From the NCBI RefSeq assembly GCF_023078495.1, contig NZ_CP095742.1, forward strand, positions 2,356,001 through 2,420,000: a stretch of DNA of 64,000 bases, given 5' to 3'. The notes under the pieces are model-generated. The model saw nothing but the letters and a program-made list of their open reading frames with translations. It made no database searches and was not told the origin of the DNA. This document shows, piece after piece, positions 1 to 64,000 of the stretch (positions are counted from its first letter, which is position 1; the number at the start of each line of letters is the position of its first letter). The DNA comes from Luteibacter aegosomatissinici (lineage in GTDB: Bacteria > Pseudomonadota > Gammaproteobacteria > Xanthomonadales > Rhodanobacteraceae). The position numbers and the translations under genes were made by a program.

Positions 1-516
1 CTGGTGGGCCACAGTTATGGCGGCGCCATCATTACCGACGTCGGTAACGATCCTAAGGTGGTCGGGCTGGTCTATATCGCCGCGCATGCGTTGGACCAGG
101 GCGAGACGGAAGTCTCCAACGGCAAGAAGTACCCCAGCGCAACCAGCAAGACCCCGGATATCAAGAAGACCGCCGACGGCTTCCTCTACCTGGATCCCAC
201 CAAATACGCGGCCGACTTCGCCGCCGACCTGGCGCCGCAGCAGGCCCAGTTCGAAGCGAATGCGCAGGAACTGACCGCCGCGACGGTATTTGCCGCGCCG
301 GCAGGACACCCGGCGTGGAAGGACAAGCCCAGCTGGTACGCGGTGGCCACGGCAGACCGGATCATCAACCCCGATCTGGAGCGCATGTACGCCAAGCGTG
401 CCAACAGCCACACGATCGAGATCGCCGGGGCCAGCCACTCGGTGTACCAGTCGCACCCGGAAGAGGTGGCGGCGTTGATTGAACAGGCCGCGAAGACGGC
501 GGGAGCGGCGAGGTAA
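1..516 (+). CDS. Alpha/beta hydrolase, C-terminal part (5' end outside window)
   Basis: The reading frame is open from base 1 and ends with TAA at 514-516, so the gene starts upstream of the window. The first visible residues are the nucleophile elbow GHSYGG, whose serine is the catalytic nucleophile of this fold. A histidine in ASHSVYQSHP near the C-terminus fits the catalytic His. The pattern (AAHALDQGE, then HPAWKDKPSWY..ATADRIINPD) resembles small secreted or cytoplasmic esterase-like hydrolases often annotated only as alpha/beta hydrolase. The substrate cannot be told. Confidence 0.85.
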   Translation: MVGHSYGGAIITDVGNDPKVVGLVYIAAHALDQGETEVSNGKKYPSATSKTPDIKKTADGFLYLDPTKYAADFAADLAPQQAQFEANAQELTAATVFAAPAGHPAWKDKPSWYAVATADRIINPDLERMYAKRANSHTIEIAGASHSVYQSHPEEVAALIEQAAKTAGAAR

Positions 517-593
517 AGCGACGTTTCGCCAGCCGTATTCCGACAAATGCAGCATAGCTGCCGGCCAGATCAGTGCCGGCAGCTATAGCCTTT

Positions 594-1397
594 TCAGATC
601 GTGCGATCCCATATGGCTTTCCCTGCCGCCATGGCCCAGTCGGCGGTGTCCTTCGGAAAGATATTCCGGAAGGGGCCGGTGGTTTTCGGAATGAGTTCGA
701 CCATCTTCCCGATCATGTCCTCGGGATTCAGGCGCATCTCTGGCTTATCGAGCAGGGCATTCGTCTGCGCTTTGTACGATGCGCGGGTGGTGAAGTTCAC
801 GTCATCGTCCAGCCAGCGGTAGGCGGCCTCGACCATGCGCTCGTTGAATCCCGTGAAGAACGGCCCGGGGTTGATCGTCTGCACCTGGATACCGAATTCC
901 TTCAGCTCATCCTGCATCGCCTCCGCGATCGCCTGGAGCGCATGTTTGGTGGCCGAATAGCTGGCCAGCATGCCAGGGCTGACCACGCCAAGGATCGAGG
1001 AGGTGAACACCACCTTTCCTTTTACCTTGTTCTTGACCCAGCGGCGTACGACGCGCTGTGTCAGGTCGAGCAAGGCGAATACGTTGACCTCGAAATTGTG
1101 CTTGAGGATCGGGATGGGGATCTCCGCGATGGGTCCGGCCTCGCCGATGCCGGCATTACTGACCAATACGTCGAAATCGAGCTTCGCGGCGGCCGCGATG
1201 TCATATGGGTCAAGCAGGTTTAGCTTGGTGACGCTGAGGTTGGGAATGCCTTCAGCGGCGGCCCTGTCGCGCAAGGCAGTGACCTGTGGCCAGGATTCGG
1301 CGGTAGCGATGACAGTGTGGCCCTTTTTGGCCAGGCCTATCGCGGTTCCTTCGCCGAGGCCGGAGCCTGCGCCGGTAATAAGGATCGTTCTGGGCAC
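594..1397 (-). CDS. Short-chain dehydrogenase/reductase (classical SDR)
   Basis: This 267-residue protein is of normal classical-SDR length. It opens with the nucleotide-binding glycine motif TGAGSGLGEG (residues about 8-17), has the NAG motif of strand 4 (VSNAGIGEAG) and the catalytic YSATK (Tyr-x-x-x-Lys), with the active-site Ser in TSSILGVVSPG. It should be a cytoplasmic NAD(P)-dependent oxidoreductase. The substrate is unknown. It is convergent with the upstream hydrolase and stands alone. Confidence 0.92.
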   Translation of the reverse strand: MPRTILITGAGSGLGEGTAIGLAKKGHTVIATAESWPQVTALRDRAAAEGIPNLSVTKLNLLDPYDIAAAAKLDFDVLVSNAGIGEAGPIAEIPIPILKHNFEVNVFALLDLTQRVVRRWVKNKVKGKVVFTSSILGVVSPGMLASYSATKHALQAIAEAMQDELKEFGIQVQTINPGPFFTGFNERMVEAAYRWLDDDVNFTTRASYKAQTNALLDKPEMRLNPEDMIGKMVELIPKTTGPFRNIFPKDTADWAMAAGKAIWDRTI

Positions 1398-1545
1398 GTG
1401 GAGTACTCCTCTGGTTCAGAGGTGGTGGCCTGCCGTGCTCGATGGGAAACCTTTTGCGGCGCGGGTTCCATTGTACGTAGGTGTGGATTCGCGGATGGCG
1501 GTAGCTTCCTGCAAATCGGGTGGTTATAGCCAATGGGTAAGGCCG

Positions 1546-2790
1546 TTACCCCGGAGAAACCGCCTTCACGTAGGTGGCCTTTTCCCGCAATAGCGCATAG
1601 GTCGCATCGTCGGGGAATTGGGTCAGGAGGTAGCGTGGCGGCACCAGATCGCCATGCGGCTGGCGCAGTTCGGGCACGTGGGGCAGCGCATCGGCCCACT
1701 CGATTTCGAGAAGCTCGTTCCTCTGGCGGCAGAGGAGCCAGAGAAGGTCGCATTCAGGCAGGAGGGTTCGCACATCCCGTGTCCATTGGGCGGACCCGGT
1801 AATCCGCCCTGTTTCGGTATTCTGGGCCGCCCGGTAGGTCGCAACGAAGACGTCGACCTGTTCCTTGTCATGGATTTTCTCAAGCAACGTCTTCTGATCG
1901 CCGTACATCCCATCGAGACGTTTGTAGCGTGCAAGCGTCAGCCTGCGCTTAATGTCAGGCGGTAGTGGTGCCTCGAATGGCGTCCATGTGCCTTCGCGCA
2001 GGATAAAGAGCTGCGGGCTCATGGGGCGGGTATCGTTTTCGAGAATGTCCGCGGCGAGCGAAGCGATCAAGGCGATGCCATCGTCATCAAGGCTGCCGGT
2101 AACGAGAAGATGGTCGCGTGAGGGAATCATGGCGACCGGTACGCCGTGGACGGGCAGCCGATGGATCATATCCGTCAGCAGGATACGTGACGCATCGTAC
2201 ACGTCGTGCCAGGTCGATACCCAAACCCCGCCGTGGCGCTCCATGCCCCCGTCCTGCGTTCGGTCACGCAGGTTAGCCAATGCACGAGTGAAGGCCGATT
2301 CCTCATCGAGGCCGGCATCGCTCAGGGCGGTTGGGTTCACCGTCCGGGTCGCGTGCTCCAGATCCTGGACCAGCGTGATGGAAAGGTCGCCTGAGAAGGG
2401 CGTGGACCAGGGAAGCTTGGCGGGGCCGGCGTCACTCGTTAGCCGCGCGGAGAGTGACGCCCAACTGAACATCCCGGCATCGCGAATGACCGGCATGAGG
2501 TGCGTGGCCAAATCCCCCGGGGTGTCGCTTTGCGTCTCCGTCAGGGCGAGCACGTATTTGTCGATGACCCGGTCGCGTTCACCGCGCGCGACCTTGCCCG
2601 TGTCGGTGAACGCGTTATGCAGCATCATCGTGAAGGGGCGGCCGCCGGGTAGCTCGAACTGGATCTGGAAGCTATCAGCGTCGTAGTTGGCCGATGTGGC
2701 CTGCACCAATGACCGGGCACGCTGGATCACCCTGGCGGCAAATTCATCGCGCGACCATGCCCGCCGGCGGAATACGTCGAAGATCCCCAT
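1546..2790 (-). CDS. DUF1444-like cytoplasmic protein
   Basis: The product is 414 residues with no signal peptide or membrane segment. The N-terminus (MGIFDVFRRRAWSRDEFA) and the central part, with a segment of the type PVHGVPVAMIPSRDHLLVTG, are reminiscent of DUF1444/YtpQ-like proteins. This family assignment is from memory of the pattern and is weak. A role cannot be stated. The gene is monocistronic, and its start ATG at 2790 is clear. Confidence 0.7.
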   Translation of the reverse strand: MGIFDVFRRRAWSRDEFAARVIQRARSLVQATSANYDADSFQIQFELPGGRPFTMMLHNAFTDTGKVARGERDRVIDKYVLALTETQSDTPGDLATHLMPVIRDAGMFSWASLSARLTSDAGPAKLPWSTPFSGDLSITLVQDLEHATRTVNPTALSDAGLDEESAFTRALANLRDRTQDGGMERHGGVWVSTWHDVYDASRILLTDMIHRLPVHGVPVAMIPSRDHLLVTGSLDDDGIALIASLAADILENDTRPMSPQLFILREGTWTPFEAPLPPDIKRRLTLARYKRLDGMYGDQKTLLEKIHDKEQVDVFVATYRAAQNTETGRITGSAQWTRDVRTLLPECDLLWLLCRQRNELLEIEWADALPHVPELRQPHGDLVPPRYLLTQFPDDATYALLREKATYVKAVSPG

Positions 2791-2963
2791 CCCCGTTCCT
2801 TGCTGGTGTCGATGGGAGGAAATTAGCTGACGAGGCTAGTATTGCCAAGGTGGGCTTTTCCGCCCACGACGCCCCCACTTTCTCAGCAAAGCCTAAGCCG
2901 GCCGCGCTTTAATCAAGGTGCTGTCAAATGGTCGTGGACCTGCCTGGTGCAGGGGGAGGCATT

Positions 2964-3596
2964 ATGCGGGCCCTGGGCGTTCGTTCGGCACTGCTGCTGA
3001 TACTGGCGATTCCGCTTCCGGCCATGGCGGGCGGCGGACCCTTCGGTATCGATCATCGGGTGAGCTACGACAACAGCGGGATCTGGAAACGATCCAACCA
3101 GAACATCCTCCGCTACGGCACGATCCTCACCGTGGGGCTTGGCGCGCTGGCACTGGGCGACAACGACAAGGAGGGCGATACGTTCTGGCGAGCGGTGGAT
3201 TCCACGATCATGACGGTCGGCGCGACCACGGTCATGAAGTACACCTTTCGCCGTGAGCGCCCCTCGCGAACGGATGACCCGGACCAATGGTTCAAGGGAG
3301 GCAGCCAGAACCACAGCTTCCCCAGTGGCGAGGTCGCGCTGATCTCGGCCGCCGTCACGCCGTTTATCGTGAATTACCGGGAAGACCACCCCTGGGTTTA
3401 CGCGCTGGCCTTGCTGCCTGCGTACGACGCAGTGGCCCGCGTAAAGGTACGCGGGCACTGGCAAAGCGATGTGCTTGTCGGCGCTGCGCTGGGCACCACG
3501 ATCGGAATCTGGAGTTCCCGGCGAACCGAATCGCCTATCGTCCTGAGCTGGTTGCCGGGCGGTTTCCGAGTCGGATTTATCCATCACTTCCGCTAA
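2964..3596 (+). CDS. Phosphatase PAP2 family protein with PSGE motif
   Basis: Start chosen at 2964 because a strong ribosome site GGGGGAGG lies 4-6 bases upstream; an in-frame ATG at 2928 lacks one. The 210-residue protein begins with a signal peptide ending AMAGG. It carries the three PAP2 motifs: KYTFRRERP (K-x6-RP), FPSGE (usual PSGH) and RVKVRGHWQSD (R-x5-H-x3-D). The third-motif nucleophile His is intact, but the PSGH histidine is Glu. It probably dephosphorylates a lipid phosphate at the periplasmic face, with possibly altered catalysis. Confidence 0.88.
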   Translation: MRALGVRSALLLILAIPLPAMAGGGPFGIDHRVSYDNSGIWKRSNQNILRYGTILTVGLGALALGDNDKEGDTFWRAVDSTIMTVGATTVMKYTFRRERPSRTDDPDQWFKGGSQNHSFPSGEVALISAAVTPFIVNYREDHPWVYALALLPAYDAVARVKVRGHWQSDVLVGAALGTTIGIWSSRRTESPIVLSWLPGGFRVGFIHHFR

Positions 3597-3600
3597 CGGT

Positions 3601-4518
3601 TCAGAAATCCCAGATCACCGGCACCCAGCGGAACGTATCGCCATTCAACACGACGCGTCCTACGGACGGGAAGGGTAGGTGTGTCGCCACCAGCAACGAG
3701 CCGGTTTCCGCCATTTCGTTGAACAGGCGCACACGAACGCGCTCGGCTTCTTCGGGATCGTGCTCGAAGCCGTTGAACCAGTCGGGGTGGTCGAACGCGA
3801 CCGGGAACATGGCATCGCCGGCGAAGGTCAGGCGCTCGTTGCGCGAGGCGATATCGACCACGCAATGGCCGGGTGTGTGGCCGCCGGTCTTGCGTGCGAC
3901 CACGCCCGGCGCGACCTCATACGAGGCATCGAAAGTATGGATGCGGTCGCGATATTCGCTGGCGAAGCGTTGTGCCGTCGAACGCAGTACCGGCGGCACG
4001 GCAGCCGGCATCGACGTATGCGTGAAATCCGGGGCTTCCCAAAAAGCCAGCTCAGTAGCAGTGACATGGATGCGAACGTCAGGGCGCAGGCGTTCCTTCA
4101 CGCCATCGACCAGTAAGCCACCGACATGATCCATATGCATGTGCGTGATCACGATATCGGTGACCGATTCAAGATCGATGCCGGCGTGCGCCAGGCGCTG
4201 CGGGAACTGGCCGGCACGCGGGAAATCCGGGAACTGCACGCCCAGGCCGGCATCGACCAGGATGGTCTGCTCGCCTGTGCGTACCACGAGCACATTCAAC
4301 GGCCAATCGAACTTGTCCGGCGGCATGCACATCGAGCCGAGCCAGTTCGACAGGTCGGCCGGCGCGGCATTCGTCGCCATGGTCACGGTAGGTAGCGGAA
4401 GGACGCCATCGCTGACGACCAGGACATCGATATCGCCCACCTTGACGGCATAACGGGACGGAACGAGTTCTTCGGTGGCGCGCGTGGCTGGGCGTGTGGC
4501 GTTGGCTACGGCAGACAT
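3601..4518 (-). CDS. Metallo-beta-lactamase fold hydrolase
   Basis: Start set at ATG 4518 (MSAVANATRP), with GGAG eight bases upstream; a longer in-frame extension exists but has no ribosome site. The 305-residue protein has the metal-binding THMHMDHVGG (HxHxDH), a later GGHTPGHC histidine, FAGDAMF (bridging Asp) and VATHLPFPS (last His). That is the full dinuclear Zn site of the MBL superfamily, in the lactonase/AHL-lactonase-like layout. No signal peptide is evident. It ends four bases after the PAP2 stop, convergently. Confidence 0.9.
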   Translation of the reverse strand: MSAVANATRPATRATEELVPSRYAVKVGDIDVLVVSDGVLPLPTVTMATNAAPADLSNWLGSMCMPPDKFDWPLNVLVVRTGEQTILVDAGLGVQFPDFPRAGQFPQRLAHAGIDLESVTDIVITHMHMDHVGGLLVDGVKERLRPDVRIHVTATELAFWEAPDFTHTSMPAAVPPVLRSTAQRFASEYRDRIHTFDASYEVAPGVVARKTGGHTPGHCVVDIASRNERLTFAGDAMFPVAFDHPDWFNGFEHDPEEAERVRVRLFNEMAETGSLLVATHLPFPSVGRVVLNGDTFRWVPVIWDF

Positions 4519-4648
4519 GGTGAATCTCCAGTGGGGGACGCCTGCATCGTAGGCTGCGATGAAAAACACCAGTAGATCCGCCGGACACGCCAAAGTGTTG
4601 CCCGCCACGCACCAAAAATAGCCGACAGCTACAAGCCACGGGCCTCTC

Positions 4649-4674
4649 TAGGAGCGCGCTTGAGCGCGATCCCC
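4649..4674. repeat. REP-like extragenic palindrome
   Basis: The sequence TAGGAGCGCGCTTGAGCGCG followed by ATCCCC forms a GC-rich imperfect hairpin in the gap between two divergent genes. Elements of the form GTAGGAGCGCGCTTGCGCGCGA are common extragenic repeats in Pseudomonas and xanthomonad genomes. A related GGAGCGCGCTCG stretch occurs at about 27978-27990. Confidence 0.55.
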
Positions 4675-4805
4675 AGCACACGCTGCGCCTCGGTAACTCC
4701 GTACTTCTACTGACCCTGCCAAAGCATTCCTACGCTCGCACAGCGGGCCGCCCACCAACACCATGGATGACGCATCCCGCATGGCCCGCCCACAGGAGAG
4801 ATCAC

Positions 4806-5417
4806 ATGCACATCCTGCCCCTTGTACCGATGTGCCTGGTCGCCGCAATCGCGGCATGGTCCATGCCCGAAGCAACGCTTGCCCAGGCGGCAGCACCCGC
4901 CGCGGCCTCGACGGTGCATGGCACGGCGTACGAGCTATCTCGCCAGAAAGAAACTGAATCGGTCACCGTCACGCAGATCGACCGGAAGACGCGCTTCGTG
5001 ACCCTGAAGAGCGAGAAGGGCGACGAATTCACGATCGAGGCCAGCCCCGAGGTGCGCAACTTTGCCCAGCTCAAGGTGGGCGATGTGGTCACGATCACCT
5101 ACGAGGCGGCAACCGCACTGGAGATCCTGCCGGCCAATGGCGGCACGCTCGGCGTGGAGAGCGCGATGGATAGTGCCCGGTCCGAACCCGGCGCCAAGCC
5201 AGGCGGCGTGGTGGGTAAATCCATCTCCGTGACCAGCCGGATCAGCGCCATTGACCTGGCCGCCCACACCGTGACCCTGACCGGTCCGGATGGTAAGCAA
5301 CGCAGGATCGAGGTGCATGACCCGGCACGCCAGGCCCGGATGAGCAGCCTGAAGGTGGGCGACCTGGTCAGGATGACGTATGTGGAAGGCGTGGCCATCC
5401 AGGTCACGCCCAAATAG
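4806..5417 (+). CDS. Periplasmic protein with two related beta-rich repeats, unknown function
   Basis: Start taken at ATG 4806, preceded by AGGAGAG. The 203-residue product has an N-terminal signal peptide (MHILPLVPMCLVAAIAAW, cut after about ATLAQA). It then has two homologous halves, each with the pattern V-x-I-D-x3-x-x-VTL...G...I...L-KVGDVV-x-x-TY. The first runs from about residue 55 to 105 and the second from about 140 to 200. A small exported repeat domain is certain, but its function is not. Confidence 0.8.
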   Translation: MHILPLVPMCLVAAIAAWSMPEATLAQAAAPAAASTVHGTAYELSRQKETESVTVTQIDRKTRFVTLKSEKGDEFTIEASPEVRNFAQLKVGDVVTITYEAATALEILPANGGTLGVESAMDSARSEPGAKPGGVVGKSISVTSRISAIDLAAHTVTLTGPDGKQRRIEVHDPARQARMSSLKVGDLVRMTYVEGVAIQVTPK

Positions 5418-5440
5418 GATGCGTCCGAATTGATCTGGGA

Positions 5441-7900
5441 TCAGAAGTGCGCGCGCAAGGTGACGCCCACCAGGCGCGGATCACTCGGCTGGCCCAGGAT
5501 CAGGCCCGAATTGCCCGTCTGCACGGTGAGTGCCGTGACGTAATTCCGGTCGAACAGGTTGCGGGCGAACACATCCACTTCCCAGTTATCGTCAAACCGG
5601 TAACCGATGCTGGCGTTGACCACCGCGTAGCCTGCGATGCGGGTATAAATCGAGTTGGCCGTATCGGAGTTGTAGTCGCTGCGCGCGCTGGTGTCGGCAT
5701 GGACGAGGAATGCGTCGCTACCGATGGGCAGTTCGTAATCGAATCCGAGTGAGCCAGCCCACTTGGAGAGCCCCGCGAGTGGCAGGCCCGTGAGTACATA
5801 AGCGCCCGGCGTATCCGGGTTGCCGCGCGGGTTTGAGGTTTTGATCGCCAGGCTCGCCGGCACGACCAGCGGCTGGCAACCGCCCGTTGCATTGGGGTTC
5901 TGCCATTCCAGCGGGCAGGGGCCCTTGGGATAATCCGTGTACTTGCCATCCGCGTACGCGAACGACGCGCGCACGGTGAAGCCCCTGAAGAGCAGCGCGG
6001 CAAAATCGCCCTCAACGCCCTGCACCCGCACCTCCGGGATATTCGCTGGGTATGTGCGGATGGCGGCCGTTTCGGTGCTGGAGGTGATATTGGCCTGGTA
6101 GTTACGCACCACGGTTCGATAGGCGGCAAAGTTCGCCGTGGCGCGGCCATTCCACCATGCCGATTTCAGACCGGCTTCCGCGGTTCGGTTTGTCTCGTCC
6201 TTGATCACCGCGGTGGCCAGCACCGGGTTGTTCGCGGCATCCAGCGGCAGGCCGGACATATTGAGGCCGCCGGACTTGTAGCCGTAGGCGTAGCCTACGT
6301 AACCCATCAGGTTGTCGGTGAACTGGTACGACAGGTTCAGGCGCCCCGACGGATTGCCGCCATTATCCGAGGCGCGATAGCTCTGCGGCCGGAACAGCGA
6401 GAGTTTGGCATTGTCCTGGATGCTGCCGGGTGTTGTCGGCAAGCCGCCGGACACCGTCGTCGAGTACGTGCCGTTCTTGTCTTCGTACGTGTAACGCACG
6501 CCGACCGTGCCAATGAGCTTATCCGTGAAGTGGTAGTTCACTTCACCAAAGGCCGCGTAGCTTTTCATTCGGTAATGCGAATCGCCGTACTGGCCATACC
6601 CATCGGCCAGGTTATCCGGCATGCGCGGGAAGCTCGTCGTGCTCACCAGCCAGTAGGTTGCGGCTGGCCCGTAAATGCTGATCGGCTTGCCGTTGATTTC
6701 CTGGGTGTAGAAGTAAAGGCCGCCGACGTAGGTGAAGGGGCCATCGCCGTTCGATGCCACCCGGAACTCCTGGCTGTACTGATCCTGGCGCGACGGAATG
6801 CGCTGTACCAATTGGATGGGCACACCGGTGTAGTCGCGGTCGTTGGCGACATCCCATTTCCAGTAGCGCCATGCCGAGATCGAGGTCAGTGTCACGGGGC
6901 CGACATTCCAGTCGGCATTGAGTGAGACACCACCGTCCTGGGTATCGATATGCAGCGGCGCATCGATATCGGTGAGGCGATCGTAGATGTTGCGGCTGGG
7001 TGGTGAATACGCGGGCAAGCCGTGCGCCGGCAGGTTTGCTGCCAGGCCCTCGAATTGCCGCGCCGCGCTGCGCAGGCTGCTGCCGACGCGCAGGTAATTC
7101 TGCGTGCAGCAATCGGAATCCAGGTTGGATACATCGCCGATCAGGCGGATATTCAGGCTGTCGTCCGGTTTGAATAGCAACTGGCCGCGCACGGCGTAAT
7201 TGTTCAGTTCGTTCTCGTCCTTGCCGGTGGTCACGTTGTGTAACGTGCCATCGCGCTCGGTGTATTGCACGGAGAGCCGGCCCGCGACGGTCTGGGTCAG
7301 TGGGCCCGATACCGTACCTTTGGCCTGCACGAAGCCTTGTTCGCCCAGGGATATCTCGCCACTGCCTTCAGGCTGGAACGTGGGCAGGCGGCTGGTGATG
7401 TTGATTGCGCCGGCGGTGGTGTTCTTGCCAAACAACGTGCCCTGGGGTCCGCGAAGCACCTCAATCCGGTCGATATCGGTGAAGTCGAAAGCGGCCGTCG
7501 CCGGGCGCCCGTGGTAAACGCCATCCACATAAAAACCCACGCCGGGTTCGATACCGTCGTTCGCTGCGCTGACTGAAAGGGTATTCGAGCCAAGGCCGCG
7601 GATCGTATACGCCGTGTTCCGTGGATTGGCCGAGTTGTAGTACAGCGACGGGACCAGCAGGCTGAGCTGCTGCGTGTTCACCGTATACGAGCGATCGAGC
7701 CATTCGCCGCTCACGACGGAGACCGCCAATGGCACCTTCTGCAGGTTTTCGTCACGTTGGCGAGCGGAGACGGTGACGCTTTCGAGCGTCGTCACGTCCT
7801 TCTTGTCCTCGGTGGGCGTTGCCGGACCCGTCACCTCCTGGGCCGTTACTGCGACTACAGGGCACAGCAGCGCCATGGCGCCGAAGACAAAACGTTTCAT
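5441..7900 (-). CDS. TonB-dependent outer-membrane receptor
   Basis: Start placed at ATG 7900 (MKRFVFGAMALLCPVVAVTA), a clear signal peptide; the open frame extends upstream to 8431 but that part overlaps the divergent regulator and is not coding. The 819-residue product has a plug domain (ESVTVSARQRDENLQKVPLA, later IRGLGSNTLSV and EVLRGPQGTLFGKNTTAGAI) and a 22-strand barrel ending in the aromatic outer-membrane signal LRAHF. It imports a large or scarce ligand. It is divergent from a ModE-type regulator, with a ModE-like palindrome between them, so molybdate/tungstate chelates are a possible ligand. That is inference. Confidence 0.95.
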   Translation of the reverse strand: MKRFVFGAMALLCPVVAVTAQEVTGPATPTEDKKDVTTLESVTVSARQRDENLQKVPLAVSVVSGEWLDRSYTVNTQQLSLLVPSLYYNSANPRNTAYTIRGLGSNTLSVSAANDGIEPGVGFYVDGVYHGRPATAAFDFTDIDRIEVLRGPQGTLFGKNTTAGAINITSRLPTFQPEGSGEISLGEQGFVQAKGTVSGPLTQTVAGRLSVQYTERDGTLHNVTTGKDENELNNYAVRGQLLFKPDDSLNIRLIGDVSNLDSDCCTQNYLRVGSSLRSAARQFEGLAANLPAHGLPAYSPPSRNIYDRLTDIDAPLHIDTQDGGVSLNADWNVGPVTLTSISAWRYWKWDVANDRDYTGVPIQLVQRIPSRQDQYSQEFRVASNGDGPFTYVGGLYFYTQEINGKPISIYGPAATYWLVSTTSFPRMPDNLADGYGQYGDSHYRMKSYAAFGEVNYHFTDKLIGTVGVRYTYEDKNGTYSTTVSGGLPTTPGSIQDNAKLSLFRPQSYRASDNGGNPSGRLNLSYQFTDNLMGYVGYAYGYKSGGLNMSGLPLDAANNPVLATAVIKDETNRTAEAGLKSAWWNGRATANFAAYRTVVRNYQANITSSTETAAIRTYPANIPEVRVQGVEGDFAALLFRGFTVRASFAYADGKYTDYPKGPCPLEWQNPNATGGCQPLVVPASLAIKTSNPRGNPDTPGAYVLTGLPLAGLSKWAGSLGFDYELPIGSDAFLVHADTSARSDYNSDTANSIYTRIAGYAVVNASIGYRFDDNWEVDVFARNLFDRNYVTALTVQTGNSGLILGQPSDPRLVGVTLRAHF

Positions 7901-7947
7901 GGTGTCTCCCCAATCCCCGAACCCGGCAGGGCCGGGACGCCTGACAG

Positions 7948-7971
7948 CGATATAAAGCGGCCTATACAGCG
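7948..7971. promoter_or_regulatory. Candidate ModE-type operator
   Basis: An imperfect dyad CGATATA-N8-TATACAGCG lies 48-71 bases upstream of the TonB receptor start. ModE boxes are built from TATA-containing half sites separated by 6-8 bases. The site sits between the receptor and the divergent modE-like gene, where an autoregulator or repressor would bind. Confidence 0.4.
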
Positions 7972-8083
7972 AGCCTGAGGCTACAAGAACTTGCGGGCAA
8001 GGGCATGTAAATTCCTGCTCCCGGGCTGGTCGGGCCGGCGGCCCCAGGGCTAGACTCGGTCGATCCTCTCCGACGGCCGCCGC

Positions 8084-8875
8084 ATGCTTCGCTACGAAGG
8101 CTCCCTCTGGCTTACCGATGGCGCGCGCCGCTGGGGTGGGCCGGACCGCGTCGAACTGCTGTTCCAGATCGCCCGGACGGGCTCTATCACCGCGGCCGCC
8201 AAGGCCGTGGGCATGAGCTACAAGGGCGCGTGGGATGCGGTCGAGGCCATGAACCAACTGGCGGGCGAGCCGCTGGTCCTGCGGGCCACGGGCGGTAAGG
8301 GCGGGGGCGGCGCCACGCTCACCCCGCGCGCCGAGCGTCTTATCGTTTCCTTCCGCAGCATCGAATCGGCGCATCGACAGTTTGTCGAACACCTGGCCTC
8401 GCTTGGCGATGAGGCCACCCAGGATATCCACCTTCTAAGGCACCTCACCATGCGAACCAGTGCGCGCAACCAGCTTGCCGGCGTTGTCGATCGTGTCCAG
8501 CAGGGCGCGGTGAACGACAGCATCACCATCAGGACCACGGGCGGCGCCGCATTGGTGGCGACCGTTACGCGCGAGAGCACCGATCACCTCGCCCTTGCCC
8601 CTGGTCGCCCCGTGATCGCATTGATCAAGGCCAGTTGGATCATCCTTGGGTTGCCGGGCGAGGGGCGTCTATCCGCGTCCAATCAATTGCCCGGCACCGT
8701 GGCGCGCATTCATCCTGGTGCGGTCAACACCGAAGTGAGCATCGACATTGAAGGCGGTGGCACCGTGACGTCGATTATTACGAAGGACAGTGCCGAGAGC
8801 CTGGGGCTTGTCGAGGGTATGGCGGTTCTTGCGATCTTCGATGCGGCCTCTGTCATTGTCGGTGTCACAGACTGA
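8084..8875 (+). CDS. modE: ModE-family transcriptional regulator with two TOBE (Mop) domains
   Basis: The 263-residue protein has an N-terminal LysR-type winged helix (VELLFQIARTGSITAAAKAV, then MSYKGAWDAVEAMN; residues about 23-90). Two tandem molybdate-binding Mop/TOBE repeats follow, starting SARNQLAGVV (about 126) and SASNQLPGTV (about 197). Length and order match ModE, which represses or activates on binding molybdate. No modABC transporter or molybdopterin gene is beside it. Its only neighbour is the divergent TonB receptor. Confidence 0.9.
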   Translation: MLRYEGSLWLTDGARRWGGPDRVELLFQIARTGSITAAAKAVGMSYKGAWDAVEAMNQLAGEPLVLRATGGKGGGGATLTPRAERLIVSFRSIESAHRQFVEHLASLGDEATQDIHLLRHLTMRTSARNQLAGVVDRVQQGAVNDSITIRTTGGAALVATVTRESTDHLALAPGRPVIALIKASWIILGLPGEGRLSASNQLPGTVARIHPGAVNTEVSIDIEGGGTVTSIITKDSAESLGLVEGMAVLAIFDAASVIVGVTD

Positions 8876-8993
8876 TTAGCGATACTCGGCAGCACGATTT
8901 GCCGAACAGGTCACACCGTTAATGCGCGTGGGTCGCCAGCATGAATGGGATATCGCATCCCTGTGCTTCCCCACGCCAACGGAGACCTGCGAC

Positions 8994-9911
8994 ATGAAGA
9001 CCCTGCTTGCGTTAGCCCTTGCCTCGGCGGGTTTGTTCAGCGCCCAACCCTCGCTTGCCGCGTCGACCGGCTACGTGGGCATATTCACGGGCGGGCCCAT
9101 CTACAAGAATCAGAGTGCCAGCCTGACCGAGCTCAGCCAGTCGGGTTTCGATGAAGTGATCGTGTGGAGCGTGGAAGTCGCCGCCAATGGCGACCTTAAC
9201 CTCAATGGCGAATTCCCCATTGTTTCGAATGGCAGCTATATCGGCGACCAGACGCACGCGGGCTTCCCCAATACATTGGCCAGCCTCAAGGCGGCCGGCG
9301 TCAAGCGCATCACCTTCAGCATCGGCTCGTCCAATGTCGGCGATTTCCAGCACATCAAGGCGCTGGTCAACAGTACGGGTGCCAACGGTGGTGTCGGCTC
9401 GTCAGGCATTCTTTACCGAAATTTCCAGGCACTAAAGGCGGCCATTCCGTCGATCGACGCCATCGATCTGGATGACGAAAACAGCTACGACACGGCGTCC
9501 ACCGTGAGTTTCTCAGTGATGCTAGGCAAGCTCGGCTACCACGTGATGCCCGATGCCTATACCAATGCCTCGTACTGGACGGGGGTCGTCTCGCAGGTGA
9601 ACCAGCAGCGCGCTGGCACCATCGATGGTGTGCATCTTCAGGCGTATTCCGGCGGTTCCGGTAACAACCCCTGCTCGGGCTGGAACTTCGGTGGCGTACC
9701 GGTTTACCCGGGTATTGCCGATACGACGGTGTCCGGTGGCCTCTCCGTGCCGTCAGCGCAGAGCAAGATCGCCAGCTGGGAAGGGCAGTGCGGCATCACC
9801 GGCGCGTTCCTGTGGCTTTACGACGATGTCGCCGGCAAGACCTATAACGGCGGTACGTTGTCTGCCGGTTATGCCGGGGCAATCTCGGCGGGGCTTACGC
9901 CGGGTAGTTGA
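8994..9911 (+). CDS. Secreted GH18-like glycosidase
   Basis: Start at ATG 8994 (MKTLLALALASAGLFSA), with GGAG upstream and a signal peptide cut near LAA-ST; an upstream in-frame ATG at 8922 lies before the signal peptide. The 305-residue mature barrel-like protein contains DAIDLDDE, an exact match to the GH18 catalytic signature DxxDxDxE. Late motifs GVHLQAYSGG and GAFLWLYDD resemble the last barrel strands of GH18. Chitin or peptidoglycan-like glycans are plausible substrates; the exact one is unknown. Confidence 0.75.
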   Translation: MKTLLALALASAGLFSAQPSLAASTGYVGIFTGGPIYKNQSASLTELSQSGFDEVIVWSVEVAANGDLNLNGEFPIVSNGSYIGDQTHAGFPNTLASLKAAGVKRITFSIGSSNVGDFQHIKALVNSTGANGGVGSSGILYRNFQALKAAIPSIDAIDLDDENSYDTASTVSFSVMLGKLGYHVMPDAYTNASYWTGVVSQVNQQRAGTIDGVHLQAYSGGSGNNPCSGWNFGGVPVYPGIADTTVSGGLSVPSAQSKIASWEGQCGITGAFLWLYDDVAGKTYNGGTLSAGYAGAISAGLTPGS

Positions 9912-9992
9912 TAAGCGCCGTTTGAGCGCGGCATTCATTCGCGCCGCGGGAGTCGACCAGGGCAGTTTGCGAACTGCCCTGGTTGCTATACG

Positions 9993-10691
9993 TCAGGCGC
10001 TCAGTGCCTGCTTCAGGAATGCCCAGGTCCGATCGTTAGCGGTACGGGCAGCCTCCGCGTTGTAGTGCGTGCCGCCGTGCCGCGAGAACGCGTGATTGCA
10101 TCCCGGGTAGCTGTAAATCGTGACATTGGGCTTGCCAGCAAGTGCGGCTTTGATGTCGGCCTGCGCTGCCTTCGTAATGAATTCATCTTCGTCGGCCAGG
10201 TGCATGATGAGGGGCGCCGTGACGGCGGGTGCCTCATCGAGGTATTTCTCCGTGTCGCCGCCATGGAATGCGACGACGGCATCGACGTTACTCCGCGCAG
10301 CCGTGAGGAAGGCCATCAATCCGCCGAGGCAATAACCCATCACGGCCACCTTGCCGGTGGAGCGGGGCAGGTGCCTGGCTGCATCGATCGTTGCGACGAC
10401 ATCCGTAACGCCGGCATTGCGATCGTAAGCCATGTAGAGTGCGAGGCCCGCCTTCCAGTCGGCTTCGGAGGTGACGCTCAGGTCCACGCCCGGCTGCTGC
10501 CGCCAAAACAGATCGGGTGCGATCGCAATAAACCCCTGTTCGGCGAGGGCGTCGCAGGTCTGGCGGACGTCATCATTGACGCCGAACACTTCGTGTAGCA
10601 CCACGACAGCCGGTGCTTTATCTGCGGCAGGGTAGGCGACGTAAGCGTTGAAACTGCCGGCGTCCGTCTTGATCGTTATGGCGTTGTGCAT
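9993..10691 (-). CDS. Dienelactone hydrolase family protein
   Basis: Start taken at ATG 10691 (MHNAITIKTDAGSFNAYVAY), the usual family N-terminus; a further ATG at 10727 is possible. The 232-residue product shows HEVFGVN, the cysteine-nucleophile elbow GYCLGG, Asp in ADEDEF and the catalytic His in GCNHAFSR. All triad residues of dienelactone hydrolases are present. It is cytoplasmic and opens cyclic esters; the real substrate is unknown. Confidence 0.93.
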   Translation of the reverse strand: MHNAITIKTDAGSFNAYVAYPAADKAPAVVVLHEVFGVNDDVRQTCDALAEQGFIAIAPDLFWRQQPGVDLSVTSEADWKAGLALYMAYDRNAGVTDVVATIDAARHLPRSTGKVAVMGYCLGGLMAFLTAARSNVDAVVAFHGGDTEKYLDEAPAVTAPLIMHLADEDEFITKAAQADIKAALAGKPNVTIYSYPGCNHAFSRHGGTHYNAEAARTANDRTWAFLKQALSA

Positions 10692-11087
10692 GGCGATAAC
10701 CTGTGGGCTGGATAACCGCGTAACCATTCACCGGCGTGCCGCGCGGCGCTTGGCGAAAGCGGGTGGCGTTTGGTTTGATTTCCTGCGCCAGGGCGATCCG
10801 GTGTGATTGTGTATCACCGGACGTCGGCGTATGTTGCGCACCACGTTACGCGAATCCGCGTTCCTGAGACCCCATAGCCATGCCGCCCACGAAGTAAATC
10901 AGTGCCGGATCGCAACGTCCCAGGGCGTACCGCGACCGGATTGGCACAGAGCTCGCGTCCAACCTTTCCTTGACGATACCGCAGCGCAAGCCGCGGCGCG
11001 TCTGACCCTGCCTCTTTTTTACCTCATCCGCTCCTGATGGCGCGGTATGAGCCCTTGCGTTCTTCACTCACATAAGGACATCCAGCC
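10692..11087. other. Intergenic region, no gene seen
   Basis: This 396-base gap separates the dienelactone hydrolase from the flotillin-like gene, which are divergent. Short open frames here have no ribosome site or family resemblance. It presumably carries both promoters. I could not pick a convincing -35/-10 pair. Confidence 0.5.
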
Positions 11088-13073
11088 ATGACCTGGCTAA
11101 TTGCTATCGCAGTGGCCGTCGTCGTACTGATCGTGCTCGTTATTGCGTCACGCATGATTGTCTACATCCCCAATGACCGCGTCGGTGTCGTCGAGCGGCT
11201 GTGGGGTGCACCTTCTGTCGTTCGCGGACTGATCGCGCTAAACGGAGAGGTGGGTTACCAACCGACCGTGCTGCGCGGCGGCCTGCATTACTTCTTTCCG
11301 TTCCAGTGGCGCGTCCACAAGGTGGACCTGGTCACCATCCCCCAGGGCGAACTTGGCTACGTCTTCGCGCGCGATGGCCGTGATCTCGAGGAAGGCCAGG
11401 CGCTCGGCCGTACGGTGCCGACCGGCATCGAGGATGTCGATGCGTTCCTGCGCAATGGTGGCCAGAAGGGCCCGCAGCGCACGGTACTTCGCGAAGGTAC
11501 GTATGCTATTAACGTCGCGCAATTCGCCATTATCACGGCATCGCGGGTCCATGGCTTGCTGCTTTCCGAAGAGGAGCGCGGCACCATCGATCACATGGGC
11601 AGCGTGCTGCAGGAGCGCGGCGGCTTCCAGCCAGTCATTATCGGCGGCCGCCGCGAGAACGCCTCGGCCCAGGCCGACGACACGAGCAATGACATGCTCG
11701 GCGTGGTAACCGTGCACGACGGCCCGGTGCTCCCGCCGGATGAAATCGTCGCGTCGCGCGTGGGCCAGGACCCGGCGGAGAAGGCCACCTTCCACAACAA
11801 CTTCCAGAATATCGATGCCTTCCTGCGCGCCGGTGGTAACCGCGGCCGCCAGCACCAGGTACTGGTCGAGGGTACCTATTACATCAATCGCCTGTTTGCG
11901 ACGGTGGATTACATCGCCAAGACCGTGGTGCCGGTAGGCTTCGTGGGCGTGGTGGTCTCGTATATCGGCACGATCGGCACCGATCGCTCCGGTGAGGGTT
12001 ATTCGCATGGCGAGCTGGTGGATAGCTCGTGCCGTGGCGTGTGGAAGGAGCCGCTGCTGCCTGGCAAATACGCATTCAACACGTACGCGGGCAAGATCCA
12101 GCTTGTGCCGACGACCAACTTCATTTTGAAGTGGACGCCGGAAGTAACCAACCTGCACAAGTTCGATGAGAACCTTTCCGAGGTCTCGCTGATTACCAAG
12201 GATGCGTTCGAGCCGTTGCTACCGCTCTCTGTGGTCGTGCATATCGATTACCGCAAGGCGCCGCTGGTCGTGCAGCGCTTCGGCGACATCAAACGCCTCG
12301 TGGACCAGACCCTCGACCCGATGGTAAGCGCTTACTTCAAGAATATCGGCCAGACCAAAACGCTGATCGAACTGATCCAGAACCGTGCCGAAATCCAGCA
12401 CGTAGCGGGCGTGGAGATGATGGGGCGTTTCGCCGCCTACAACCTGGAACTGCAGGAGGTGCTGATCGGCACGCCGCATGGCAGCACGGGGAATGCCTCG
12501 GGTGCCCGCATCGATGCCATCCTCAACCAGTTGCGTGATCGCCAGGTGGCGATCGAGCAGGTGGCCACGTTCGAACTGCAGGAGCAATCGGCGGCCAAGG
12601 AGCGTTCACTGCGCGAGGCACGCGCCAAGACCGATATCCAGGCAGAGCTCACCAATTCGATGATCCATATCGAGATCAAGAAGAACGTCGGTGATGCCAA
12701 TGTCGTGGAGGCCACGAAGCGCGCGAACGTCATCGGTATCGACGCCGATGCCGAGCGCCGCCGCCTCACCGCCGAAGGCGACGGCCGTGCCTCGGCCATT
12801 GCGGCGGTGGGTAAGGCGGAAGCCGAAGCCATCCAGGCCAAGTCGCAGGCGCTGACCGGGGAGGGCGCTCGCCTGCAGCTGATCAACACCCTGGGTGCCC
12901 AGTTCGCTGAGGCTATCCGCGATGGGCAGATCGCGATCGTGCCGAAGATCTCGCTGGGCGGCGGCGAAGGCGGCGCGAACGGGTTGGGTTCGCTGATTCA
13001 GCTGGCCAGTTCGTTGCTGGCCGAGCGGGCGGATGCCGGTATACCGGAAGGGAAGGGGCTGGCTAACGTTTAA
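11088..13073 (+). CDS. Flotillin-like SPFH/band 7 membrane protein
   Basis: The 661-residue protein has one N-terminal membrane anchor (LIAIAVAVVVLIVLVIASRM, residues 3-23). An SPFH/band 7 domain follows (IPNDRVGVVERLWG and PGKYAFNTYAGKIQLVPT), and then a long Ala/Glu-rich coiled coil (DIQAELTNSMIHIEIKK through GKAEAEAIQAKSQAL, about 500-600). It ends in a Gly-rich tail. This order is that of bacterial flotillins, scaffolds of membrane microdomains. The band 7 part is longer than usual, with two related segments (DVDAFLRNGGQKGPQR and NIDAFLRAGGNRGRQH) that look like an internal duplication. It overlaps the convergent tetR stop by four bases. Confidence 0.9.
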   Translation: MTWLIAIAVAVVVLIVLVIASRMIVYIPNDRVGVVERLWGAPSVVRGLIALNGEVGYQPTVLRGGLHYFFPFQWRVHKVDLVTIPQGELGYVFARDGRDLEEGQALGRTVPTGIEDVDAFLRNGGQKGPQRTVLREGTYAINVAQFAIITASRVHGLLLSEEERGTIDHMGSVLQERGGFQPVIIGGRRENASAQADDTSNDMLGVVTVHDGPVLPPDEIVASRVGQDPAEKATFHNNFQNIDAFLRAGGNRGRQHQVLVEGTYYINRLFATVDYIAKTVVPVGFVGVVVSYIGTIGTDRSGEGYSHGELVDSSCRGVWKEPLLPGKYAFNTYAGKIQLVPTTNFILKWTPEVTNLHKFDENLSEVSLITKDAFEPLLPLSVVVHIDYRKAPLVVQRFGDIKRLVDQTLDPMVSAYFKNIGQTKTLIELIQNRAEIQHVAGVEMMGRFAAYNLELQEVLIGTPHGSTGNASGARIDAILNQLRDRQVAIEQVATFELQEQSAAKERSLREARAKTDIQAELTNSMIHIEIKKNVGDANVVEATKRANVIGIDADAERRRLTAEGDGRASAIAAVGKAEAEAIQAKSQALTGEGARLQLINTLGAQFAEAIRDGQIAIVPKISLGGGEGGANGLGSLIQLASSLLAERADAGIPEGKGLANV

Positions 13074-13687
13074 GTCGACGGAACGGTGACGTTGCCGGTC
13101 ATGGCTGGCCATGCCCGCAACGTCATCTTGACCACGCAGGTCATCTGTTCGCGTGATGCGCCGCTGGCCGCCTGCACCGCAAGGCCATGGACGACGGCGC
13201 ATACGTAGCGGGCCAGGGCATCGGGGTCGATGTTTGCTGCGATCTCCCCGGTGCCCTGTGCCGCCCTGAATCGTTCAGCGAGCGGCTCGTAGCCAGCAAG
13301 GCGCGCCTGGGCAAGCGGTTCGCGCAAACCTTCGCCCTGCGTTCCGCACACGAGCGCGCCCTGGATGAACAGGCACCCATGGACGCGATCCGGGCGGATC
13401 TGGTCCTCGACGCTGTCGCGCAGGAAGCGCTCGACGGTTTCGGCAGCGGTGGGAGCAAGGAGTGCGCCCTTCAACAGGGCGCCGCGCTCTTCTTCGTAGC
13501 AGGTGATGGCTTGCCGGAACAGCCCTTCCTTGCTGCCAAACGCGGCATAGAAACTCGGCGGGTTGATACCCATCGCACCGGTAAGGTCCGACAGCGTCGC
13601 GCCGTCGTAGCCCTTGGCCATGAAGACATCGATCGCCTGGTTCAGTGCTGTTGTGATGTCGAAGCCTCGCGGCCTGCCACCCGCCAT
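13070..13687 (-). CDS. TetR/AcrR-family regulator
   Basis: The 205-residue protein has an N-terminal TetR helix-turn-helix (GYDGATLSDLTGAMGI then PSFYAAFGSKEGLF, residues about 26-60) and a ligand-binding C-terminal part with CLFIQGAL, typical of the TetR_C/YxaF-like group. It is divergent from an MFS exporter gene, and two matching 16-bp dyads lie between them, so it most likely represses the exporter and itself. Confidence 0.94.
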   Translation of the reverse strand: MAGGRPRGFDITTALNQAIDVFMAKGYDGATLSDLTGAMGINPPSFYAAFGSKEGLFRQAITCYEEERGALLKGALLAPTAAETVERFLRDSVEDQIRPDRVHGCLFIQGALVCGTQGEGLREPLAQARLAGYEPLAERFRAAQGTGEIAANIDPDALARYVCAVVHGLAVQAASGASREQMTCVVKMTLRAWPAMTGNVTVPST

Positions 13688-13706
13688 CTCTTATCTCCGC
13701 TGGTTA

Positions 13707-13722
13707 TGTAGCAAATAATACA
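13707..13722. promoter_or_regulatory. TetR operator copy 1
   Basis: The 16-bp dyad TGTAGCAAATAATACA has TGTA/TACA arms. It lies 20 bases upstream of the tetR start and shares its plan with the copy at 13761. The same outer arms in two spaced copies are a typical TetR arrangement. Confidence 0.55.
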
Positions 13723-13760
13723 GATTTTTCTTGACGCCGGGGTCGAGCGCCCCTACCTTG

Positions 13761-13776
13761 TGTAGTCATTGCTACA
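13761..13776. promoter_or_regulatory. TetR operator copy 2
   Basis: The dyad TGTAGTCATTGCTACA has perfect 5-bp arms TGTAG/CTACA with a 6-bp centre. It lies 54 bases from copy 1 and 48 bases upstream of the MFS start. Confidence 0.6.
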
Positions 13777-13823
13777 TAACTATACGCCACCGCCCTGCGG
13801 GTGCGCTTTTTACTGGAAATCCG

Positions 13824-15050
13824 ATGTCTTCTCTTTCTGACCGGCCCGTTATCGGGCCGCAGGCCGCCCTGCGCGAGTGGCTGGCTGTGGGCGCCGTCGC
13901 CCTTGGCACGTTTGCCCTCGTGACCAGCGAATTCATCCCCGTGGGCTTGATTACCCGCATGTCGGCGGATTTCGGCTCGCCGGAGGGCGCCACGGGCCTG
14001 ATGATGACCGTGCCTGCGTTCGCCGCCGCGATCGCCGCGCCAGCGGTCATGCTTGGTGCAAAGCGCATGGACCGGCGCATCATGCTTTGCCTGCTCAGCG
14101 CCTTGTTGATGCTGTCGAACCTGGTGGTCGCGCTTGCCCCCAGCCTGGGCGTCGCCTTGTTCGGGCGCGTGCTCCTTGGCATCGATGTCGGTGCGTTCTG
14201 GGCGATCAGCAGCATTGTCGCGGCCAAGATCGTTCCGGCCGCTTCCGTGGCCAGGGCCAGCGCGATTATCTTCGCCGGCATCTCGCTCGGCTCCGTTGTG
14301 GGCGTGCCTGCCGGCGCGCTGATCGGAAGTGCGTTTGGCTGGCGTGCCGCGTTTGAAAGCGTTGCCGCGTTTGGGGCGCTCGTACTCGTGGCGCAGCTTG
14401 TATTGCTGCCGCGGCTTCCCCCGTCCGAAGTCGTCACGGTCAGGCACCTGGCAAGCATCTTCCGTATTCCCAGCGCGCGGCTTGGGCTGCTTGCGTGCTT
14501 CCTCGCCTTCGCCGGCCAGTTCGCCGCCTACACGTACATGGGTGCGTTCCTTGAGCACGTCACGAAGATGCAGCCGGCGTTGCTTTCCTCGTTGTTGCTG
14601 GGATACGGCGTCGCAGGCTTCGTGGGCAACTTCGTCGGCGGGGCCTTGTCGCATCGCGGTCCGCGGGTGACCTACGCAGGGGCCGCCGCGGCCCTGGGTC
14701 TTTCCATTCTTTTGCTGACGCTGGGCGGCCAGTCGCAGATGATCGCATCCATCGCCGTGCTGGCCTGGGGCTTCGCGTTCGGCGCCCTGCCCATTGCTAC
14801 CCAGGGGTTCATGGCCCGTGCGGCGGCCAAGGAGCTGGAAAGCGCCAGTGCGGTGTTTGTCTCCATCCTGCAGATGGGCTTCGCGGTTGGCGCGTTCGTG
14901 GGCGGCCGCGCGGTCGATACCGTGGGCCTGCCAACGACGCTGATCGGCGCCGCGGTAGCCTCGATCGCTACCGGCTTCCTGATCATGCAATTTGGGCGCA
15001 TCGAGGATGCAAACACCGATGGCGACGCCCAGCTCGATCCCGTGGCGTGA
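13824..15050 (+). CDS. MFS exporter, arabinose-efflux/DHA1 type
   Basis: Start chosen at ATG 13824 (MSSLSDRPVIGPQAALREWL). The 408-residue product has about 12 hydrophobic segments. Its opening (VGAVALGTFALVTSEFIPVGL) and the loop following RMDRR match the YdhP/AraJ-like DHA1 drug-H+ antiporter group. It should export a small toxic compound across the inner membrane under control of the divergent TetR regulator. Confidence 0.93.
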   Translation: MSSLSDRPVIGPQAALREWLAVGAVALGTFALVTSEFIPVGLITRMSADFGSPEGATGLMMTVPAFAAAIAAPAVMLGAKRMDRRIMLCLLSALLMLSNLVVALAPSLGVALFGRVLLGIDVGAFWAISSIVAAKIVPAASVARASAIIFAGISLGSVVGVPAGALIGSAFGWRAAFESVAAFGALVLVAQLVLLPRLPPSEVVTVRHLASIFRIPSARLGLLACFLAFAGQFAAYTYMGAFLEHVTKMQPALLSSLLLGYGVAGFVGNFVGGALSHRGPRVTYAGAAAALGLSILLLTLGGQSQMIASIAVLAWGFAFGALPIATQGFMARAAAKELESASAVFVSILQMGFAVGAFVGGRAVDTVGLPTTLIGAAVASIATGFLIMQFGRIEDANTDGDAQLDPVA

Positions 15051-15056
15051 GGCCGA

Positions 15057-15509
15057 TCAGTTGCTCGTGGTCGGCAACATCGCCAGGTGAATCAACGGAA
15101 ACGGACGGCCATCGCTGTCCGTTTCCGAGCGTCCGGTCACTTCGAAACCCTTCGCCTTGTAGAAGCCGAGCGCGTCCGGGTTCTGTTCGTTCACATCGAC
15201 GCTCAAGGGGCCCTTGCGTGTGACGGCATGCGCGATCAACGCGCTGCCACCACCGTGGCCGGCATGGGCGGGGTCGATGAAGAGGGCTTCGAGCTTTGTG
15301 CCGTCCAGGCCCATGAAGCCGAGTGGCTGGTCGTTTTCATCGGCCAGTACCCATACCTCCAGCATCACCAGGGCGGCATCGCGCACGGCAGGGATGAGTG
15401 CTTCGATATCGGCTTCGCTCAGGAACGTGTGTGTGGCACGGACGGAGCGCAGCCAAAGGGCGAGCAGGGCGGCACTGTCGGTCGGTGCGGCGGGTCGAAT
15501 GTGGATCAT
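15057..15509 (-). CDS. GNAT N-acetyltransferase, YjaB-like
   Basis: Start at ATG 15509 (MIHIRPAAPTDSAALLALWL); a TTG at 15518 is an alternative. The 150-residue protein has the acetyl-CoA loop DPAHAGHGGGSALI and the C-terminal VNEQNPDALGFYKAKGFEV..GRSETD, which closely follows E. coli YjaB. It transfers an acetyl group to an amine, possibly a protein lysine. Confidence 0.88.
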   Translation of the reverse strand: MIHIRPAAPTDSAALLALWLRSVRATHTFLSEADIEALIPAVRDAALVMLEVWVLADENDQPLGFMGLDGTKLEALFIDPAHAGHGGGSALIAHAVTRKGPLSVDVNEQNPDALGFYKAKGFEVTGRSETDSDGRPFPLIHLAMLPTTSN

Positions 15510-15564
15510 GACGTTCAATTTCCAAGGCTGGTATCCTCCGCCGTTCTAAGGAGGGGATGCCAGC

Positions 15565-15882
15565 ATGACGGGACCGTGGGCAATCATTGCAGGGGCGCTG
15601 ATTCTAGTCGTTGGATACATCGGCTACCACGAGTACGTGCGCCATCGCGAACTGGCCGAAGCGAAAGCGGTGCTCGAGCAGCTCAGGCAGGACGCGCCAT
15701 CTCCACAGTCGGTTTGGGTGCGGCCACCCGATCCCCGCGTCGCCGCTGAGGCAGGCAGGACGCGCCGTGGCCGCTTGCTCGGAACGGATGAGCGCTGTAT
15801 CGGTGGCCTGGTGGTGCTTGTGAAGGGGAGCGCGTATACCGGCACCAACCTGCGTTGTGAGAACGGGCGGGTGTTTCCTTAG
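15565..15882 (+). CDS. Small membrane-anchored protein, unknown
   Basis: GGAGGGG upstream supports ATG 15565. The 105-residue product has one N-terminal membrane helix (WAIIAGALILVVGYIGY), a basic/acidic helix, and a C-terminal domain with two cysteines (DERCIGGLVV and NLRCENGRVF) that could form a disulfide outside the membrane. No known family was recognised. Confidence 0.7.
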   Translation: MTGPWAIIAGALILVVGYIGYHEYVRHRELAEAKAVLEQLRQDAPSPQSVWVRPPDPRVAAEAGRTRRGRLLGTDERCIGGLVVLVKGSAYTGTNLRCENGRVFP

Positions 15883-15993
15883 TCCGGTCGCTCGATGCTC
15901 GCGCCGTGCATTGACGTCTTCACGGGACGTTCGGCTCTTCATGACGCCGGGTGGGCGAGCGTGGAGCCGTCCGTACGCTGACGGGAGACCGGC

Positions 15994-16326
15994 ATGAGAG
16001 CGTTATGGGTGTTTTTGGCACTGTGGGTGCCCTTGGCTGCGTGGGCGCAATGGTCATCGTTTGATGCCCGTGATCACCAGGTCGTCGATCCCTTTGCGGT
16101 TGGCGCTTGCAGTGATGCGGCGAGCCAGGAGGTGCGCTCACGAGTGCCGTCGGCCGGCGGCGTCAAGGTCAGCCGCACTGATGCTTCCGTTTCCGGCGAG
16201 AACAGGGTGGATGTGTCTGGGGAGGGAAGCTTCGCCGGTGCGGGTAGCCAGGCACAGACGTTTACGTTTCGCTGTACCTATGACGTGAAGTCAAGGACCA
16301 CGTCCGGCGTAACTGTCCTCCTTTGA
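15994..16326 (+). CDS. Small exported protein, unknown
   Basis: The 110-residue product has a signal peptide (MRALWVFLALWVPLAAWAQ) and two cysteines (GACSD and FRCTYDV) in the mature part, with alternating beta-like segments. The final FRCTYDVKSRTTSGVTVLL pattern appears in small periplasmic hypothetical proteins. Function unknown. Confidence 0.7.
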   Translation: MRALWVFLALWVPLAAWAQWSSFDARDHQVVDPFAVGACSDAASQEVRSRVPSAGGVKVSRTDASVSGENRVDVSGEGSFAGAGSQAQTFTFRCTYDVKSRTTSGVTVLL

Positions 16327-16343
16327 CCATGCGTCTTAGCTTC

Positions 16344-17114
16344 CTACATAGCGTGTGGCGCTACTGGTGCACCGTCCGAATACGTGCTTGTTGCCAGCAG
16401 AAACACCGAGATAGGGGGGAGGGCGGCGGCCTCGGCCTCATGCCCCGGAAGCAGGTACCAGTAGTTCCCACCGATCAGGGGTGAGCCTGGCAAGTTCGCA
16501 CCCCATGTCGCGCCATCTTTGGCAGGCACGTAAAACATCACGTGCGCCATGTTGTGGTCGCCTTGCGCGGATAGATACGCGTTCTTCGACATCATGTAGC
16601 ACATAGCGCCGGCCTGGAGCGGCGGGATTTCCTTTGTGCGCAGGGCCGTCTTGATGCGATCCATGACTTCCGCGTCGGTCTTGCCGGCAAGCGTCAGGGC
16701 AGTGCGGAGCTTGAGCAGCGCCGTCATGGTGGGCACCGCGGGCGGGTTATCGCACGCGGCGGCCAGGATCTTCGGGTCCCAGCGCTCCGGCCAGTCAGGG
16801 GCGCCGCCAAACCCGCGGCCCACGTAGCAGACGAAGCCGTTGGTTCCCGTTACTGCCGTTTCGTAGCCCTTGCGGGTTAGCACCAGAACGGTGGCGTCCT
16901 TGGAAATCGATTCGGGGGCGGCACTCCTGGCCAGGGTGATTTCCGCCGCCTTGTCCATCAGGTAGGCGTCGACGGGTGCCATGCCGGGGTTGTCTTTGGC
17001 GTGCAGTGGCGCGCCGGTTAGGGCAAAAAGGAGCGCCGCGGAACAGGCGGCGGCGCGGCCGAGTTGGCCGATCCGGGCCATGCCGGGACGTAACGGGGCG
17101 AAATGGATGTTCAT
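16344..17114 (-). CDS. Secreted protein, unknown
   Basis: The 256-residue protein has a signal peptide ending near APLHAKD. It then shows a conserved-looking domain with VLVLTRKGYETAVTGTNGF, CYVGRGFGG, a MCYMMSKNAYLS motif and DHNMAHVMFYVPAKD. The cysteines (CYVG, AACDN, MCYMM) suggest periplasmic disulfides. I have seen this pattern only in uncharacterised proteins, so no role can be given. Confidence 0.8.
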   Translation of the reverse strand: MNIHFAPLRPGMARIGQLGRAAACSAALLFALTGAPLHAKDNPGMAPVDAYLMDKAAEITLARSAAPESISKDATVLVLTRKGYETAVTGTNGFVCYVGRGFGGAPDWPERWDPKILAAACDNPPAVPTMTALLKLRTALTLAGKTDAEVMDRIKTALRTKEIPPLQAGAMCYMMSKNAYLSAQGDHNMAHVMFYVPAKDGATWGANLPGSPLIGGNYWYLLPGHEAEAAALPPISVFLLATSTYSDGAPVAPHAM

Positions 17115-17231
17115 TCGGGGTTCTCCTGGATGGCGGAGGTCGCCACATGTAGGCGTCGAATGAGCAGGCTGGAAATCGACACCCTGAAGCGCGTCGCTGG
17201 CAGGATATTACCCGGGCGTTGTTCGCCAGTG

Positions 17232-17501
17232 TCAAACGCGGTCGATGGCGCCGAGTAATGCCAACAGGGCTCGCCCGATGCCCGGTATGACGGTTACCTC
17301 TGACCGGGAGAGCAATCTGCTAACCCCATGGGCCGCAGCTGCTATCTGGACGAAGCCGTGGCGCGACGCCACCCCGTGCACCAGGTGCGTGCGGAATCGC
17401 GCCTCGTCGACATCGCTATCGAGGAGGGCATGACCGATCGCCATCGCATCCATTGCCATCTGGGCGCGGGCAAGTTGGCGTTCTTCGTCTATGACATCCA
17501 T
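17232..17501 (-). CDS. Small hypothetical protein
   Basis: An 89-residue open frame (MDVIDEERQLARAQMAMDAM) with no clear domain. Codon use is GC-rich as in its neighbours, and no competing frame on the other strand looks better. Low-certainty gene. Confidence 0.4.
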   Translation of the reverse strand: MDVIDEERQLARAQMAMDAMAIGHALLDSDVDEARFRTHLVHGVASRHGFVQIAAAAHGVSRLLSRSEVTVIPGIGRALLALLGAIDRV

Positions 17502-17660
17502 GCTTGCAGCGTACGACTGCTCGCATGGTGGCGGGATCCATCGGTCGGCCTATGCCGTTCTTGGTACCAACGGCATGGGAGGGAAGGGCATTCACAGCAG
17601 GGCAGCTTGCATGGTGCGCCAGAGCGATGACGTGAAGCAGCAACAAGTGAAGGACCAAAA

Positions 17661-18044
17661 ATGAAGAGCATGATGGTACGACCCACACACGGTATCATTT
17701 TCGTTCTGGATCCTACGAACACGGACGCCGTAATCCCTGAATATGACCCTGAGAAGGTCGTGAGTTCCACAAGCACTTGCGTATCTGTCGCGACTCAAGC
17801 CGCTGTTGACGGAGAGACGGAGGTTTTCCTGGGGCTAGACGTGCCAGAGATCGATGAGCTTCTGCAGGTCGCTGTATGCGACATCTCGTTTCCGAATGGT
17901 CACGTGGCATTGACGGATTCGGGCGTCGATCGATTCTTCAATCTTATGATCGGCGGCTCGCACGCCACAGTGGTTGTGTGGGTCGACTCGATGGACGGAC
18001 CCACCCGCGTAGTTATTCAAGTCAAATCTGTGCGATCCCGGTAG
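17661..18044 (+). CDS. Small hypothetical protein
   Basis: The 127-residue product (MKSMMVRPTHGIIFVLDPTN) is acidic and beta-rich, with no signal peptide or membrane helix. No family was recognised. It is preceded by a 150-base gap and followed by a convergent secreted protein. Confidence 0.6.
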   Translation: MKSMMVRPTHGIIFVLDPTNTDAVIPEYDPEKVVSSTSTCVSVATQAAVDGETEVFLGLDVPEIDELLQVAVCDISFPNGHVALTDSGVDRFFNLMIGGSHATVVVWVDSMDGPTRVVIQVKSVRSR

Positions 18045-18088
18045 CGAACGAACCGTTGCCGGGCATCCAGCTACATCTCTGGTTGACG

Positions 18089-18715
18089 TCACTCGCCGGC
18101 CCAGGGAAGACTCGCGCCGGCGACGGGCGGCATGCCGAGTTCTTTCTGTAGTGCCTCATCAACGTCGCAATAGCGCGTCGCGGCGTCGACTACATGGTCG
18201 AAGTCGAACGAATGCGGCGCATCACCAGCACCATCGTCGGAGTGGTCGACCAGCCGATAGAACGTGAAGTGCACCTTTTCCGTGTCACCAAACGATTTAC
18301 CGAAGTCACGGTCGGCGATGACCAGTTGGGTGCCCGTAGCGTCATTGCTATGGAAGATGCGGAAGGTATGCAGCGTGCAATCTGCACCCCCCGACGTCGT
18401 CAGGCCAAGCTCTTCGGGCTGTTCCTTCTTGGGGTTCGTGGGATCACGGACAAACACCGGTATCGCAGCGAGGGTGACGGCGCCATTGCTAACCGGGCCA
18501 TCCGCGTACACATTCACGACGTTGTAACCATGGGCGTTCCCGTTATCACGCCATGCCGACACCAACGTATAAGGCTGACCATCCAGCTTGACGTGATTTA
18601 TTCCAGGCCCGAACTGAAGAACGACCGGCTTCTTTGGCAGTTGGCCAGGCCCGGGATGTCCCGTGGGTAGCACCGCAGCGACGGCGAACACGGCGCTGGC
18701 CAGGACTGGGTTCAT
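18089..18715 (-). CDS. Secreted protein, unknown
   Basis: Start placed at ATG 18715 (MNPVLASAVFAVAAVLPTGH), giving a signal peptide; the longer frame to 18796 lacks a signal at its N-terminus. The 208-residue mature protein contains two cysteines (GADCTLHTF and RYCDVDEAL) and the segment VIADRDFGKSFGD. Function unknown. Confidence 0.7.
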   Translation of the reverse strand: MNPVLASAVFAVAAVLPTGHPGPGQLPKKPVVLQFGPGINHVKLDGQPYTLVSAWRDNGNAHGYNVVNVYADGPVSNGAVTLAAIPVFVRDPTNPKKEQPEELGLTTSGGADCTLHTFRIFHSNDATGTQLVIADRDFGKSFGDTEKVHFTFYRLVDHSDDGAGDAPHSFDFDHVVDAATRYCDVDEALQKELGMPPVAGASLPWAGE

Positions 18716-18974
18716 TGATCCGTTGCTCCACTGCACACCGAAAGAGCCCAATGATACGCACGGCGAAAGCCGAGCGGTTTTGCCAGAAGTGACCATTGCG
18801 TCGGGAGCGTCTTGAGGCTTACCGGGGTCCGGTGGTGCAGCTCGAAAAGGGCTGGGTTTTGGTGGGGTAGCCCGGACGCACCCGGCTCCGTTAGCGCGCG
18901 GACCTCAGCAAGCAAACCACGCAGATGATCATGCGGCGCGTTTGGATGGGTGAGGAGTGGTGTCGCGTTAACGT

Positions 18975-18993
18975 GACATTTTGGCTAAATGTC
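18975..18993. promoter_or_regulatory. Operator palindrome of the XRE/AbiEii module
   Basis: GACATTT-TGGCT-AAATGTC is a perfect 7-bp inverted repeat ending 13 bases before ATG 19007. TATATT at 18995-19000 looks like a -10 box. An XRE antitoxin binding here would repress its own operon. The ATG at 18989 lies inside the dyad, favouring 19007 as the start and a very short or absent leader. Confidence 0.7.
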
Positions 18994-19006
18994 GTATATT
19001 CGAGAC

Positions 19007-19429
19007 ATGATTACGCCAGATCCCATCCTCCAACCCCTTCGCGACCTTGGCCAGATGCTTAAGGATGCGCGCACCCGCATGGGCATGACTCAGGCTGCGG
19101 TCGCGCACGCGGCAGGGGTAGGGCGCCAGAAGTTGATAGAAGTGGAGCAGGGTAAGCCATCGGTCGCGATGGGCACGTATGCGGCGGTGATGCGCGCCCT
19201 GAACCTAATACCGACTGCCGGCGAGCCACTGGTCGCCATTGACGAGTTTCCGCAGCTGAAACGGCTCGCCTGGAATCGACCGGGTAAGCGAACTATTCCC
19301 GAGCCGGACGCACTTGCCCTTTACGAGCGAAATTGGGATCTCGTGGATCGGAACGAGATGAACGATAAGGAGCGTCGTTTACTCGACGACCTCGTAAATC
19401 GATACGGAAATGGGGTACTGCATGTTTGA
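19007..19429 (+). CDS. XRE-family antitoxin-like regulator
   Basis: The 140-residue protein has a Cro/CI helix-turn-helix (MLKDARTRMGMTQAAVAHAA, then VGRQKLIEVEQGKPSV, residues about 18-60) and a C-terminal extension ending MNDKERRLLDDLVNRYG that may bind the toxin. Its stop overlaps the next start (ATGTTTGA), so the two genes are translationally coupled. Such HTH proteins act as antitoxins for AbiEii-type nucleotidyltransferases. Confidence 0.85.
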   Translation: MITPDPILQPLRDLGQMLKDARTRMGMTQAAVAHAAGVGRQKLIEVEQGKPSVAMGTYAAVMRALNLIPTAGEPLVAIDEFPQLKRLAWNRPGKRTIPEPDALALYERNWDLVDRNEMNDKERRLLDDLVNRYGNGVLHV

Positions 19430-20111
19430 GAGGCCACATCACCAGCGTATAGCGCACATCCTGCGCGCTTTGGATGGAAAGCTGCTAAAGGACGCTAAGT
19501 GCTACTTCGGCGGCGGCACAGCGATCGTCCTGCAGTGTGGCGAATATAGAGAGTCGGTCGATATAGATTTTCTTTGCGCAGATGCGGCTGGGTATCGAAG
19601 CCTGCGCGAAGCCATTGCGCCACCGACGCTCGGAGGATTACTCCGCAAGGCAATAAAGCATGCTCGCGACGTCAGAACGGATCGCGACAAGATATCCACG
19701 TACATTGACGTCGATGGAGTGAATATTCGTTTTGAACTCGTGCGGGAAGCTCGCATCGAATTTGATGCGAGCCCGCTAGACATCGAAGGCGTGCCTGTTC
19801 TTGCCCACGTAGATGCGTACGCCGAGAAACTGCTCGCCAACGCTGACCGCGGGATGGATCGGTCAACGATGAGTCGGGACATCATTGACCTTGCCATGAT
19901 GATTGAGGCCTGGGGGCCGGTTCCTCGTGATTCGGTCATCAAGGCCGAGTCCGCCTATGGTTCGTCGGTTAGGAGGGCCTGGGACAAAAGTGCCGCCCTG
20001 GTTTCCGACGATGCGTACCTCAGACGGTCAATCGAGGCCATGTCGATGAAGGATTCGCTTGTGGCGGTGATTCAAGAGAACCTGGCAAAACCCTGGGCGA
20101 CAGACGTTTGA
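19422..20111 (+). CDS. AbiEii/AbiGii-type nucleotidyltransferase toxin
   Basis: The 229-residue protein has the NTase signature YFGGGTAIVL followed by ESVDIDFLC (hG[GS] and DxD of DNA polymerase beta-like NTases). A later aspartate-bearing strand VNIRFELVREAR and a helical part with KLLANADRGMDRSTMSRDIIDL follow. AbiEii toxins and their MenT relatives add nucleotides to RNA ends and stop growth; some abort phage infection. It overlaps the antitoxin by eight bases. Start at 19422 (MFERPHHQR) fits the coupling. Confidence 0.88.
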   Translation: MFERPHHQRIAHILRALDGKLLKDAKCYFGGGTAIVLQCGEYRESVDIDFLCADAAGYRSLREAIAPPTLGGLLRKAIKHARDVRTDRDKISTYIDVDGVNIRFELVREARIEFDASPLDIEGVPVLAHVDAYAEKLLANADRGMDRSTMSRDIIDLAMMIEAWGPVPRDSVIKAESAYGSSVRRAWDKSAALVSDDAYLRRSIEAMSMKDSLVAVIQENLAKPWATDV

Positions 20112-20150
20112 GGCGCCATGGGTGAGAGGGAAAGGCTCCGCGCGCATACA

Positions 20151-20205
20151 CGCACATGTGCGCATAATGTATATTATGTCAACTTCGAAACGTTGCATTT
20201 CGAAG
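20151..20205. repeat. Cluster of three palindromes beside the transposon insertion point
   Basis: Three consecutive dyads occur: CGCACATGTGCG (20151-20162, perfect), CATAAT-GTAT-ATTATG (20163-20178) and CTTCGAAA-N7-TTTCGAAG (20183-20205, perfect 8-bp arms). No T-run follows, so they do not look like a terminator. They end 32 bases before the transposon end. Confidence 0.6.
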
Positions 20206-20232
20206 CTTCGCGACATGTTTACGCGCCTGCGC

Positions 20233-20237
20233 GAAAC
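20233..20237. repeat. Target-site duplication, left copy (GAAAC)
   Basis: GAAAC immediately precedes the left terminal inverted repeat and is repeated immediately after the right one at 50800-50804. A 5-bp duplication is the hallmark of TniA/TnsB/Mu-type transposition. Confidence 0.93.
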
Positions 20238-20249
20238 TGTCGTCGGCCA
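20238..20249 (+). repeat. Left terminal inverted repeat
   Basis: TGTCGTCGGCCA matches the right end perfectly in inverse orientation. It starts with TGT, as ends of Tn7/Tn5053/Mu-class elements do. A related copy GTCGTCGGTCA sits 39 bases inward at 20278-20288. Confidence 0.93.
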
Positions 20250-20840
20250 ATAACTGTGTCGCCTAGCCATTTACCTCGTCGTCGGTCAGTAATTCTATCG
20301 CCAGGCGCGTCGACTCCGCGCTAGGTGGTTGATTTTGCTCCGAGGGCTGGATTGATCGGGGCACACTTTTCGACGACACCGTTTCTGGCTAGGCCTTCAC
20401 CGACATTAACGATGTCGCGACGGCACGGCTAACGACACTGCTACCGGCCTGCACCTGAGGTATCCATCGACGGCTAGCATCGGCGACCAGCGTTTCTTGT
20501 TGTCGGCGACCCACCAACTGCGTCTGAGAGCGTGCCGCCGCCGATTTGCCCTGCCGACAACCGGTGGGACGCCCTCAGGCTAGGCACATTATTGGTGCGT
20601 GTCGGCGACCAGCATTCCCTGTCCCATGGCCAGCAAATCCTGTCACCTCGTGAAATCATGTCACGTTCTGGGCACTGCCGGCCGTAACTGGTTGTTATAA
20701 CTGCTCGTTGCTCGGCGGGCTAATCCATTTGGGTTGTGACATCATTTCCTATTCTTGTGATCCGCGCAGTAGGAAATTGAGTCACGTCGGCTAATCGCGT
20801 CGCCACCTTCACGGCTACCAGATCAGGAAATGTTGTCACG
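20240..20840. repeat. Array of degenerate ~20-bp repeats at the left transposon end
   Basis: Related copies follow the plan GRCCAG-N-AA-N3-TGTCRCC. Direct copies lie at about 20240-20264, 20279-20303, 20480-20499 and 20602-20621 (the last two 17/20 identical), and 20628-20647. An inverted copy is at 20371-20394. A sub-type AGGAAAT-N3-GTCACG lies at 20650, 20771, 20825 and inverted at 20735-20750. Such arrays bind TnsB/TniA in related elements. No gene is seen in 20250-21083. Confidence 0.6.
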
Positions 20841-21083
20841 CTGTCGATCGATGCTGCAGCCCTCCATCGCGAGCTATTGGTACTCCGCAAACCGCAATCC
20901 GCACCGGCCGGTCACCGACCAGTTGTGATTCACCATCGATGATGGCCGGTCAGCGTCGCGTGGTGAGTTTTGATCTTTCGCGCTCGCTGGCGATCCCGGA
21001 CGTCCAGCGATAGGCCGCAGTCGCAAGGAGGCAGGCAACTCCCGCCTCCCTGCTTTTCCGCCTCCACTGGCAATCGCCGGGGA

Positions 21084-22046
21084 TCAGGCCCCACGCTTAG
21101 CGCGCACCTTCTTTTTCGCGGCCGGCTTTGCCTGGCCGGGGGTGGCGCGGCGGCGCGGTGTGGCCGGCCTCTGCGCCGGGACGGTCGCTGCGGCTTTCGC
21201 GCGCGTGCGGACCTGGCGCACGAGTGCTTGCTGGGTGGTCAGGACGGCATCGGCGCGGGCCGCGGCTACCGCGGCTTCACGCTGGGCATCGATGACCGCC
21301 TGGCGCAGCGCGGCCTCGCGCCGGCGCGCTGCCTCGTCACGGGTCCGTTGCTCGCCTTGCGTTGCATCCCGCTGTTTTTGCACTGCGCGCAGCTCGGCGC
21401 GGATCCGGTCGACCTCCGCATGCGCTCGGTCTTCGACGGCGCGTACGTGCTCGGCAAGGCGCTGCCGTTCGGCCGCGTCCTCCGCGTCGCGCGTCCGGCT
21501 TCGTGCTGCCTGCGCCATCGCTTCCTGGTCGGCGCGGTGGACCCGCTCCTCGGCGGCATCGCGCTGGGCGCGAAGGTCGTTGAGCTGCGTCTGTTGCTGA
21601 TCGCACCATTGCTGCAGGTCGCGCAGGCGCTGCTCGGCGGACCGTTGGGCATGCGCGGCATGTTCTGCGGCGGTGAGCACCTCACGGACGGTGGCCTGGC
21701 GGGCCGCGTCAGCCTCGACGAGGGCCTCGCGCTCGGCGGCCAAGGTTTCACGGTCGGTGGCGAGCGCAGCGTGGGCCTCTTCGCGCGCGCTGCGTAGGGC
21801 GGCATCCCAGAGCTGCGCCGCCAGGTCGCCGATCGCGAAGGGTGCTGCCGGCAACGCCGCAGCCTGACGCTGCTGGCGCAGCCGCGAGCCCAGCCTGCCC
21901 CACCAACTGTCCAGGTGCCGAGTGACTGTGTTCGGCGAGCCGGATCCCAGATGCGCGCGAATGCGCTCGACTGTCGGTCGTTCGCCTGCTTCCACCAGCG
22001 CATCGGCGGCGCCGTGCACGTCGTTTTCTGTGATCCCGCGTGCCAT
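21084..22046 (-). CDS. KfrA_N-domain coiled-coil DNA-binding protein (TnpT-like)
   Basis: Start at ATG 22046 (MARGITENDVHGAADALVEA), with GGAG upstream. The 320-residue protein has an N-terminal KfrA-type DNA-binding domain (GERPTVERIRAHLGSGSPNT, residues about 20-45), a long Ala/Arg/Glu coiled coil (about 75-270) and a basic Lys/Arg tail. It is divergent from a tyrosine recombinase, with a palindromic site between. The same arrangement is known for TnpT and TnpS of Tn4651-type transposons, where TnpT assists cointegrate resolution. Plasmid KfrA is the alternative reading, but the pairing favours TnpT. Confidence 0.8.
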   Translation of the reverse strand: MARGITENDVHGAADALVEAGERPTVERIRAHLGSGSPNTVTRHLDSWWGRLGSRLRQQRQAAALPAAPFAIGDLAAQLWDAALRSAREEAHAALATDRETLAAEREALVEADAARQATVREVLTAAEHAAHAQRSAEQRLRDLQQWCDQQQTQLNDLRAQRDAAEERVHRADQEAMAQAARSRTRDAEDAAERQRLAEHVRAVEDRAHAEVDRIRAELRAVQKQRDATQGEQRTRDEAARRREAALRQAVIDAQREAAVAAARADAVLTTQQALVRQVRTRAKAAATVPAQRPATPRRRATPGQAKPAAKKKVRAKRGA

Positions 22047-22092
22047 CGCTATGTCTCCGTGGTTGAGCACCCTGCCCTTTGATTCTCTACTC

Positions 22093-22113
22093 GCGATAAG
22101 TGATGATTATCGC
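22093..22113. other. Candidate recombination core site (rst/res-like)
   Basis: GCGATAA-GTGATGA-TTATCGC is a perfect 7-bp inverted repeat with a 7-bp spacer. It lies between the divergent KfrA-like and tyrosine recombinase genes. The size and spacing fit a tyrosine recombinase core, two arms bound by monomers and a 6-8 bp crossover region, as in the rst site between tnpT and tnpS. Confidence 0.6.
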
Positions 22114-22150
22114 TAGTATCAGCTCTATATCGTAATTCACATTACATATT

Positions 22151-23230
22151 ATGAAGCATAAACGCACCTCGACTGATCTCTCCGCACCTGCCTCCAGCTT
22201 GGTCTTGCCGGAACAGCTGGCCCAGCAAGCGGCGGACGCCGTGCGTGAACTGTTGGCCGAAGCCGCCGCGGCCAACACCACCCGCAGCTATGCCGCCGCC
22301 CTGCGCTACTGGGCCGGCTGGCACCAGGCGCGGTTTGGTATGGAGCTGACGTTGCCGGTGACCGAGACCGTGGTGATCCAGTTCCTGGTCGACCATATCC
22401 AGCGGAAAAGCAAAGCTGGCCTGGTCAGCGAGCTGCCGCCGGCGGTCGACCAAGTACTGGTCGCGTCCGGCCTCAAGGCGAAGCTCGGGCCGCCCAAGCT
22501 CGCCACCGTGACCCAACGCGTGGCCGTGCTGTCGACGGCACACAAGCTCAAACGACTGACCAACCCGTGCGAGCTAGCCACCGTCCGCACGCTGCTCAGT
22601 CGCGCCCGGCGTGCCGCGGTGAAACGCGGTGAGCGGCCGACCAAGAAGACTGCGATCACGCGCCCGGAGCTCGAGGCCATGCTGGCCACATGTGACGACT
22701 CGCTGGAAGGGCTGCGCGACCGCGCCTTACTCTGCTTCGGCTTTGCCAGCGGTGGCCGTCGACGCAGCGAGATCGCAGCAGCCGACCTGTGCGACCTGCG
22801 CAAGACCGGTGACGACAGCTACATCTATCGGTTGGAGTTTTCGAAGACGCAGCAGGCCGGCGTGAAGGTAGATTCGACGCCTGACAAGCCGATCCTAGGA
22901 CGCAGCGCTCAGGCGCTCGCGGCGTGGCTCGAAGCGGCAGGCATACGAGAGGGGGCAATTTTTCGGCGCATATGGAAGAATCGGATCGGCCCTGCCCTGC
23001 TACCCGGCTCGGTGGCCTCAGTCGTCAAACGCCGAGCCATTATGGCGGGGCTAAATGGGGATTTCGGTGCCCATAGTCTCCGCTCAGGCTTTGTCACCGA
23101 GGCGGGCAAGCAAGGCGTACCGTTGCCAGCGGTGATGGCGATGACGGAGCACCGCTCCGTCGCTAGCGTGATTGGATACTTTCAGGCCGGTCAGGTGGAA
23201 GAGAATCCCGCGGCGCGGCTTCTTAAGTGA
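22151..23230 (+). CDS. Tyrosine recombinase/integrase (TnpS-like cointegrate resolvase)
   Basis: The 359-residue protein has a SAM-like core-binding N-terminal domain (ANTTRSYAAALRYWAGWHQA) and a full catalytic domain: R204 in GGRRRSE, K232 in SKTQQAG, H308 and R311 in GAHSLRSGF, H334 in TEHRSV and nucleophile Y343 in IGYFQ. All six key residues are present, so it should be active. The divergent KfrA-like partner and intervening dyad point to resolving transposon cointegrates rather than phage integration. Confidence 0.88.
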   Translation: MKHKRTSTDLSAPASSLVLPEQLAQQAADAVRELLAEAAAANTTRSYAAALRYWAGWHQARFGMELTLPVTETVVIQFLVDHIQRKSKAGLVSELPPAVDQVLVASGLKAKLGPPKLATVTQRVAVLSTAHKLKRLTNPCELATVRTLLSRARRAAVKRGERPTKKTAITRPELEAMLATCDDSLEGLRDRALLCFGFASGGRRRSEIAAADLCDLRKTGDDSYIYRLEFSKTQQAGVKVDSTPDKPILGRSAQALAAWLEAAGIREGAIFRRIWKNRIGPALLPGSVASVVKRRAIMAGLNGDFGAHSLRSGFVTEAGKQGVPLPAVMAMTEHRSVASVIGYFQAGQVEENPAARLLK

Positions 23231-23266
23231 CACCTCACATAAACCGAAACGCAGAGATTGCGCAAT

Positions 23267-24049
23267 TCAATGAAGCGGGTGCCCTTCCTCCTCGTCGATG
23301 CCTGGCGTTAAGTCAATCTCTCGGAAATTCGTTGCGCCTAAAAAGCCCATCTTCTTCGCAAAGAGATTTGCCAGTCGATCGTCCGCGGTGGCAAAGAAGA
23401 TTTGCCGGGCTCCGGTCTCCGCGATGTCCGCCAAGTAGTCGAGTAGCGCTAAGGAATTTAGATCGTCAATGTGCGCAACTGGATCATCGATTAGCATGAT
23501 CGGTGGGCCATCTGCTTGGGTGCGCGTCACGAACAGGTAGCACAAGCAGTCTAAAAATTCTCCATTGGCGCCTGGTGCTGGCCAGTTAATCACCACTCGG
23601 ACGCGACCTTCGAGAGCCTCTAGCCTCGCGCGCAGGTCAGGGGCGGAAATGCTTTCGCACGCAATAGCCCACAACTTGCCCTCTGCTGGAACAGTCCCGG
23701 ATCCAATAGCATCGAAAAGTGCGGTCCAAGGACAGGAGTATTCGGGACAAGCCACCAAGTCCGAACCGAGAGCAACGGCTCGTCCCAGAAAGCCACTCAT
23801 TTGCATCCTTAGCAAGTCACGATCGAGGACGCTGACGCTCCTGTCGGTGGCGACGATGGCGCCTTGCGGCTGAAAGAGAAGTGCCCTAATGAAGCCTGGA
23901 TCGCGAGAAAGAAACGGCATTTCGGGCGGCCGCAACCCCTCTTGCGCCAACCGAATGGATACGTCCACAAGCTGTGTCACAGCCCCTCCCCTACTATCCC
24001 TTGACGCGGGGCAACCCTCAGTCGCCCCTTCCTTAGCCAAGGATGCCAT
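23267..24049 (-). pseudogene. Chimeric remnant: nitrilase-like segment joined to an SMC-type ATPase C-terminus
   Basis: The 260-residue open frame looks like two unrelated pieces. Residues about 25-175 (SGFLGRAVALGSDLV, ACPEYSCPW, VVINWPAPG, NGEFLDCLCYLFVTRTQADG) resemble the carbon-nitrogen-hydrolase-like domain found with some defence reverse transcriptases. Residues about 176-245 (PIMLIDDPVAHIDDLNSLAL, then RQIFFATADDRL) are the Walker B/D-loop end of an SMC/RecN-like ATPase with no Walker A. A deletion fusing two old genes is the simplest reading. An intact novel fusion is less likely. Confidence 0.5.
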
Positions 24050-24409
24050 ATGCGCTGAGAAAAGGTATTACCGAGTTGATCGATAATCAAATGGAAGTCA
24101 CGGCTCTTCCTCGCTTTGGTCTACCTGGCGATGCCAGAAAATCCAAGGCATTGTTTCGGCTTTCATCCACGTTAGTTAGCTTCATAACCAGTCAAATCTC
24201 AGTTCAAAGCTTGCGCTGATCTACCCGCGATAACACGGGCTTATCACCCTGCTTTCTGCTCGCCGAGATGTCGGGGGCGCCGGGAGATGACGGTAGCACT
24301 CCGGTGGCGTACGGCAGGCAGCGAGCGGCTGGCCGCCGTCAGGTTCAGATGGCCACGGAGAGGCGGGCTATGCGCCACTACCCACGGCCTGAACACAAAC
24401 CGCCCCGAT
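24050..24409. other. Intergenic region, no gene seen
   Basis: This 360-base gap between the chimeric remnant and the tandem hydrolase gene has no convincing frame. It may be a scar of the rearrangement that made the remnant. Confidence 0.4.
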
Positions 24410-26446
24410 TCACGGAGACGCAGGCGCTCGTCGCCCGGCATCACGCTCCCCACCCGCCTCCGAAGCCATGCGCAACACCTGATCAATTGCATCAATCACG
24501 ATCTCAGGCCGGTCGTAGTTAATGAGATGTCCGGCGCGCGGGACAATTTCATTGAACCCACGAGTCGACATGGCCGCGACGTCGTTGTGCAGCTGCTCGA
24601 CGGTGGCGGTGCGCTGGTCCTGCTGCAGCTGGGTGACCCCCGCCGCGGGTTTGAAGGGAGCGTGGGTCAGGTAGATGAGCGGCAGGTCGCCGACATCGCT
24701 TCGCGTTGCGCGTGCTTCATCGGCGCTTTCACCCCGGAAGGCCTGAGTCTCCGACCTGACGGCCAGCTGGTACTTCGCCTTTGCTCCATACGCCAGTCGC
24801 GCATCGTTGATGGCCTGGCTGAAGCGTGGATCGGGTTCGCCAACACAACGCGCATAGACCGGGGACGTCTTCGGAATCTCTCCGTCACGCAGCGCGTCCA
24901 CGCATGTCGTGTCATGGATGTCGTCGTCCCAATGAGCCTTCGCCTCGGGTAGCGCGATCGCTTTAAGGCGGGAGGACTGGTCTTCGTGTGTTCCATCGAC
25001 GATGACCAGTCCGACGACGTCGTCGCGAAAGCGGCCGGTAAATACACGCGTCGATAGCGCCGCATCGGAGTGCGCCACCAGCACATAAGGCGGCGCCACA
25101 TGGGCCGCTTGCAAGGCCATGTGCAGGTCGTCAGCTTCGTTAGCGGCTGTGCCGGGCCGTACGGCAGCGTCGCTGAATCCGAGCCCGGCACGATCGAACG
25201 CACAAGTGGCATGCGTCTCGCTGATGGCCGGCTGGACGAGCCCCCAGGCAACGGTGCTATCAGCCGCACCTGCGGCAAACACGACCGTAGGCGCGCCCGC
25301 CCCCCGACAGTACAGATTGATACGCCGGCCACCACCGACATCCACGAGGCGTGCCGGGCGGGTATAGGCAGCATCAGTCACGATTGGGTGACCTTGCAGC
25401 GCCTTCACCGCGGGCGCCGGCTCGGCCGCCATCGCTATCGCCTGATGGATGGCCTCGATGACGATATCCGGCCGGTCGTAGTTCATCGCGTGCTTGCTTC
25501 GCGGAACGATCCAGTTCACGCCCCGGGTCGACATGGCCGCGACCTCGTTGTGGTATTGCTCCCAATCCATGTTGCGCCGGTCCTGCATGGCCTGTGGAAA
25601 GCCGTTGCGGGCGGGCGACTGCGAGCGCGTCAGCATGATGATGGGCATGTCGCCGAAATCCCGGCGCGTCGCCCGTGCTTCGTCTGCACTGACGGTACCG
25701 AAGTTCTCCATCTCCGACGTGATGGCCTTTTGCGACTTCAGTGAGGCCATGGCGGCGGAAGTCGCATCGGTAATGGCCTGGCTGACACCGGGATACATGA
25801 TCCCGACGCAAGGCTCGAACAGGGGTGAATCCTTCGGAATACTGCCCGACTTCGCAGCTTCCACGCAGTTGGGTGCCGGCGCTGCGGACGGCCCTGCCAG
25901 GGACGGCATCTCCTTGACCTCAAGCGCCATTCGGGCCTTCCCCCCGCTGACCTGCTCCTCGTAAGAACCATCGACGATCACCATGCCGACAACCTCCGAA
26001 CGGTAGCGGTCTGCGAAGATCCGAACCGCGAGCCCCCCGGCCGAATGTCCCACGAGCACATAAGGCGGCTCGATGTGAGCCGCCTGGAGTGCCTTGTGAA
26101 TATCATCGACGTCGTTTCCAGCGGTACCTGGCCGCACAGCGGCATCGCTGAATCCGAGCCCAGCGCGGTCGTATGAACAGGTCATGTGGGCGTTGCTGAT
26201 TTCCGGCTGGATCAGTGCCCACGCGATGGTTGTATCGTAAGCGCCGGAATCGAAGATGACGGCGGGTGAGCCCGCTCCACGGCAGTACAAGTTGAGACGT
26301 CTGCCGCCAATATCGACCAACCGGGCCGCTCCGAGGTAGACCGGATCGGTCACCACGGGTTGGGTGGCGGGCTCGCCTCCCCATGCCACCGGCGTGCTCG
26401 CAAGACAGCCAACCGCCACGAGGGTGGTGAGCACTTCCTTCAACAT
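24410..26446 (-). CDS. Exported tandem (two-domain) alpha/beta hydrolase
   Basis: Start at ATG 26446 (MLKEVLTTLVAVGCLASTPV), with AGGGGAT upstream, gives a signal peptide and a 678-residue product. Two full hydrolase domains lie in tandem (about 35-335 and 350-660), roughly half identical. Domain 1 has an intact nucleophile elbow GHSAGG. Domain 2 has AHSDAA, keeping Ser but losing both flanking glycines. Each has YDRAGLGFSDAAVRPGT-like and MSTRG...H motifs, with final His in SKHAMNYDRP or AGHLINYDRP. The downstream single-domain paralogue suggests repeated duplication. Confidence 0.85.
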   Translation of the reverse strand: MLKEVLTTLVAVGCLASTPVAWGGEPATQPVVTDPVYLGAARLVDIGGRRLNLYCRGAGSPAVIFDSGAYDTTIAWALIQPEISNAHMTCSYDRAGLGFSDAAVRPGTAGNDVDDIHKALQAAHIEPPYVLVGHSAGGLAVRIFADRYRSEVVGMVIVDGSYEEQVSGGKARMALEVKEMPSLAGPSAAPAPNCVEAAKSGSIPKDSPLFEPCVGIMYPGVSQAITDATSAAMASLKSQKAITSEMENFGTVSADEARATRRDFGDMPIIMLTRSQSPARNGFPQAMQDRRNMDWEQYHNEVAAMSTRGVNWIVPRSKHAMNYDRPDIVIEAIHQAIAMAAEPAPAVKALQGHPIVTDAAYTRPARLVDVGGGRRINLYCRGAGAPTVVFAAGAADSTVAWGLVQPAISETHATCAFDRAGLGFSDAAVRPGTAANEADDLHMALQAAHVAPPYVLVAHSDAALSTRVFTGRFRDDVVGLVIVDGTHEDQSSRLKAIALPEAKAHWDDDIHDTTCVDALRDGEIPKTSPVYARCVGEPDPRFSQAINDARLAYGAKAKYQLAVRSETQAFRGESADEARATRSDVGDLPLIYLTHAPFKPAAGVTQLQQDQRTATVEQLHNDVAAMSTRGFNEIVPRAGHLINYDRPEIVIDAIDQVLRMASEAGGERDAGRRAPASP

Positions 26447-26691
26447 GGGTGGATCCCCTGAGTTGCGCGGTTCCAGGCTGCCGGCCACGGCAGGCTGGGT
26501 GGTGCGAACGATGAAGTTAAAGGATGGGCTCGACGAGCGTCAACTCGAGGCGAGCGACCGTCGGGGACTCACCAAGCCTTGGGTCGGGTGACCCAGAAGA
26601 AAGTTGGCGTAAGATTTGGAAACTAGGGGCGCGAGGTGCCCAAATTCGCCGAAATACAGCCAGAGATCCGGGCAAATACGGGCACCTCTTG

Positions 26692-27744
26692 CTACTGGCC
26701 GACATGGCTAACTACGTCTTCTTCGCGGGCGATTGCGAGCGCCATACGAATGGCATCAATCACGATCTCTGGGCGGTCGAACGGAATCAGGTGGCCGCTG
26801 CGAGGCACGATCATGTTGACGCCATGCGTGGACATCGCCGCCACCTTGTTGTGGAGCTCTTCCAGAAGGAGGGTGCGTTTATCCTGATCGGCCTGCGTGC
26901 GGCCGTTACGAGGCGGTTGCGGCGACTGCGTAAGCATGATGATGGGCATGTTGCCGAAATCGTGTCGGGTGGCACGCACCTGCGCAATGCTGGCTCCGTA
27001 GAAGGCGCGATACTCCGCAGTGACAGCGGCCTGATACTTGAGCTTGGCACCATACGCCAGCTCCGCATCGTTGATAGCCCGGCTCAATCGGGGGTCGGGC
27101 TCGCCGACGCAGCGCTTGTAGACAGGCGAATCCTTAGGGATTTCGCCGCCGCTGGCTGCGTCCACGCACGTCGTATCCTTCAGGTCGTCGTCCCAATGAG
27201 CCTGGGCTTCCGGCGTGGCGAGCGCCTTGTACCGTTCCGACATGTCTTCATGCGAGCCATCGACAATGACCATGCCGACAACCTCATCACGGTAACGATC
27301 CGCGAAGACCCTCACCGCCAAACCGGCTGCCGAATGGCCGACGAGGAGGTAGGGCGGCGCGACATGAAGCGACATCAAGGCCTTGTGGATATCGTCAACA
27401 TCGTTGGACGCGTCGCCTGGGCGCGTCGGCGCATCGCTGAACCCGAGGCCTGCGCGGTCATAGGAGCATGTTGTGTTGCTCTTGCTGATCTCTGGTTGCA
27501 CTAAGGCCCAGGACACAGACGAGTCGTTGAGGCCCGCATCGAAAATGACCGCCGGTGAGCCCGTGCCCCGACAATACACATTGAGGCGCCGCCCACCTCC
27601 AACGTCCACAAGCCGGACCGGTGCGGCATATGCCGGATCGGTGATCGTTGGCGCAGTCATCGCGGCTTCGGCGGCAACCGCCGCTGCGGCTGCAAGCGTG
27701 CCCGCGACCAGGATGGCAGCCGAGGCAATTTTCACCAGGTTCAT
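26692..27744 (-). CDS. Exported alpha/beta hydrolase, paralogue of the tandem gene
   Basis: The 350-residue product has a signal peptide (MNLVKIASAAILVAGTLAAA) and one hydrolase domain with elbow GHSAAG, YDRAGLGFSDAPTRPGD, DGSHED and SGHLIPFDRP (catalytic His). It resembles domain 2 of the adjacent gene most in its middle (HWDDD, TTCVDA, CVGEPDPR). It is likely a periplasmic esterase or lactonase; the substrate is unknown. Confidence 0.87.
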   Translation of the reverse strand: MNLVKIASAAILVAGTLAAAAAVAAEAAMTAPTITDPAYAAPVRLVDVGGGRRLNVYCRGTGSPAVIFDAGLNDSSVSWALVQPEISKSNTTCSYDRAGLGFSDAPTRPGDASNDVDDIHKALMSLHVAPPYLLVGHSAAGLAVRVFADRYRDEVVGMVIVDGSHEDMSERYKALATPEAQAHWDDDLKDTTCVDAASGGEIPKDSPVYKRCVGEPDPRLSRAINDAELAYGAKLKYQAAVTAEYRAFYGASIAQVRATRHDFGNMPIIMLTQSPQPPRNGRTQADQDKRTLLLEELHNKVAAMSTHGVNMIVPRSGHLIPFDRPEIVIDAIRMALAIAREEDVVSHVGQ

Positions 27745-28329
27745 TCTTCAGTCCCTTTGATCCGCTCTGCGCGATCCGTTCGAGGGGTGAGCGTGCCAGA
27801 CCGATTGCCACCATCCCTGCGACGACGGCCTCGCTGCGATTCCGTGTGTGCCGCAGGAAAGAGTCGCTCGGCAAGACTACGCGTAATACCGTGATGCTCG
27901 CATCACTTCGCGGTCAATGCACGCGAGTACCGGATGGCCTGACATGGGTACGCAGTCGTTGGAGCGGACTCGCGAGTGGAGCGCGCTCGTACCCTCGATA
28001 ACCATCCCTAATCAATCTAAACCGGCACTACTCTTCCAAAAGTAGTGCCGCTCTCTAAGCATCCTGCAGCGCCGGCTTTTACACCTCGGTACGTCCAACC
28101 CTTTGGATTGATTGAAGCCAATGTCATACACGTCTGTATCTACTCTTTCACTGGCTGGTTAGCCACGAGCTGAACGTCGCCCTCACTCTGGTATGGGGGC
28201 AGTGATCATGGGTCAATCGAGCAGGGCGGGACCACTCCATCCTGAAAACATGAAGTGTGAGGCGCCGGTGCCGGGGATGAACAGGAGCGTGAACCGCTTC
28301 CACCTTCACTCGCCGATGCTTCAGAACAT
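27745..28329. other. Intergenic region with a hairpin and a dispersed repeat
   Basis: No gene is seen in 585 bases. It holds a perfect 10-bp stem (CGGCACTACT/AGTAGTGCCG, 8-base loop, 28023-28050) without a T-run, a REP-like GGAGCGCGCTCG stretch near 27980, and the first copy of a 65-bp repeat (28207-28271). Confidence 0.5.
28207..28271 (+). repeat. 65-bp dispersed repeat, copy 1
   Basis: Starts CATGGGTCAATCG and ends TGTGAGGCGCCGGTGC. It is about three-quarters identical over its length to 38023-38086, both inside the transposon cargo and both intergenic. Confidence 0.6.
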
Positions 28330-28950
28330 CTACCCTTGTAGCGCGGGGTAATTATTAGCCTTGAGCACTCCCGCCAAGTGCGCCGCGTTCGTCGTCAAAG
28401 TCGCGATGGTTCTAGCGACCTTCTCCGGAGTGCCCGGCAGGTCGACGTAGTTGACATCACTCATGGCCTCGCCCACCCAGTAGGCGGAGCTGCCTGCGGG
28501 TATCGTGAACCCCACATCCGCGAGGGCCTGATAGAGCTCGGCGGTGACATGGTGGGCACCGTCCTCGTTGCCCACCACACCCACGATCGCGACTTTGCCG
28601 AATGTCGGGTACCGGCCGTCATCACCGATGTCGCCCAGAATGGCATCCATGCGTTCGAGGACGCGTTTGGCCACGCTCGACGGCTGGCCCATCCAGATGG
28701 GCGTCGCCATGACCAGGATATCGGCGGCCATCATGCGAGCACGGAGCGCCGGCCAGTCGTCGCCGGCACCTTCATCGTGCTGGACGCCCGGCTTGATGTT
28801 GAGATCAACAACGCGAACGCTATCGGATGTCACACCGTGCTGACCCAGACCGGCCAGTAACTGGTCGAGCAGCTTCTGGCTGGACGAGGGCTTGGGAGAT
28901 GCCGACAGCGTGCAGTTCATTCCGAGGGCAGTTAGGGCCATGACTTTCAC
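28330..28950 (-). CDS. Flavodoxin-fold NAD(P)H-dependent reductase
   Basis: The 206-residue protein follows the NADPH-dependent FMN reductase plan: N-terminal LGMNCTLSASPKPSSSQKLL (phosphate-binding loop), ATPIWMGQPSSVAKRVLERM (flavin loop with conserved PxWxGxPS) and GVVGNEDGAHH. It probably reduces FMN or quinones with NAD(P)H and protects against oxidative stress, as the neighbouring genes do. Confidence 0.9.
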   Translation of the reverse strand: MKVMALTALGMNCTLSASPKPSSSQKLLDQLLAGLGQHGVTSDSVRVVDLNIKPGVQHDEGAGDDWPALRARMMAADILVMATPIWMGQPSSVAKRVLERMDAILGDIGDDGRYPTFGKVAIVGVVGNEDGAHHVTAELYQALADVGFTIPAGSSAYWVGEAMSDVNYVDLPGTPEKVARTIATLTTNAAHLAGVLKANNYPALQG

Positions 28951-28985
28951 TCCTGCGGAGAAATGAGATTAGCAAGCGGTGATCG

Positions 28986-29888
28986 TTATGGCAGTGGATT
29001 GCCGCCGGTCACCCCATAGGTTTCCCCCGTCACATAGCTCGACGCATCGGAAGCGAAGAAGACATACACGGGTGCGCATTCGACTGGCTGCCCGGGCCGT
29101 TTAAGAGGTACGTGCGAACCGAAGTCCTTCAGCTTGTCCATGGGTTGGCCGCCTGATGGCTGCAAGGCAGTCCACACCGGGCCGGGGGCTACGGCATTGA
29201 CGCGAATGCCGCGTTCGGCGACTTGTCCGGCAAGGGCCTTGGTAAAGGCCACGATGGCGGCCTTGGTTGAGGCGTAGTCGAGCAGGATGGCGGACGGGTC
29301 GTAGGACTGGATACTCGCCGTATTGATGATCGTGCCACCCGCAGGCATCACTTCGAGCGCCGCCTTGCATAGCCAGAACATGGCATAGACGTTCGTCTTG
29401 AACGTGGCGTCAAACTGCTCGGTGGTGATGTCTTCAATCGATTTCTGGTGGGTCTGCTTGCCCGCGACATTGGCGAGGATATCGAGGCCACCCATGACCT
29501 CACTCGCTTGCTTGACCAACGAGCGGCAGAACCCTTCGTCCTTGAGGTCGCCAGGAATACCCTTCGCGGTAACGCCCTCTTTTTCGATCAACTGGATGAC
29601 TTCCCTCGCATCTTCCTCTTCGGAAGGAAGATACGTGATCACCACATGGGCGCCCTCCCGGGCAAAGGCGATGGCAGCCGCACGGCCGATGCCACTGTCA
29701 CCACCGGTGACCAGGGCACGGCGGCCTTTCAACCGCCCATGCCCCTCATAGCTCGTCTCACCATGGTCCGCAGGTGGCTGGAGCTTGTGAACCGTACCCG
29801 GTGCCGACTGCTTGGGTGTATCGAAGGGCGGCCCCGGATACTTCGTCGTTGGGTCGATGAGAACAGGTGCAGTCTTCGCGTCGGTCAT
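28986..29888 (-). CDS. SDR oxidoreductase, YghA/GS39 type
   Basis: The 300-residue protein has the N-terminal extension typical of the YghA/YhdG group (YPGPPFDTPKQSAPGTVHKL). It then shows TGGDSGIGRAAAIAFAREGA, NVAGKQ, active Ser in NTASIQSYDP and YASTKAA. These general-stress SDRs reduce aldehydes or sugars and are often induced with catalase and CsbD, both present in this cargo. It follows the katE gene by 90 bases on the same strand. Confidence 0.92.
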   Translation of the reverse strand: MTDAKTAPVLIDPTTKYPGPPFDTPKQSAPGTVHKLQPPADHGETSYEGHGRLKGRRALVTGGDSGIGRAAAIAFAREGAHVVITYLPSEEEDAREVIQLIEKEGVTAKGIPGDLKDEGFCRSLVKQASEVMGGLDILANVAGKQTHQKSIEDITTEQFDATFKTNVYAMFWLCKAALEVMPAGGTIINTASIQSYDPSAILLDYASTKAAIVAFTKALAGQVAERGIRVNAVAPGPVWTALQPSGGQPMDKLKDFGSHVPLKRPGQPVECAPVYVFFASDASSYVTGETYGVTGGNPLP

Positions 29889-29978
29889 TGCCGTGCTCCG
29901 ATGGAGAAAACATCGACCCTAGCGGCCAACGTGTGCGAGGCATGTCCACGCGAAGGCCCAAACTCTTCACCCTATCGT

Positions 29979-32060
29979 TCACGGCAGGGTTCGGACCTTG
30001 GCCTCCCGCTCGAAGTACCGGCCCTTCGCACCGTCGATGAAGGCGTTTACATCCTTCGCCTGGATAACGCCCTCGTCCGCGTCCAGGCCAGTGACGCCAA
30101 ACAGCGCCTTACCGCCCGCGTCCAGGGCGATGGCCTTGAGGTGCCCATAGGCATCGCGAAGGAAATCCACGGCGGCGGCTTCGGCCTGCAGGGCCTTGGC
30201 ACCCTCGGCACTGAGAACCACGGCCACGGCATCAAAGTTGATGGACGGCGTACCGGCGAGTTGCCCGTCGGCGGCAAGTAGCTTTCCATCGGATAGCTTG
30301 GCCCCGCCGACTTTGGGCGCAACGATTTTCACCGTGGCCTTTGCACCCTCCAGTGCCTTACGCAGGGCTGCCACAGCCTTCGCATCCGAGCCATCGTTGA
30401 CAAGGATCCCAACGACTCTTCCCTCGAGTGTCCGCTTCATCTTGCCGATGATTTGCAGGGCTGGCGAGGGCGCCATGTCAATGACGGGCGCCTTTGCCGC
30501 AGGTGCCGCCGGCAGCTTCGCCAACGCAAGACCTCCGGAAACGCGGCGGGCGAGGTCCTCATCGATATGGCGCAGATGACCAACGACCGCTTCGCGCACA
30601 TGCTGCGTCTCGACCTTGGAGAGTTCGAAGGTCAATGCAAGGGCGATATGGGCTTGCTCATACGAGCTCTGGCTACGATAGAACAGCCGCGCCTGGCTGT
30701 AGTGGTCGGCGAAGGTCTCCGCACGGATGCGTCCTCGCGCGCCGGACTCTTCCCCCGGATAGCTCCGGAAGCCGCGGGATGGATCTTCACTCGGCGCATC
30801 GCCTTGCAGCGAGCTCGGGTTGTAAGCCACGCGCCCCTTGGGTACCTGGTGCTGCATGTGGGCATCGCGCTGGTGGTTCGCAAACGGGCACTTGGGGGCG
30901 TTGATGGGCAACTGGTGGAAGTTGGGCCCGCCGAGCCTGGAGAGCTGCGTATCGAGGTCCGAGAACAGCCGCCCCTGCAAGAGGGGGTCGTTGCTGAAAT
31001 CGATACCAGGCACCAGATGCGAGGGACAGAACGCGACCTGCTCGGTCTCGGCAAAAAAGTTGTCGGGCCAGCGATCGAGCACCATGCGACCGATGATTTT
31101 CAGGGGAACGAGCTCTTCCGGAATGAGCTTCGTTGGGTCCAGGTGGTCAAACGGAAACTTGGCCGCGTCCTCTTCGCTAAACAGCTGCACGCCAAGCTCC
31201 CATTCAGGGAAATTGCCCGCCTGGATGGACTCAAACAAGTCACGGCGGTGGAAATCGGGATCGGCGCCGGCCAGCTTGACCGCTTCGTCCCACACGGTGG
31301 ACTGCAAGCCCAGTTTCGGCCGCCAGTGGAACTTGACGAAGGTGCTCTTGCCACTTGCATTGATGAGGCGGAACGAGTGGATGCCGAAGCCTTCGATCAT
31401 GCGCAGTGAACGCGGAATGGCGCGGTCGGACATCGCCCACATGACCATGTGAAAAGCTTCTGGGGTCAGCGAGATGAAATCCCAGAACGTGTCGTGCGCG
31501 CTGGCCGCCTGCGGGAAGCCTCGGTCGGGCTCCATCTTCACGGCATGGATGAGGTCGGGGAATTTGATTGCATCCTGGATGAAGAAGACCGGGATGTTGT
31601 TGCCAACCAGGTCCCAGTTGCCCTCCTTCGTGTAGAGCTTCACCGCAAAGCCGCGCACATCGCGTGGCGTATCGACCGAGCCGGAACCGCCTGCCACAGT
31701 CGAGAACCGTGTGAATACCTGCGTTTTCTCACCGACCTCGGTGAGGATCCGAGCGGTGGTGTAGTTCTTCAGCGATGCCGTGAGCTCGAAGTACCCATGC
31801 GCGGCGGATCCCCGCGCATGGACGATGCGCTCCGGGATGCGCTCGTGATCGAAGTGGGTAATCTTTTCCCGGAGGATGAAGTCCTCCAGCAACGTCGGAC
31901 CCCGCTCACCGACGCGGAGCGAGTTCTGGTCGTCACTGATGGGGGTGCCTTGGTCCGTCGTCAGCTGTGGATGGATACCGCTTGCTAGCTGATGGAGCTC
32001 ATCGGCGTTTCCGCGAGTTTCCTTCGCGGGCTTCGACGGCGCTTTTGCTTTGCTGACCAT
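29979..32060 (-). CDS. katE: Large-subunit (clade 2) catalase HPII with altered proximal heme ligand
   Basis: Start at ATG 32060 ([20 protein letters not shown]), with GAGG eight bases upstream; 693 residues, as for clade-2 catalases with a C-terminal flavodoxin/DJ-1-like domain (about 530-690). The distal His ([13 protein letters not shown]81) and distal Asn (LVGNNIP) are intact. The proximal motif, normally R-x-FSY-x-DTQ, reads [18 protein letters not shown] here: the heme-ligating Tyr is Asp368 (codon at 30957-30959). A TAC to GAC change would explain it. Activity may be lost or changed, and a base-calling error is possible. Confidence 0.92.
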
Positions 32061-32183
32061 GGCTGACCTCGGCTGGTGTTGACCACCGACCTTGCGCATT
32101 CCGATGTCTACGCCAGGTCAGTGAGTCACCATGGGGCTTGGCACACTTTATGCGCCGGAGGCTAGCGTTCGCGATGCAGTGGC

Positions 32184-32336
32184 TTATCCGCCCTTCTGCG
32201 TGTGGTTGTCTTCACCCGTGCCATCCTTTGCATCGCCCGATGCGTCGGTGTCCCTTGGCCGGGTGGGGTTGCGCGGATGCTCCGGCACGTCGTTCTGTCC
32301 GGGGTGCTTTTCCGGTGCGCCTTTTTCGTTTGCCAT
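32184..32336 (-). CDS. Very hydrophilic 50-residue stress-type peptide
   Basis: Start at ATG 32336 (MANEKGAPEKHPGQNDVPEH), with GGGAG 6-10 bases upstream. The product is almost entirely charged or polar with many Pro, Gly and Asp, and is probably disordered. It resembles the small hydrophilins that accompany catalase and CsbD genes. The longer frame to 32471 has no ribosome site. Confidence 0.6.
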   Translation of the reverse strand: MANEKGAPEKHPGQNDVPEHPRNPTRPRDTDASGDAKDGTGEDNHTQKGG

Positions 32337-32482
32337 ATCCGTCTCCCATTGCGAGACGATAGCCTTCTCCTCGGCCGCTGAAGGAGGGGTGTCGTTCACG
32401 TGACGGGGCTGTGCAGCACGTTTGCGATCAGGCGGGCCTATTTGTATGTGAATAATTATTGTCGCCGCCATCCCGGGCGCAT

Positions 32483-32866
32483 TTAACGCCGTCGGTGGAG
32501 GTCCCGATCAGATGGGGTCTGCGCGTTGGCTGGGCCGCGCTCTTTTTGCACCTGCTTGTCAGGTAGGGGCTTTTCCCCCACCCCGTCGGGCGATGGGGGA
32601 TCATCGCCAGACCCCGTGGGGTCTACGGTAAGCCCAGTGTGACGTGTCTTGTCGGGCATCTTGCGAGACGCCAAACCTGCCGGCGACGTTGAGGGTTTGT
32701 CTGAATCGCCCCCTACTCTCACGCCGAGCCGAGGGTGCCTTCCATTGAGGGCACGGCAAAGACAGCGACGCATCCGACGCGGGTCAGGATCGCGAGCCAA
32801 AAGCCACATACGCTCGTGTATCGCCATCGGCGGCAGCTTTCCCGGAATGACGGTCAGCCAGTTCAT
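32483..32866 (-). CDS. Hypothetical hydrophilic protein coupled to DUF892 gene
   Basis: ATG 32866 overlaps the stop of the DUF892 gene (ATGA), suggesting coupling. The frame codes 127 residues. The last 58, from MPDKTRHTGLTVDPTGSGDD, are disordered and hydrophilic like the next small gene, and could be the only translated part. No family recognised. Confidence 0.45.
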   Translation of the reverse strand: MNWLTVIPGKLPPMAIHERMWLLARDPDPRRMRRCLCRALNGRHPRLGVRVGGDSDKPSTSPAGLASRKMPDKTRHTGLTVDPTGSGDDPPSPDGVGEKPLPDKQVQKERGPANAQTPSDRDLHRRR

Positions 32867-33372
32867 GCCGCCCTCGCATCTTCATTTACCCGGGTCAGTG
32901 CGATCGTCGTAAGCTTCTCATTGGCCGCTTTCTCCTCGTCCAGCGTTTCAGCGAGAAGAACGGCCGTTTCGTGGTCCGCCCCAACGATGTCCGCAACGGC
33001 GATCAATGTACCGTACGCCGCTATTTCGAAGTGTTCGATCTTCTGAGCGACGGAGATGAGCGCAGCGTCCCGCACGGGCCCCTCCGGGATCTGTTCAACG
33101 AGATCCTGGCAGTCTGCGATCAGCCCCTCCATGGCGGTGCACTTCACGCGCTCCGGCTTTACGGTGCTCAATTCAAGGATGCGCTCCAAGCGCTGTACCT
33201 GATTCAGTGTTTCCTTCTGATGGTCCTCGAACGCGGCACGAAGCTCTCCAACGGACGCAGCGTCAGCCATCCTCGGCAACGCGCGGGACATCTGCTGCTC
33301 AGCACTCAGCACCTGAGACAATTCCCGTGCATACAGATCGATCAGTCGAATATGTGGCATGTCGTTCTCCAT
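32863..33372 (-). CDS. DUF892 (YciE/YciF-like) ferritin-fold protein
   Basis: The 169-residue all-helical protein begins RLIDLYARELSQVLSAEQQM, the DUF892 signature of an iron-carboxylate four-helix bundle. Glu/His ligands are in DHQKETLNQVQRLE, QKIEHFEIAAYGTL and LDEEKAANEKL. It is a stress-induced protein that may bind a di-iron centre. Start at 33372 or 33360 (MPHIRLIDLY). Confidence 0.9.
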   Translation of the reverse strand: MENDMPHIRLIDLYARELSQVLSAEQQMSRALPRMADAASVGELRAAFEDHQKETLNQVQRLERILELSTVKPERVKCTAMEGLIADCQDLVEQIPEGPVRDAALISVAQKIEHFEIAAYGTLIAVADIVGADHETAVLLAETLDEEKAANEKLTTIALTRVNEDARAA

Positions 33373-34223
33373 CGGGATAAAGAACCGAGGCAGCCGGCAA
33401 GGCCACCTGGTATCGGGTTATTACGGATGGGCACGCAAGGGGAACGCAGTCAGGAGCGAGCGCGGATGCGCGAAGGCAGAGTAGCCCAGCGGCCCCGAGA
33501 CCGAACCACCCAGTCGATCACGGGGGCCTTTTGGGGAGACGGCTGGGGGTAGAAGCCGCCCGGAAAGGCAATTGCATCGTCACACATTGCGTGTGAGACC
33601 GACGTACCAAGTTTCGGCACGTATCGTCACTCAAAGGCAATTACTCTGCCAGATAACCGAAAAAGTCGGCGAATGTGGCAGATCTGGTTGAGCTTGATCA
33701 GTAGGATTACGCAACGCGCGGTGTCTAGCTATATGGACCGACCTTCATGCAGTCAGCACGCCCCCGCCCTAACTCTTTTTGCTAGGCCGTCTGCTCGGAC
33801 GGCGCCTGCGCCTCGATGATCTCACCTTGGGCGTGCACGACCCAGCCTTACGTCGGCGGCGAAGGCGCCATCGCCATCACATCCTTGAGCGTCGGGATGG
33901 TGGTTGGTAGGTAGCCGTGGAGCCTCGGCTGCCAGGCTGACGCTCATTTCCCTAGTTCGTCGCGCGATCCGATCATTGCCGCGGTTTCGCCAGCGAACTG
34001 GGCTACGCCGTAGCCTGGTGAGGCGAATCATTGGATCAAGATCTTAAGAATAAGCCGTCGGCGAACGTTGACGAGCATCCCTACATAGGTCGTGGATACG
34101 AGACCTGGGACAATCCTACCCGTCCGTTTCGGACACAGGCAGGCTCCGCAGCGAAATTCCGATCTCTCGCCTCTCTGTGATCGCATCGAAGGCGATGCGG
34201 GGTGCTCATGGATACCCCTTCGG
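33373..34223. other. Long non-coding or decayed stretch
   Basis: No intact gene is seen in 851 bases. On the minus strand at about 33778-33925 a frame reads GYLPTTIPTLKDVMAMAPSP, then a stop, then GWVVHAQGEIIEAQAPSEQT, which looks like a decayed coding end. The remainder shows no recognisable feature. Confidence 0.4.
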
Positions 34224-35360
34224 TCACTTGCCGGGGTGGAGAACGACTTTCGTCCACCCGTCTTTACGGTCATCAAAATGGCGGTAGGCCTCGGGGGCCT
34301 CGTCCAGCGACAGCTGGTGAGAAATGATTTCTGACGGGGTGGCCTTCCCCCGATGGATCAGTTCCCGCAGGCGACGGTTGTAGCGCTTCACATTCGCCTG
34401 CCCTGTGCGCATGAACTGGCCTTTGAACCAGAAGTTGCCCATGTCGAACGCAATCTGTCCTTCTTTCGCGAGAGCGTCTTCCCCACCAGGGTCTTTTGGA
34501 ACGAACACACCGACCACGCCCAGACCGCCCGTCGGCCGTACCGAAGCGACCAGGTCATTCATAGTGGCATTGGGCCGTTCGTGGCCGTGGTGGTCGTGGC
34601 ACTGGTAGCCGACGCATTCGCAGCCCCGATCAGCCCCGCCCTTCGTGAGTTCAAGAATCTGGTCGATGTGGTCGCCCTTGGAGTCATCGATGGTGGTGAC
34701 CCCGAAATTCCGGGCCAACTTCAAACGGTCGGGGTGGCGATCGACGACAATGACCTGGGCCGCGCTCTTCAAACAAGCTGACAACGCTGCCATAAGTCCG
34801 ACGGGACCTGCCCCGTAGATGACGACGCTTTCGCCGGGTTGCAGGCCAGCAAGCTCGGTGGCATGCCAGCCCGTGGGAAAGACGTCGGACAACAGCACGT
34901 AATCGAGTTCTTTTTCCTTGACGTCTTCCGGCAAAACGAGGCAATTGAAGTCCGCATAAGGCACGCGGAGCAGCTCTGCCTGCCCGCCACTGTAGGGACC
35001 CATGTCAGCAAAGCCGTAGGCCGCGCCGGCACTGCCCGGGTTCGCCGTCAGGCAGAATCCAGTTAGCCCCGCCTCACAGTTCCGGCAGAAGCCGCACCCG
35101 ATATTGAACGGTAAGACGACCCGGTCGCCGACTTTCACGCGGTCGACGGCCGGACCGACCTCGATGACCTCGCCCAGGTTCTCGTGCCCGAGAATCTTGC
35201 CCTGCTCCACGCTGGTCCGTCCTTCATACATGTGCAAGTCCGACCCGCAGATGTTGGTGGTGGTGATGCGCACGAGCACGTCGGTCGGTTTCTCAATCCG
35301 GGCGTCAGGAACATTCTGGATGGCGACGTCTCTGGGGCCGTTGTAGACCAGGGCTTTCAT
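34224..35360 (-). CDS. Zinc alcohol dehydrogenase, glutathione-independent formaldehyde dehydrogenase-like
   Basis: Start at ATG 35360 (MKALVYNGPRDVAIQNVPDA); the open frame extends to 35795 but that part is low-complexity and overlaps other small frames. The 378-residue protein has catalytic Zn ligands in NICGSDLHMYEG and GHENLGE, a structural-Zn loop GCGFCRNCEAGLTGFC, and the coenzyme motif GAGPVGLMAA. The insertions YQCHDHHGHE and GVFVPKDPG are typical of Pseudomonas-type formaldehyde dehydrogenase. It likely oxidises formaldehyde or other aldehydes with NAD+. Confidence 0.93.
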   Translation of the reverse strand: MKALVYNGPRDVAIQNVPDARIEKPTDVLVRITTTNICGSDLHMYEGRTSVEQGKILGHENLGEVIEVGPAVDRVKVGDRVVLPFNIGCGFCRNCEAGLTGFCLTANPGSAGAAYGFADMGPYSGGQAELLRVPYADFNCLVLPEDVKEKELDYVLLSDVFPTGWHATELAGLQPGESVVIYGAGPVGLMAALSACLKSAAQVIVVDRHPDRLKLARNFGVTTIDDSKGDHIDQILELTKGGADRGCECVGYQCHDHHGHERPNATMNDLVASVRPTGGLGVVGVFVPKDPGGEDALAKEGQIAFDMGNFWFKGQFMRTGQANVKRYNRRLRELIHRGKATPSEIISHQLSLDEAPEAYRHFDDRKDGWTKVVLHPGK

Positions 35361-35499
35361 GGCTTCTCCGCACAGCGAGTGATTGCTCAGCGTGACTGGC
35401 TGAGTAGAAGCAACATGTCCCCGACAGGTGAAGTGATGTGCACACGGGTGAAGGCAAACCGTGTCGGAAGCACAATCATTAGCGGCAATCCGATTGGGC

Positions 35500-35646
35500 C
35501 TACCGGACGCCCCCGTCGCGCTTCGAGGCCTCATCCATCTTTTCCTCACCTTTTCCGATGGCGTCGTCCCGGCTGTCTTGCTGTGGCTTGTCTTTCTTTG
35601 CGACGTAGTTGAGGTTGCGGTCCCCGAACTGGGCCAGTGGGCCTGG
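35500..35646 (-). pseudogene. Possible frameshifted small hydrophilic protein
   Basis: In this frame the minus strand reads LAQFGDRNLNYVAKKDKPQQ and then a charged tail to TAG at 35500-35502. It looks coding but has no ATG/GTG/TTG start, being preceded directly by TGA. An ATG (MADQAHW) with a good ribosome site lies just upstream in another frame, so a frameshift is likely. Confidence 0.35.
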
Positions 35647-35667
35647 TCAGCCATCACCGCTCTCTCC

Positions 35668-35802
35668 TCAGCCTTGGTCTTCGTCGTTGTGTTCCTGCTG
35701 CGGAGATTCCTTCTGGGCAGGTTTTTTCTCAACGCGCTTGTCGACCGATTCATCGTATTGATGTGGGCTGGTGTCTGCATGCCCTTTCTGTTCATCGCTC
35801 AT
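35668..35802 (-). CDS. 44-residue hydrophilic protein
   Basis: ATG 35802 (MSDEQKGHADTSPHQYDESV) is preceded by GGGAG. The product is highly charged, without hydrophobic residues to form a core, and is very like the other tiny disordered proteins of this cargo. Confidence 0.5.
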   Translation of the reverse strand: MSDEQKGHADTSPHQYDESVDKRVEKKPAQKESPQQEHNDEDQG

Positions 35803-35923
35803 GTCGTTCTCCCGTTGCTGGAGAGACCACGATGGACCCGTCCATGCATGCGAAACGTTCAGTCTTTCCCCACCAGCCGTCACCCCGTCTTGAAGGGCGT
35901 CGGGCCAGGACCGGCAGTACACT

Positions 35924-36508
35924 TCATTCGATGCGGTATGAGATGGGCTTGAACCGGAAGTTGTTTGAAAGCCCGGCAGAACAAGCCGTCAGCCCGACAA
36001 TGAGGTCAATCTGGGCAATGAATGTCGTCGAATCGCCTGCCTTGCTCAAGGGCGGCTCGACGGATAACGCGCCGGTCTCACCATTGACCTGGACGTTCAT
36101 GAACACATTAAACGCGGTGGGGATGCGATCGGGCTCGATGCCGAAGGGTTCAAGTGCCTCAGCAAGATTGCCAAAGCATCCCCGATGCGGTTCCGTGTGC
36201 CCATAGAGCTTCGCAAACATCTCCCTTGAGCACGGCGCCAGAAGAAAGTCGTGGCGGCCTACATCATCGCTCTCAATGACCAGCATCGGCGTGCTTCGGT
36301 TCGAATAAAGGGCGTCACCCGTCGTCAGGAGAAACCTGCTTGCATAGTCTAGTGTGCGCCCACTCGACAGCCACTCGCTCGTATCGTCTGCATTGAAGGC
36401 GACGAGGTCACTGACTTGTTGTCCCTCAGGGTCGATAACCGTCAGGCGTTGGCCTTTTTTCACCAGAAATGCGGTGCCACTTTGCGGCGGGATAATGGTC
36501 GTCGTCAC
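35924..36508 (-). CDS. DUF1989 / urea carboxylase-associated protein
   Basis: GTG 36508 overlaps the upstream stop (GTGA), which fixes the start; 194 residues. The family pattern is clear: GQRLTVIDPEGQQVSDLVAF, a metal-binding-type HRGCFGNL and TAFNVFMNVQVN. DUF1989 proteins include the two subunits of carboxyguanidine deiminase in guanidine degradation. Only one such gene is present, coupled to a heme N-hydroxylase-like gene, so a guanidine- or arginine-related reaction is inferred. Confidence 0.88.
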   Translation of the reverse strand: MTTTIIPPQSGTAFLVKKGQRLTVIDPEGQQVSDLVAFNADDTSEWLSSGRTLDYASRFLLTTGDALYSNRSTPMLVIESDDVGRHDFLLAPCSREMFAKLYGHTEPHRGCFGNLAEALEPFGIEPDRIPTAFNVFMNVQVNGETGALSVEPPLSKAGDSTTFIAQIDLIVGLTACSAGLSNNFRFKPISYRIE

Positions 36509-37191
36509 GCGGTCTCCCTGTCGGTCTGCGGGTGGACAGCTGCAAACGGACAATGCCATTCTCCAGTGATGTGCCGGCCGCTGTATTGAATGGCCTCGGA
36601 GCTTTCGCCGTGGACAGCGAGCATGGGATTCGCCGAGCCGTTGCGCGCGATGTCCTCGTCGATGATGGCGGCCTTCAGCCGCTCGTAGCGGCCTTCCTGC
36701 CTCAAGTATTCAAACTGACTGTGAAGGTTAAAGACGAGTGCAGGATGGGCAAGCCGACGCGCGGGCCGCGACGCCCCTGGATGCAGGCCCACAACGTAAA
36801 AGGCCTTCCCGCCAATGCTCATGCTAAAGCCCGGGTCATCCGCATCGTCTGACACGGAGGGGTCCCAGGCGTGGGCGCGCGCATCAGCCTCGTGGATGCC
36901 CTGCAATCTAGCAAACAGCAGGTCTTCGAACGCGTGCTCTGGCACCGGGTCGGAACCTTCAAAATGCACAACGAGGCTTCTAAAAGTGTCTTCTGGTTTG
37001 TTGTCGGTTGCGAACCGTGCAATGCCTTCGGCCAACACTTGGTCGTCGGCTGGGCACGCCATGTGACCGGCGAAAAGGTGGTCGACGAGATGGCGTCGCT
37101 GGGCCGTGCGGCCTGCAAAACAGGGAAAACGGTCGCCCTCGACGAGCTGTTCAAACTCACGGAGTGTTTGTGTGTGGTGGTTGGTCTTCAT
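36505..37191 (-). CDS. GntA-like / YqcI-YcgG family heme enzyme
   Basis: The 228-residue protein shows the YqcI/YcgG pattern: FPCFAGRTAQRRH near the N-terminus, GSDPVPEHAFEDLLFARLQG in the middle, MSIGGKAFYVVGLHPGASRP and the ending GSANPMLAVHGESSEAIQYS, SGRHITGEWHCPF. The GntA member N-hydroxylates an arginine derivative in guanitoxin biosynthesis using a non-canonical heme. It is translationally coupled to the DUF1989 gene. The substrate here is unknown. Confidence 0.88.
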   Translation of the reverse strand: MKTNHHTQTLREFEQLVEGDRFPCFAGRTAQRRHLVDHLFAGHMACPADDQVLAEGIARFATDNKPEDTFRSLVVHFEGSDPVPEHAFEDLLFARLQGIHEADARAHAWDPSVSDDADDPGFSMSIGGKAFYVVGLHPGASRPARRLAHPALVFNLHSQFEYLRQEGRYERLKAAIIDEDIARNGSANPMLAVHGESSEAIQYSGRHITGEWHCPFAAVHPQTDRETA

Positions 37192-37444
37192 GGACCGAGC
37201 ATGGTGGCCCGTCCGTGAAGCGCTGAGGCAGGTCCGTTGAAGACCCCTGTGATGTTGGTGACGTCAACGGGCATCGTGGAGTCACCTGCATTTCATTGAT
37301 GTATGCGCACGCAGATCATGGCTTGGTGGCTCGCTTGCACGTGACGACAGACAGACACGGGTGAATATCACCTCCACAGCCCCTGCACGGCTGCCATCAC
37401 ACCCTCACTCCACAGTCGCCACACCAATCACCGAGGGCTGCACC

Positions 37445-37621
37445 ATGGACAAGAACCGTACTGAAGGCACCAAGCACGAAGTGAAGGGCGCCGTGAAGGA
37501 AGTGGCCGGCAAGGTCACCGGCGATAAGGCCAAGGAAGTGAGCGGCAATATCGAGAAGAATGCTGGCAAGGTTCAGAAAGAAGTCGGCAAGGCTGCCGAT
37601 GACGCCCGCAAGGACCACTGA
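37445..37621 (+). CDS. CsbD family stress protein
   Basis: The 58-residue product (MDKNRTEGTKHEVKGAVKEV) has the CsbD repeats VKGAVKEVAGKVTGD and NIEKNAGKVQKEVGKA. CsbD/YjbJ proteins are abundant small proteins of general stress or stationary phase with unknown mechanism. A strong terminator follows directly. Confidence 0.95.
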   Translation: MDKNRTEGTKHEVKGAVKEVAGKVTGDKAKEVSGNIEKNAGKVQKEVGKAADDARKDH

Positions 37622-37635
37622 GCCAGCCATACTAG

Positions 37636-37667
37636 AAAAGCCCGCAACTGCTCGTTGCGGGCTTTTT
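37636..37667 (+). terminator. Rho-independent terminator after csbD-like gene
   Basis: AAAAGCCCGCAA-CTGCTCG-TTGCGGGCTTTTT forms a GC-rich stem followed by a T-run, 15 bases after the CsbD stop. The A-run on the left lets it work in both directions. Confidence 0.9.
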
Positions 37668-37752
37668 CTTGGGCGGGCTATCGATGGGTAAACGGGACAC
37701 CAGTTTGCGCTGCCTCCGCCTCATTTCCCCTGGCGAGAACCGGGAACGCCGG

Positions 37753-38025
37753 TCAGGCAGACAGCGGGGACGCTGACGTCTGGGAAGGTCCCAATACAAG
37801 GCCGGTGTCCGGAAGCCCGGTCGCTGGCACGCCCAGGGTGGCAACCGTTGCCTTCGCCAAGTCAATCGCACAGCCCATGGCCTCCGAGTAGGCAGTAAAC
37901 CGTCTGGCAATGAGGCGATGGTGGACCACGGTGCCGTCGGCCCCGGAAATCACATAGGAGGCGGCATAGCCTCGCCCAGGCAAAAGTTGGACGTCGACAT
38001 CAATCTGGTAGGGGCTGGGGGGCAT
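37753..38025 (-). CDS. Small hypothetical protein
   Basis: The 90-residue product (MPPSPYQIDVDVQLLPGRGY) has a beta-rich start, then TVVHHRLIARRFTAYSEAMG and AIDLAKATVATLG. The pattern suggests a single compact alpha/beta domain. No family recognised. Its start codon coincides with the second copy of a 64-bp repeat. Confidence 0.6.
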   Translation of the reverse strand: MPPSPYQIDVDVQLLPGRGYAASYVISGADGTVVHHRLIARRFTAYSEAMGCAIDLAKATVATLGVPATGLPDTGLVLGPSQTSASPLSA

Positions 38026-38086
38026 GGGTCAATCGCGCTCGATGGGACACTTCCATCTTGCAAGATGATTTGTGAGGCGCGGGTGC
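38023..38086 (+). repeat. 64-bp dispersed repeat, copy 2
   Basis: Starts CATGGGTCAATCG like copy 1 at 28207-28271, with about three-quarters identity and nearly the same length. Confidence 0.6.
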
Positions 38087-38150
38087 ACGGAATCCTATCG
38101 CCCGGTACGCTCGCCCGCCGTCGTCTCCTTGCATCTGGTAAGGTCCGGTC

Positions 38151-38525
38151 ATGTCCCGCCAACTCCTCGCCGTGGTCATTGAACCGAGTACCGCCCTCGC
38201 CCAGACCGTGGCCGAGGTGCTCGGGCAGCGTGGTTTTGAGACATTGACCGCCTCGACCCATGCCGGGGGTGCCCGCCAGGTCGAGCAAGTCGCCCGCGTT
38301 GATTTCCTCGCTGCGGCGGTGCCCGCCCCTGGCGAGGACCATGCCGGCGCCTATCTCGAAGAGGCGCAAAAGAAGAATCCCGGCATGAACGTCGTGGTCA
38401 TGCTCTCCGACCCTGATGAACCGGCGGACGATGCCCCCAAGGGAGCCGTGCGCATCATCAAGCCCTTCAGCCGTGATGAGCTGATGGCCGCCGTCGACCG
38501 TGCCATGGAAACGAAGGGCGTTTAG
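38151..38525 (+). CDS. Receiver-like domain lacking the phospho-acceptor
   Basis: The 124-residue protein folds like a CheY receiver: LLAVVIEPSTALAQTVAEVL (acidic pocket reduced to Glu), a strand 3 VDFLAAAVPAPG where the phosphorylated Asp should be, VVVMLSD and the conserved Lys-Pro IIKPFSRDEL. The Asp is replaced by Ala, so it is probably a pseudo-receiver. No output domain is attached. Confidence 0.75.
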   Translation: MSRQLLAVVIEPSTALAQTVAEVLGQRGFETLTASTHAGGARQVEQVARVDFLAAAVPAPGEDHAGAYLEEAQKKNPGMNVVVMLSDPDEPADDAPKGAVRIIKPFSRDELMAAVDRAMETKGV

Positions 38526-38628
38526 GTCGAACGGCTTCACGTCAATCACGGGCCCATTGAGCCCTTTTCAATCGTCTGTTGACATCGCGCTGGGCAGATT
38601 CCGGCTATCGAGAAGACCGGGATTCCTC

Positions 38629-38817
38629 GTGTCCGACCATTTTCACCGTGTCACCCACATCGATCCGGATGACCCCCACGATGTCGCTCTCTGGGCGCTA
38701 GTCCTCGATTTGACGCCAGCCACGGTTTACGCGGCTGTGGCCGAGGTCGGCACCGACGCCGCAAACGTGCATGCGCTTCTGAAGGGCAAGCCGCCCCGTC
38801 CCAAGACCGACGACTAG
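38629..38817 (+). CDS. DUF3606 family small protein
   Basis: A GTG start at 38629 gives a 62-residue product (VSDHFHRVTHIDPDDPHDVA) that covers the whole DUF3606 domain: the motif DVALWALVLDLTP and VYAAVAEVGTDAANVHALLK. The longer ATG frame from 38500 overlaps the previous gene and adds unrelated residues. DUF3606 proteins occur in stress-gene clusters; role unknown. Confidence 0.75.
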   Translation: MSDHFHRVTHIDPDDPHDVALWALVLDLTPATVYAAVAEVGTDAANVHALLKGKPPRPKTDD

Positions 38818-39018
38818 GAGTCAGGCGAACACAGGGGCTCGGTGTTCGTGGGAGACCCCTGTCCAGCCGTTCAGCCCAAGTAATCGCTGCCGAGAAGCGC
38901 CACGGCAAGGGTCTGCTGTCCGTTTGCGCGGCCACCTAGTCTTCCAAGGGTATGCGCTGCGTTGACACCTACTTGAGGGCTCGGGTGCCAGCGTCAGGTT
39001 TTGCCGGAGGACACTGCC

Positions 39019-39507
39019 ATGAATCAGCGGGAAGAGAACCACGAAAAAATCTGGTCGCTCATCAAGGACGCCCGGGTCGCGATGCTCACGACCACCCGAA
39101 ACGGTCGGCTCTACAGTCGGCCCATGGTTGCCTCACAAAGGCATTTTGACGGCATCCTGTGGTTTTTCACCCGAAAGAGTTCTCCCAAGGTCGACGAGGT
39201 TGCCGGCCACCATGAGGTCAACGTGGCATACGCCAGTGCCGAGGAAATGAGCTTTGTCTCCCTGGCCGGACGTGCCATCCTTGTCGATGACGTTCACGCC
39301 ATCGATGAGCACTGGAATCAGTTCGTGGCGACGTGGTTCCCGGGCGGCAAGGACGATCCGGACGTTGCCCTGCTCCGTGTCGATATCGAAACTGCCGAAT
39401 ACTGGGATGCCCCGTCGTCGAAGATGGCCGTGGCGTTCGACTACATCAAGGCACGGGTGACGGGCTCCCAGCCCGACGTCGGTGACCACGGCAAACTCGA
39501 TGTGTGA
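39019..39507 (+). CDS. GS26-type pyridoxamine-phosphate-oxidase-fold protein
   Basis: GGAGGA 10 bases upstream fixes ATG 39019 (MNQREENHEKIWSLIKDARV). The 162-residue split-barrel protein has the N-terminal MLTTTRNGRLYSRPM, WFFTRKSSPKVDEV and VNVAYASAEEMSFVSL of general stress protein 26. It binds FMN and is not a true pyridoxamine oxidase. Confidence 0.92.
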   Translation: MNQREENHEKIWSLIKDARVAMLTTTRNGRLYSRPMVASQRHFDGILWFFTRKSSPKVDEVAGHHEVNVAYASAEEMSFVSLAGRAILVDDVHAIDEHWNQFVATWFPGGKDDPDVALLRVDIETAEYWDAPSSKMAVAFDYIKARVTGSQPDVGDHGKLDV

Positions 39508-40175
39508 CCCGTTGTGAGAAACCGCCTCTCTCACGACAGCAGAGGCAAAGCCCACCTAAGCGGCGAGAGGTAATCACCATCCGGCTGAACGCGCCCACTA
39601 GGCGCGTACGGTCGGCTTGGTCAAAACAGGCGCACCGTGGGGCATGCCTGAAGGGTTCAACGCCAGTATCGACCTTGGGCCACCACGCCTTGGTGACCGG
39701 CAAGCCAAGGTCTCTTTCAGACCCGCGGACTCAACGGCGGTCCTCGGTTGCCAATCTCTGGCTCGTCCATGCCGCCCGACCGGCTCCACGGCATCTTCGC
39801 CGGGACAGCCTTTCCCGACTATCTGGCCCGTTCCGTCGAGCACATCAAAGGGTGCTCGCATGTTTCGGTTCGACGAGCCTCATCCCGGTGCCACCCTGGC
39901 GACCGACCATCTGCTGGACGAGCGCCCCTCGTGGGTCACCCCATAACGGGGTACCGCCCCCATGCGCCGACTGAAGGACGACACCGTCCAGCCTGTGAGG
40001 TCTGACCATGCGGCCACGGAAATGCAGACCGTGGCCGAGCATTTGGCCCCTTCATCGAAAGCGGGCAACCGACGCCCTTGTTGCGCTCGGCCAGCTGGCG
40101 TATCAATTCGCTCATGACAACAGCGCGCTCTTTCCACCCCCACCGCTTCGGCGCTAGACCACCGGTGAAGTCCTG
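39508..40175. other. Long stretch without a clear gene
   Basis: None of the open frames in these 668 bases shows a domain or ribosome site. A plus-strand frame ending at 40157 has a plausible tail (DALVALGQLAYQFAHDNS) but an implausible Trp/Pro/Arg-rich start. Confidence 0.4.
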
Positions 40176-40451
40176 ATGGCAACCGCCCGCCCCCGCCCGC
40201 GCCAGGGATTGCTGCCCGATACCGTTCAGCTCAACCGGCGGGGCAACCTGCGGCTGTTGCTCCAAGACCTCGAAGGCGAAGGCATCGAGTCCTTTCAGCT
40301 CATCGATCAGGTGTTGGGCCTTGAGGCCGGGAGCATTAAGGTCATCCAGAAAGGGGCCTACATTACCGACGCCATGGCCCGGGAAATCGAGTGGTCGATG
40401 AACCTGCCCAAGGGCTGGCTCGACCGGGGGCCGAGGGCGCCGGAGATCTAG
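40176..40451 (+). CDS. Small HTH-like protein with GWLD motif
   Basis: The 91-residue protein reads NRRGNLRLLLQDLEGEGIES, then LIDQVLGLEAGSIKVIQKGA and AREIEWSMNLPKGWLD. This is the layout of small phage-repressor-like proteins (R-x-NL..L....G...LA..LG....L..i..G..is..lAR.iE..l.LP.GWLD). It may bind DNA. It shares its C-terminal motif with frames at 41579 and 42202. Confidence 0.65.
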   Translation: MATARPRPRQGLLPDTVQLNRRGNLRLLLQDLEGEGIESFQLIDQVLGLEAGSIKVIQKGAYITDAMAREIEWSMNLPKGWLDRGPRAPEI

Positions 40452-40549
40452 CCGGCGCGCGCATGCCTATGCCTCAGTGGAGAAAGGCAAACAAGTGGCC
40501 CGGTGGCAGAGCTTGGCAAGGAACACAGCCCCTCCCGAGGTTCCCGTAC

Positions 40550-40762
40550 CTATTCCCGCACCACGTGCCAGGCTCCGCCCGCGTCTTCCTGGAGGACCGT
40601 CACATCGTCACCCATCTCCTCGATGGCTCGCGCCCGGTCACATGCCGCATGTAGGGCAACAAGCCCGTCTGTGTACGACTCGCCATCCTTGCCGTCGACC
40701 GACACGTGCCAGGTCCGCGTGTTGTGAGCGGGGTACATGATGTAGATGCGCACATGCGCCAT
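40550..40762 (-). CDS. Small DUF2188-like protein
   Basis: Start at ATG 40762 (MAHVRIYIMYPAHNTRTWHV); 70 residues with a WHVSVDG...GLVALHAACDRARAIEE..D..VLQEDAGGAWHVV pattern reminiscent of DUF2188. Function unknown. Confidence 0.55.
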   Translation of the reverse strand: MAHVRIYIMYPAHNTRTWHVSVDGKDGESYTDGLVALHAACDRARAIEEMGDDVTVLQEDAGGAWHVVRE

Positions 40763-41098
40763 TGATGACTCCAGACGAAGGCCAGTGGCGGACACCGCCA
40801 TCAATAAAAAGCCCCTGCGCAGGACAGGGGCTCGGGTGGCACGGTCTGGGGGTGGAAGGCCGTGACACAGTGCGCATGGTCGGGGCCGGGAGGTCACGGT
40901 TTCGTGATGATTGCGCACGGCATGCAGACGTGTACCGGAGGCCTTGCATGGATGAGTGCGATGCAACTGGAAGGCGTACTTCCGCGCCCTGTTTCTAGGG
41001 GATGATGTGACCTCAGGCACGTGGCCGAGATTGAGCCGATGGCTACCCTTGGACGGCCACTCGTGAGAATCGCACTAGCCTCCTTTGCGGAGGCTCCC
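40763..41098. other. Intergenic region with a terminator, no gene seen
   Basis: The gap holds a minus-strand terminator (40804-40832) and no convincing frame. Confidence 0.45.
40804..40832 (-). terminator. Rho-independent terminator (minus strand)
   Basis: Read on the minus strand, AGCCCCTG-TCCTGCG-CAGGGGCT is followed by TTTTATT. It would end transcripts coming from the proline-rich gene at 41099-41449. Confidence 0.75.
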
Positions 41099-41449
41099 CT
41101 ACTGACCATGGACGGACACCGGCCTGCGCTCCTTCCCGGGGCGCAGGCCATTTCCTGCCTCTCCCTCCAGCAGCCTGCTTCTCCCTTGCATCTGCCTTCG
41201 TTCTCGGATTTCGGGCGTGCCACCGGGCGGTGGCGGTACTCCATCGGGATTGACCAGAGGCGGGTCATCCACCGGCCTGGGCCGGCTAGGGTCTTCCGCC
41301 GGGAATCCCGGCGTTCCGGGGAGATCCCGATCGGGATTCTCGGGCGGCGCCTTGCCGGGGTCGACCTCGGGCGACGGAGGCTTGCCCGGTTCGGTTGGGT
41401 CGGGCTTCGGAGGGGTGCTGGAGGCAAGAAGAGGGTCGATGGCGCGCAT
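41099..41449 (-). CDS. Proline-rich small protein
   Basis: ATG 41449 (MRAIDPLLASSTPPKPDPTE) has GGAG seven bases upstream. The 116-residue product is about a quarter proline with many Asp, Glu and Gly, hence disordered. It resembles the other low-complexity proteins of the cargo. It is followed by a terminator. Confidence 0.5.
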   Translation of the reverse strand: MRAIDPLLASSTPPKPDPTEPGKPPSPEVDPGKAPPENPDRDLPGTPGFPAEDPSRPRPVDDPPLVNPDGVPPPPGGTPEIRERRQMQGRSRLLEGEAGNGLRPGKERRPVSVHGQ

Positions 41450-41578
41450 GGCGGTCTCCAAGGGTTTCGGTCACCTTCCTTCTATGCCCGTGACAGCGAA
41501 GCGGTCCGCCCGTCGTTGGTGCGTGACCAGGCCCCCTTCCTTGCCCCTCCGCCATAGGCGCCGGGCTGCCGCAGCTAG

Positions 41579-41704
41579 GTGACGAAACGGCCTCGGCGTC
41601 GGCGACGACTGGAGCGGCGTGGGGTCATGGCCCTCACCGTCGGCTGGCTGGACACCGACGGCCTCGACAATCTCGAGCGCATGCCGCTCGACGAGATGCA
41701 TTGA
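41579..41704 (+). CDS. 41-residue remnant or small protein with GWLD motif
   Basis: A GTG frame encodes a basic stretch (TKRPRRRRRLERRG) and then ALTVGWLDTDGLDNLERMPL, whose GWLD recalls the HTH-like proteins at 40176 and 42202. It is probably a truncated relative. Confidence 0.3.
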   Translation: MTKRPRRRRRLERRGVMALTVGWLDTDGLDNLERMPLDEMH

Positions 41705-41748
41705 CGATGGGGGGCGAGGTGGGATGGAACCGGTGCCTCGGGGGCGAC

Positions 41749-42087
41749 TCATACCCCGTGGGGCTGATTTGCCGATTCGCGCAAGCGTTCGTCCATACGC
41801 ACCTGGGTAACGCGCTCGATGAGCGACCGCAGGGCCTTGGTCAGCTCGCGTGGGTCGCCCGGCTCACCGGTGACCACCACCCTGTCCTCTTCGACCGCTA
41901 GCGCCACGAGGCCTCGCGATTTCTTCAGGTGCTGGGCTTCGCGCTCAAAGACCCTCACCCAGTTCGGCGTGGGGACGGTGTCGAGCAGGGCCACGAGGGG
42001 CGTGTCGGCAGGGACCCGGCCAGCATTCAGCACAGGGACCTCGAATCCGACCACCCTGGGGTAACGGGAATGGGGCATGACGAACAT
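41749..42087 (-). CDS. Small hypothetical protein
   Basis: ATG at 42087 (or 42078) gives 112 residues beginning MFVMPHSRYPRVVGFEVPVL. The middle (PTPNWVRVFEREAQHLKKSR) and end (GDPRELTKALRSLIERVTQV) look like one alpha/beta domain. The longer frame to 42501 is antisense to the HTH-like gene and is not adopted. Confidence 0.55.
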   Translation of the reverse strand: MFVMPHSRYPRVVGFEVPVLNAGRVPADTPLVALLDTVPTPNWVRVFEREAQHLKKSRGLVALAVEEDRVVVTGEPGDPRELTKALRSLIERVTQVRMDERLRESANQPHGV

Positions 42088-42201
42088 CACTGTAGGCGCC
42101 AGAACGTTCACGCAACATGACAGACTTGGCCTTCGTGGGATTTCCTCCAAGATTTGCCTGTTTTGCGCATGCAGATCGCGCCCGGCTGGACCACATTTTA
42201 A

Positions 42202-42549
42202 GTGTGGGCAATATCGGCAAAGGGCATCAGGCACCTGCAACAGATTCGACGCTGCAACCTCTCGCGCATCCTCACAGTCCTGGAAGTCGCCGGTGTCACC
42301 GATGCCTGCGCGCACGCCCGCCTCCTCGGCAATGCGGTCACCGCTCGCAAACTCAACCGGATGATGTTTGCCAGCCCCATCGGTTCCCTGGCGGCGCGGG
42401 CCGTTGAGCATGCCGCGGGACTCCCCCTGGGCTGGATGGACAGCTCGCAATGCAAACTGCCGTCCCCTCGCACCCTCGGGCCTGCTGCATTGCTGTTCCA
42501 TGTGGGTAACTGCCTGCCGATTGAGGCCGCCGATGCCCTGCTCAACTAG
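42202..42549 (+). CDS. Small HTH-like protein with GWMD motif
   Basis: A GTG start gives 115 residues: IRRCNLSRILTVLEVAGVTD, then LLGNAVTARKLNRMMFASPI and ARAVEHAAGLPLGWMDSSQ. It shares the layout of the 40176 gene (NLxxL, GxxIxxxxAR.iE..x.LPxGW[LM]D), so the two are paralogues. It may be a DNA-binding regulator of cargo genes. Confidence 0.6.
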   Translation: MWAISAKGIRHLQQIRRCNLSRILTVLEVAGVTDACAHARLLGNAVTARKLNRMMFASPIGSLAARAVEHAAGLPLGWMDSSQCKLPSPRTLGPAALLFHVGNCLPIEAADALLN

Positions 42550-42950
42550 GCGCTGCTGTCCTCGCCCCCACCGGCCCCCTGCCTCGCAGCCTTGGCCTTT
42601 TCAAGGTAGGTGTTGCGGATGCGGTCCAGCTCTTTTTCGTCCAGTTGCTCCAAATCCAACAAGGCCTCATTCGTGCCCTTTAGGGCATTGATGATTTCGT
42701 CGAGCTTGATTTGCAGCGCTTCCGTGTCCCGGTTCTGGCTCGCCTGAATCAGGAACACCATCAAGAATGTGATGATGGTTGTGCCCGTGTTGATGACGAG
42801 CTGCCACGTATCGCCAAATTTGAAGATGGGGCCACTGGCGGCCCACACAATGACCACGCCCAATGCGAGTGCGAACGTGACCGGCTCGCCAGCGGCCTTG
42901 GACACTGCCATCGCCATGCGGGTGAACCAGCTTTGCGGTGCGTGCGCCAT
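42546..42950 (-). CDS. Low-affinity iron permease (Iron_permease) family protein
   Basis: Start at ATG 42950 (MAHAPQSWFTRMAMAVSKAA), with GAGG upstream. The 134-residue protein has two membrane segments (VTFALALGVVIVWAASGPIF and LVINTGTTIITFLMVFLIQA) and the family signature QNRDTEALQIKLDEII, followed by a charged tail. Members resemble yeast Fet4 fragments. The bacterial role is unproven. Confidence 0.9.
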   Translation of the reverse strand: MAHAPQSWFTRMAMAVSKAAGEPVTFALALGVVIVWAASGPIFKFGDTWQLVINTGTTIITFLMVFLIQASQNRDTEALQIKLDEIINALKGTNEALLDLEQLDEKELDRIRNTYLEKAKAARQGAGGGEDSSA

Positions 42951-43067
42951 GGGGGCCTCGCAGGGCGACGGCGACACATCGGCGCCACGCCAGATGGGAA
43001 AGGATGGCGCGACGGTAGGCTTCCCTTTGCGCGTTGGGTGTGAAGGAGCTGGCCGAAGGAGCACCCC

Positions 43068-43544
43068 ATGAGCGATGTATTGACCCTCTCCGCCCCTTTG
43101 TGGACGTTTCTGGTCCGCGGCTCCCTCACCTATCTCGGATTGCTGCTGCTCATGCGGTTGGCTGGCAAACGCAGCTTCGGCGAGCTGTCCGCGTTCGATG
43201 TGGTCGTCATCGCACTGGCCGGCGGCACGCTACGCACCGCCATCATTGGCGAGGACCAAGGGATGCTGGGCCCGTTTCTCGGCGTCGCAGGCATTCTTGT
43301 GACCGACAAAGCCATCGCCTGGGCGTCCGCCCGAGCGCCGTGGTTCAACCGGGTCATGGAAGGGTTTCCGACCCTGCTGGTGCGGGAGGGACAACGCGAC
43401 CGCGCCGCGATGCGCAGCCAAAGCCTGACCGATGCCGCCTTGGACCGAGCGCTACACGCAGCCGGCCTTGAGGACGAGCGGGAGGTGGTCATCGGGCGCC
43501 TTGAGCCCAACGGCAAAATCACTCTGGTGCGGCGCGCGCGCTGA
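43068..43544 (+). CDS. DUF421 (YetF/YcaP-like) membrane protein
   Basis: GGAG 7-10 bases upstream supports ATG 43068. The 158-residue protein has three N-terminal membrane helices with the family signature LLLMRLAGKRSFGELSAFDV. A cytoplasmic DUF421 domain follows (VMEGFPTLLVREGQRDRAAM, then RRAR end). Its function is unknown; it is often stress- or sporulation-associated. Confidence 0.92.
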   Translation: MSDVLTLSAPLWTFLVRGSLTYLGLLLLMRLAGKRSFGELSAFDVVVIALAGGTLRTAIIGEDQGMLGPFLGVAGILVTDKAIAWASARAPWFNRVMEGFPTLLVREGQRDRAAMRSQSLTDAALDRALHAAGLEDEREVVIGRLEPNGKITLVRRAR

Positions 43545-43546
43545 CG

Positions 43547-43804
43547 CTATCCGCGCAGGAAGCCCAGCAGCTCGTTCGCTTCCTCCTCCGTCACCGCATC
43601 GGCCTCGACCAAAAACACCACGCGACCTTGGGTGGTCAGGTCCTTCAAGACGGTAGGCCCCTCGTGCCAGCCGTCGCCTTCCACGTGTCCGCCCATGGTC
43701 AAGAATCCGCTTTCGACCGAGCCCACTGTAAAACCGCCGGCCCGCTCAATGAGCGCCATGCGCAACTCATCATGGAACCACAGTACTTTTCCAAGCATGC
43801 GCAC
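43547..43804 (-). CDS. Small hypothetical protein
   Basis: The 85-residue product (MRMLGKVLWFHDELRMALIE) is one compact beta-rich domain with an acidic helix at the end (ADAVTEEEANELLGFLRG). It is convergent with DUF421, two bases away. No family recognised. Confidence 0.6.
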   Translation of the reverse strand: MRMLGKVLWFHDELRMALIERAGGFTVGSVESGFLTMGGHVEGDGWHEGPTVLKDLTTQGRVVFLVEADAVTEEEANELLGFLRG

Positions 43805-43918
43805 GAACCCATCGGTGCCGGTGGGGAATCCGGCGTCCCCCTCTGTTTCGGCGCGGGCTGTCCAACATTGAATCGACCGTCCTCACATTGGTGAAGACCC
43901 TATCGGCGGGCGGTGGCG

Positions 43919-44302
43919 TTACGCCCGAGCTGGACCCGTGCTCAACTCCTGCAGGGCCGCGACGACCGCGCCACCGCCCATCGGCTTTTCGAGCCGAGGC
44001 ACATGCGCATATGCGGCAGGGATGCGCTCGACACTCAAGGCGGTCACGAACAGGCAAGGTACGCCCCGTTGTTCGAGGGCGTCAAAAATGCCGTAAGAAG
44101 TCTGCCCATGCACATCGATATCCAGCAACGCGCCGTCTAAATCGCCCTCGCCCTTCAACGCCGCTGCGGCGTCCACCAAATTGGACACCGGGCCGCACAC
44201 TTCCGCTCCTTGGGACACCAAGAGGTCTGCCAGTGCGCTGGCAATCAAATAGTCGTCTTCGAGGACCAAATAGCGGCGACCGACCAAAGCTGGGGTCTGC
44301 AT
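43919..44302 (-). CDS. Single-domain response regulator
   Basis: Start at ATG 44302 (MQTPALVGRRYLVLEDDYLI), with AGGAG nine bases upstream. The 127-residue receiver has the acidic pair (LEDD), phospho-acceptor Asp in ALLDIDVHG, Thr/Ser in LFVTALS and Lys in RLEKPMGG. No output domain. This layout matches FixJ/CheY-like regulators of alphaproteobacterial-type stress signalling. No histidine kinase is encoded beside it. Confidence 0.88.
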   Translation of the reverse strand: MQTPALVGRRYLVLEDDYLIASALADLLVSQGAEVCGPVSNLVDAAAALKGEGDLDGALLDIDVHGQTSYGIFDALEQRGVPCLFVTALSVERIPAAYAHVPRLEKPMGGGAVVAALQELSTGPARA

Positions 44303-44432
44303 CGGATATCGCTCCTGAGATGAGCGGATTACCAGTCTGTCCCACTGAGCCGCTTGGCGTGTAAGCATGGGGTGATGGGGCAGCACAAACTGCGCTAAAT
44401 GACCGGTTTTGTCATATTTATGGGGGACACAC

Positions 44433-44729
44433 ATGCGCCACACTGCACGCATGGCTGAAAACGATGCCCACATAACCGTGTTCACCCTCGAGGAGGAAGG
44501 GGATGCCCTGCGCGAGGCGCTGCTGAGCCACGACCTCACAGAGGTCCGGTTTCGAGCTCGAGAAATGGCGCGCCTGGCCCTCGTCCTTGGTCTGACATCC
44601 GTTCAACGGGCAGCGACACAGGTCATCGACCAGATGGGTCCCGAAGGTTCTTCACCGCAGCGGGGATACGGAGCCGCCATCTTCGCGCTTTCCGATGCAC
44701 TCCACACGGTGGAACGACCCCAGCCCTGA
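44433..44729 (+). CDS. Small helical protein, unknown
   Basis: ATG 44433 follows GGGGGA. The 98-residue helical product (MAENDAHITVFTLEEEGDAL from residue 7) has the size and helix pattern of an Hpt-like protein, but no His is placed as a phosphorylation site. It is divergent from the response regulator. Confidence 0.55.
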   Translation: MRHTARMAENDAHITVFTLEEEGDALREALLSHDLTEVRFRAREMARLALVLGLTSVQRAATQVIDQMGPEGSSPQRGYGAAIFALSDALHTVERPQP

Positions 44730-44823
44730 TGGCCACGGCATACGTTCGCGTCACACGGTAGCGCAGTACGCTGCGTGCTGAAGCATAGGTCCATCCACTC
44801 GCTTCGCTGCAGGAGAATCTGCC

Positions 44824-45330
44824 ATGCCCGAGAAAAAGACCATCGCGAAAGCGGCCAAAGACAAGCGCGAAGGGAAGTCGGCCTCGACACAAGCGGGTGA
44901 GTTCGTGCACGAACAAATCGAACACATCCGTAAAGGAAAGCACGGCGCTCGCTCGACGAAACAAGCCATCGCCATAGGCCTATCCGAGGCGCGCCGGGCT
45001 GGTGTTATAGCCAGACCATCCAAGTCGGCGAGCAAGTCGACCAAGAAAAAGGCGGCCCAGGACACTGCTGCTGCCAAGAAACGCTCATCGGGAACCGCCG
45101 CCAAGAAGTCGACCGCACGCAAACGCGCCACGACGAAAGCGCTCAAACGCGAAGGCACGGCTGCCGCATCCAAGCGCGCATTGTCGGCTCATGCAAAAAA
45201 GAGTGCGGCCAAGCGCACATCGGCAAGTAAGTCGGCCGCGGCAAAAAAAGCCGCAAAGACGAAGGGGCCCGCGGTACGGAAGGCTGCGGCAAAGAAAGCT
45301 GCGCGGACTCGCGCCAAAAAAACTTCCTAG
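44824..45330 (+). CDS. DUF6496 domain plus histone-H1-like lysine/alanine tail
   Basis: GGAG 8-11 bases upstream supports ATG 44824. Residues about 20-60 (GEFVHEQIEHIRKGKHGARS, KQAIAIGLSEARRAG) form the DUF6496 domain. Residues 65-168 are an AlgP/histone-H1-like tail of Lys-Lys and Ala-Ala repeats that probably binds DNA. It may compact or protect DNA under stress. Confidence 0.85.
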   Translation: MPEKKTIAKAAKDKREGKSASTQAGEFVHEQIEHIRKGKHGARSTKQAIAIGLSEARRAGVIARPSKSASKSTKKKAAQDTAAAKKRSSGTAAKKSTARKRATTKALKREGTAAASKRALSAHAKKSAAKRTSASKSAAAKKAAKTKGPAVRKAAAKKAARTRAKKTS

Positions 45331-45531
45331 CCGCGATCGGACTCGGGCGGATACCCGCGATAACGAGCCCTAATCGTATCGTCCACTACGCGCGCAGCTC
45401 GAAATTGAGCGGATCAACAGGCGGGCGCCACAGAAATGACCAATTGTGACGCCCGCTCGCCGCTAAGAAGTTCCCACCCCATGAATCGTGCGACCGCTTG
45501 ACATGGTGGCAGCTTAGCCAACGCTCTTCCG

Positions 45532-46527
45532 CTAACCGCGCGAACGTGTACGAGCACGCTCGACCCAAGCCAGCCGGTCACGTTTAAAGGCTTCGCGGAG
45601 TCGGCGAAGTCGTCGACCAGGGCGACGCTTAACCTTACGATACGAGATCATCGGATCGATCCTCTGCGTTATTTGCGTGACTCCTCGAGGTGCAAGTTCG
45701 GCTGGGAAATCGGGCAATGTGAGCCAAGCGGTAATCCAAATGGCTCCTCGCCGCCACGAGGGCCTTCCCGCGTGGCGGACGACCTCCCAGGGGCTGCCTC
45801 TCCATGGCGGGGCATCGCCGCGGCGTGTCTCAAACAGCGACGCCGGCCCAAGAGCTGAATGAAGCAGTTGCCCCATTGTTGGGGAAGGAACGCCGTCCAA
45901 GTGGCCGAGGCAATGACATAGCAGCGCGCGCGCCTGATAGCCGTTGAGCCGCCAATTGCTTGGCCAGGGAAGCCCGCCAAACAAATGCCACTCCATCGTT
46001 GCTGCAAAGTCATTAAGCAGGTCCATCAACCATCGGGCATCATCCGTCGAGTGCAAATGACGGCGTTCAAACCACATCCTTTGCATTGGAAAGAGTGGCG
46101 CTGCAGCCCACGCGAGGGGATCGTTGTGCCGTGTACATGACAACGAGAACACCCGAGCCCATGCCCGACGGAAGTAGCGCGGCCGTCCAGCTGCGTCGTC
46201 CTCAAGCCAGCATGCCGGACAGAAGGCACGCCGCTCGCCTGGCGCGAGCGTGTCCGGCTCATCCGCAACGTGGGCAGCCCGCATTTGGCTAGCCTTGACC
46301 TGCATTAGGCGCGCCAACCTGATGATATCCCCGAGCCTAAGAGGCGTTTCCTCCGTTCCTCGTGAGCCGAGCACATCGGTAAACCATCCGGTGCGTTGGA
46401 GCACAATGCCGCCATAAACGTGAGAGGCCCGCTCGATGATCGAGTCAATCGTCTCTTGCGGCATGAGTGACTTGATCCACCAGCGCTCGCGCGGCCCGCC
46501 ATAGCGGTATTGCAGCCAGGCCGTCAT
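45532..46527 (-). CDS. tniQ: TniQ target-selection protein
   Basis: The 331-residue protein has an N-terminal TniQ domain (SLMPQETIDSIIERASHVYG) and a zinc-finger motif FCPACWLEDD...FSLSCTRHNDPL (C103, C106, about C131, H134). TniQ/TnsD proteins choose or recruit the target. It is last in the operon, and its ATG overlaps the tniB stop. Confidence 0.92.
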   Translation of the reverse strand: MTAWLQYRYGGPRERWWIKSLMPQETIDSIIERASHVYGGIVLQRTGWFTDVLGSRGTEETPLRLGDIIRLARLMQVKASQMRAAHVADEPDTLAPGERRAFCPACWLEDDAAGRPRYFRRAWARVFSLSCTRHNDPLAWAAAPLFPMQRMWFERRHLHSTDDARWLMDLLNDFAATMEWHLFGGLPWPSNWRLNGYQARALLCHCLGHLDGVPSPTMGQLLHSALGPASLFETRRGDAPPWRGSPWEVVRHAGRPSWRRGAIWITAWLTLPDFPAELAPRGVTQITQRIDPMISYRKVKRRPGRRLRRLREAFKRDRLAWVERARTRSRG

Positions 46528-47459
46528 GCCGCTTCCTCCTGTTGCGCAGGATCTCCCCGCTGCGATGCGGGCGTTCGGCCACTGAAATAGGCAGGGATTT
46601 CGAACTCCGCGCGTTCCAGGTAGCGTTCATCGATTCGTCTCACATCGTCCTCGATCGCCAGCGCAGCGGCGAAGACAACCCGCTCGACGATGATGTCCAG
46701 CCGACCGCCGCCGGCTGTGACCAGAAGGCGTTGAATGGCTGGCATCGACAGGCGCGACCGCTCTGGTAGCGGCAGGCACGTCTCTAGTTCATCGAGAAAA
46801 TTCGCAAGCAGGGGGCCAGTACGCCACGGCGGCAGCTTGATGCTTCGAAATCGCGTCACTAGATGCTCTTCACGCATCATCGCCTGTTGCGCATGTTCGG
46901 TCCCCAAGGCCAGGATCGAAATGCCCGCTTCGTTCATCAGATACTTGATCCCTTCAAACGTATTCTCCATTTGACGCGCTGATCGTTTCAGAATGTCCTG
47001 AATTTCGTCAATGATCAGCATCCGCACTTGGGCGGCGCGTAGCAGCTCGACCACGAGCTCTTCACGCTCATCGAGCGAGTAACCTGCAACGTGGGGACAA
47101 CCGAGGGCGCGCAAGGTGCGTGAAAAAACCTTATTAGCCTCGCGCGCATTCGTCATGGTGATTCGAATCACTGGCCTCATGGCGTCAACGCCCTCGCTGT
47201 TGCCCACCTCCGGATACCGGCGAAGGATCGCGTTGGCTAGCATGGTCTTGCCAGAACCACCAGCGCCCGAGACCACCGCGCCGCGTGCGCGCACGCGCCC
47301 CTTGGAGCGTACAAGCATGTCAGTGACTTTGTAGATCGCCTGGATCTGTTCGTGCTCGATGAATCGGTCGCGACACGTCCAGTCGCTGCGCTGAGGTACG
47401 GGCATGGCCATGGCCGCCAAGGCCATCGCATTTAAGTGAGGATATAGGGTGGTCATCAC
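46524..47459 (-). CDS. tniB: TniB AAA+ transposition ATPase
   Basis: The 311-residue AAA+ protein has Walker A GAGGSGKTM (65-73), Walker B MLIIDEIQDI (about 147) and sensor-1 ALGTEHA. The middle (ANKVFSRTLRALGCPH, SLDEREELVVELL) is typical of TniB/TnsC. It links target choice by TniQ to the transposase TniA. ATGA overlaps couple it to both neighbours. Confidence 0.95.
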   Translation of the reverse strand: MMTTLYPHLNAMALAAMAMPVPQRSDWTCRDRFIEHEQIQAIYKVTDMLVRSKGRVRARGAVVSGAGGSGKTMLANAILRRYPEVGNSEGVDAMRPVIRITMTNAREANKVFSRTLRALGCPHVAGYSLDEREELVVELLRAAQVRMLIIDEIQDILKRSARQMENTFEGIKYLMNEAGISILALGTEHAQQAMMREEHLVTRFRSIKLPPWRTGPLLANFLDELETCLPLPERSRLSMPAIQRLLVTAGGGRLDIIVERVVFAAALAIEDDVRRIDERYLERAEFEIPAYFSGRTPASQRGDPAQQEEAA

Positions 47460-49336
47460 AGCTCCTCCGTACGGACGCTCGCGCGGTTCGGCACGACGAA
47501 AGGTTCGTCATCCGAGACGCTCGGCGATGGTGTGGGAAGCGGCTTGCGTTTTCGGGCGCCGCGTCCAGGGACCGGGCGGCACTGGGCAGTCGAACGCGGC
47601 TGCTTGCGGGTTTCTGCCCGCGCGTTTAGTTCGATGCCGTCGCTTAACGCAAGTCCTTCGTCAAGCACGGCCTCCAGTTTCAGGGCTTCCTGGGCAGTGT
47701 GTGGTGCATGCATCTGGCCCAGCCCCCGACCGGCGACCGCCGGCGCTTTGACCATCACGCCGTCCTCGTCGCGAAACCAGATGCAGCCCGAGAAATGCGG
47801 ATGAAAGCGCACGAGCGCGACATGTTCGCGACCCACGCTACCTGTCATTGCAGGGTGCCAATAGCGGGTATGGTTATAGGTAATTCCGTCTCGTCGGATC
47901 AAGCGCTGCGTGACTGGTAAGAAGTCGAGACGGACTCGTTCTGGATCGGCCCAGACAGGAGGCGTGGTTAGTTCTCCCGATGGGAGGGTCCAAGCACGGT
48001 CCCAGGCGACTAGCGGAGCGATGCCCAGGGCGCGGTGGCGACGCACGTGGTAGTACTGGCATATCCGGACTACGAGCCATTCGCGTAGCTCGGCGAGTGT
48101 CATGGCTGCTCGCTTCTCGGCCTTGTAGTCGCCTCGTTGGTGCACGTCGCTGAATGTTGTGCCCGGCAGTCCATGCACCAAGCGCATGAGCGTCCCCATG
48201 ATTCGTTCAATATGGCCGCCGTAGCGAGGCTGGCCTGGCGGCCGAAACTCAAGGGCAATCCCGTGTTCTGCGCAGCCTTGTTCCAACGCGTGACTGCGAA
48301 AGTCCTTTCCGTTGTCTGTGAGGACCCGCCTGACCTTGCCATACATAGGCCAACGTCCACTGCGCTCACGGTTTTCGTCTGTCTTCGGCAGCATGGCGTG
48401 ACTCAAGCACATGGCCACTGAGACCACCGACGGTGCGTCCATTGTCAGATAAATTCCAAGTACACAGCGCGTCGCGATATCCATGGCAACTGTCAGCCAC
48501 GGTCTCCCCATAACTCGCTTTCGATCCGGGCTAACGATCATAACGTCGACCAACGTGTGATCGATCTGGCAAAGCTCGAGCGGCTCGACCACAAACAACT
48601 GGCCTGGGACGGGGTGCCATTTTTCTCGCGCCCGCTTCGCACCGATGACATCCTTGTCCATTAACTCGCCTGACTCAGCGACAATTCTCCGGGCAACGGT
48701 GCGGTAGCTTGGCACGGGCCATCGGAGTCGCCGGCAGAGCGAACGCGCGCGTTCGGCGACCTCTAATTGCGAGATATATTCACCGCGCCGGTAGCGACGT
48801 TCGATAACAAATTGGATCACTCGCTCAGCCCGAGGGTCGAGGAGAGTCGTGCCACGCTTGCGACCTCCTGGGTTGCGCAAAAGTGACGACGCGCGACGGC
48901 AGAGGAGATAGGTCTTTCTCCACCGCTGAATACACCGGTCGGACACCCCGTACTTTTTTGCGAGTGTATGCGTGACAGCACTCGGGAGTTTGCCCAGCTC
49001 GATATGTACTTCGAAATCCAGAGCCACCGCCCGGACCCGGGCCCACTCGTCGGGGTGAGCATCCACACGGTCAAACGCAAGCGCCGTGGGTTGTTCCGGC
49101 AGGGCGTGCAGCGCTTCGATCGGGACGTCTAGTTGCTCCGCAGTCGCCAACTCGGTGACGAGTACCCTGCCACGGTCACGCACGGCTACTACGCAGACGA
49201 CGGCATCGCCCCATCCCAATCGTGACCCGGGCGCTAGAGTGATGTGAGCCGGACCCGTCTGATTGCCGCGTGCGGCGGGCGCTAGAGGACTTGCCGCCGC
49301 ACGGCCGGGACGGACCTTGATCACGTTGCTTGTCAT
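47456..49336 (-). CDS. tniA: TniA DDE transposase
   Basis: Start at ATG 49336 (MTSNVIKVRPGRAAASPLAP), with GGGAG nine bases upstream; 626 residues. It has an N-terminal helix-turn-helix (KKYGVSDRCIQRWRKTYLL), an RNase H fold with D259 (CQIDHT), D341 (LTDNGKDF) and E377 (GHIERIMG), and a Mu-type C-terminal beta domain. It cuts and joins the ends of the element. First gene of the tniA-tniB-tniQ operon, facing inward from the right end. Confidence 0.95.
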   Translation of the reverse strand: MTSNVIKVRPGRAAASPLAPAARGNQTGPAHITLAPGSRLGWGDAVVCVVAVRDRGRVLVTELATAEQLDVPIEALHALPEQPTALAFDRVDAHPDEWARVRAVALDFEVHIELGKLPSAVTHTLAKKYGVSDRCIQRWRKTYLLCRRASSLLRNPGGRKRGTTLLDPRAERVIQFVIERRYRRGEYISQLEVAERARSLCRRLRWPVPSYRTVARRIVAESGELMDKDVIGAKRAREKWHPVPGQLFVVEPLELCQIDHTLVDVMIVSPDRKRVMGRPWLTVAMDIATRCVLGIYLTMDAPSVVSVAMCLSHAMLPKTDENRERSGRWPMYGKVRRVLTDNGKDFRSHALEQGCAEHGIALEFRPPGQPRYGGHIERIMGTLMRLVHGLPGTTFSDVHQRGDYKAEKRAAMTLAELREWLVVRICQYYHVRRHRALGIAPLVAWDRAWTLPSGELTTPPVWADPERVRLDFLPVTQRLIRRDGITYNHTRYWHPAMTGSVGREHVALVRFHPHFSGCIWFRDEDGVMVKAPAVAGRGLGQMHAPHTAQEALKLEAVLDEGLALSDGIELNARAETRKQPRSTAQCRPVPGRGARKRKPLPTPSPSVSDDEPFVVPNRASVRTEEL

Positions 49337-49504
49337 TTTCGTTCTCCCACAGCGGGCCGCCGGCGGCCCTTGAAGGGCGCCTAGCGACGCCCGGACAAAA
49401 GCTGCCCGTATGGGCCCCATTTGAGGGGCCAAAACGGGTTGCAACGGGAGGGAGGCTGTGCGAGGCTATCGATACGGGAGCCAATCCGTACGAAATAACC
49501 AAAA

Positions 49505-49534
49505 GGGGTCGCATGCCAGTGCGATCCTTTTTTG
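49505..49534 (+). terminator. Rho-independent terminator
   Basis: GGGTCGCA-TGCCAG-TGCGATCC followed by TTTTTT on the plus strand. It would block transcription from the tniA side toward the right end. Confidence 0.6.
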
Positions 49535-49832
49535 TTATCTACAGCCCCCCGGGGCTAGATAATGATCATGTGTGTCTCCGCCGACTGGGAGAGGTTCGCC
49601 TCAGGCGATGTAGTGCTTGCAACCTCTGTGGGAGAGCGCGCTTCGCCACCCAGTGGCTTGAGGTGCGGGCAACTGGGCGGAATACTTGCCTGGACGGGCA
49701 CACCGTCGATCTTCGCAGCGGCACGCGATTGCACGGCCGCATGTGAAGCAGGTGGTGCGGTGAGAGCCGAAGTGTACCCATAACGGCATGCAAGCAAATC
49801 CGTCCATGCTTAGTTAGCCTGCCAGACGAAAA

Positions 49833-49861
49833 AAAAGACCGCAATAAAAACGCGGTCTTTT
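49833..49861. terminator. Bidirectional rho-independent terminator
   Basis: AAAAGACCGC-AATAAAAAC-GCGGTCTTTT is a perfect stem with A- and T-runs on its two sides. It could stop read-through between the right-end gene and the tni operon. Confidence 0.75.
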
Positions 49862-49975
49862 GGGCGTATTTTTCACGATGGAACTAAAAAACATTAAGGG
49901 TTAGGCGTCACCCAAGTGCACATTCACGGCTAATGATCTAAAGATGATGCAAATATGATGCAGCGATGATGCATG

Positions 49976-50293
49976 TCATCTCGGTGACTCATCACGACGT
50001 TGCTCATGCCTCTCATCGATGATTATTTCTGGGGCGGAATGGGTATGGTGAATCTGCTTGAGGAGGAGCGCATAGAAGTAGAGCGCCTTCGCCACGGCCA
50101 CCTTATCGCCATTCACAACAGACCTTCGCTCGGCTCGGAGTTGCTCGTTAGCAAGCTGAAGCCCGTTAATGCGATGTTCGTTCGATATTTGCCTGGACCT
50201 TTCCAGACGAAGCTCGTGTTGCAGGCGAGCCGAACACTCAGCCATTACGCGTCGGGCTATTTCGCGGTCTATGTCGTTGTCTTGAAGTGCCAT
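49976..50293 (-). CDS. Small coiled-coil protein near the transposon end
   Basis: The 105-residue product (MALQDNDIDREIARRVMAEC) is a charged coiled coil (HELRLERSRQISNEHRINGL, AEQLRAERR-like) with a His-rich tail. Not recognised. Its place beside the tni end suggests a transposon-borne regulator or accessory factor. Confidence 0.5.
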   Translation of the reverse strand: MALQDNDIDREIARRVMAECSARLQHELRLERSRQISNEHRINGLQLANEQLRAERRSVVNGDKVAVAKALYFYALLLKQIHHTHSAPEIIIDERHEQRRDESPR

Positions 50294-50787
50294 CCGAGAC
50301 CCTGAGATCGCTATCGCAGGCCTAATCTTGCACCGGCTTCACAGGCACCACAACCGATCTGGACGTAATACTTGGCGATCGTCACATTCCCCGATGTACG
50401 TGCGCTACCGATGTCACGTGCTAGCGGCTGATTCCGGCATCAGCCGTCAAACTGACGCATAAACGCCCCTGAATGACGAAAAGCGCTACCGATTACACGC
50501 AAGTGCTAGGCGTCGATACTCGACATGTCCGGCTGGTGACGACGTCGGTTTTGCAACGGCGGCTCGCCGAAGCGGACGTCTTGGATTGAGCTCGGCGGAG
50601 ACTGGAGGATCGCCAATAACCCTGTCCGGACGAGCCGGTTGTGGTCACTATCGTTGTCGTTAAAAACTAGTTGGTCATTAACCCGGGCGTCAACTTCAAA
50701 CGACGCCAAGAAAAATGACCAAGGCTGTTTTCGTTCGGCTAGAAAAATCAGTGACCTACCAAAGCCGACGGATCACGTCAGTGGTCC
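50294..50787. repeat. Right transposon end with degenerate sub-terminal repeats
   Basis: No gene is seen. Two related copies with the core GCGCTACCGAT lie at 50402-50426 and 50483-50512, both ending GTGCTAG. CGCCAATAACCCTGTC (50611-50626) resembles GGCCAATAACTGTGTC at the left end. GGCTAGAAAAATCAGTGACC (50737-50756) resembles GGCCAGCAAATCCTGTCACC on the left. Confidence 0.5.
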
Positions 50788-50799
50788 TGGCCGACGACA
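50788..50799 (-). repeat. Right terminal inverted repeat
   Basis: TGGCCGACGACA is the exact reverse complement of the left end and is followed by the GAAAC duplication. Confidence 0.93.
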
Positions 50800-50804
50800 G
50801 AAAC
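50800..50804. repeat. Target-site duplication, right copy (GAAAC)
   Basis: GAAAC directly follows the right terminal repeat. Removing the element and one copy restores GCGCGAAACGCCCTT as the empty site. The 212 bases from here to 51016 hold no gene. Confidence 0.93.
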
Positions 50805-51016
50805 GCCCTTCGTGAGTCGCAATCGCCGCTATTCGTGAGTTACCGGCTGGAACAAGTGATCCGAAAGATCCGGCCATTATCCGTTTGTGGGACATGCCTC
50901 ACGGCGTCCGCCAGGTTTTGACACAAAGCGTGCGGCGTCCGCTGGTCTCCGCTAGAAGCGTCTGAGTTTTTAACTGCGGACCGGCGACTCCTGGCCTGGA
51001 CGATGCCTGCATTGAC

Positions 51017-51571
51017 TCACCCTTCATGTCCATCGCTCTGTTCCGAAATCGTCCCTCCTCGGAGGAAAACGAGGACGAAGAATACCGAGTGAGCGGTCCC
51101 CAGCATGGCTTCAAATATCGCGAGTGCCCTTCCGGGCCCAGCGCTAGGTGCGAAATCGCCATAACCGAGTGTTGTAAACGTCACCGCAGAGAAATAGATG
51201 GCGTCACCGCGCGTAGGCCTAACACCACTGGCTGCAGTTGGACCAAAAAGGTCGTAGGGAGCCCAGCCGAAACCGGCGCATTGAAGGATTATCAGCATGG
51301 CTATGGCAACGTACAAAAGTACGCTTCCATAGAGTTCGTGCTCACGAATCACCAGCGATTGGGGAATCAATCGAGCGATCCAAAGATAGGCGACGGACGT
51401 TACGATAATCAGTACGGAGACGCCCCACTCGGCCGGAGCCTCCGCGGATGAGAAGGGCCAACCATAACTTGCAACGATGTTTGCCACAGTACAGGCGCCG
51501 ACCGCCAATAAAAGGGGGCGGTGAAACCGAGCAAATTCTGAGGCACGAGATTTAATTTTTTGATACGTCAT
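51017..51571 (-). CDS. Two-pore-helix potassium channel-like protein
   Basis: The 184-residue protein has about four membrane segments and the K+ selectivity filter TTLGYGDF between the last two (VTFTTLGYGDFAPSAGPGRA). It has no RCK or cyclic-nucleotide domain. It is downstream of the Gabija genes on the same strand. It could be an ordinary K+ channel or a membrane effector of the defence locus. Confidence 0.8.
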   Translation of the reverse strand: MTYQKIKSRASEFARFHRPLLLAVGACTVANIVASYGWPFSSAEAPAEWGVSVLIIVTSVAYLWIARLIPQSLVIREHELYGSVLLYVAIAMLIILQCAGFGWAPYDLFGPTAASGVRPTRGDAIYFSAVTFTTLGYGDFAPSAGPGRALAIFEAMLGTAHSVFFVLVFLRGGTISEQSDGHEG

Positions 51572-51713
51572 CGTTTGTTTCGGGCCGTCATATCAACGAA
51601 ACGCCTTGACGCTGATAAATCCGGCCCGGTGAGGGCCACTGAGGCAGGCGCCGCTCTCGCGGGTGGGTCGACGCCATTGCGGGGGGAGCTGCTGCAGGAC
51701 CGGCGCCCGATCA

Positions 51714-53453
51714 CTACAAGCGCGCGAGAAATCGTGATGGCCCGTTATTTCTCAGCGAGCTATCCACATAGAGGTGGAGCAACCGTTTCGCCCTCGTCAT
51801 GGCGACATAGAGTACACGCCGCCCTTCTTCGATTTCAGCCGCAGAGGAAGCTGTGAAATGCGGAAAACGCGACTCGTTGGCCCTGACGATGGCCACCCCG
51901 TCGAATTCGCGGCCTTTGGCGGCATGCACCGTCATTAAGCGCAGTGCCTGATCTGGTCTGGCGAAAAGTCCCAGGCTATCCACCGTCACCTTTGGTGCAG
52001 GATGGCCCGACTGTCGCGCATGGATATCAGCGATTACCTCTTCTGCGGAGTTGCTGAACACGTTGCCCACCGGGTACCCCGCGTCATGGAACAGCTGGTC
52101 TGCAATCTGTGCGACCCGCCGGATCCAGGCGATCCCGTCGTCGTCGGCGGCAGCGTGCGCTTTCGCTGCGGCTTGGAGTTGCAAGCCAAGGACCCTGCCC
52201 TCCCAGCCGTCGAGACCAGATGCCCGCGAAACGCCTAGATCGTCCAGGGTGCGGCGCATTGCGCGCACAGTGAGCTCCAGGGCCATGACATTGGTCGCCG
52301 ACGCAGCGAGGTTCTCCATCAGCCCCACGATGAGTCGACCGCGCCTGTACGGGCGCGCACCCGGTCCGATCACGGGGATACCTCGCTGCCAGCACAGCCT
52401 CGCGATCGGTAGTAGGTCCGTCCACCATGCGGCCAACACAGCGCAGTCACCTAAGCCCAGATGCGCCGCCTCGGCCGTGGGTACAAAGTGGTCGACGACC
52501 GCAGAGGCGCAATCCTGCGTTGTATATACCTCGGCAGACACCCCCCGCCTCGCAGCGGGCGGCCGCGCACGCATTCTTGGCTGCCTCGGCAACATGCGTT
52601 CCGCCATGCCCACAATCTCGTCCGACGATCGGAAATTTCCCGTCAGCGACAAGCGGTTTTCGCCACACACCTGAGCGATGAAGCCCTCCGATCGCGCTGC
52701 CTCGGCGCCGGTGAATTGATAGATCGACTGATGGGGGTCACCAACCAGAAAGAACTGGCTGCTGGCTTGTTGGAAAAGCCGGGTCAGGATTGTGAGCTGG
52801 GTATGGGTGGTGTCTTGGAATTCGTCAACGAGCACCGTGTGAAATTTCGCCGAGAGGCTTTGGACCGCTTCCGGAATCCGAGCGAGGATCTGCGCCGACT
52901 CCTGAAGGAGTAAGTTGTAGTCCAGCCATCCGCGCGCCCTGCACGCGTTCCAGTACAGCGGCATGACTTGCGCGAGAGGCCCTGCTCGGCCGGACAGTAC
53001 GGGCTCGCCGGCGGCGGTCATGGATGCAGTGGCGAAGGTATCGAGTTCGATCGCTGACAGCGCGTTGGCCCCGAGTCCCTGGGTGATCTGTTGCACCAGC
53101 GCGATGGCCCGCTCGTCGTCAGGGGTGACGAAGGTGTACCCATGCTGGTAGCCCTCCAGCCGCTGATGGAACGGGCGGAAGATGTATGCCAGGCAGAATG
53201 AGTGAATTGTGCAGACCGCCACGCGATCCTCGCGCTGCTCTGGCAAGGCGGTCGTCAGCCTTTGCTGAATCTCATCCACAGCCGTGTTGGTGAACGTGAT
53301 GCACGCCACCCGCCGCGGCAACCACCGATCCGACTGACATGCCTCAATGAGCCGGGCGGTCAGGACGCGAGTCTTTCCGCTACCTGGGCACGCCTCGACG
53401 TAGACGTTCCCGGTTCGGGCAACCGCGGCGCGTTGTTCCCCGGTCAGTCTCAT
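51714..53453 (-). CDS. gajB: GajB-like UvrD-family helicase (Gabija)
   Basis: Start at ATG 53453 (MRLTGEQRAAVARTGNVYVE), overlapping the gajA stop by ATGA; 579 residues. SF1A helicase motifs in order: I ACPGSGKT, Ia TFTNTAVDEIQ, II LVDEFQDTT, III GDPHQSIYQFTGA, IV/V NFRSSDEIV and TVHAAKGREFD, VI YVAMTRAKR. In Gabija, GajB senses DNA ends and works with GajA. The coupling supports that role. Confidence 0.9.
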   Translation of the reverse strand: MRLTGEQRAAVARTGNVYVEACPGSGKTRVLTARLIEACQSDRWLPRRVACITFTNTAVDEIQQRLTTALPEQREDRVAVCTIHSFCLAYIFRPFHQRLEGYQHGYTFVTPDDERAIALVQQITQGLGANALSAIELDTFATASMTAAGEPVLSGRAGPLAQVMPLYWNACRARGWLDYNLLLQESAQILARIPEAVQSLSAKFHTVLVDEFQDTTHTQLTILTRLFQQASSQFFLVGDPHQSIYQFTGAEAARSEGFIAQVCGENRLSLTGNFRSSDEIVGMAERMLPRQPRMRARPPAARRGVSAEVYTTQDCASAVVDHFVPTAEAAHLGLGDCAVLAAWWTDLLPIARLCWQRGIPVIGPGARPYRRGRLIVGLMENLAASATNVMALELTVRAMRRTLDDLGVSRASGLDGWEGRVLGLQLQAAAKAHAAADDDGIAWIRRVAQIADQLFHDAGYPVGNVFSNSAEEVIADIHARQSGHPAPKVTVDSLGLFARPDQALRLMTVHAAKGREFDGVAIVRANESRFPHFTASSAAEIEEGRRVLYVAMTRAKRLLHLYVDSSLRNNGPSRFLARL

Positions 53454-55258
53454 GGTCGGGTCAGCCAGCAAACCGCGTCGTCGATGTACTCGGGGATGAC
53501 GCGGCCAAGGTCGATCCGCGCCGCGCATAGCTGGGCAAAACGCGCCTTGCCGATGCGCTTGGCGACGTTCAGGACTGCCGTTCGATAGTCATCCTGCAGC
53601 CGGTCGCGGGCCGGATCACGTTCACGCAGAGCGTTGATCTCGGTCGCCATGAGGCGAAGCCGTGCCGCGGCGGCAGTGAGGCCGCCGTCGGCGGCAGCCG
53701 CCTGCAGCATTGTGGCGTTTTCGATATCGGCCAATTCCCGTTCGAACGTCGTCCGGCCCAGGAAGACGTTGACTGTTCCGCCGGCCCACTGCCGCAGATC
53801 CGCACGCACCTCGCCCGCGTCGGCATCCTCGCCGTCCTCGTCGACCGGCAGGTCGGCGTCGGCAATCACGACGCAACGCTTGCCCAGGGCCCCTCGTTCC
53901 AGCAGTTTCAGGAACGGCGTGAAATGCGTGCCGTTGATCGAGATGATGGAGATGCCGTGATCTTCCACGTCGATTTCCATCATTTCCTTGAGCAAGGCCG
54001 GCAGGAGGATCAGCTCGGCCGCCCCCTCGACCAAGATGATCTTCTGGGCGAACAGCAAGGTGGACTTGGTCGCGTCCAGGTACCGTTCAAGGTCCGCGCG
54101 CTCGCGATCGTCGAGCAAGCCGTTCTGGGCCACCGCACGGCAATGCGCGGCATTGCCTTGCCGAGTCAGCACGACGTGCGCATTGAGCGGTAGCCGTGCA
54201 GTCACGTGCGTACTGTGCGTGGTGACTACGGTCTGCATGCCCAGTGCCCGCAACGCTCCCATGAGCGTCAGTTGCAGTTGGGGGTGCAGGTGCGCCTCGG
54301 GCTCTTCGATCAGGATGAGCTGACCGGCGCAGCCCGGTCGGCGCGTTCGTTCTCGCAGGTACTCCAGCCAGATGGCGATGTACAGCGCGTTATTGAGGCC
54401 TAGTCCGTTCTTTGACGGGTCCACCCCCTGCAAGCCCCGCCCGTCGCTGAGCAGGATGCGCAGCGACCGCAGGAGTGATTCGTAGGTGGCATCCGCCACG
54501 CCTATCGCCGTGTTGATCGCATAGGACGGCCCGGTCGCGCCTTGCAGGGACCGCGCGATTGCTTGGGCGGTCGACGCGATCGAGGCCGCACCGGCCACGT
54601 CACGGTTGGCTTGTCCCAAGGTCGTCAGCAGCGCTGCGAGCTCGTCGGCCGGGATCGTCTTGGACTCCAGTAGCTTCACCAGTGGCGAGGTGCGCGGGTT
54701 ACGCAGGTCCTGTTCGACGTCACGCAACGCGTGCAGACTGACGACCTGGAAGTACTGTAGGTCGGCGAAACGAAGCGGCTCTCCGACGTTATCGTCCCAG
54801 GCGAGTGCCGCTAGGTCGACACGGGGGTTGCCGCCACCGACGATTTCCCAGCCGTAGTCGTCCACGTGCAGCGCGTCGGCTACTTGGTCGCCCCGGGCAA
54901 TGGCGTCGCGCACGGCGCGACGAGGCCGGTACCGGTACATCACGCGCGCACGGTCGACGGCGATCTGGCAGCCATGCAGCAGGGCCGCCTCATTCAGGTC
55001 CTCGGCAAAGCCGGAAAACTCCACACCGACCAGCACGTGGAAGGGGCGATCCTGCGGCACGTCGACGTGGATATCGGAGGGCGCCAATGCCCGCAGCCGC
55101 GCCGGCATCTCCACGTCCAAACAGAGCCGCAAGGCGGTGATCAGGTTGGACTTGCCCGCATTGTTCTCGCCCAGAATGCCCGTGACGGAGCCGGTGAGGG
55201 GCACATCCACCTGCTTCAGGTTGCGGAAGTTCTGGACGACCAGCCGAGTGATACGCAT
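53450..55258 (-). CDS. gajA: GajA-like OLD-family endonuclease (Gabija)
   Basis: The 602-residue protein has an N-terminal ABC/SMC-like ATPase with Walker A GENNAGKSN (30-38), Walker B LIEEPEAHLHPQLQ and H-loop TTHSTHV. A C-terminal TOPRIM domain follows (ILVEGAAELILLP with catalytic Glu, then VVIADADLPVDEDGED). This is the class-2 OLD architecture of GajA, a nicking endonuclease held inactive by nucleotides until phage replication depletes them. Confidence 0.92.
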   Translation of the reverse strand: MRITRLVVQNFRNLKQVDVPLTGSVTGILGENNAGKSNLITALRLCLDVEMPARLRALAPSDIHVDVPQDRPFHVLVGVEFSGFAEDLNEAALLHGCQIAVDRARVMYRYRPRRAVRDAIARGDQVADALHVDDYGWEIVGGGNPRVDLAALAWDDNVGEPLRFADLQYFQVVSLHALRDVEQDLRNPRTSPLVKLLESKTIPADELAALLTTLGQANRDVAGAASIASTAQAIARSLQGATGPSYAINTAIGVADATYESLLRSLRILLSDGRGLQGVDPSKNGLGLNNALYIAIWLEYLRERTRRPGCAGQLILIEEPEAHLHPQLQLTLMGALRALGMQTVVTTHSTHVTARLPLNAHVVLTRQGNAAHCRAVAQNGLLDDRERADLERYLDATKSTLLFAQKIILVEGAAELILLPALLKEMMEIDVEDHGISIISINGTHFTPFLKLLERGALGKRCVVIADADLPVDEDGEDADAGEVRADLRQWAGGTVNVFLGRTTFERELADIENATMLQAAAADGGLTAAAARLRLMATEINALRERDPARDRLQDDYRTAVLNVAKRIGKARFAQLCAARIDLGRVIPEYIDDAVCWLTRP

Positions 55259-55314
55259 AAGGGTCCTTCCAGGCGCATGATGGGTGACAGCTTACCGCCT
55301 TCCCTCACCCACGG

Positions 55315-55914
55315 TCAGCCTGCTCGATCGGCGGCCCGTGGGGCCGCTCGTGCCGTTGCGCGGCGCTGTAAGCGCTTATGCGCCCCTTGGCCTGCCACCA
55401 TCGCAACGCCTGCAAGCAGGCCGGCCAGCAGCGAAGGAATGACAAGCGGCTGTGGGACCGAGTATCGAAGCAATTGGATCACGGAAATACTCAAGGAGCC
55501 TGCGACCAAGGCGCTCACCGTGCCCAGGAGGAGCTTCTGGTGCCGTTCGCGTCGCGCCAGTGTCTCGTACGAGCTCTGAAACTCGCTCGCCACGGCGGCG
55601 TGACGACCTTCGATCAGGCCCCATTCCCGCCTGATCTCGCTACCCAGGGCTGTCAGCGTGTGGTGCTGGTTGCGAATGAGCAGATCCATCAGGAGGGCGA
55701 ACGCGAAGGCCCCCAGCACGATCAGAAGGTTCTTCGTGCCCCACCGCCCTAGGTATTCCATCTGACTGCCGATAAGAATGAGCGCCGCTGGGATGGCCAG
55801 CAACTGGCTTTGGATATCGGCGAACACCTTGTTCAATTTCGCAATGAACTCGATCTTGTCCTTCTCGACATCCTCTTTGAACTTGGCAAACGAAAACTCG
55901 GAGACGTAGAGCAT
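55315..55914 (-). CDS. Membrane protein upstream of Gabija
   Basis: The 199-residue product has an N-terminal helix (KFKEDVEKDKIEFIAKLNKV), two hydrophobic hairpins (LAIPAALILIGSQ..WGTKNLLIVLGAFAFALLMD, and LLGTVSALVAGSLSISVIQL..PSLLAGLLAGVAMVAG) and a central amphipathic helix. It is 56 bases upstream of gajA on the same strand, so probably in one operon. It was not recognised. It may be a membrane partner of the defence locus. Confidence 0.75.
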   Translation of the reverse strand: MLYVSEFSFAKFKEDVEKDKIEFIAKLNKVFADIQSQLLAIPAALILIGSQMEYLGRWGTKNLLIVLGAFAFALLMDLLIRNQHHTLTALGSEIRREWGLIEGRHAAVASEFQSSYETLARRERHQKLLLGTVSALVAGSLSISVIQLLRYSVPQPLVIPSLLAGLLAGVAMVAGQGAHKRLQRRATARAAPRAADRAG

Positions 55915-56040
55915 GCCAACCTACCCAGGAAACGGACCCCGTCAAGGGGGGGCGGCACAAACGGATTTTGAGTCCGCCGCCTGCCCCCGAAGACCTGATG
56001 ACAGCTTCTTCAGGGGTATCTGACGGTAGTGCGGCCCGCG

Positions 56041-56508
56041 CTACGGCTGCGGCGCCGGATTGTCACGAAAATGCGCCTTGCAAAACGCCGACGGATTTCC
56101 GTCGGGCCAGTCCTGGTTGAACCACTCATTCGCGTAGTGGAGTTCGGGCATCGCGATGCCCTCCTTTTTGAGCACGACAGCAGCCTCGGTACCGCTTAGC
56201 CCTCGCCACACCTGTTCCGTTGCAGTATTGATGACGTTATATCCCTTGCACGGCTGTTCACCGGGCAGTGACGCCGCATCCGCGCCGGGCCGGACTTCGC
56301 AGGATGCAACGATGAAGCCCTTCGTCAGCCCGACCTGGAATACATATCTCTCAAGAACGGCAGTGTCGTGCCTGTCATAAACGCCCATTTCGACATGACT
56401 GGGGGCAGCAACCCAATAGCCATCCGAGAGACAACCAAAGTCGCGGACCTTGGCGCATGAAGATGCGCCAATACAAAGCAAGACCACGCTGGCTATGCGA
56501 TACCTCAC
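56041..56508 (-). CDS. Lipoprotein, probable Rhs-associated immunity candidate
   Basis: GTG 56508 overlaps the Rhs stop (GTGA) and is preceded by GGGAGG, fixing the start; 155 residues. It opens RYRIASVVLLCIGASSCAK, a lipoprotein signal with the lipid cysteine in ASSC. The mature part has four or five cysteines. The gene directly after, and coupled to, an Rhs toxin gene is usually the cognate immunity gene, so that role is inferred. Confidence 0.75.
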   Translation of the reverse strand: MRYRIASVVLLCIGASSCAKVRDFGCLSDGYWVAAPSHVEMGVYDRHDTAVLERYVFQVGLTKGFIVASCEVRPGADAASLPGEQPCKGYNVINTATEQVWRGLSGTEAAVVLKKEGIAMPELHYANEWFNQDWPDGNPSAFCKAHFRDNPAPQP

Positions 56509-59500
56509 AACTGGCCACCTCCCGACAATTCGTCTTGCCACCAGCCGTCGACGTAGAAAGTCGTGCCACCGTAGTTCCATGTGTCCCAGAACTCCGCATT
56601 TGGCGTGCCGGCATGATTTTTGAAGTCACTCGGATTAACGAAAAGATCGTGGATCGAACTGGTAAGGACACAGTTGTAGTTGTACCCCTCAGCCATACAG
56701 CGGTTGTTTGCCTGGGGACACGTGTGCTGGACCTGGCACTTTGCATCCTGATGGAGGGACACACCACCAATCCAGAACACGCCGGACCTTGCACCCACGC
56801 TGCGCAGCGCGTCGTAGGGGCTCGAATCGTTGCAATGGATCCCCTTGGCAAAACCCTTTACCGCTGCTTCGGTCATGGACTTCCACTGTTCACGCAAGGG
56901 ATGAATCATGCCTTCAACCTGACCGTCACAACCAATCTGGCCAAGGGTGACGTCACCGCCGCCGGCAAAGAAGTGGGCTGCAGCGCGGGTGTTCGACCAG
57001 CACAGACCCAGCGCATCGGTGCGCATCAGGGGACTGTTGCCTGCGTAGTCGAACGGTGATTCGCCACCAACCTGCGCGAGGGGATCCGTTTCGAGGTAAC
57101 GGCCCGTGGCCGGCTCGTAGGTCCGGTGGTTATTGTGATGCAGACCCGTCTCGGCATCGAAGTACTGGCCCGCAAAGCGCAGTGGAAGCTCATAGGTGGA
57201 CCCTGCCGATTTCGGCGACGATTCGCCAAATCCGTTGCCCACTGCCGCCCACGACCAGACAAGGGTACCTGCCGTGTTCACGGCCGCGCGCGGCGTCCCC
57301 GCGCCATCGGCGATGAGGTAGGTCACGGTGCCCACGCCGCTGATCGTGTCCACGGTTGCCACTGGCACACCATCCCACCAGATGTAGTCACGGATCACGT
57401 CGCCATACTCGCCAAGCAGCCGCCCAGATTCGTCATGGACGAAGGTGCGGTCGACACCCGCGACGGGCACCGTGGCCGATTTACGGACCCGCAAGCCGAG
57501 GCCGTCATAGCGGTAGCTGCCGACCACCTGCCCATCCTTGGCCACCTGGATGAGACGGTGGTCGTCGTCATACGTGAACACATATGCGCCCTGTCCCGAC
57601 GTGAGGCCGGTTGTTGCACCACCCGCATCTTTGGACCGGGCAAACCCACCCACTGACGACAGGGTGCGCGTGCCGGCGAGATAGGCGTACGTGCCGGTCA
57701 TCACCCCGTCGCCGGACTTCGATTGCCTGTCGCCCCCGAGAGAATAGGTCAAGGACGCATGGGTGACCGTCCCGGTGGTGTCTTTCGTCATGCGCCGGGC
57801 GGCGTCGTACGAAAGGGCGGCCGACGAGGCCACCCCACCGACCGTTTCGGTCATGGATGAAGTCTGTCCGTCGACGCCAAGTGTTGACGTCAGGGTATAC
57901 GCCGACGACTGCACACCCGTCGACTGGTACGACTTGTCGTACGTCATCGTCACGGCCCGGCCGTTGAGCTGGAAGGTCGATGCTGGACCGAAAGGAAGAT
58001 ATTTCGCCTGGGCGACCACCGGATCGAGTGTGGTCGACCCGGGCTTGCGGACCGAGATGGCGCTGGTGTCGCCCTGCGCATCGTAGGTATAGGCTACCTT
58101 CGACCCACTCGGGTAGGTCATGGTTTTGACCCTGCCGCCGGGCGACCATTCGTAGGACACGGCGTATGTCGTTCCAGTATCGGTTTTCTGGGTCCGCGAC
58201 GAGACATTGCCGAACCGGTCATAGCACCAGGTTGTTGTCGTTCCGTCCCGTGTCGCACGGACCAAGCGACCGATTGGATACGACGTCGCACAACCGGACG
58301 TTGCATTGGCCAGGTCGTACTCGAAGGTGACATTGCTCTTCGCGTGCGTCCCCGTTTGGGCCAATGGCCGGTCGAGCGCATCATAAGTCACAGTCTGTGC
58401 CCCGCCAGTCGCCAAGGTCCGCGCCGTCACGTTGCCCATCGCGTCATAAGAGAACACCGACGTCCCCGCGTCCGGGCTGACTTGCTTGAGCAAATTGCCG
58501 AGACCGTCGAAGGTGGTCGTGACCACCTGACCGAGAGGGTCGGTCACCGAGGTGATTTGATCGAGCGTGTCGTACTTGAAGCCGGTCGTCGCATGCGCGG
58601 TGGACGATGCGGTGCCGGCGGCATCGTTGACCACCGACGAGAGGCGGCCCAGCGCGTCATAGGCCCTTGTCGTCTGTGTGCCGAACCCATCCTGGCCGTG
58701 GACGGGCTTGCCCGACGCATCAAACGAATCCGCGAAACCGGCACCATTGACCGACACGCCGTCGCCGTTGAGCACGGATACCACCTGACCTAGCGCGGAG
58801 TACACCCATCCCTTCGACGAGCGGACCACACCGGTGACATCGACAAACTCAAGCTTCGTGCGCGAGCCGGCCGCATTGAGGGTTACCCGCATGAGGGAGC
58901 CGTCCTGCGCCTTGACGCTGGTCAGCCGGTGGGCGTCGTCGTAGGCGTAGGTCAGCTGCACGCCATCGCCATCCGTTGTCGAGATGACGTTGCCGGCATT
59001 GTCATAGGCCAGCGTCACGGACATGTCGTTGCTCGACGCGGCGCCACTGGCATTGGCGCGGATGATTTTCCTGGCCAGCGCGCCCCGGGGCGTATATGTG
59101 TAGTCGGTGAACGTGCCATTGGCATCCTTCGTCCTTGCCACCTTGCCAAGACGCGTGTAAGCGAAGTTCGTCGTCACCTGACCCAGCTCATTGGTCGTCG
59201 TCTTCAGGTCGCCAAGGCGATGGCAGGAGAGTCCGATGGAGCCGCATCCGCTTTCGTCCGTCGTCATGAAGTATGTGTAAGTCTTCGTGGCATTGATGTC
59301 CGTGCGGGGGTTTTTCGAGGACAACAGAAGGCCGATCAACGGACATTGGGTGGCATCGACCGCGTCGCAATAGCTGTAGGTCCAGCGGCGGACGCCGGAA
59401 GCGACCGCCCCCGTTGCCGGACAGGAAGCCTGCTGGACCGAGCGGGGGTCGGAATCGCAGGTGGCGAGCACCTGCCCCCGGGCGTTGTAGGTCCAGAGCT

Positions 59501-61358
59501 TCTGGTTGACCGCAACGCCGGCGTTGTCCCGCACGATCCTGCTTAGCGGCAGACGAAAGCCGTCGTCCCACACGGTTTCGGTTGTTCGCTGAACCAGCGT
59601 GCCGACTGCTTCTGTGAGCTTCGTTTCAAGACCAAGGGCATTGTAGTCGTGGTCCGTGGTGACCCCGTTGGCATCGACCACATGGTCGGGAAAACCGTTT
59701 GCGTCGAAGGTGGAGGACGTCGGTAAGGTCGGCGGACCGCTCGGGGAGGCAGTCCCGCCAGCAGGGGTGCTGCCGGTGCTGCCGACAAGGTGCGTGACGC
59801 CGAAGATGGTCTGGAATTTCAGCGTGCGAACGGCAGGCGCAGTCGCCGACCCCAGGTAATTCTTGACGTCCGTCGAGCCATCGGCCGCATAGGTCAGTTC
59901 GACGCGGTCGGCATCTGCATCTGCTGTGCCATGCACGCTCAGGATGGCCCTCCCATTGGCGTCGTACCGCCAGCTGGCCGAACGCTTGCCGCTTTCGTCG
60001 GTGATGCCCGTCAAAAGGAGCGGGTTTGCGTTCTCCCCTTCCCCGTAGACATACGTCCGGGTCGCCGAGTAACTCGCGTCAAGGGTCGACGTGTACACGA
60101 CCTGTTTGAGCATGCCCCGGTACTGTTGGTACGGCGAATCGGTCGAGTCGTACACATAGGTGACCACAAGGCCGCCGCTCGAGACCATCTTCGTCAGGCG
60201 GATGGCAGAATCACCCGAGCCGATGGGAACAGTCTCATAGGTGAACGCGAGATTGCGGCCATTTTCGTCCGTCACCTGCGCGAGGAGCCCGTTGGTGTAC
60301 GCCATGTCGAGCGTGTGACCATCCCGGTCGGATATCCGTGTGAGCTGGCCTTCCGCGCCGTACTCCTCGGTGACGCCCTGATCGGATTCCACCGTCCAGC
60401 CAATCGTTTTTCCCTGGGCGTCAAAGATTTCCAGCAACGACAGCGTTACATCCGGGTCCGCCTTCCAGTGGCCTGTTGCGTCGTGGGAGAAATAGAACTT
60501 GTCACCATTGCCCCGGTAGGCGGTCGCCGTCGTTGCACCTTCCGTCGAGACCTTCGTAATGCGGAGGTCAAAGTTGCTCTGCCACTGGCGACCGAGAACC
60601 CACGGGCTCCATTGCTGCGAGCTGTTGTAGTAGCGGGCAAATCCAAGCAGTGTGCCGTTGCCCGAAAAGTCGACCTCGCGCTGGAGCTTGTAGCCAAGCG
60701 CAGAATGCACCGGATTGGACCCATTGCAGCCGGCCTTGCACGGGTCATTGTTCTTCGTCGGGTCTGGCGTGCCCGCAGGCAGGACACAGGTATTAGTCGC
60801 CCCGTCTCCGACGTAGCCGGCCGGGCATTCCACGGCACGGCGACGATAGACCGTCAGGCCGTCCTGCGAAGAACTCAGGCAACTGGGTGGTGAGAAGGTG
60901 TAGGTGACCGACAGGTCGCGGACGTTCTGGTTCTCAACGCCGAGATAGAAGGTCGGATAACGACTGTCGCTGCCGCAGGCACCATAGTTCGGCTGCTCAA
61001 CAGTACCCCAGACGCCTTGGTAAGTTGGCGCACCACAGCCCGTGTTGTAATACTGGTTGGCGCCGGTGCTGGCTGCTGTCTCCTCGTCGAAATACCCGAA
61101 CTGCGCCACTTCGCAGCGGTTGTAGCCGTACTCATAGGGTCCGACAATGGGCGCCACGCGTTGTTGTGCGTGCGCGGCCGGACCGCTGATGAGTCCCACG
61201 GCTATCGTCAGCAAGCACAGAACGCGCGCCAGCGCTCCGAACACCTTGGATGCCGACCGCCTGACGATATCCTTAGCTCGACACATGCCTGAGGCCTGAT
61301 GAGATCCCGGCATTGCGGTCTCCCCGTCTTCCTTCCCACCCCTGTCGTGCGTGCCCAT
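56505..61358 (-). CDS. Rhs/YD-repeat protein with divergent C-terminal tip
   Basis: Start at ATG 61358 (MGTHDRGGKEDGETAMPGSH), with AAGGAG upstream; 1617 residues. A signal-anchor (VFGALARVLCLLTIAVGLIS) precedes a Cys-containing N-terminal region. About 1200 residues of YD repeats follow (YDAMGNVTARTL, YDALDRPLAQ and similar), then the Rhs core ends RYLETDPLAQVGGESPFDYA and ALGL. The last 195 residues, Cys- and Trp-rich (HDLFVNPSDFKNHAGTPNAE), are the variable toxin tip, of unrecognised type. No PAAR or VgrG is present. Export is Sec-type, unlike T6SS Rhs. Confidence 0.92.
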   Translation of the reverse strand: MGTHDRGGKEDGETAMPGSHQASGMCRAKDIVRRSASKVFGALARVLCLLTIAVGLISGPAAHAQQRVAPIVGPYEYGYNRCEVAQFGYFDEETAASTGANQYYNTGCGAPTYQGVWGTVEQPNYGACGSDSRYPTFYLGVENQNVRDLSVTYTFSPPSCLSSSQDGLTVYRRRAVECPAGYVGDGATNTCVLPAGTPDPTKNNDPCKAGCNGSNPVHSALGYKLQREVDFSGNGTLLGFARYYNSSQQWSPWVLGRQWQSNFDLRITKVSTEGATTATAYRGNGDKFYFSHDATGHWKADPDVTLSLLEIFDAQGKTIGWTVESDQGVTEEYGAEGQLTRISDRDGHTLDMAYTNGLLAQVTDENGRNLAFTYETVPIGSGDSAIRLTKMVSSGGLVVTYVYDSTDSPYQQYRGMLKQVVYTSTLDASYSATRTYVYGEGENANPLLLTGITDESGKRSASWRYDANGRAILSVHGTADADADRVELTYAADGSTDVKNYLGSATAPAVRTLKFQTIFGVTHLVGSTGSTPAGGTASPSGPPTLPTSSTFDANGFPDHVVDANGVTTDHDYNALGLETKLTEAVGTLVQRTTETVWDDGFRLPLSRIVRDNAGVAVNQKLWTYNARGQVLATCDSDPRSVQQASCPATGAVASGVRRWTYSYCDAVDATQCPLIGLLLSSKNPRTDINATKTYTYFMTTDESGCGSIGLSCHRLGDLKTTTNELGQVTTNFAYTRLGKVARTKDANGTFTDYTYTPRGALARKIIRANASGAASSNDMSVTLAYDNAGNVISTTDGDGVQLTYAYDDAHRLTSVKAQDGSLMRVTLNAAGSRTKLEFVDVTGVVRSSKGWVYSALGQVVSVLNGDGVSVNGAGFADSFDASGKPVHGQDGFGTQTTRAYDALGRLSSVVNDAAGTASSTAHATTGFKYDTLDQITSVTDPLGQVVTTTFDGLGNLLKQVSPDAGTSVFSYDAMGNVTARTLATGGAQTVTYDALDRPLAQTGTHAKSNVTFEYDLANATSGCATSYPIGRLVRATRDGTTTTWCYDRFGNVSSRTQKTDTGTTYAVSYEWSPGGRVKTMTYPSGSKVAYTYDAQGDTSAISVRKPGSTTLDPVVAQAKYLPFGPASTFQLNGRAVTMTYDKSYQSTGVQSSAYTLTSTLGVDGQTSSMTETVGGVASSAALSYDAARRMTKDTTGTVTHASLTYSLGGDRQSKSGDGVMTGTYAYLAGTRTLSSVGGFARSKDAGGATTGLTSGQGAYVFTYDDDHRLIQVAKDGQVVGSYRYDGLGLRVRKSATVPVAGVDRTFVHDESGRLLGEYGDVIRDYIWWDGVPVATVDTISGVGTVTYLIADGAGTPRAAVNTAGTLVWSWAAVGNGFGESSPKSAGSTYELPLRFAGQYFDAETGLHHNNHRTYEPATGRYLETDPLAQVGGESPFDYAGNSPLMRTDALGLCWSNTRAAAHFFAGGGDVTLGQIGCDGQVEGMIHPLREQWKSMTEAAVKGFAKGIHCNDSSPYDALRSVGARSGVFWIGGVSLHQDAKCQVQHTCPQANNRCMAEGYNYNCVLTSSIHDLFVNPSDFKNHAGTPNAEFWDTWNYGGTTFYVDGWWQDELSGGGQL

Positions 61359-61861
61359 CGTCCTTGCTCCTTCGACCGGTTTTTGACCGCACGATGTTAC
61401 GAACCAGCCGAAGGAATTGATGTAGGCGCACACCTACGTCCGCGTGACCTGGGTCACGATTCAAGAAAGCGGCTTCCCCGCCGTCAACATTGCATACTCA
61501 GATCTGACTGAGGGCCAGCAGAACGAGGAATGACCTCGGGCCACTGTCCGAGACTTGGCGTCGCGTTGGAGACGCTTGGCCCAAGCGATGCTGCAGGTTT
61601 CAGGGATACGCGACACCTACGCAGTCCCCGCGATCGTAACCCATTGTTATTGAGAGCCCTGCTTCGCATCATAGTTAACCCCGCCCGGAAGCCCCGGCAC
61701 GAGATGGTCCCTTCTGGCAGTCCCGGCTTTCAGCACTTCCACGGGGAAAACATGCATTGACGGTGACATCGCTTGAGCGCATAACGCGGTTTGCGAATTA
61801 GCCCAAGCCCGACCAGCCGGCGCGCTAGCCCCCAGCGAGGTCGAAGACACAGACCAACAGG
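61359..61861. other. Intergenic region, no gene seen
   Basis: About 500 bases between the divergent Rhs and lipoprotein genes. No convincing frame or terminator. It should hold the Rhs promoter. Confidence 0.45.
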
Positions 61862-62458
61862 ATGACGGGTATGACGCGTAGACCATATTCATGGATGGGC
61901 CTTTCAATCTTGATTGGGCTTCTAATAACCGCTTGCAGTTCATCAGACAACACCGCCTTGGTGTCGCCTACGCCAGTCATCAACGCACAGGCGAGGCAGC
62001 TCCTCTCATTTGAGGTAAATCCGCAGCCAGGGTTTGTTGATGATGTTGAAGCGTCCGCCGATTGGGTCATTACAGATCACTCATGCGCTCCCAAACATCC
62101 GATTTCAGGAGTGCCCATCGAAAACACCGCGCACCTGGCAGCCCGTGTCGAACGAAGCGGCGCCTCGTACGTCGTTTCGACCTTGACAGATCAGGTCGAG
62201 GGCGACCGCTGTCACTGGTCCCTAGCTCTCGTCGATGTGCGTTTCTTTAACGGAGGTAGGCTTGTGGGTGGCGCAGGAATCACTCCGGATGCCGTGCAGC
62301 AACTACCGGTTAAGCCGGTCACCATCGTTTGCCAACCTAGTTCATTGGCGCCGGTCGACTGCATGTCACTTGAAGCAGCAAGAAATACGTTCTTCAAACA
62401 CCCAGACGTCAATCGTTTTCAGATCACGATAAAGGACTCTCAGCATTACCACCTCTAA
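61862..62458 (+). CDS. Lipoprotein, unknown
   Basis: The 198-residue product has a lipoprotein signal (GLSILIGLLITACSSSD, lipid Cys at about residue 25). The mature part carries cysteines in DHSCAPKHP, DRCHWSL, IVCQPSS and VDCMSLE. Its size and cysteine pattern recall small Rhs-linked lipoproteins. It is divergent from the Rhs gene. Role unknown. Confidence 0.75.
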   Translation: MTGMTRRPYSWMGLSILIGLLITACSSSDNTALVSPTPVINAQARQLLSFEVNPQPGFVDDVEASADWVITDHSCAPKHPISGVPIENTAHLAARVERSGASYVVSTLTDQVEGDRCHWSLALVDVRFFNGGRLVGGAGITPDAVQQLPVKPVTIVCQPSSLAPVDCMSLEAARNTFFKHPDVNRFQITIKDSQHYHL

Positions 62459-62690
62459 CGCCGATTTGGTAGGTCTTTTGTCATTGGTTTACAACTCGCT
62501 TCCAACGGCGGGGCAAGATCTGCTGATTAATGGGACACGTTGGTCGTCAGCGGAATCCTGTATGCCCACTTGCTATCGCAACTCCGGTTTCCGCTGCAGC
62601 ACAGGCGCCTAGAGTTGCCGCACTGTTGATTCAAACGAATTGATTATGAATTTCGTCGTGGCAGTGAGACCTGGGATTCAATCGTGCGAG

Positions 62691-63038
62691 TTAGGCCTTC
62701 TTGAAGGCCTGCCAGAACGCCATAACCGCAAAGATCCCAATGCCACCCAATCCGCCACTCAAGGCAGTGACCGTGGCCCAGTACAGGATTGGATGTTCTG
62801 CGTGATGGAAGGTTGCGCTCCCGCCTCCCCTGCTCTGGCCCGTGATGATTCCATTTTCCAATGAATAGACTAAGCCGCCGATACCACCGTAGAACCACAG
62901 CGAGAAAGCGATACCCATAAGCATCCATGCGAGCTGGGCGATGCCTTTCTTGGGGCCAGCGCTTCTCCCCTTGTTGTAGAGCGCAATGGCCGCGCTTCCG
63001 CATACAGCACTCGTGATGACTAGGCCGAGCGTTAACAT
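62691..63038 (-). CDS. Small membrane protein, tandem paralogue 1
   Basis: The 115-residue protein has about three membrane helices (TLGLVITSAVCGSAAIALYN, LAWMLMGIAFSLWFYGGIGG, LSGGLGGIGIFAVMAFW) and a conserved loop SRGGGSATFHHAEHPILYW. It shares all these elements with the genes at 63118, 63459 and 63884. No assigned family is known to me. Confidence 0.85.
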   Translation of the reverse strand: MLTLGLVITSAVCGSAAIALYNKGRSAGPKKGIAQLAWMLMGIAFSLWFYGGIGGLVYSLENGIITGQSRGGGSATFHHAEHPILYWATVTALSGGLGGIGIFAVMAFWQAFKKA

Positions 63039-63117
63039 GGTTCGGATTCCCGAGGAAATTCACGCGTTTGAGAAGACTATGGGGCGCACCATCGAGCTCT
63101 CTGATCCGGATGACAAA

Positions 63118-63462
63118 TCAGCCCTTCTTAAGGGCTTTGCAGGCAGCGACAACGGTAAAAACGGCGAAGATGCCTATCGCGACCGTAAGCATGCCCAGTG
63201 CACCCCAGAAGAAGACAGGGTGTTCGTTGCGGTGGAACGTCACGCTGCCGCTTCTACTGCCGTATACGACGATACCTCTTTCGATCACGTCCCCCAGTCC
63301 GCCGATGGCGCCAACGACATAGGTACCCAGCCCAATGGCGGCAAGAACCCATGCAAGCCGGGCCGCCCCGTTTCTTGCCCCGTCCGTGATCGCCTTGTTG
63401 AACAGGGCAATCAATATGCTGGCACTCGCCGACCCGGCGATGACATAACCTATCGCAATCAT
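63118..63462 (-). CDS. Small membrane protein, tandem paralogue 2
   Basis: The 114-residue protein has the same helix plan (AIGYVIAGSASASILIALFN) and loop GSRSGSVTFHRNEHPVFFW, ending ACKALKKG. More diverged than the other copies. ATG 63462 overlaps the stop of copy 3 (ATGA). Confidence 0.85.
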   Translation of the reverse strand: MIAIGYVIAGSASASILIALFNKAITDGARNGAARLAWVLAAIGLGTYVVGAIGGLGDVIERGIVVYGSRSGSVTFHRNEHPVFFWGALGMLTVAIGIFAVFTVVAACKALKKG

Positions 63463-63863
63463 TCATCTACCTCCCCACGGGTATAGCGCGCGCCAGTCTT
63501 GGCGACCTTGTTGAGGGTTTTCCGGTCGAGGGCTTTCCAGAAACACATCAGCGCAAAAAAGGCGAACACCCCAAGTCCCGCCGTCAGGGCGAGAAAGGTG
63601 ATCCAAAAAAGGATGGGATGTTCAGCGCGCTGGAATGTAGCGCTTCCGCCACCCCGGCTCTGCCCGGTGACAGTCCCGTGTTCCAGGCAGTAGAGCATCC
63701 CGTCAATGCCACCGCGAACCCATAATGCGAACGAAACGCCCATAAGCGCCCACGCCAACCGAGCCACACCTGCGCTCGGACCATCGCTTTTGCCCTTGTT
63801 GTAGAGCGCCAACATCGCGCTTGCGCATGTCGCCCCAGCAATCAATAGTCCTAATGTCTGCAT
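63459..63863 (-). CDS. Small membrane protein, tandem paralogue 3
   Basis: Start at ATG 63863 (MQTLGLLIAGATCASAMLAL); a longer frame to 63974 is antisense to the neighbouring copy and not adopted. 134 residues with loop SRGGGSATFQRAEHPILFW and an extra charged tail (NKVAKTGARYTRGEVDE). Coupled to copy 2. Confidence 0.85.
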   Translation of the reverse strand: MQTLGLLIAGATCASAMLALYNKGKSDGPSAGVARLAWALMGVSFALWVRGGIDGMLYCLEHGTVTGQSRGGGSATFQRAEHPILFWITFLALTAGLGVFAFFALMCFWKALDRKTLNKVAKTGARYTRGEVDE

Positions 63864-63883
63864 GTTCGTTGAGAATAGGAGAG

Positions 63884-64000
63884 TTAGCCCTTCTTGAGAG
63901 CTTTCCAAAAACACCCGACGGAAATGGCGGCAAAAATCGCCATGGAACCCACCGATCCGACAAATGCGGTCCAATAAAGAACCGGATGCGCTGAGCGATC
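63884..64000 (-). CDS. Small membrane protein, tandem paralogue 4 (partial)
   Basis: The last 38 codons are visible: SAHPVLYWTAFVGSVGSMAI, then GCFWKALKKG and TAA at 63884-63886. The HPVLYW and FWKALKKG motifs match the other copies. The start lies outside the window. Confidence 0.8.
   Translation of the reverse strand, partial: DRSAHPVLYWTAFVGSVGSMAIFAAISVGCFWKALKKG

What the first reader, a model, noticed from the sequence alone, without database searches (positions are those of the whole stretch)
20238..50799. Complete 30.6-kb tniABQ transposon delimited by TIRs and target duplication
A perfect 12-bp inverted repeat (TGTCGTCGGCCA) at 20238-20249 and 50788-50799 is flanked on both sides by GAAAC, a 5-bp duplication. 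With tniA, tniB and tniQ inside one end, this defines an intact Tn7/Tn5053-class element and its empty site. The cargo would otherwise be read as ordinary chromosome.
Basis: partly seen in the sequence, partly recalled or inferred. Interest (0 to 1): 0.92.

Follow-up and report, generated by a model that had tools for sequence, protein, structure and literature searches.

The report
Transposon that inserts beside dif
This is a complete 30.6-kb bacterial jumping element that inserted about 50 bases from the chromosome's own separation site (dif), and several related elements in other bacteria sit the same way, so the family appears to home on that site.

Summary
A 12-bp perfect inverted repeat (20238-20249, 50788-50799) flanked by GAAAC delimits a 30,562-bp tniABQ transposon.

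Where a strong TniA match and dif share a contig, they are within 86 kb of each other in 18 of 18 genomes (own included). Seven elements of 15-88 kb, the window's included, have both ends, matching 5-bp duplications and one end 27-57 bp from dif. Two of them (56 and 88 kb, over 99% identical where they align) sit in different genera; their compared flanks share one 24-bp match, at dif.

TniA and TniB are Tn402-like; TniQ is not detectably similar to Tn402's. No Tn402-type serine resolvase was found. Instead a divergent KfrA_N protein and tyrosine recombinase, laid out like a pair on pWW0, flank a conserved palindromic core.

Best reading: a 'dif hunter', working on dif as Tn5053 works on res sites, transposing replicatively and resolving cointegrates at its own core. 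That TniQ senses XerCD is inferred. I found no such report in the open-licence papers searched. New variant of a known kind.

The parts
20157..20184 (+). dif site (XerCD chromosome-dimer resolution site), intact, outside the element; the insertion landmark
   Evidence: 1 match in the window, 0 expected in shuffles; one match in the whole 4.99-Mb genome; pattern found in 97 of 149 genomes, once in each except G018 and G094 (two), with 0 matches to the reversed control in the genomes listed. The name and the E. coli consensus are recalled; two 11-bp arms and a 6-bp spacer agree with PMC10132070.
20233..20237 (.). target site duplication GAAAC, left copy
20238..20249 (+). left terminal inverted repeat TGTCGTCGGCCA
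20278..20302 (+). internal copy of the end sequence, probable second TniA site (other copy 20239-20263)
   Evidence: 80% identical over 25 nt; role inferred
21084..22070 (-). KfrA_N-domain protein, TnpT-like resolution helper
   Evidence: PF11740 E 2e-23; pWW0 counterpart also PF11740, 34% over 112 N-terminal residues, E 6e-9
22094..22112 (.). palindromic core CGATAAGTGATGATTATCG, rst-like recombination site between the divergent genes
   Evidence: Position; conserved with variation in an alignment of 29 of 34 loci (5 below 60% recombinase identity left out); two Xanthomonas plasmids identical up to and through it and diverging directly after
22151..23230 (+). tyrosine recombinase, TnpS-like
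   Evidence: PF00589 E 4e-11; 26% to the pWW0 recombinase, E 1e-17; up to 91% in relatives; HxxR and C-terminal Tyr read from the translation
23267..45173 (.). cargo: two alpha/beta hydrolases, FMN reductase, SDR, long catalase, DUF892, zinc alcohol dehydrogenase, DUF1989, YqcI/YcgG, pyridoxamine-oxidase-like, low-affinity iron permease, DUF421 and unknowns; looks like oxidative/general stress
   Evidence: function inferred from families
45532..46527 (-). tniQ, proposed target selector; C103, C106, C131, H134 invariant in the 9 aligned homologues
   Evidence: PF06527 E 2e-6; alignment; no similarity to Tn402 TniQ (E 1.4)
46524..47459 (-). tniB, AAA+ regulator with Walker A and B motifs
   Evidence: PF05621 E 4e-39; 25% to Tn402 TniB
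47456..49444 (-). tniA, DDE transposase (D295, D377, E413)
   Evidence: 36% over 401 aa to Tn402 TniA; TnsB structures hit, best E 1e-36
50788..50799 (-). right terminal inverted repeat
50800..50804 (.). target site duplication GAAAC, right copy

Best explanation
A complete tniABQ transposon of the Tn7/Tn5053 superfamily that takes the chromosomal dif site as its landing landmark. TniA (DDE transposase) joins the ends to target DNA with a 5-bp stagger; TniB (AAA+) and TniQ place the insertion about 27-57 bp from dif, on either side, leaving dif intact. As no TnsA was seen, transposition should be replicative and make cointegrates, which the tyrosine recombinase and its KfrA_N partner resolve at the palindromic core between their divergent genes. 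Shown by comparison: element boundaries, position beside dif in seven TSD-flanked elements, separate insertion of near-identical elements at two unrelated dif loci, and a natural crossover footprint at the core in two plasmids. Inferred: that TniQ is the selector, that it reads XerC/XerD bound to dif rather than dif DNA alone, and that this copy is active.
For: Ends and duplication. Dif 53 bp from the left end. TSD-flanked relatives at dif: G040 14.7 kb (28 bp from dif), G050 29.6 kb (32), G102 55.8 kb (57), G091 88.4 kb (28); G396 34.8 kb (42) and G402 73.4 kb (27) (lengths worked out by hand). G102 and G091 elements align at 99.4-99.8% over about 54.6 kb; right flanks of 7.0 and 5.3 kb show no match (blastn, tblastx) and left flanks of 2.1 kb each show one 24-bp match, at dif. 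TniA at E<=1e-40 with dif on the same contig: 18 of 18 within 86 kb. End motif: 14 hits within 80 bp outward of dif (12 genomes) against 3 elsewhere in 166 kb, 0.06 expected. Nine dif-linked TniAs plus one unplaced row form a supported clade. Larger TniQ proteins in G091, G042 and G100 lie 1.1-2.3 Mb from dif. No TnsA domain in the ORFs scanned, no Tn402-type serine resolvase, no spaced repeat array.
Against: Eleven of the 18 same-contig genomes gave no TSD-flanked element at dif: in G027, G067 and G316 an end lies by dif but the duplication was not matched; G340 has only a candidate pair; in G042, G060, G100, G298/G150, G406 and G425 no end of this family was recognised; the dif region of G337 was not fetched. 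The two ends of one element agree at only 7-10 of 12 positions outside the window; G402 is the weakest of the seven. In one search four further TSD matches were set aside because their far ends lacked the family pattern. TniAs of G042, G060 and G100 fall outside the main clade. In G319 (3 contigs) tniA and dif are on different contigs. Mannheimia, outside the clade, has tniA 1.1 Mb from dif. A larger, sub-cut-off TniQ in G031 lies 50 kb from dif, so large TniQs are not all remote. The end motif was written after looking at the flanks, and the 42 regions were partly chosen for recombinase genes near dif, so one search is partly circular. KfrA_N/recombinase genes also lie by dif in genomes with no TniA match. 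The TniQ model is poor (pLDDT 66) and matched nothing.
Confidence: 0.8

Rival explanations
1. Terminus hot spot: elements insert anywhere but survive mostly near the replication terminus, where islands are tolerated, so dif proximity is a by-product.
For: The region is island-like: AbiE left and Gabija right of the element. G425 has tniA 64 kb from dif with no end recognised at dif.
Against: Ends lie 27-57 bp from a 28-bp site in seven TSD-flanked elements. Two near-identical elements in different genera share one short flank match, at dif. Survival in a region tens of kb wide does not give that precision.
Confidence: 0.12
2. The tyrosine recombinase/KfrA_N pair, not TniABQ, is the integrase that recognises dif, and tniABQ is cargo.
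For: The pair lies beside dif in genomes without a TniA match, such as G021, G031 and G043; its core has dif-like half-sites (GATAA..TTATC against CATAA..TTATG).
Against: The boundaries are TGTC..GACA ends with 5-bp duplications, the mark of a DDE transposase; the recombinase core lies 1.9 kb inside the left end; the G040 element is TSD-flanked at dif although no KfrA_N homologue was detected there and its recombinase is only about 30% identical.
Confidence: 0.06
3. A relic: correctly delimited and once dif-targeted, but no longer mobile, kept for its cargo. (Compatible with the best explanation of how it got there.)
For: The repeats inside the window's ends are less regular than those of G050 or G027; only one TniA match in the genome.
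Against: The core genes are open with catalytic residues in place, the 12-bp repeat is perfect and the duplication unchanged.
Confidence: 0.3

Closest known systems
Tn5053/Tn402 'res site hunters' (passages of PMC7765201 and of the review PMC11406308; Tn402 genes from plasmid R751)
   Same: tniA-tniB-tniQ order, TniA 36% and TniB 25% identical, 5-bp duplications, insertion next to a recombinase site, replicative route inferred
   Different: Target is dif, a tyrosine-recombinase site on the chromosome, not a serine-resolvase res site; TniQ shares no detectable similarity; tniR is replaced by a tyrosine recombinase with KfrA_N partner; the repeat differs from the Tn402 end
ISAjo2 group of the IS1202 family, 'dif site hunters' (PMC10132070: abstract, sections 4, 14 and 20, and searched passages)
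   Same: Insertion beside dif or pdif, 5-bp duplication, TnsB-like DDE transposase, TGT..ACA ends
   Different: 1.5-kb IS with one gene, 5 bp from the XerC side in one orientation; here 15-88 kb, three-gene machinery, 27-57 bp away, on either side. The transposases were not compared: the record sought was not held
Tn4651 TnpS/TnpT/rst resolution system (passages of PMC7157771; pWW0 record)
   Same: Divergent tyrosine recombinase and helper with a palindromic core between them; that the pWW0 pair is Tn4651 TnpS/TnpT is recalled
   Different: Attached to a Tn3-family transposase there, to TniABQ here; recombinases only 26% identical
Tn7-like elements with TnsD/TnsF/CRISPR targeting (passages of PMC8649781 and PMC10293859)
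   Same: TnsB/TnsC/TniQ core; PMC8649781 reports tyrosine or serine resolvases in TnsA-less Tn5053-clade elements
   Different: The words dif, XerC and XerD do not occur in PMC10293859, nor dif and Xer as whole words in PMC8649781; no TnsA or Cas domain was seen in the ORFs scanned here

Membership tests
Tn5053/Tn402 family | tniA, tniB, tniQ in one operon with DDE, AAA+ and TniQ domains | tested here: met
Tn5053/Tn402 family | 5-bp target duplication | tested here: met
   six further elements
Tn5053/Tn402 family | serine resolvase TniR and res site | tested here: not met
   No Tn402 TniR match in the window (best E 1.5), positive control found; res site itself not searched
Tn5053/Tn402 family | 25-bp terminal repeats of the TGTCATTTTCAGAAG type | tested here: not met
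   Window repeat is TGTCGTCGGCCA, 12 bp; Tn402 ends read in R751
Tn5053/Tn402 family | insertion at res sites, guided by the target resolvase | tested here: not met
   Insertion is beside dif; the recombinase requirement could not be tested
Tn7-like superfamily (broad sense) | TnsB-like transposase, TnsC/TniB ATPase, TniQ-family protein, TGT..ACA ends | tested here: met
CRISPR-associated transposon | CRISPR array or Cas effector | tested here: not met
   No spaced repeat family; no Cas domain among the element ORFs scanned; not every small ORF was scanned. TniQ's PADLOC hit is a type I-F-associated TniQ model, E 2e-9
TnpS/TnpT/rst system | divergent tyrosine recombinase and helper with a core site between them | tested here: met
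TnpS/TnpT/rst system | resolves cointegrates at the core | not testable with these tools
   Indirect only: crossover footprint in two plasmids
dif-hunting elements | separate insertions at a narrow distance from dif | tested here: met
   Seven TSD-flanked elements at 27-57 bp

The most novel reading that the evidence does not exclude
TniQ of this clade recognises XerC/XerD assembled on dif, perhaps the FtsK-activated complex at cell division, so a large replicative transposon uses the host's dimer-resolution machinery as both address and timing signal, giving it a safe, near-universal chromosomal attachment site; its own tyrosine-recombinase core then resolves cointegrates and lets co-resident elements at dif swap cargo.
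Probability: 0.35. Interest if true: 0.88.

Novelty: new variant of a known kind. Interest (0 to 1): 0.74.

Why it matters
It extends 'recombination-site hunting' from plasmid res sites and single-gene ISs to large cargo-carrying TniABQ transposons aimed at the chromosome's own dif site. It offers a new TniQ specificity that can be tested in E. coli, may explain why islands collect at the terminus in these bacteria, and gives a simple rule (look 25-60 bp either side of dif) for finding more such elements.

Tried and rejected
TniQ structure: AlphaFold model of mean pLDDT 66; the PDB fold search gave nothing at E 0.001 or below, so no claim about how TniQ binds. Empty site with both native flanks: left-flank DNA matches G007 and G001 (AbiE genes) and G010 (the gene before them), but the right flank does not match substantially. 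The first TSD search, in the window and seven relatives, found only the window's pair and a spurious one in G060; anchoring the search at dif gave G040, G050, G091 and G102. That call listed eight TSD matches; four were set aside (one in G050, one in G102, two in G091) because their far ends lacked the family pattern. Its printed distances are 1-2 bp off through the script; the values in this report come. The other end was not found in G002, G005, G008, G021, G054 and G087 in the sequence held (one match in G087 set aside), G012 was fetched mostly on the wrong side, and no TniA was found in these seven; I take them as remnants. G149: ends found at both sides but the duplication does not match. 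G150 (apparently the same assembly as G298): no end pair. G340: pair with a matching duplication and 3 of 12 mismatches, not counted, because two such matches arose and its ends do not begin TGTCG. The single-protein scan of genome contigs found nothing; the alignment query worked, capped at 80 of 522 relatives. ISAjo2 transposase comparison not done. The distance test (Fisher p 6e-6) used 12 contigs, several too short to be informative. The TniA tree did not include G316, G340, G396, G402, G406 and G425.
Full report
Observation. The terminal repeats and the GAAAC duplication are exactly as described. The 30,562-bp unit carries tniA, tniB and tniQ inside its right end and cargo of mostly stress-type enzymes. 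At its left end a KfrA_N protein and a tyrosine recombinase are transcribed divergently.

Where it sits. A DNA search with the left flank gave an unexpected set of short hits in many relatives: a 28-bp dif site at 20157-20184. It occurs once in the window and once in the 4.99-Mb genome; the pattern was found in 97 of 149 genomes (own included), once in each except G018 and G094, and never with the reversed control in the genomes listed. The left terminal repeat begins 53 bp beyond dif, on the XerD side.

Relatives. With the window TniA at E<=1e-40 I have 44 genomes: 43 of 398, plus G042. Dif and tniA are on one contig in 18, on different contigs in 16, and no dif was found in 10, two of them single-contig genomes (G209, G253). 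In all 18 the distance is 11-86 kb; five are single-contig genomes (G000, G042, G402, G406, G425), and G091 and G316 have contigs of 6.0 and 3.3 Mb. One of the 18 (G337) rests on a broken TniA fragment, and G298 appears to be the same assembly as G150. G319, with three contigs, has tniA on an 826-kb contig and dif on a 3.1-Mb one.

Ends at dif. Six further elements have both ends and a matching 5-bp duplication: G040 ACGGT, 14,653 bp; G050 ATGCG, 29,643 bp; G102 AATCG, 55,827 bp; G091 GAATG, 88,437 bp; G396 CCAAC, 34,777 bp; G402 GGATG, 73,408 bp (the last two lengths worked out by hand). Their two ends agree at 7 (G040), 10 (G050), 8 (G102, G091, G396) and 9 (G402) of the outer 12 positions; G402 is the weakest because its right end lacks the inner pattern. 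One end of each is 27-57 bp from dif, on the XerD side except in G040. In G027, G067, G316 and G149 an end also lies about 28-40 bp from dif but the duplication was not matched. G087, without a TniA match, has end-like sequences on both sides of dif. A motif for the ends, written after seeing these flanks, was hit 14 times (12 genomes; two hits in G087 are neighbouring repeats of one end) within 80 bp outward of dif in 42 regions, and 3 times elsewhere in 166 kb. The 42 regions are part of the 97 genomes with dif and many were chosen because recombinase genes lay nearby.

Natural experiment. The G102 and G091 elements align at 99.4-99.8% over about 54.6 kb, yet have different duplications and different dif distances. 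Right flanks of 7.0 and 5.3 kb show no match by blastn or tblastx; left flanks of 2.1 kb each share one 24-bp match, at the dif site; comparing left with right flank crosswise gave only a marginal tblastx hit (30% over 40 residues, E 9e-4). G102 is a metagenome bin, judging by its contig length. Two separate insertions with dif as the one shared flank sequence argue for targeting, not mere tolerance.

Machinery. TniA is 36% identical to Tn402 TniA over 401 aa and TniB 25%, while TniQ shows nothing significant. This fits TniQ as the part that changed target, but is not proof. No TnsA domain appeared in the 40 element ORFs scanned, which are not all of its ORFs, and no Tn402-type resolvase is present, so replicative transposition is inferred.

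Resolution module. The pWW0 pair (genes that I recall as TnpT/TnpS of Tn4651; passages of PMC7157771 describe the system) has the same layout and domains. The region between the genes carries a palindromic core conserved, with variation, in an alignment of 29 of 34 loci. In two Xanthomonas plasmids all that was held to the left (7,943 bp) and the 19-bp core are identical, and the sequence diverges directly after it: a crossover footprint. That the recombinase is better conserved (up to 91%) than its partner (up to 51%) may reflect such exchange or faster divergence of the partner's C-terminal part.

Literature. PMC8649781 (passages) already reports tyrosine resolvases in TnsA-less Tn5053-clade elements, so that part is not new. 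ISAjo2-type ISs are described as dif site hunters (PMC10132070). Searches for tniQ with 'dif site' (one paper, terms in unrelated passages), tniB with dif and XerD (none), 'dif site' with Tn402 and target (none) and 'site hunter' with dif (none) found no TniABQ element at dif; searches matched many papers, of which only the best were listed and I looked into a few. The library holds open-licence papers only, so an earlier report elsewhere is possible.

Host. Relatives named through contig lengths (Dyella lutea, Oleiagrimonas citrea, Rhodanobacter) place the window in Lysobacterales; the species was not determined.

Noticed in passing
51714-55258: Gabija defence pair just outside the right end: GajB 51714-53528 (PADLOC E 5e-159) and GajA 53450-55258 (E 1.7e-215).
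   Followed up: partly
18989-20111: AbiEi/AbiEii-type toxin-antitoxin pair ending 45 bp before dif.
   Followed up: no
L342 (G406, genome coordinates 2250036-2250065): A Tn402-type end, TGTCATTTTCAGAAG, 27 bp from the XerC side of dif in a single-contig genome, with a TniA 15 kb away; the other end was not found. Tn402-type elements may also hit dif.
   Followed up: partly
L111 and L112, core near 11943 and 7943: Xanthomonas plasmids with the identical KfrA_N gene but different recombinase and neighbouring genes, joined exactly at the core: apparent cargo exchange by site-specific recombination.
   Followed up: yes
L031 (G027, genome coordinates 238257-238287): Right end of one element lies 7 bp from the left end of another that has its own KfrA_N gene: two elements nearly head to tail beside dif.
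   Followed up: partly
L193 (G087), both sides of dif: End-like sequences flank dif on both sides, as if two elements had inserted around one dif site.
   Followed up: partly
L304 (G012, genome coordinates 296549-298636): A catalase 84% identical to the window's cargo catalase lies 8-10 kb from dif in a relative with an end-like sequence at dif but no TniA match.
   Followed up: no
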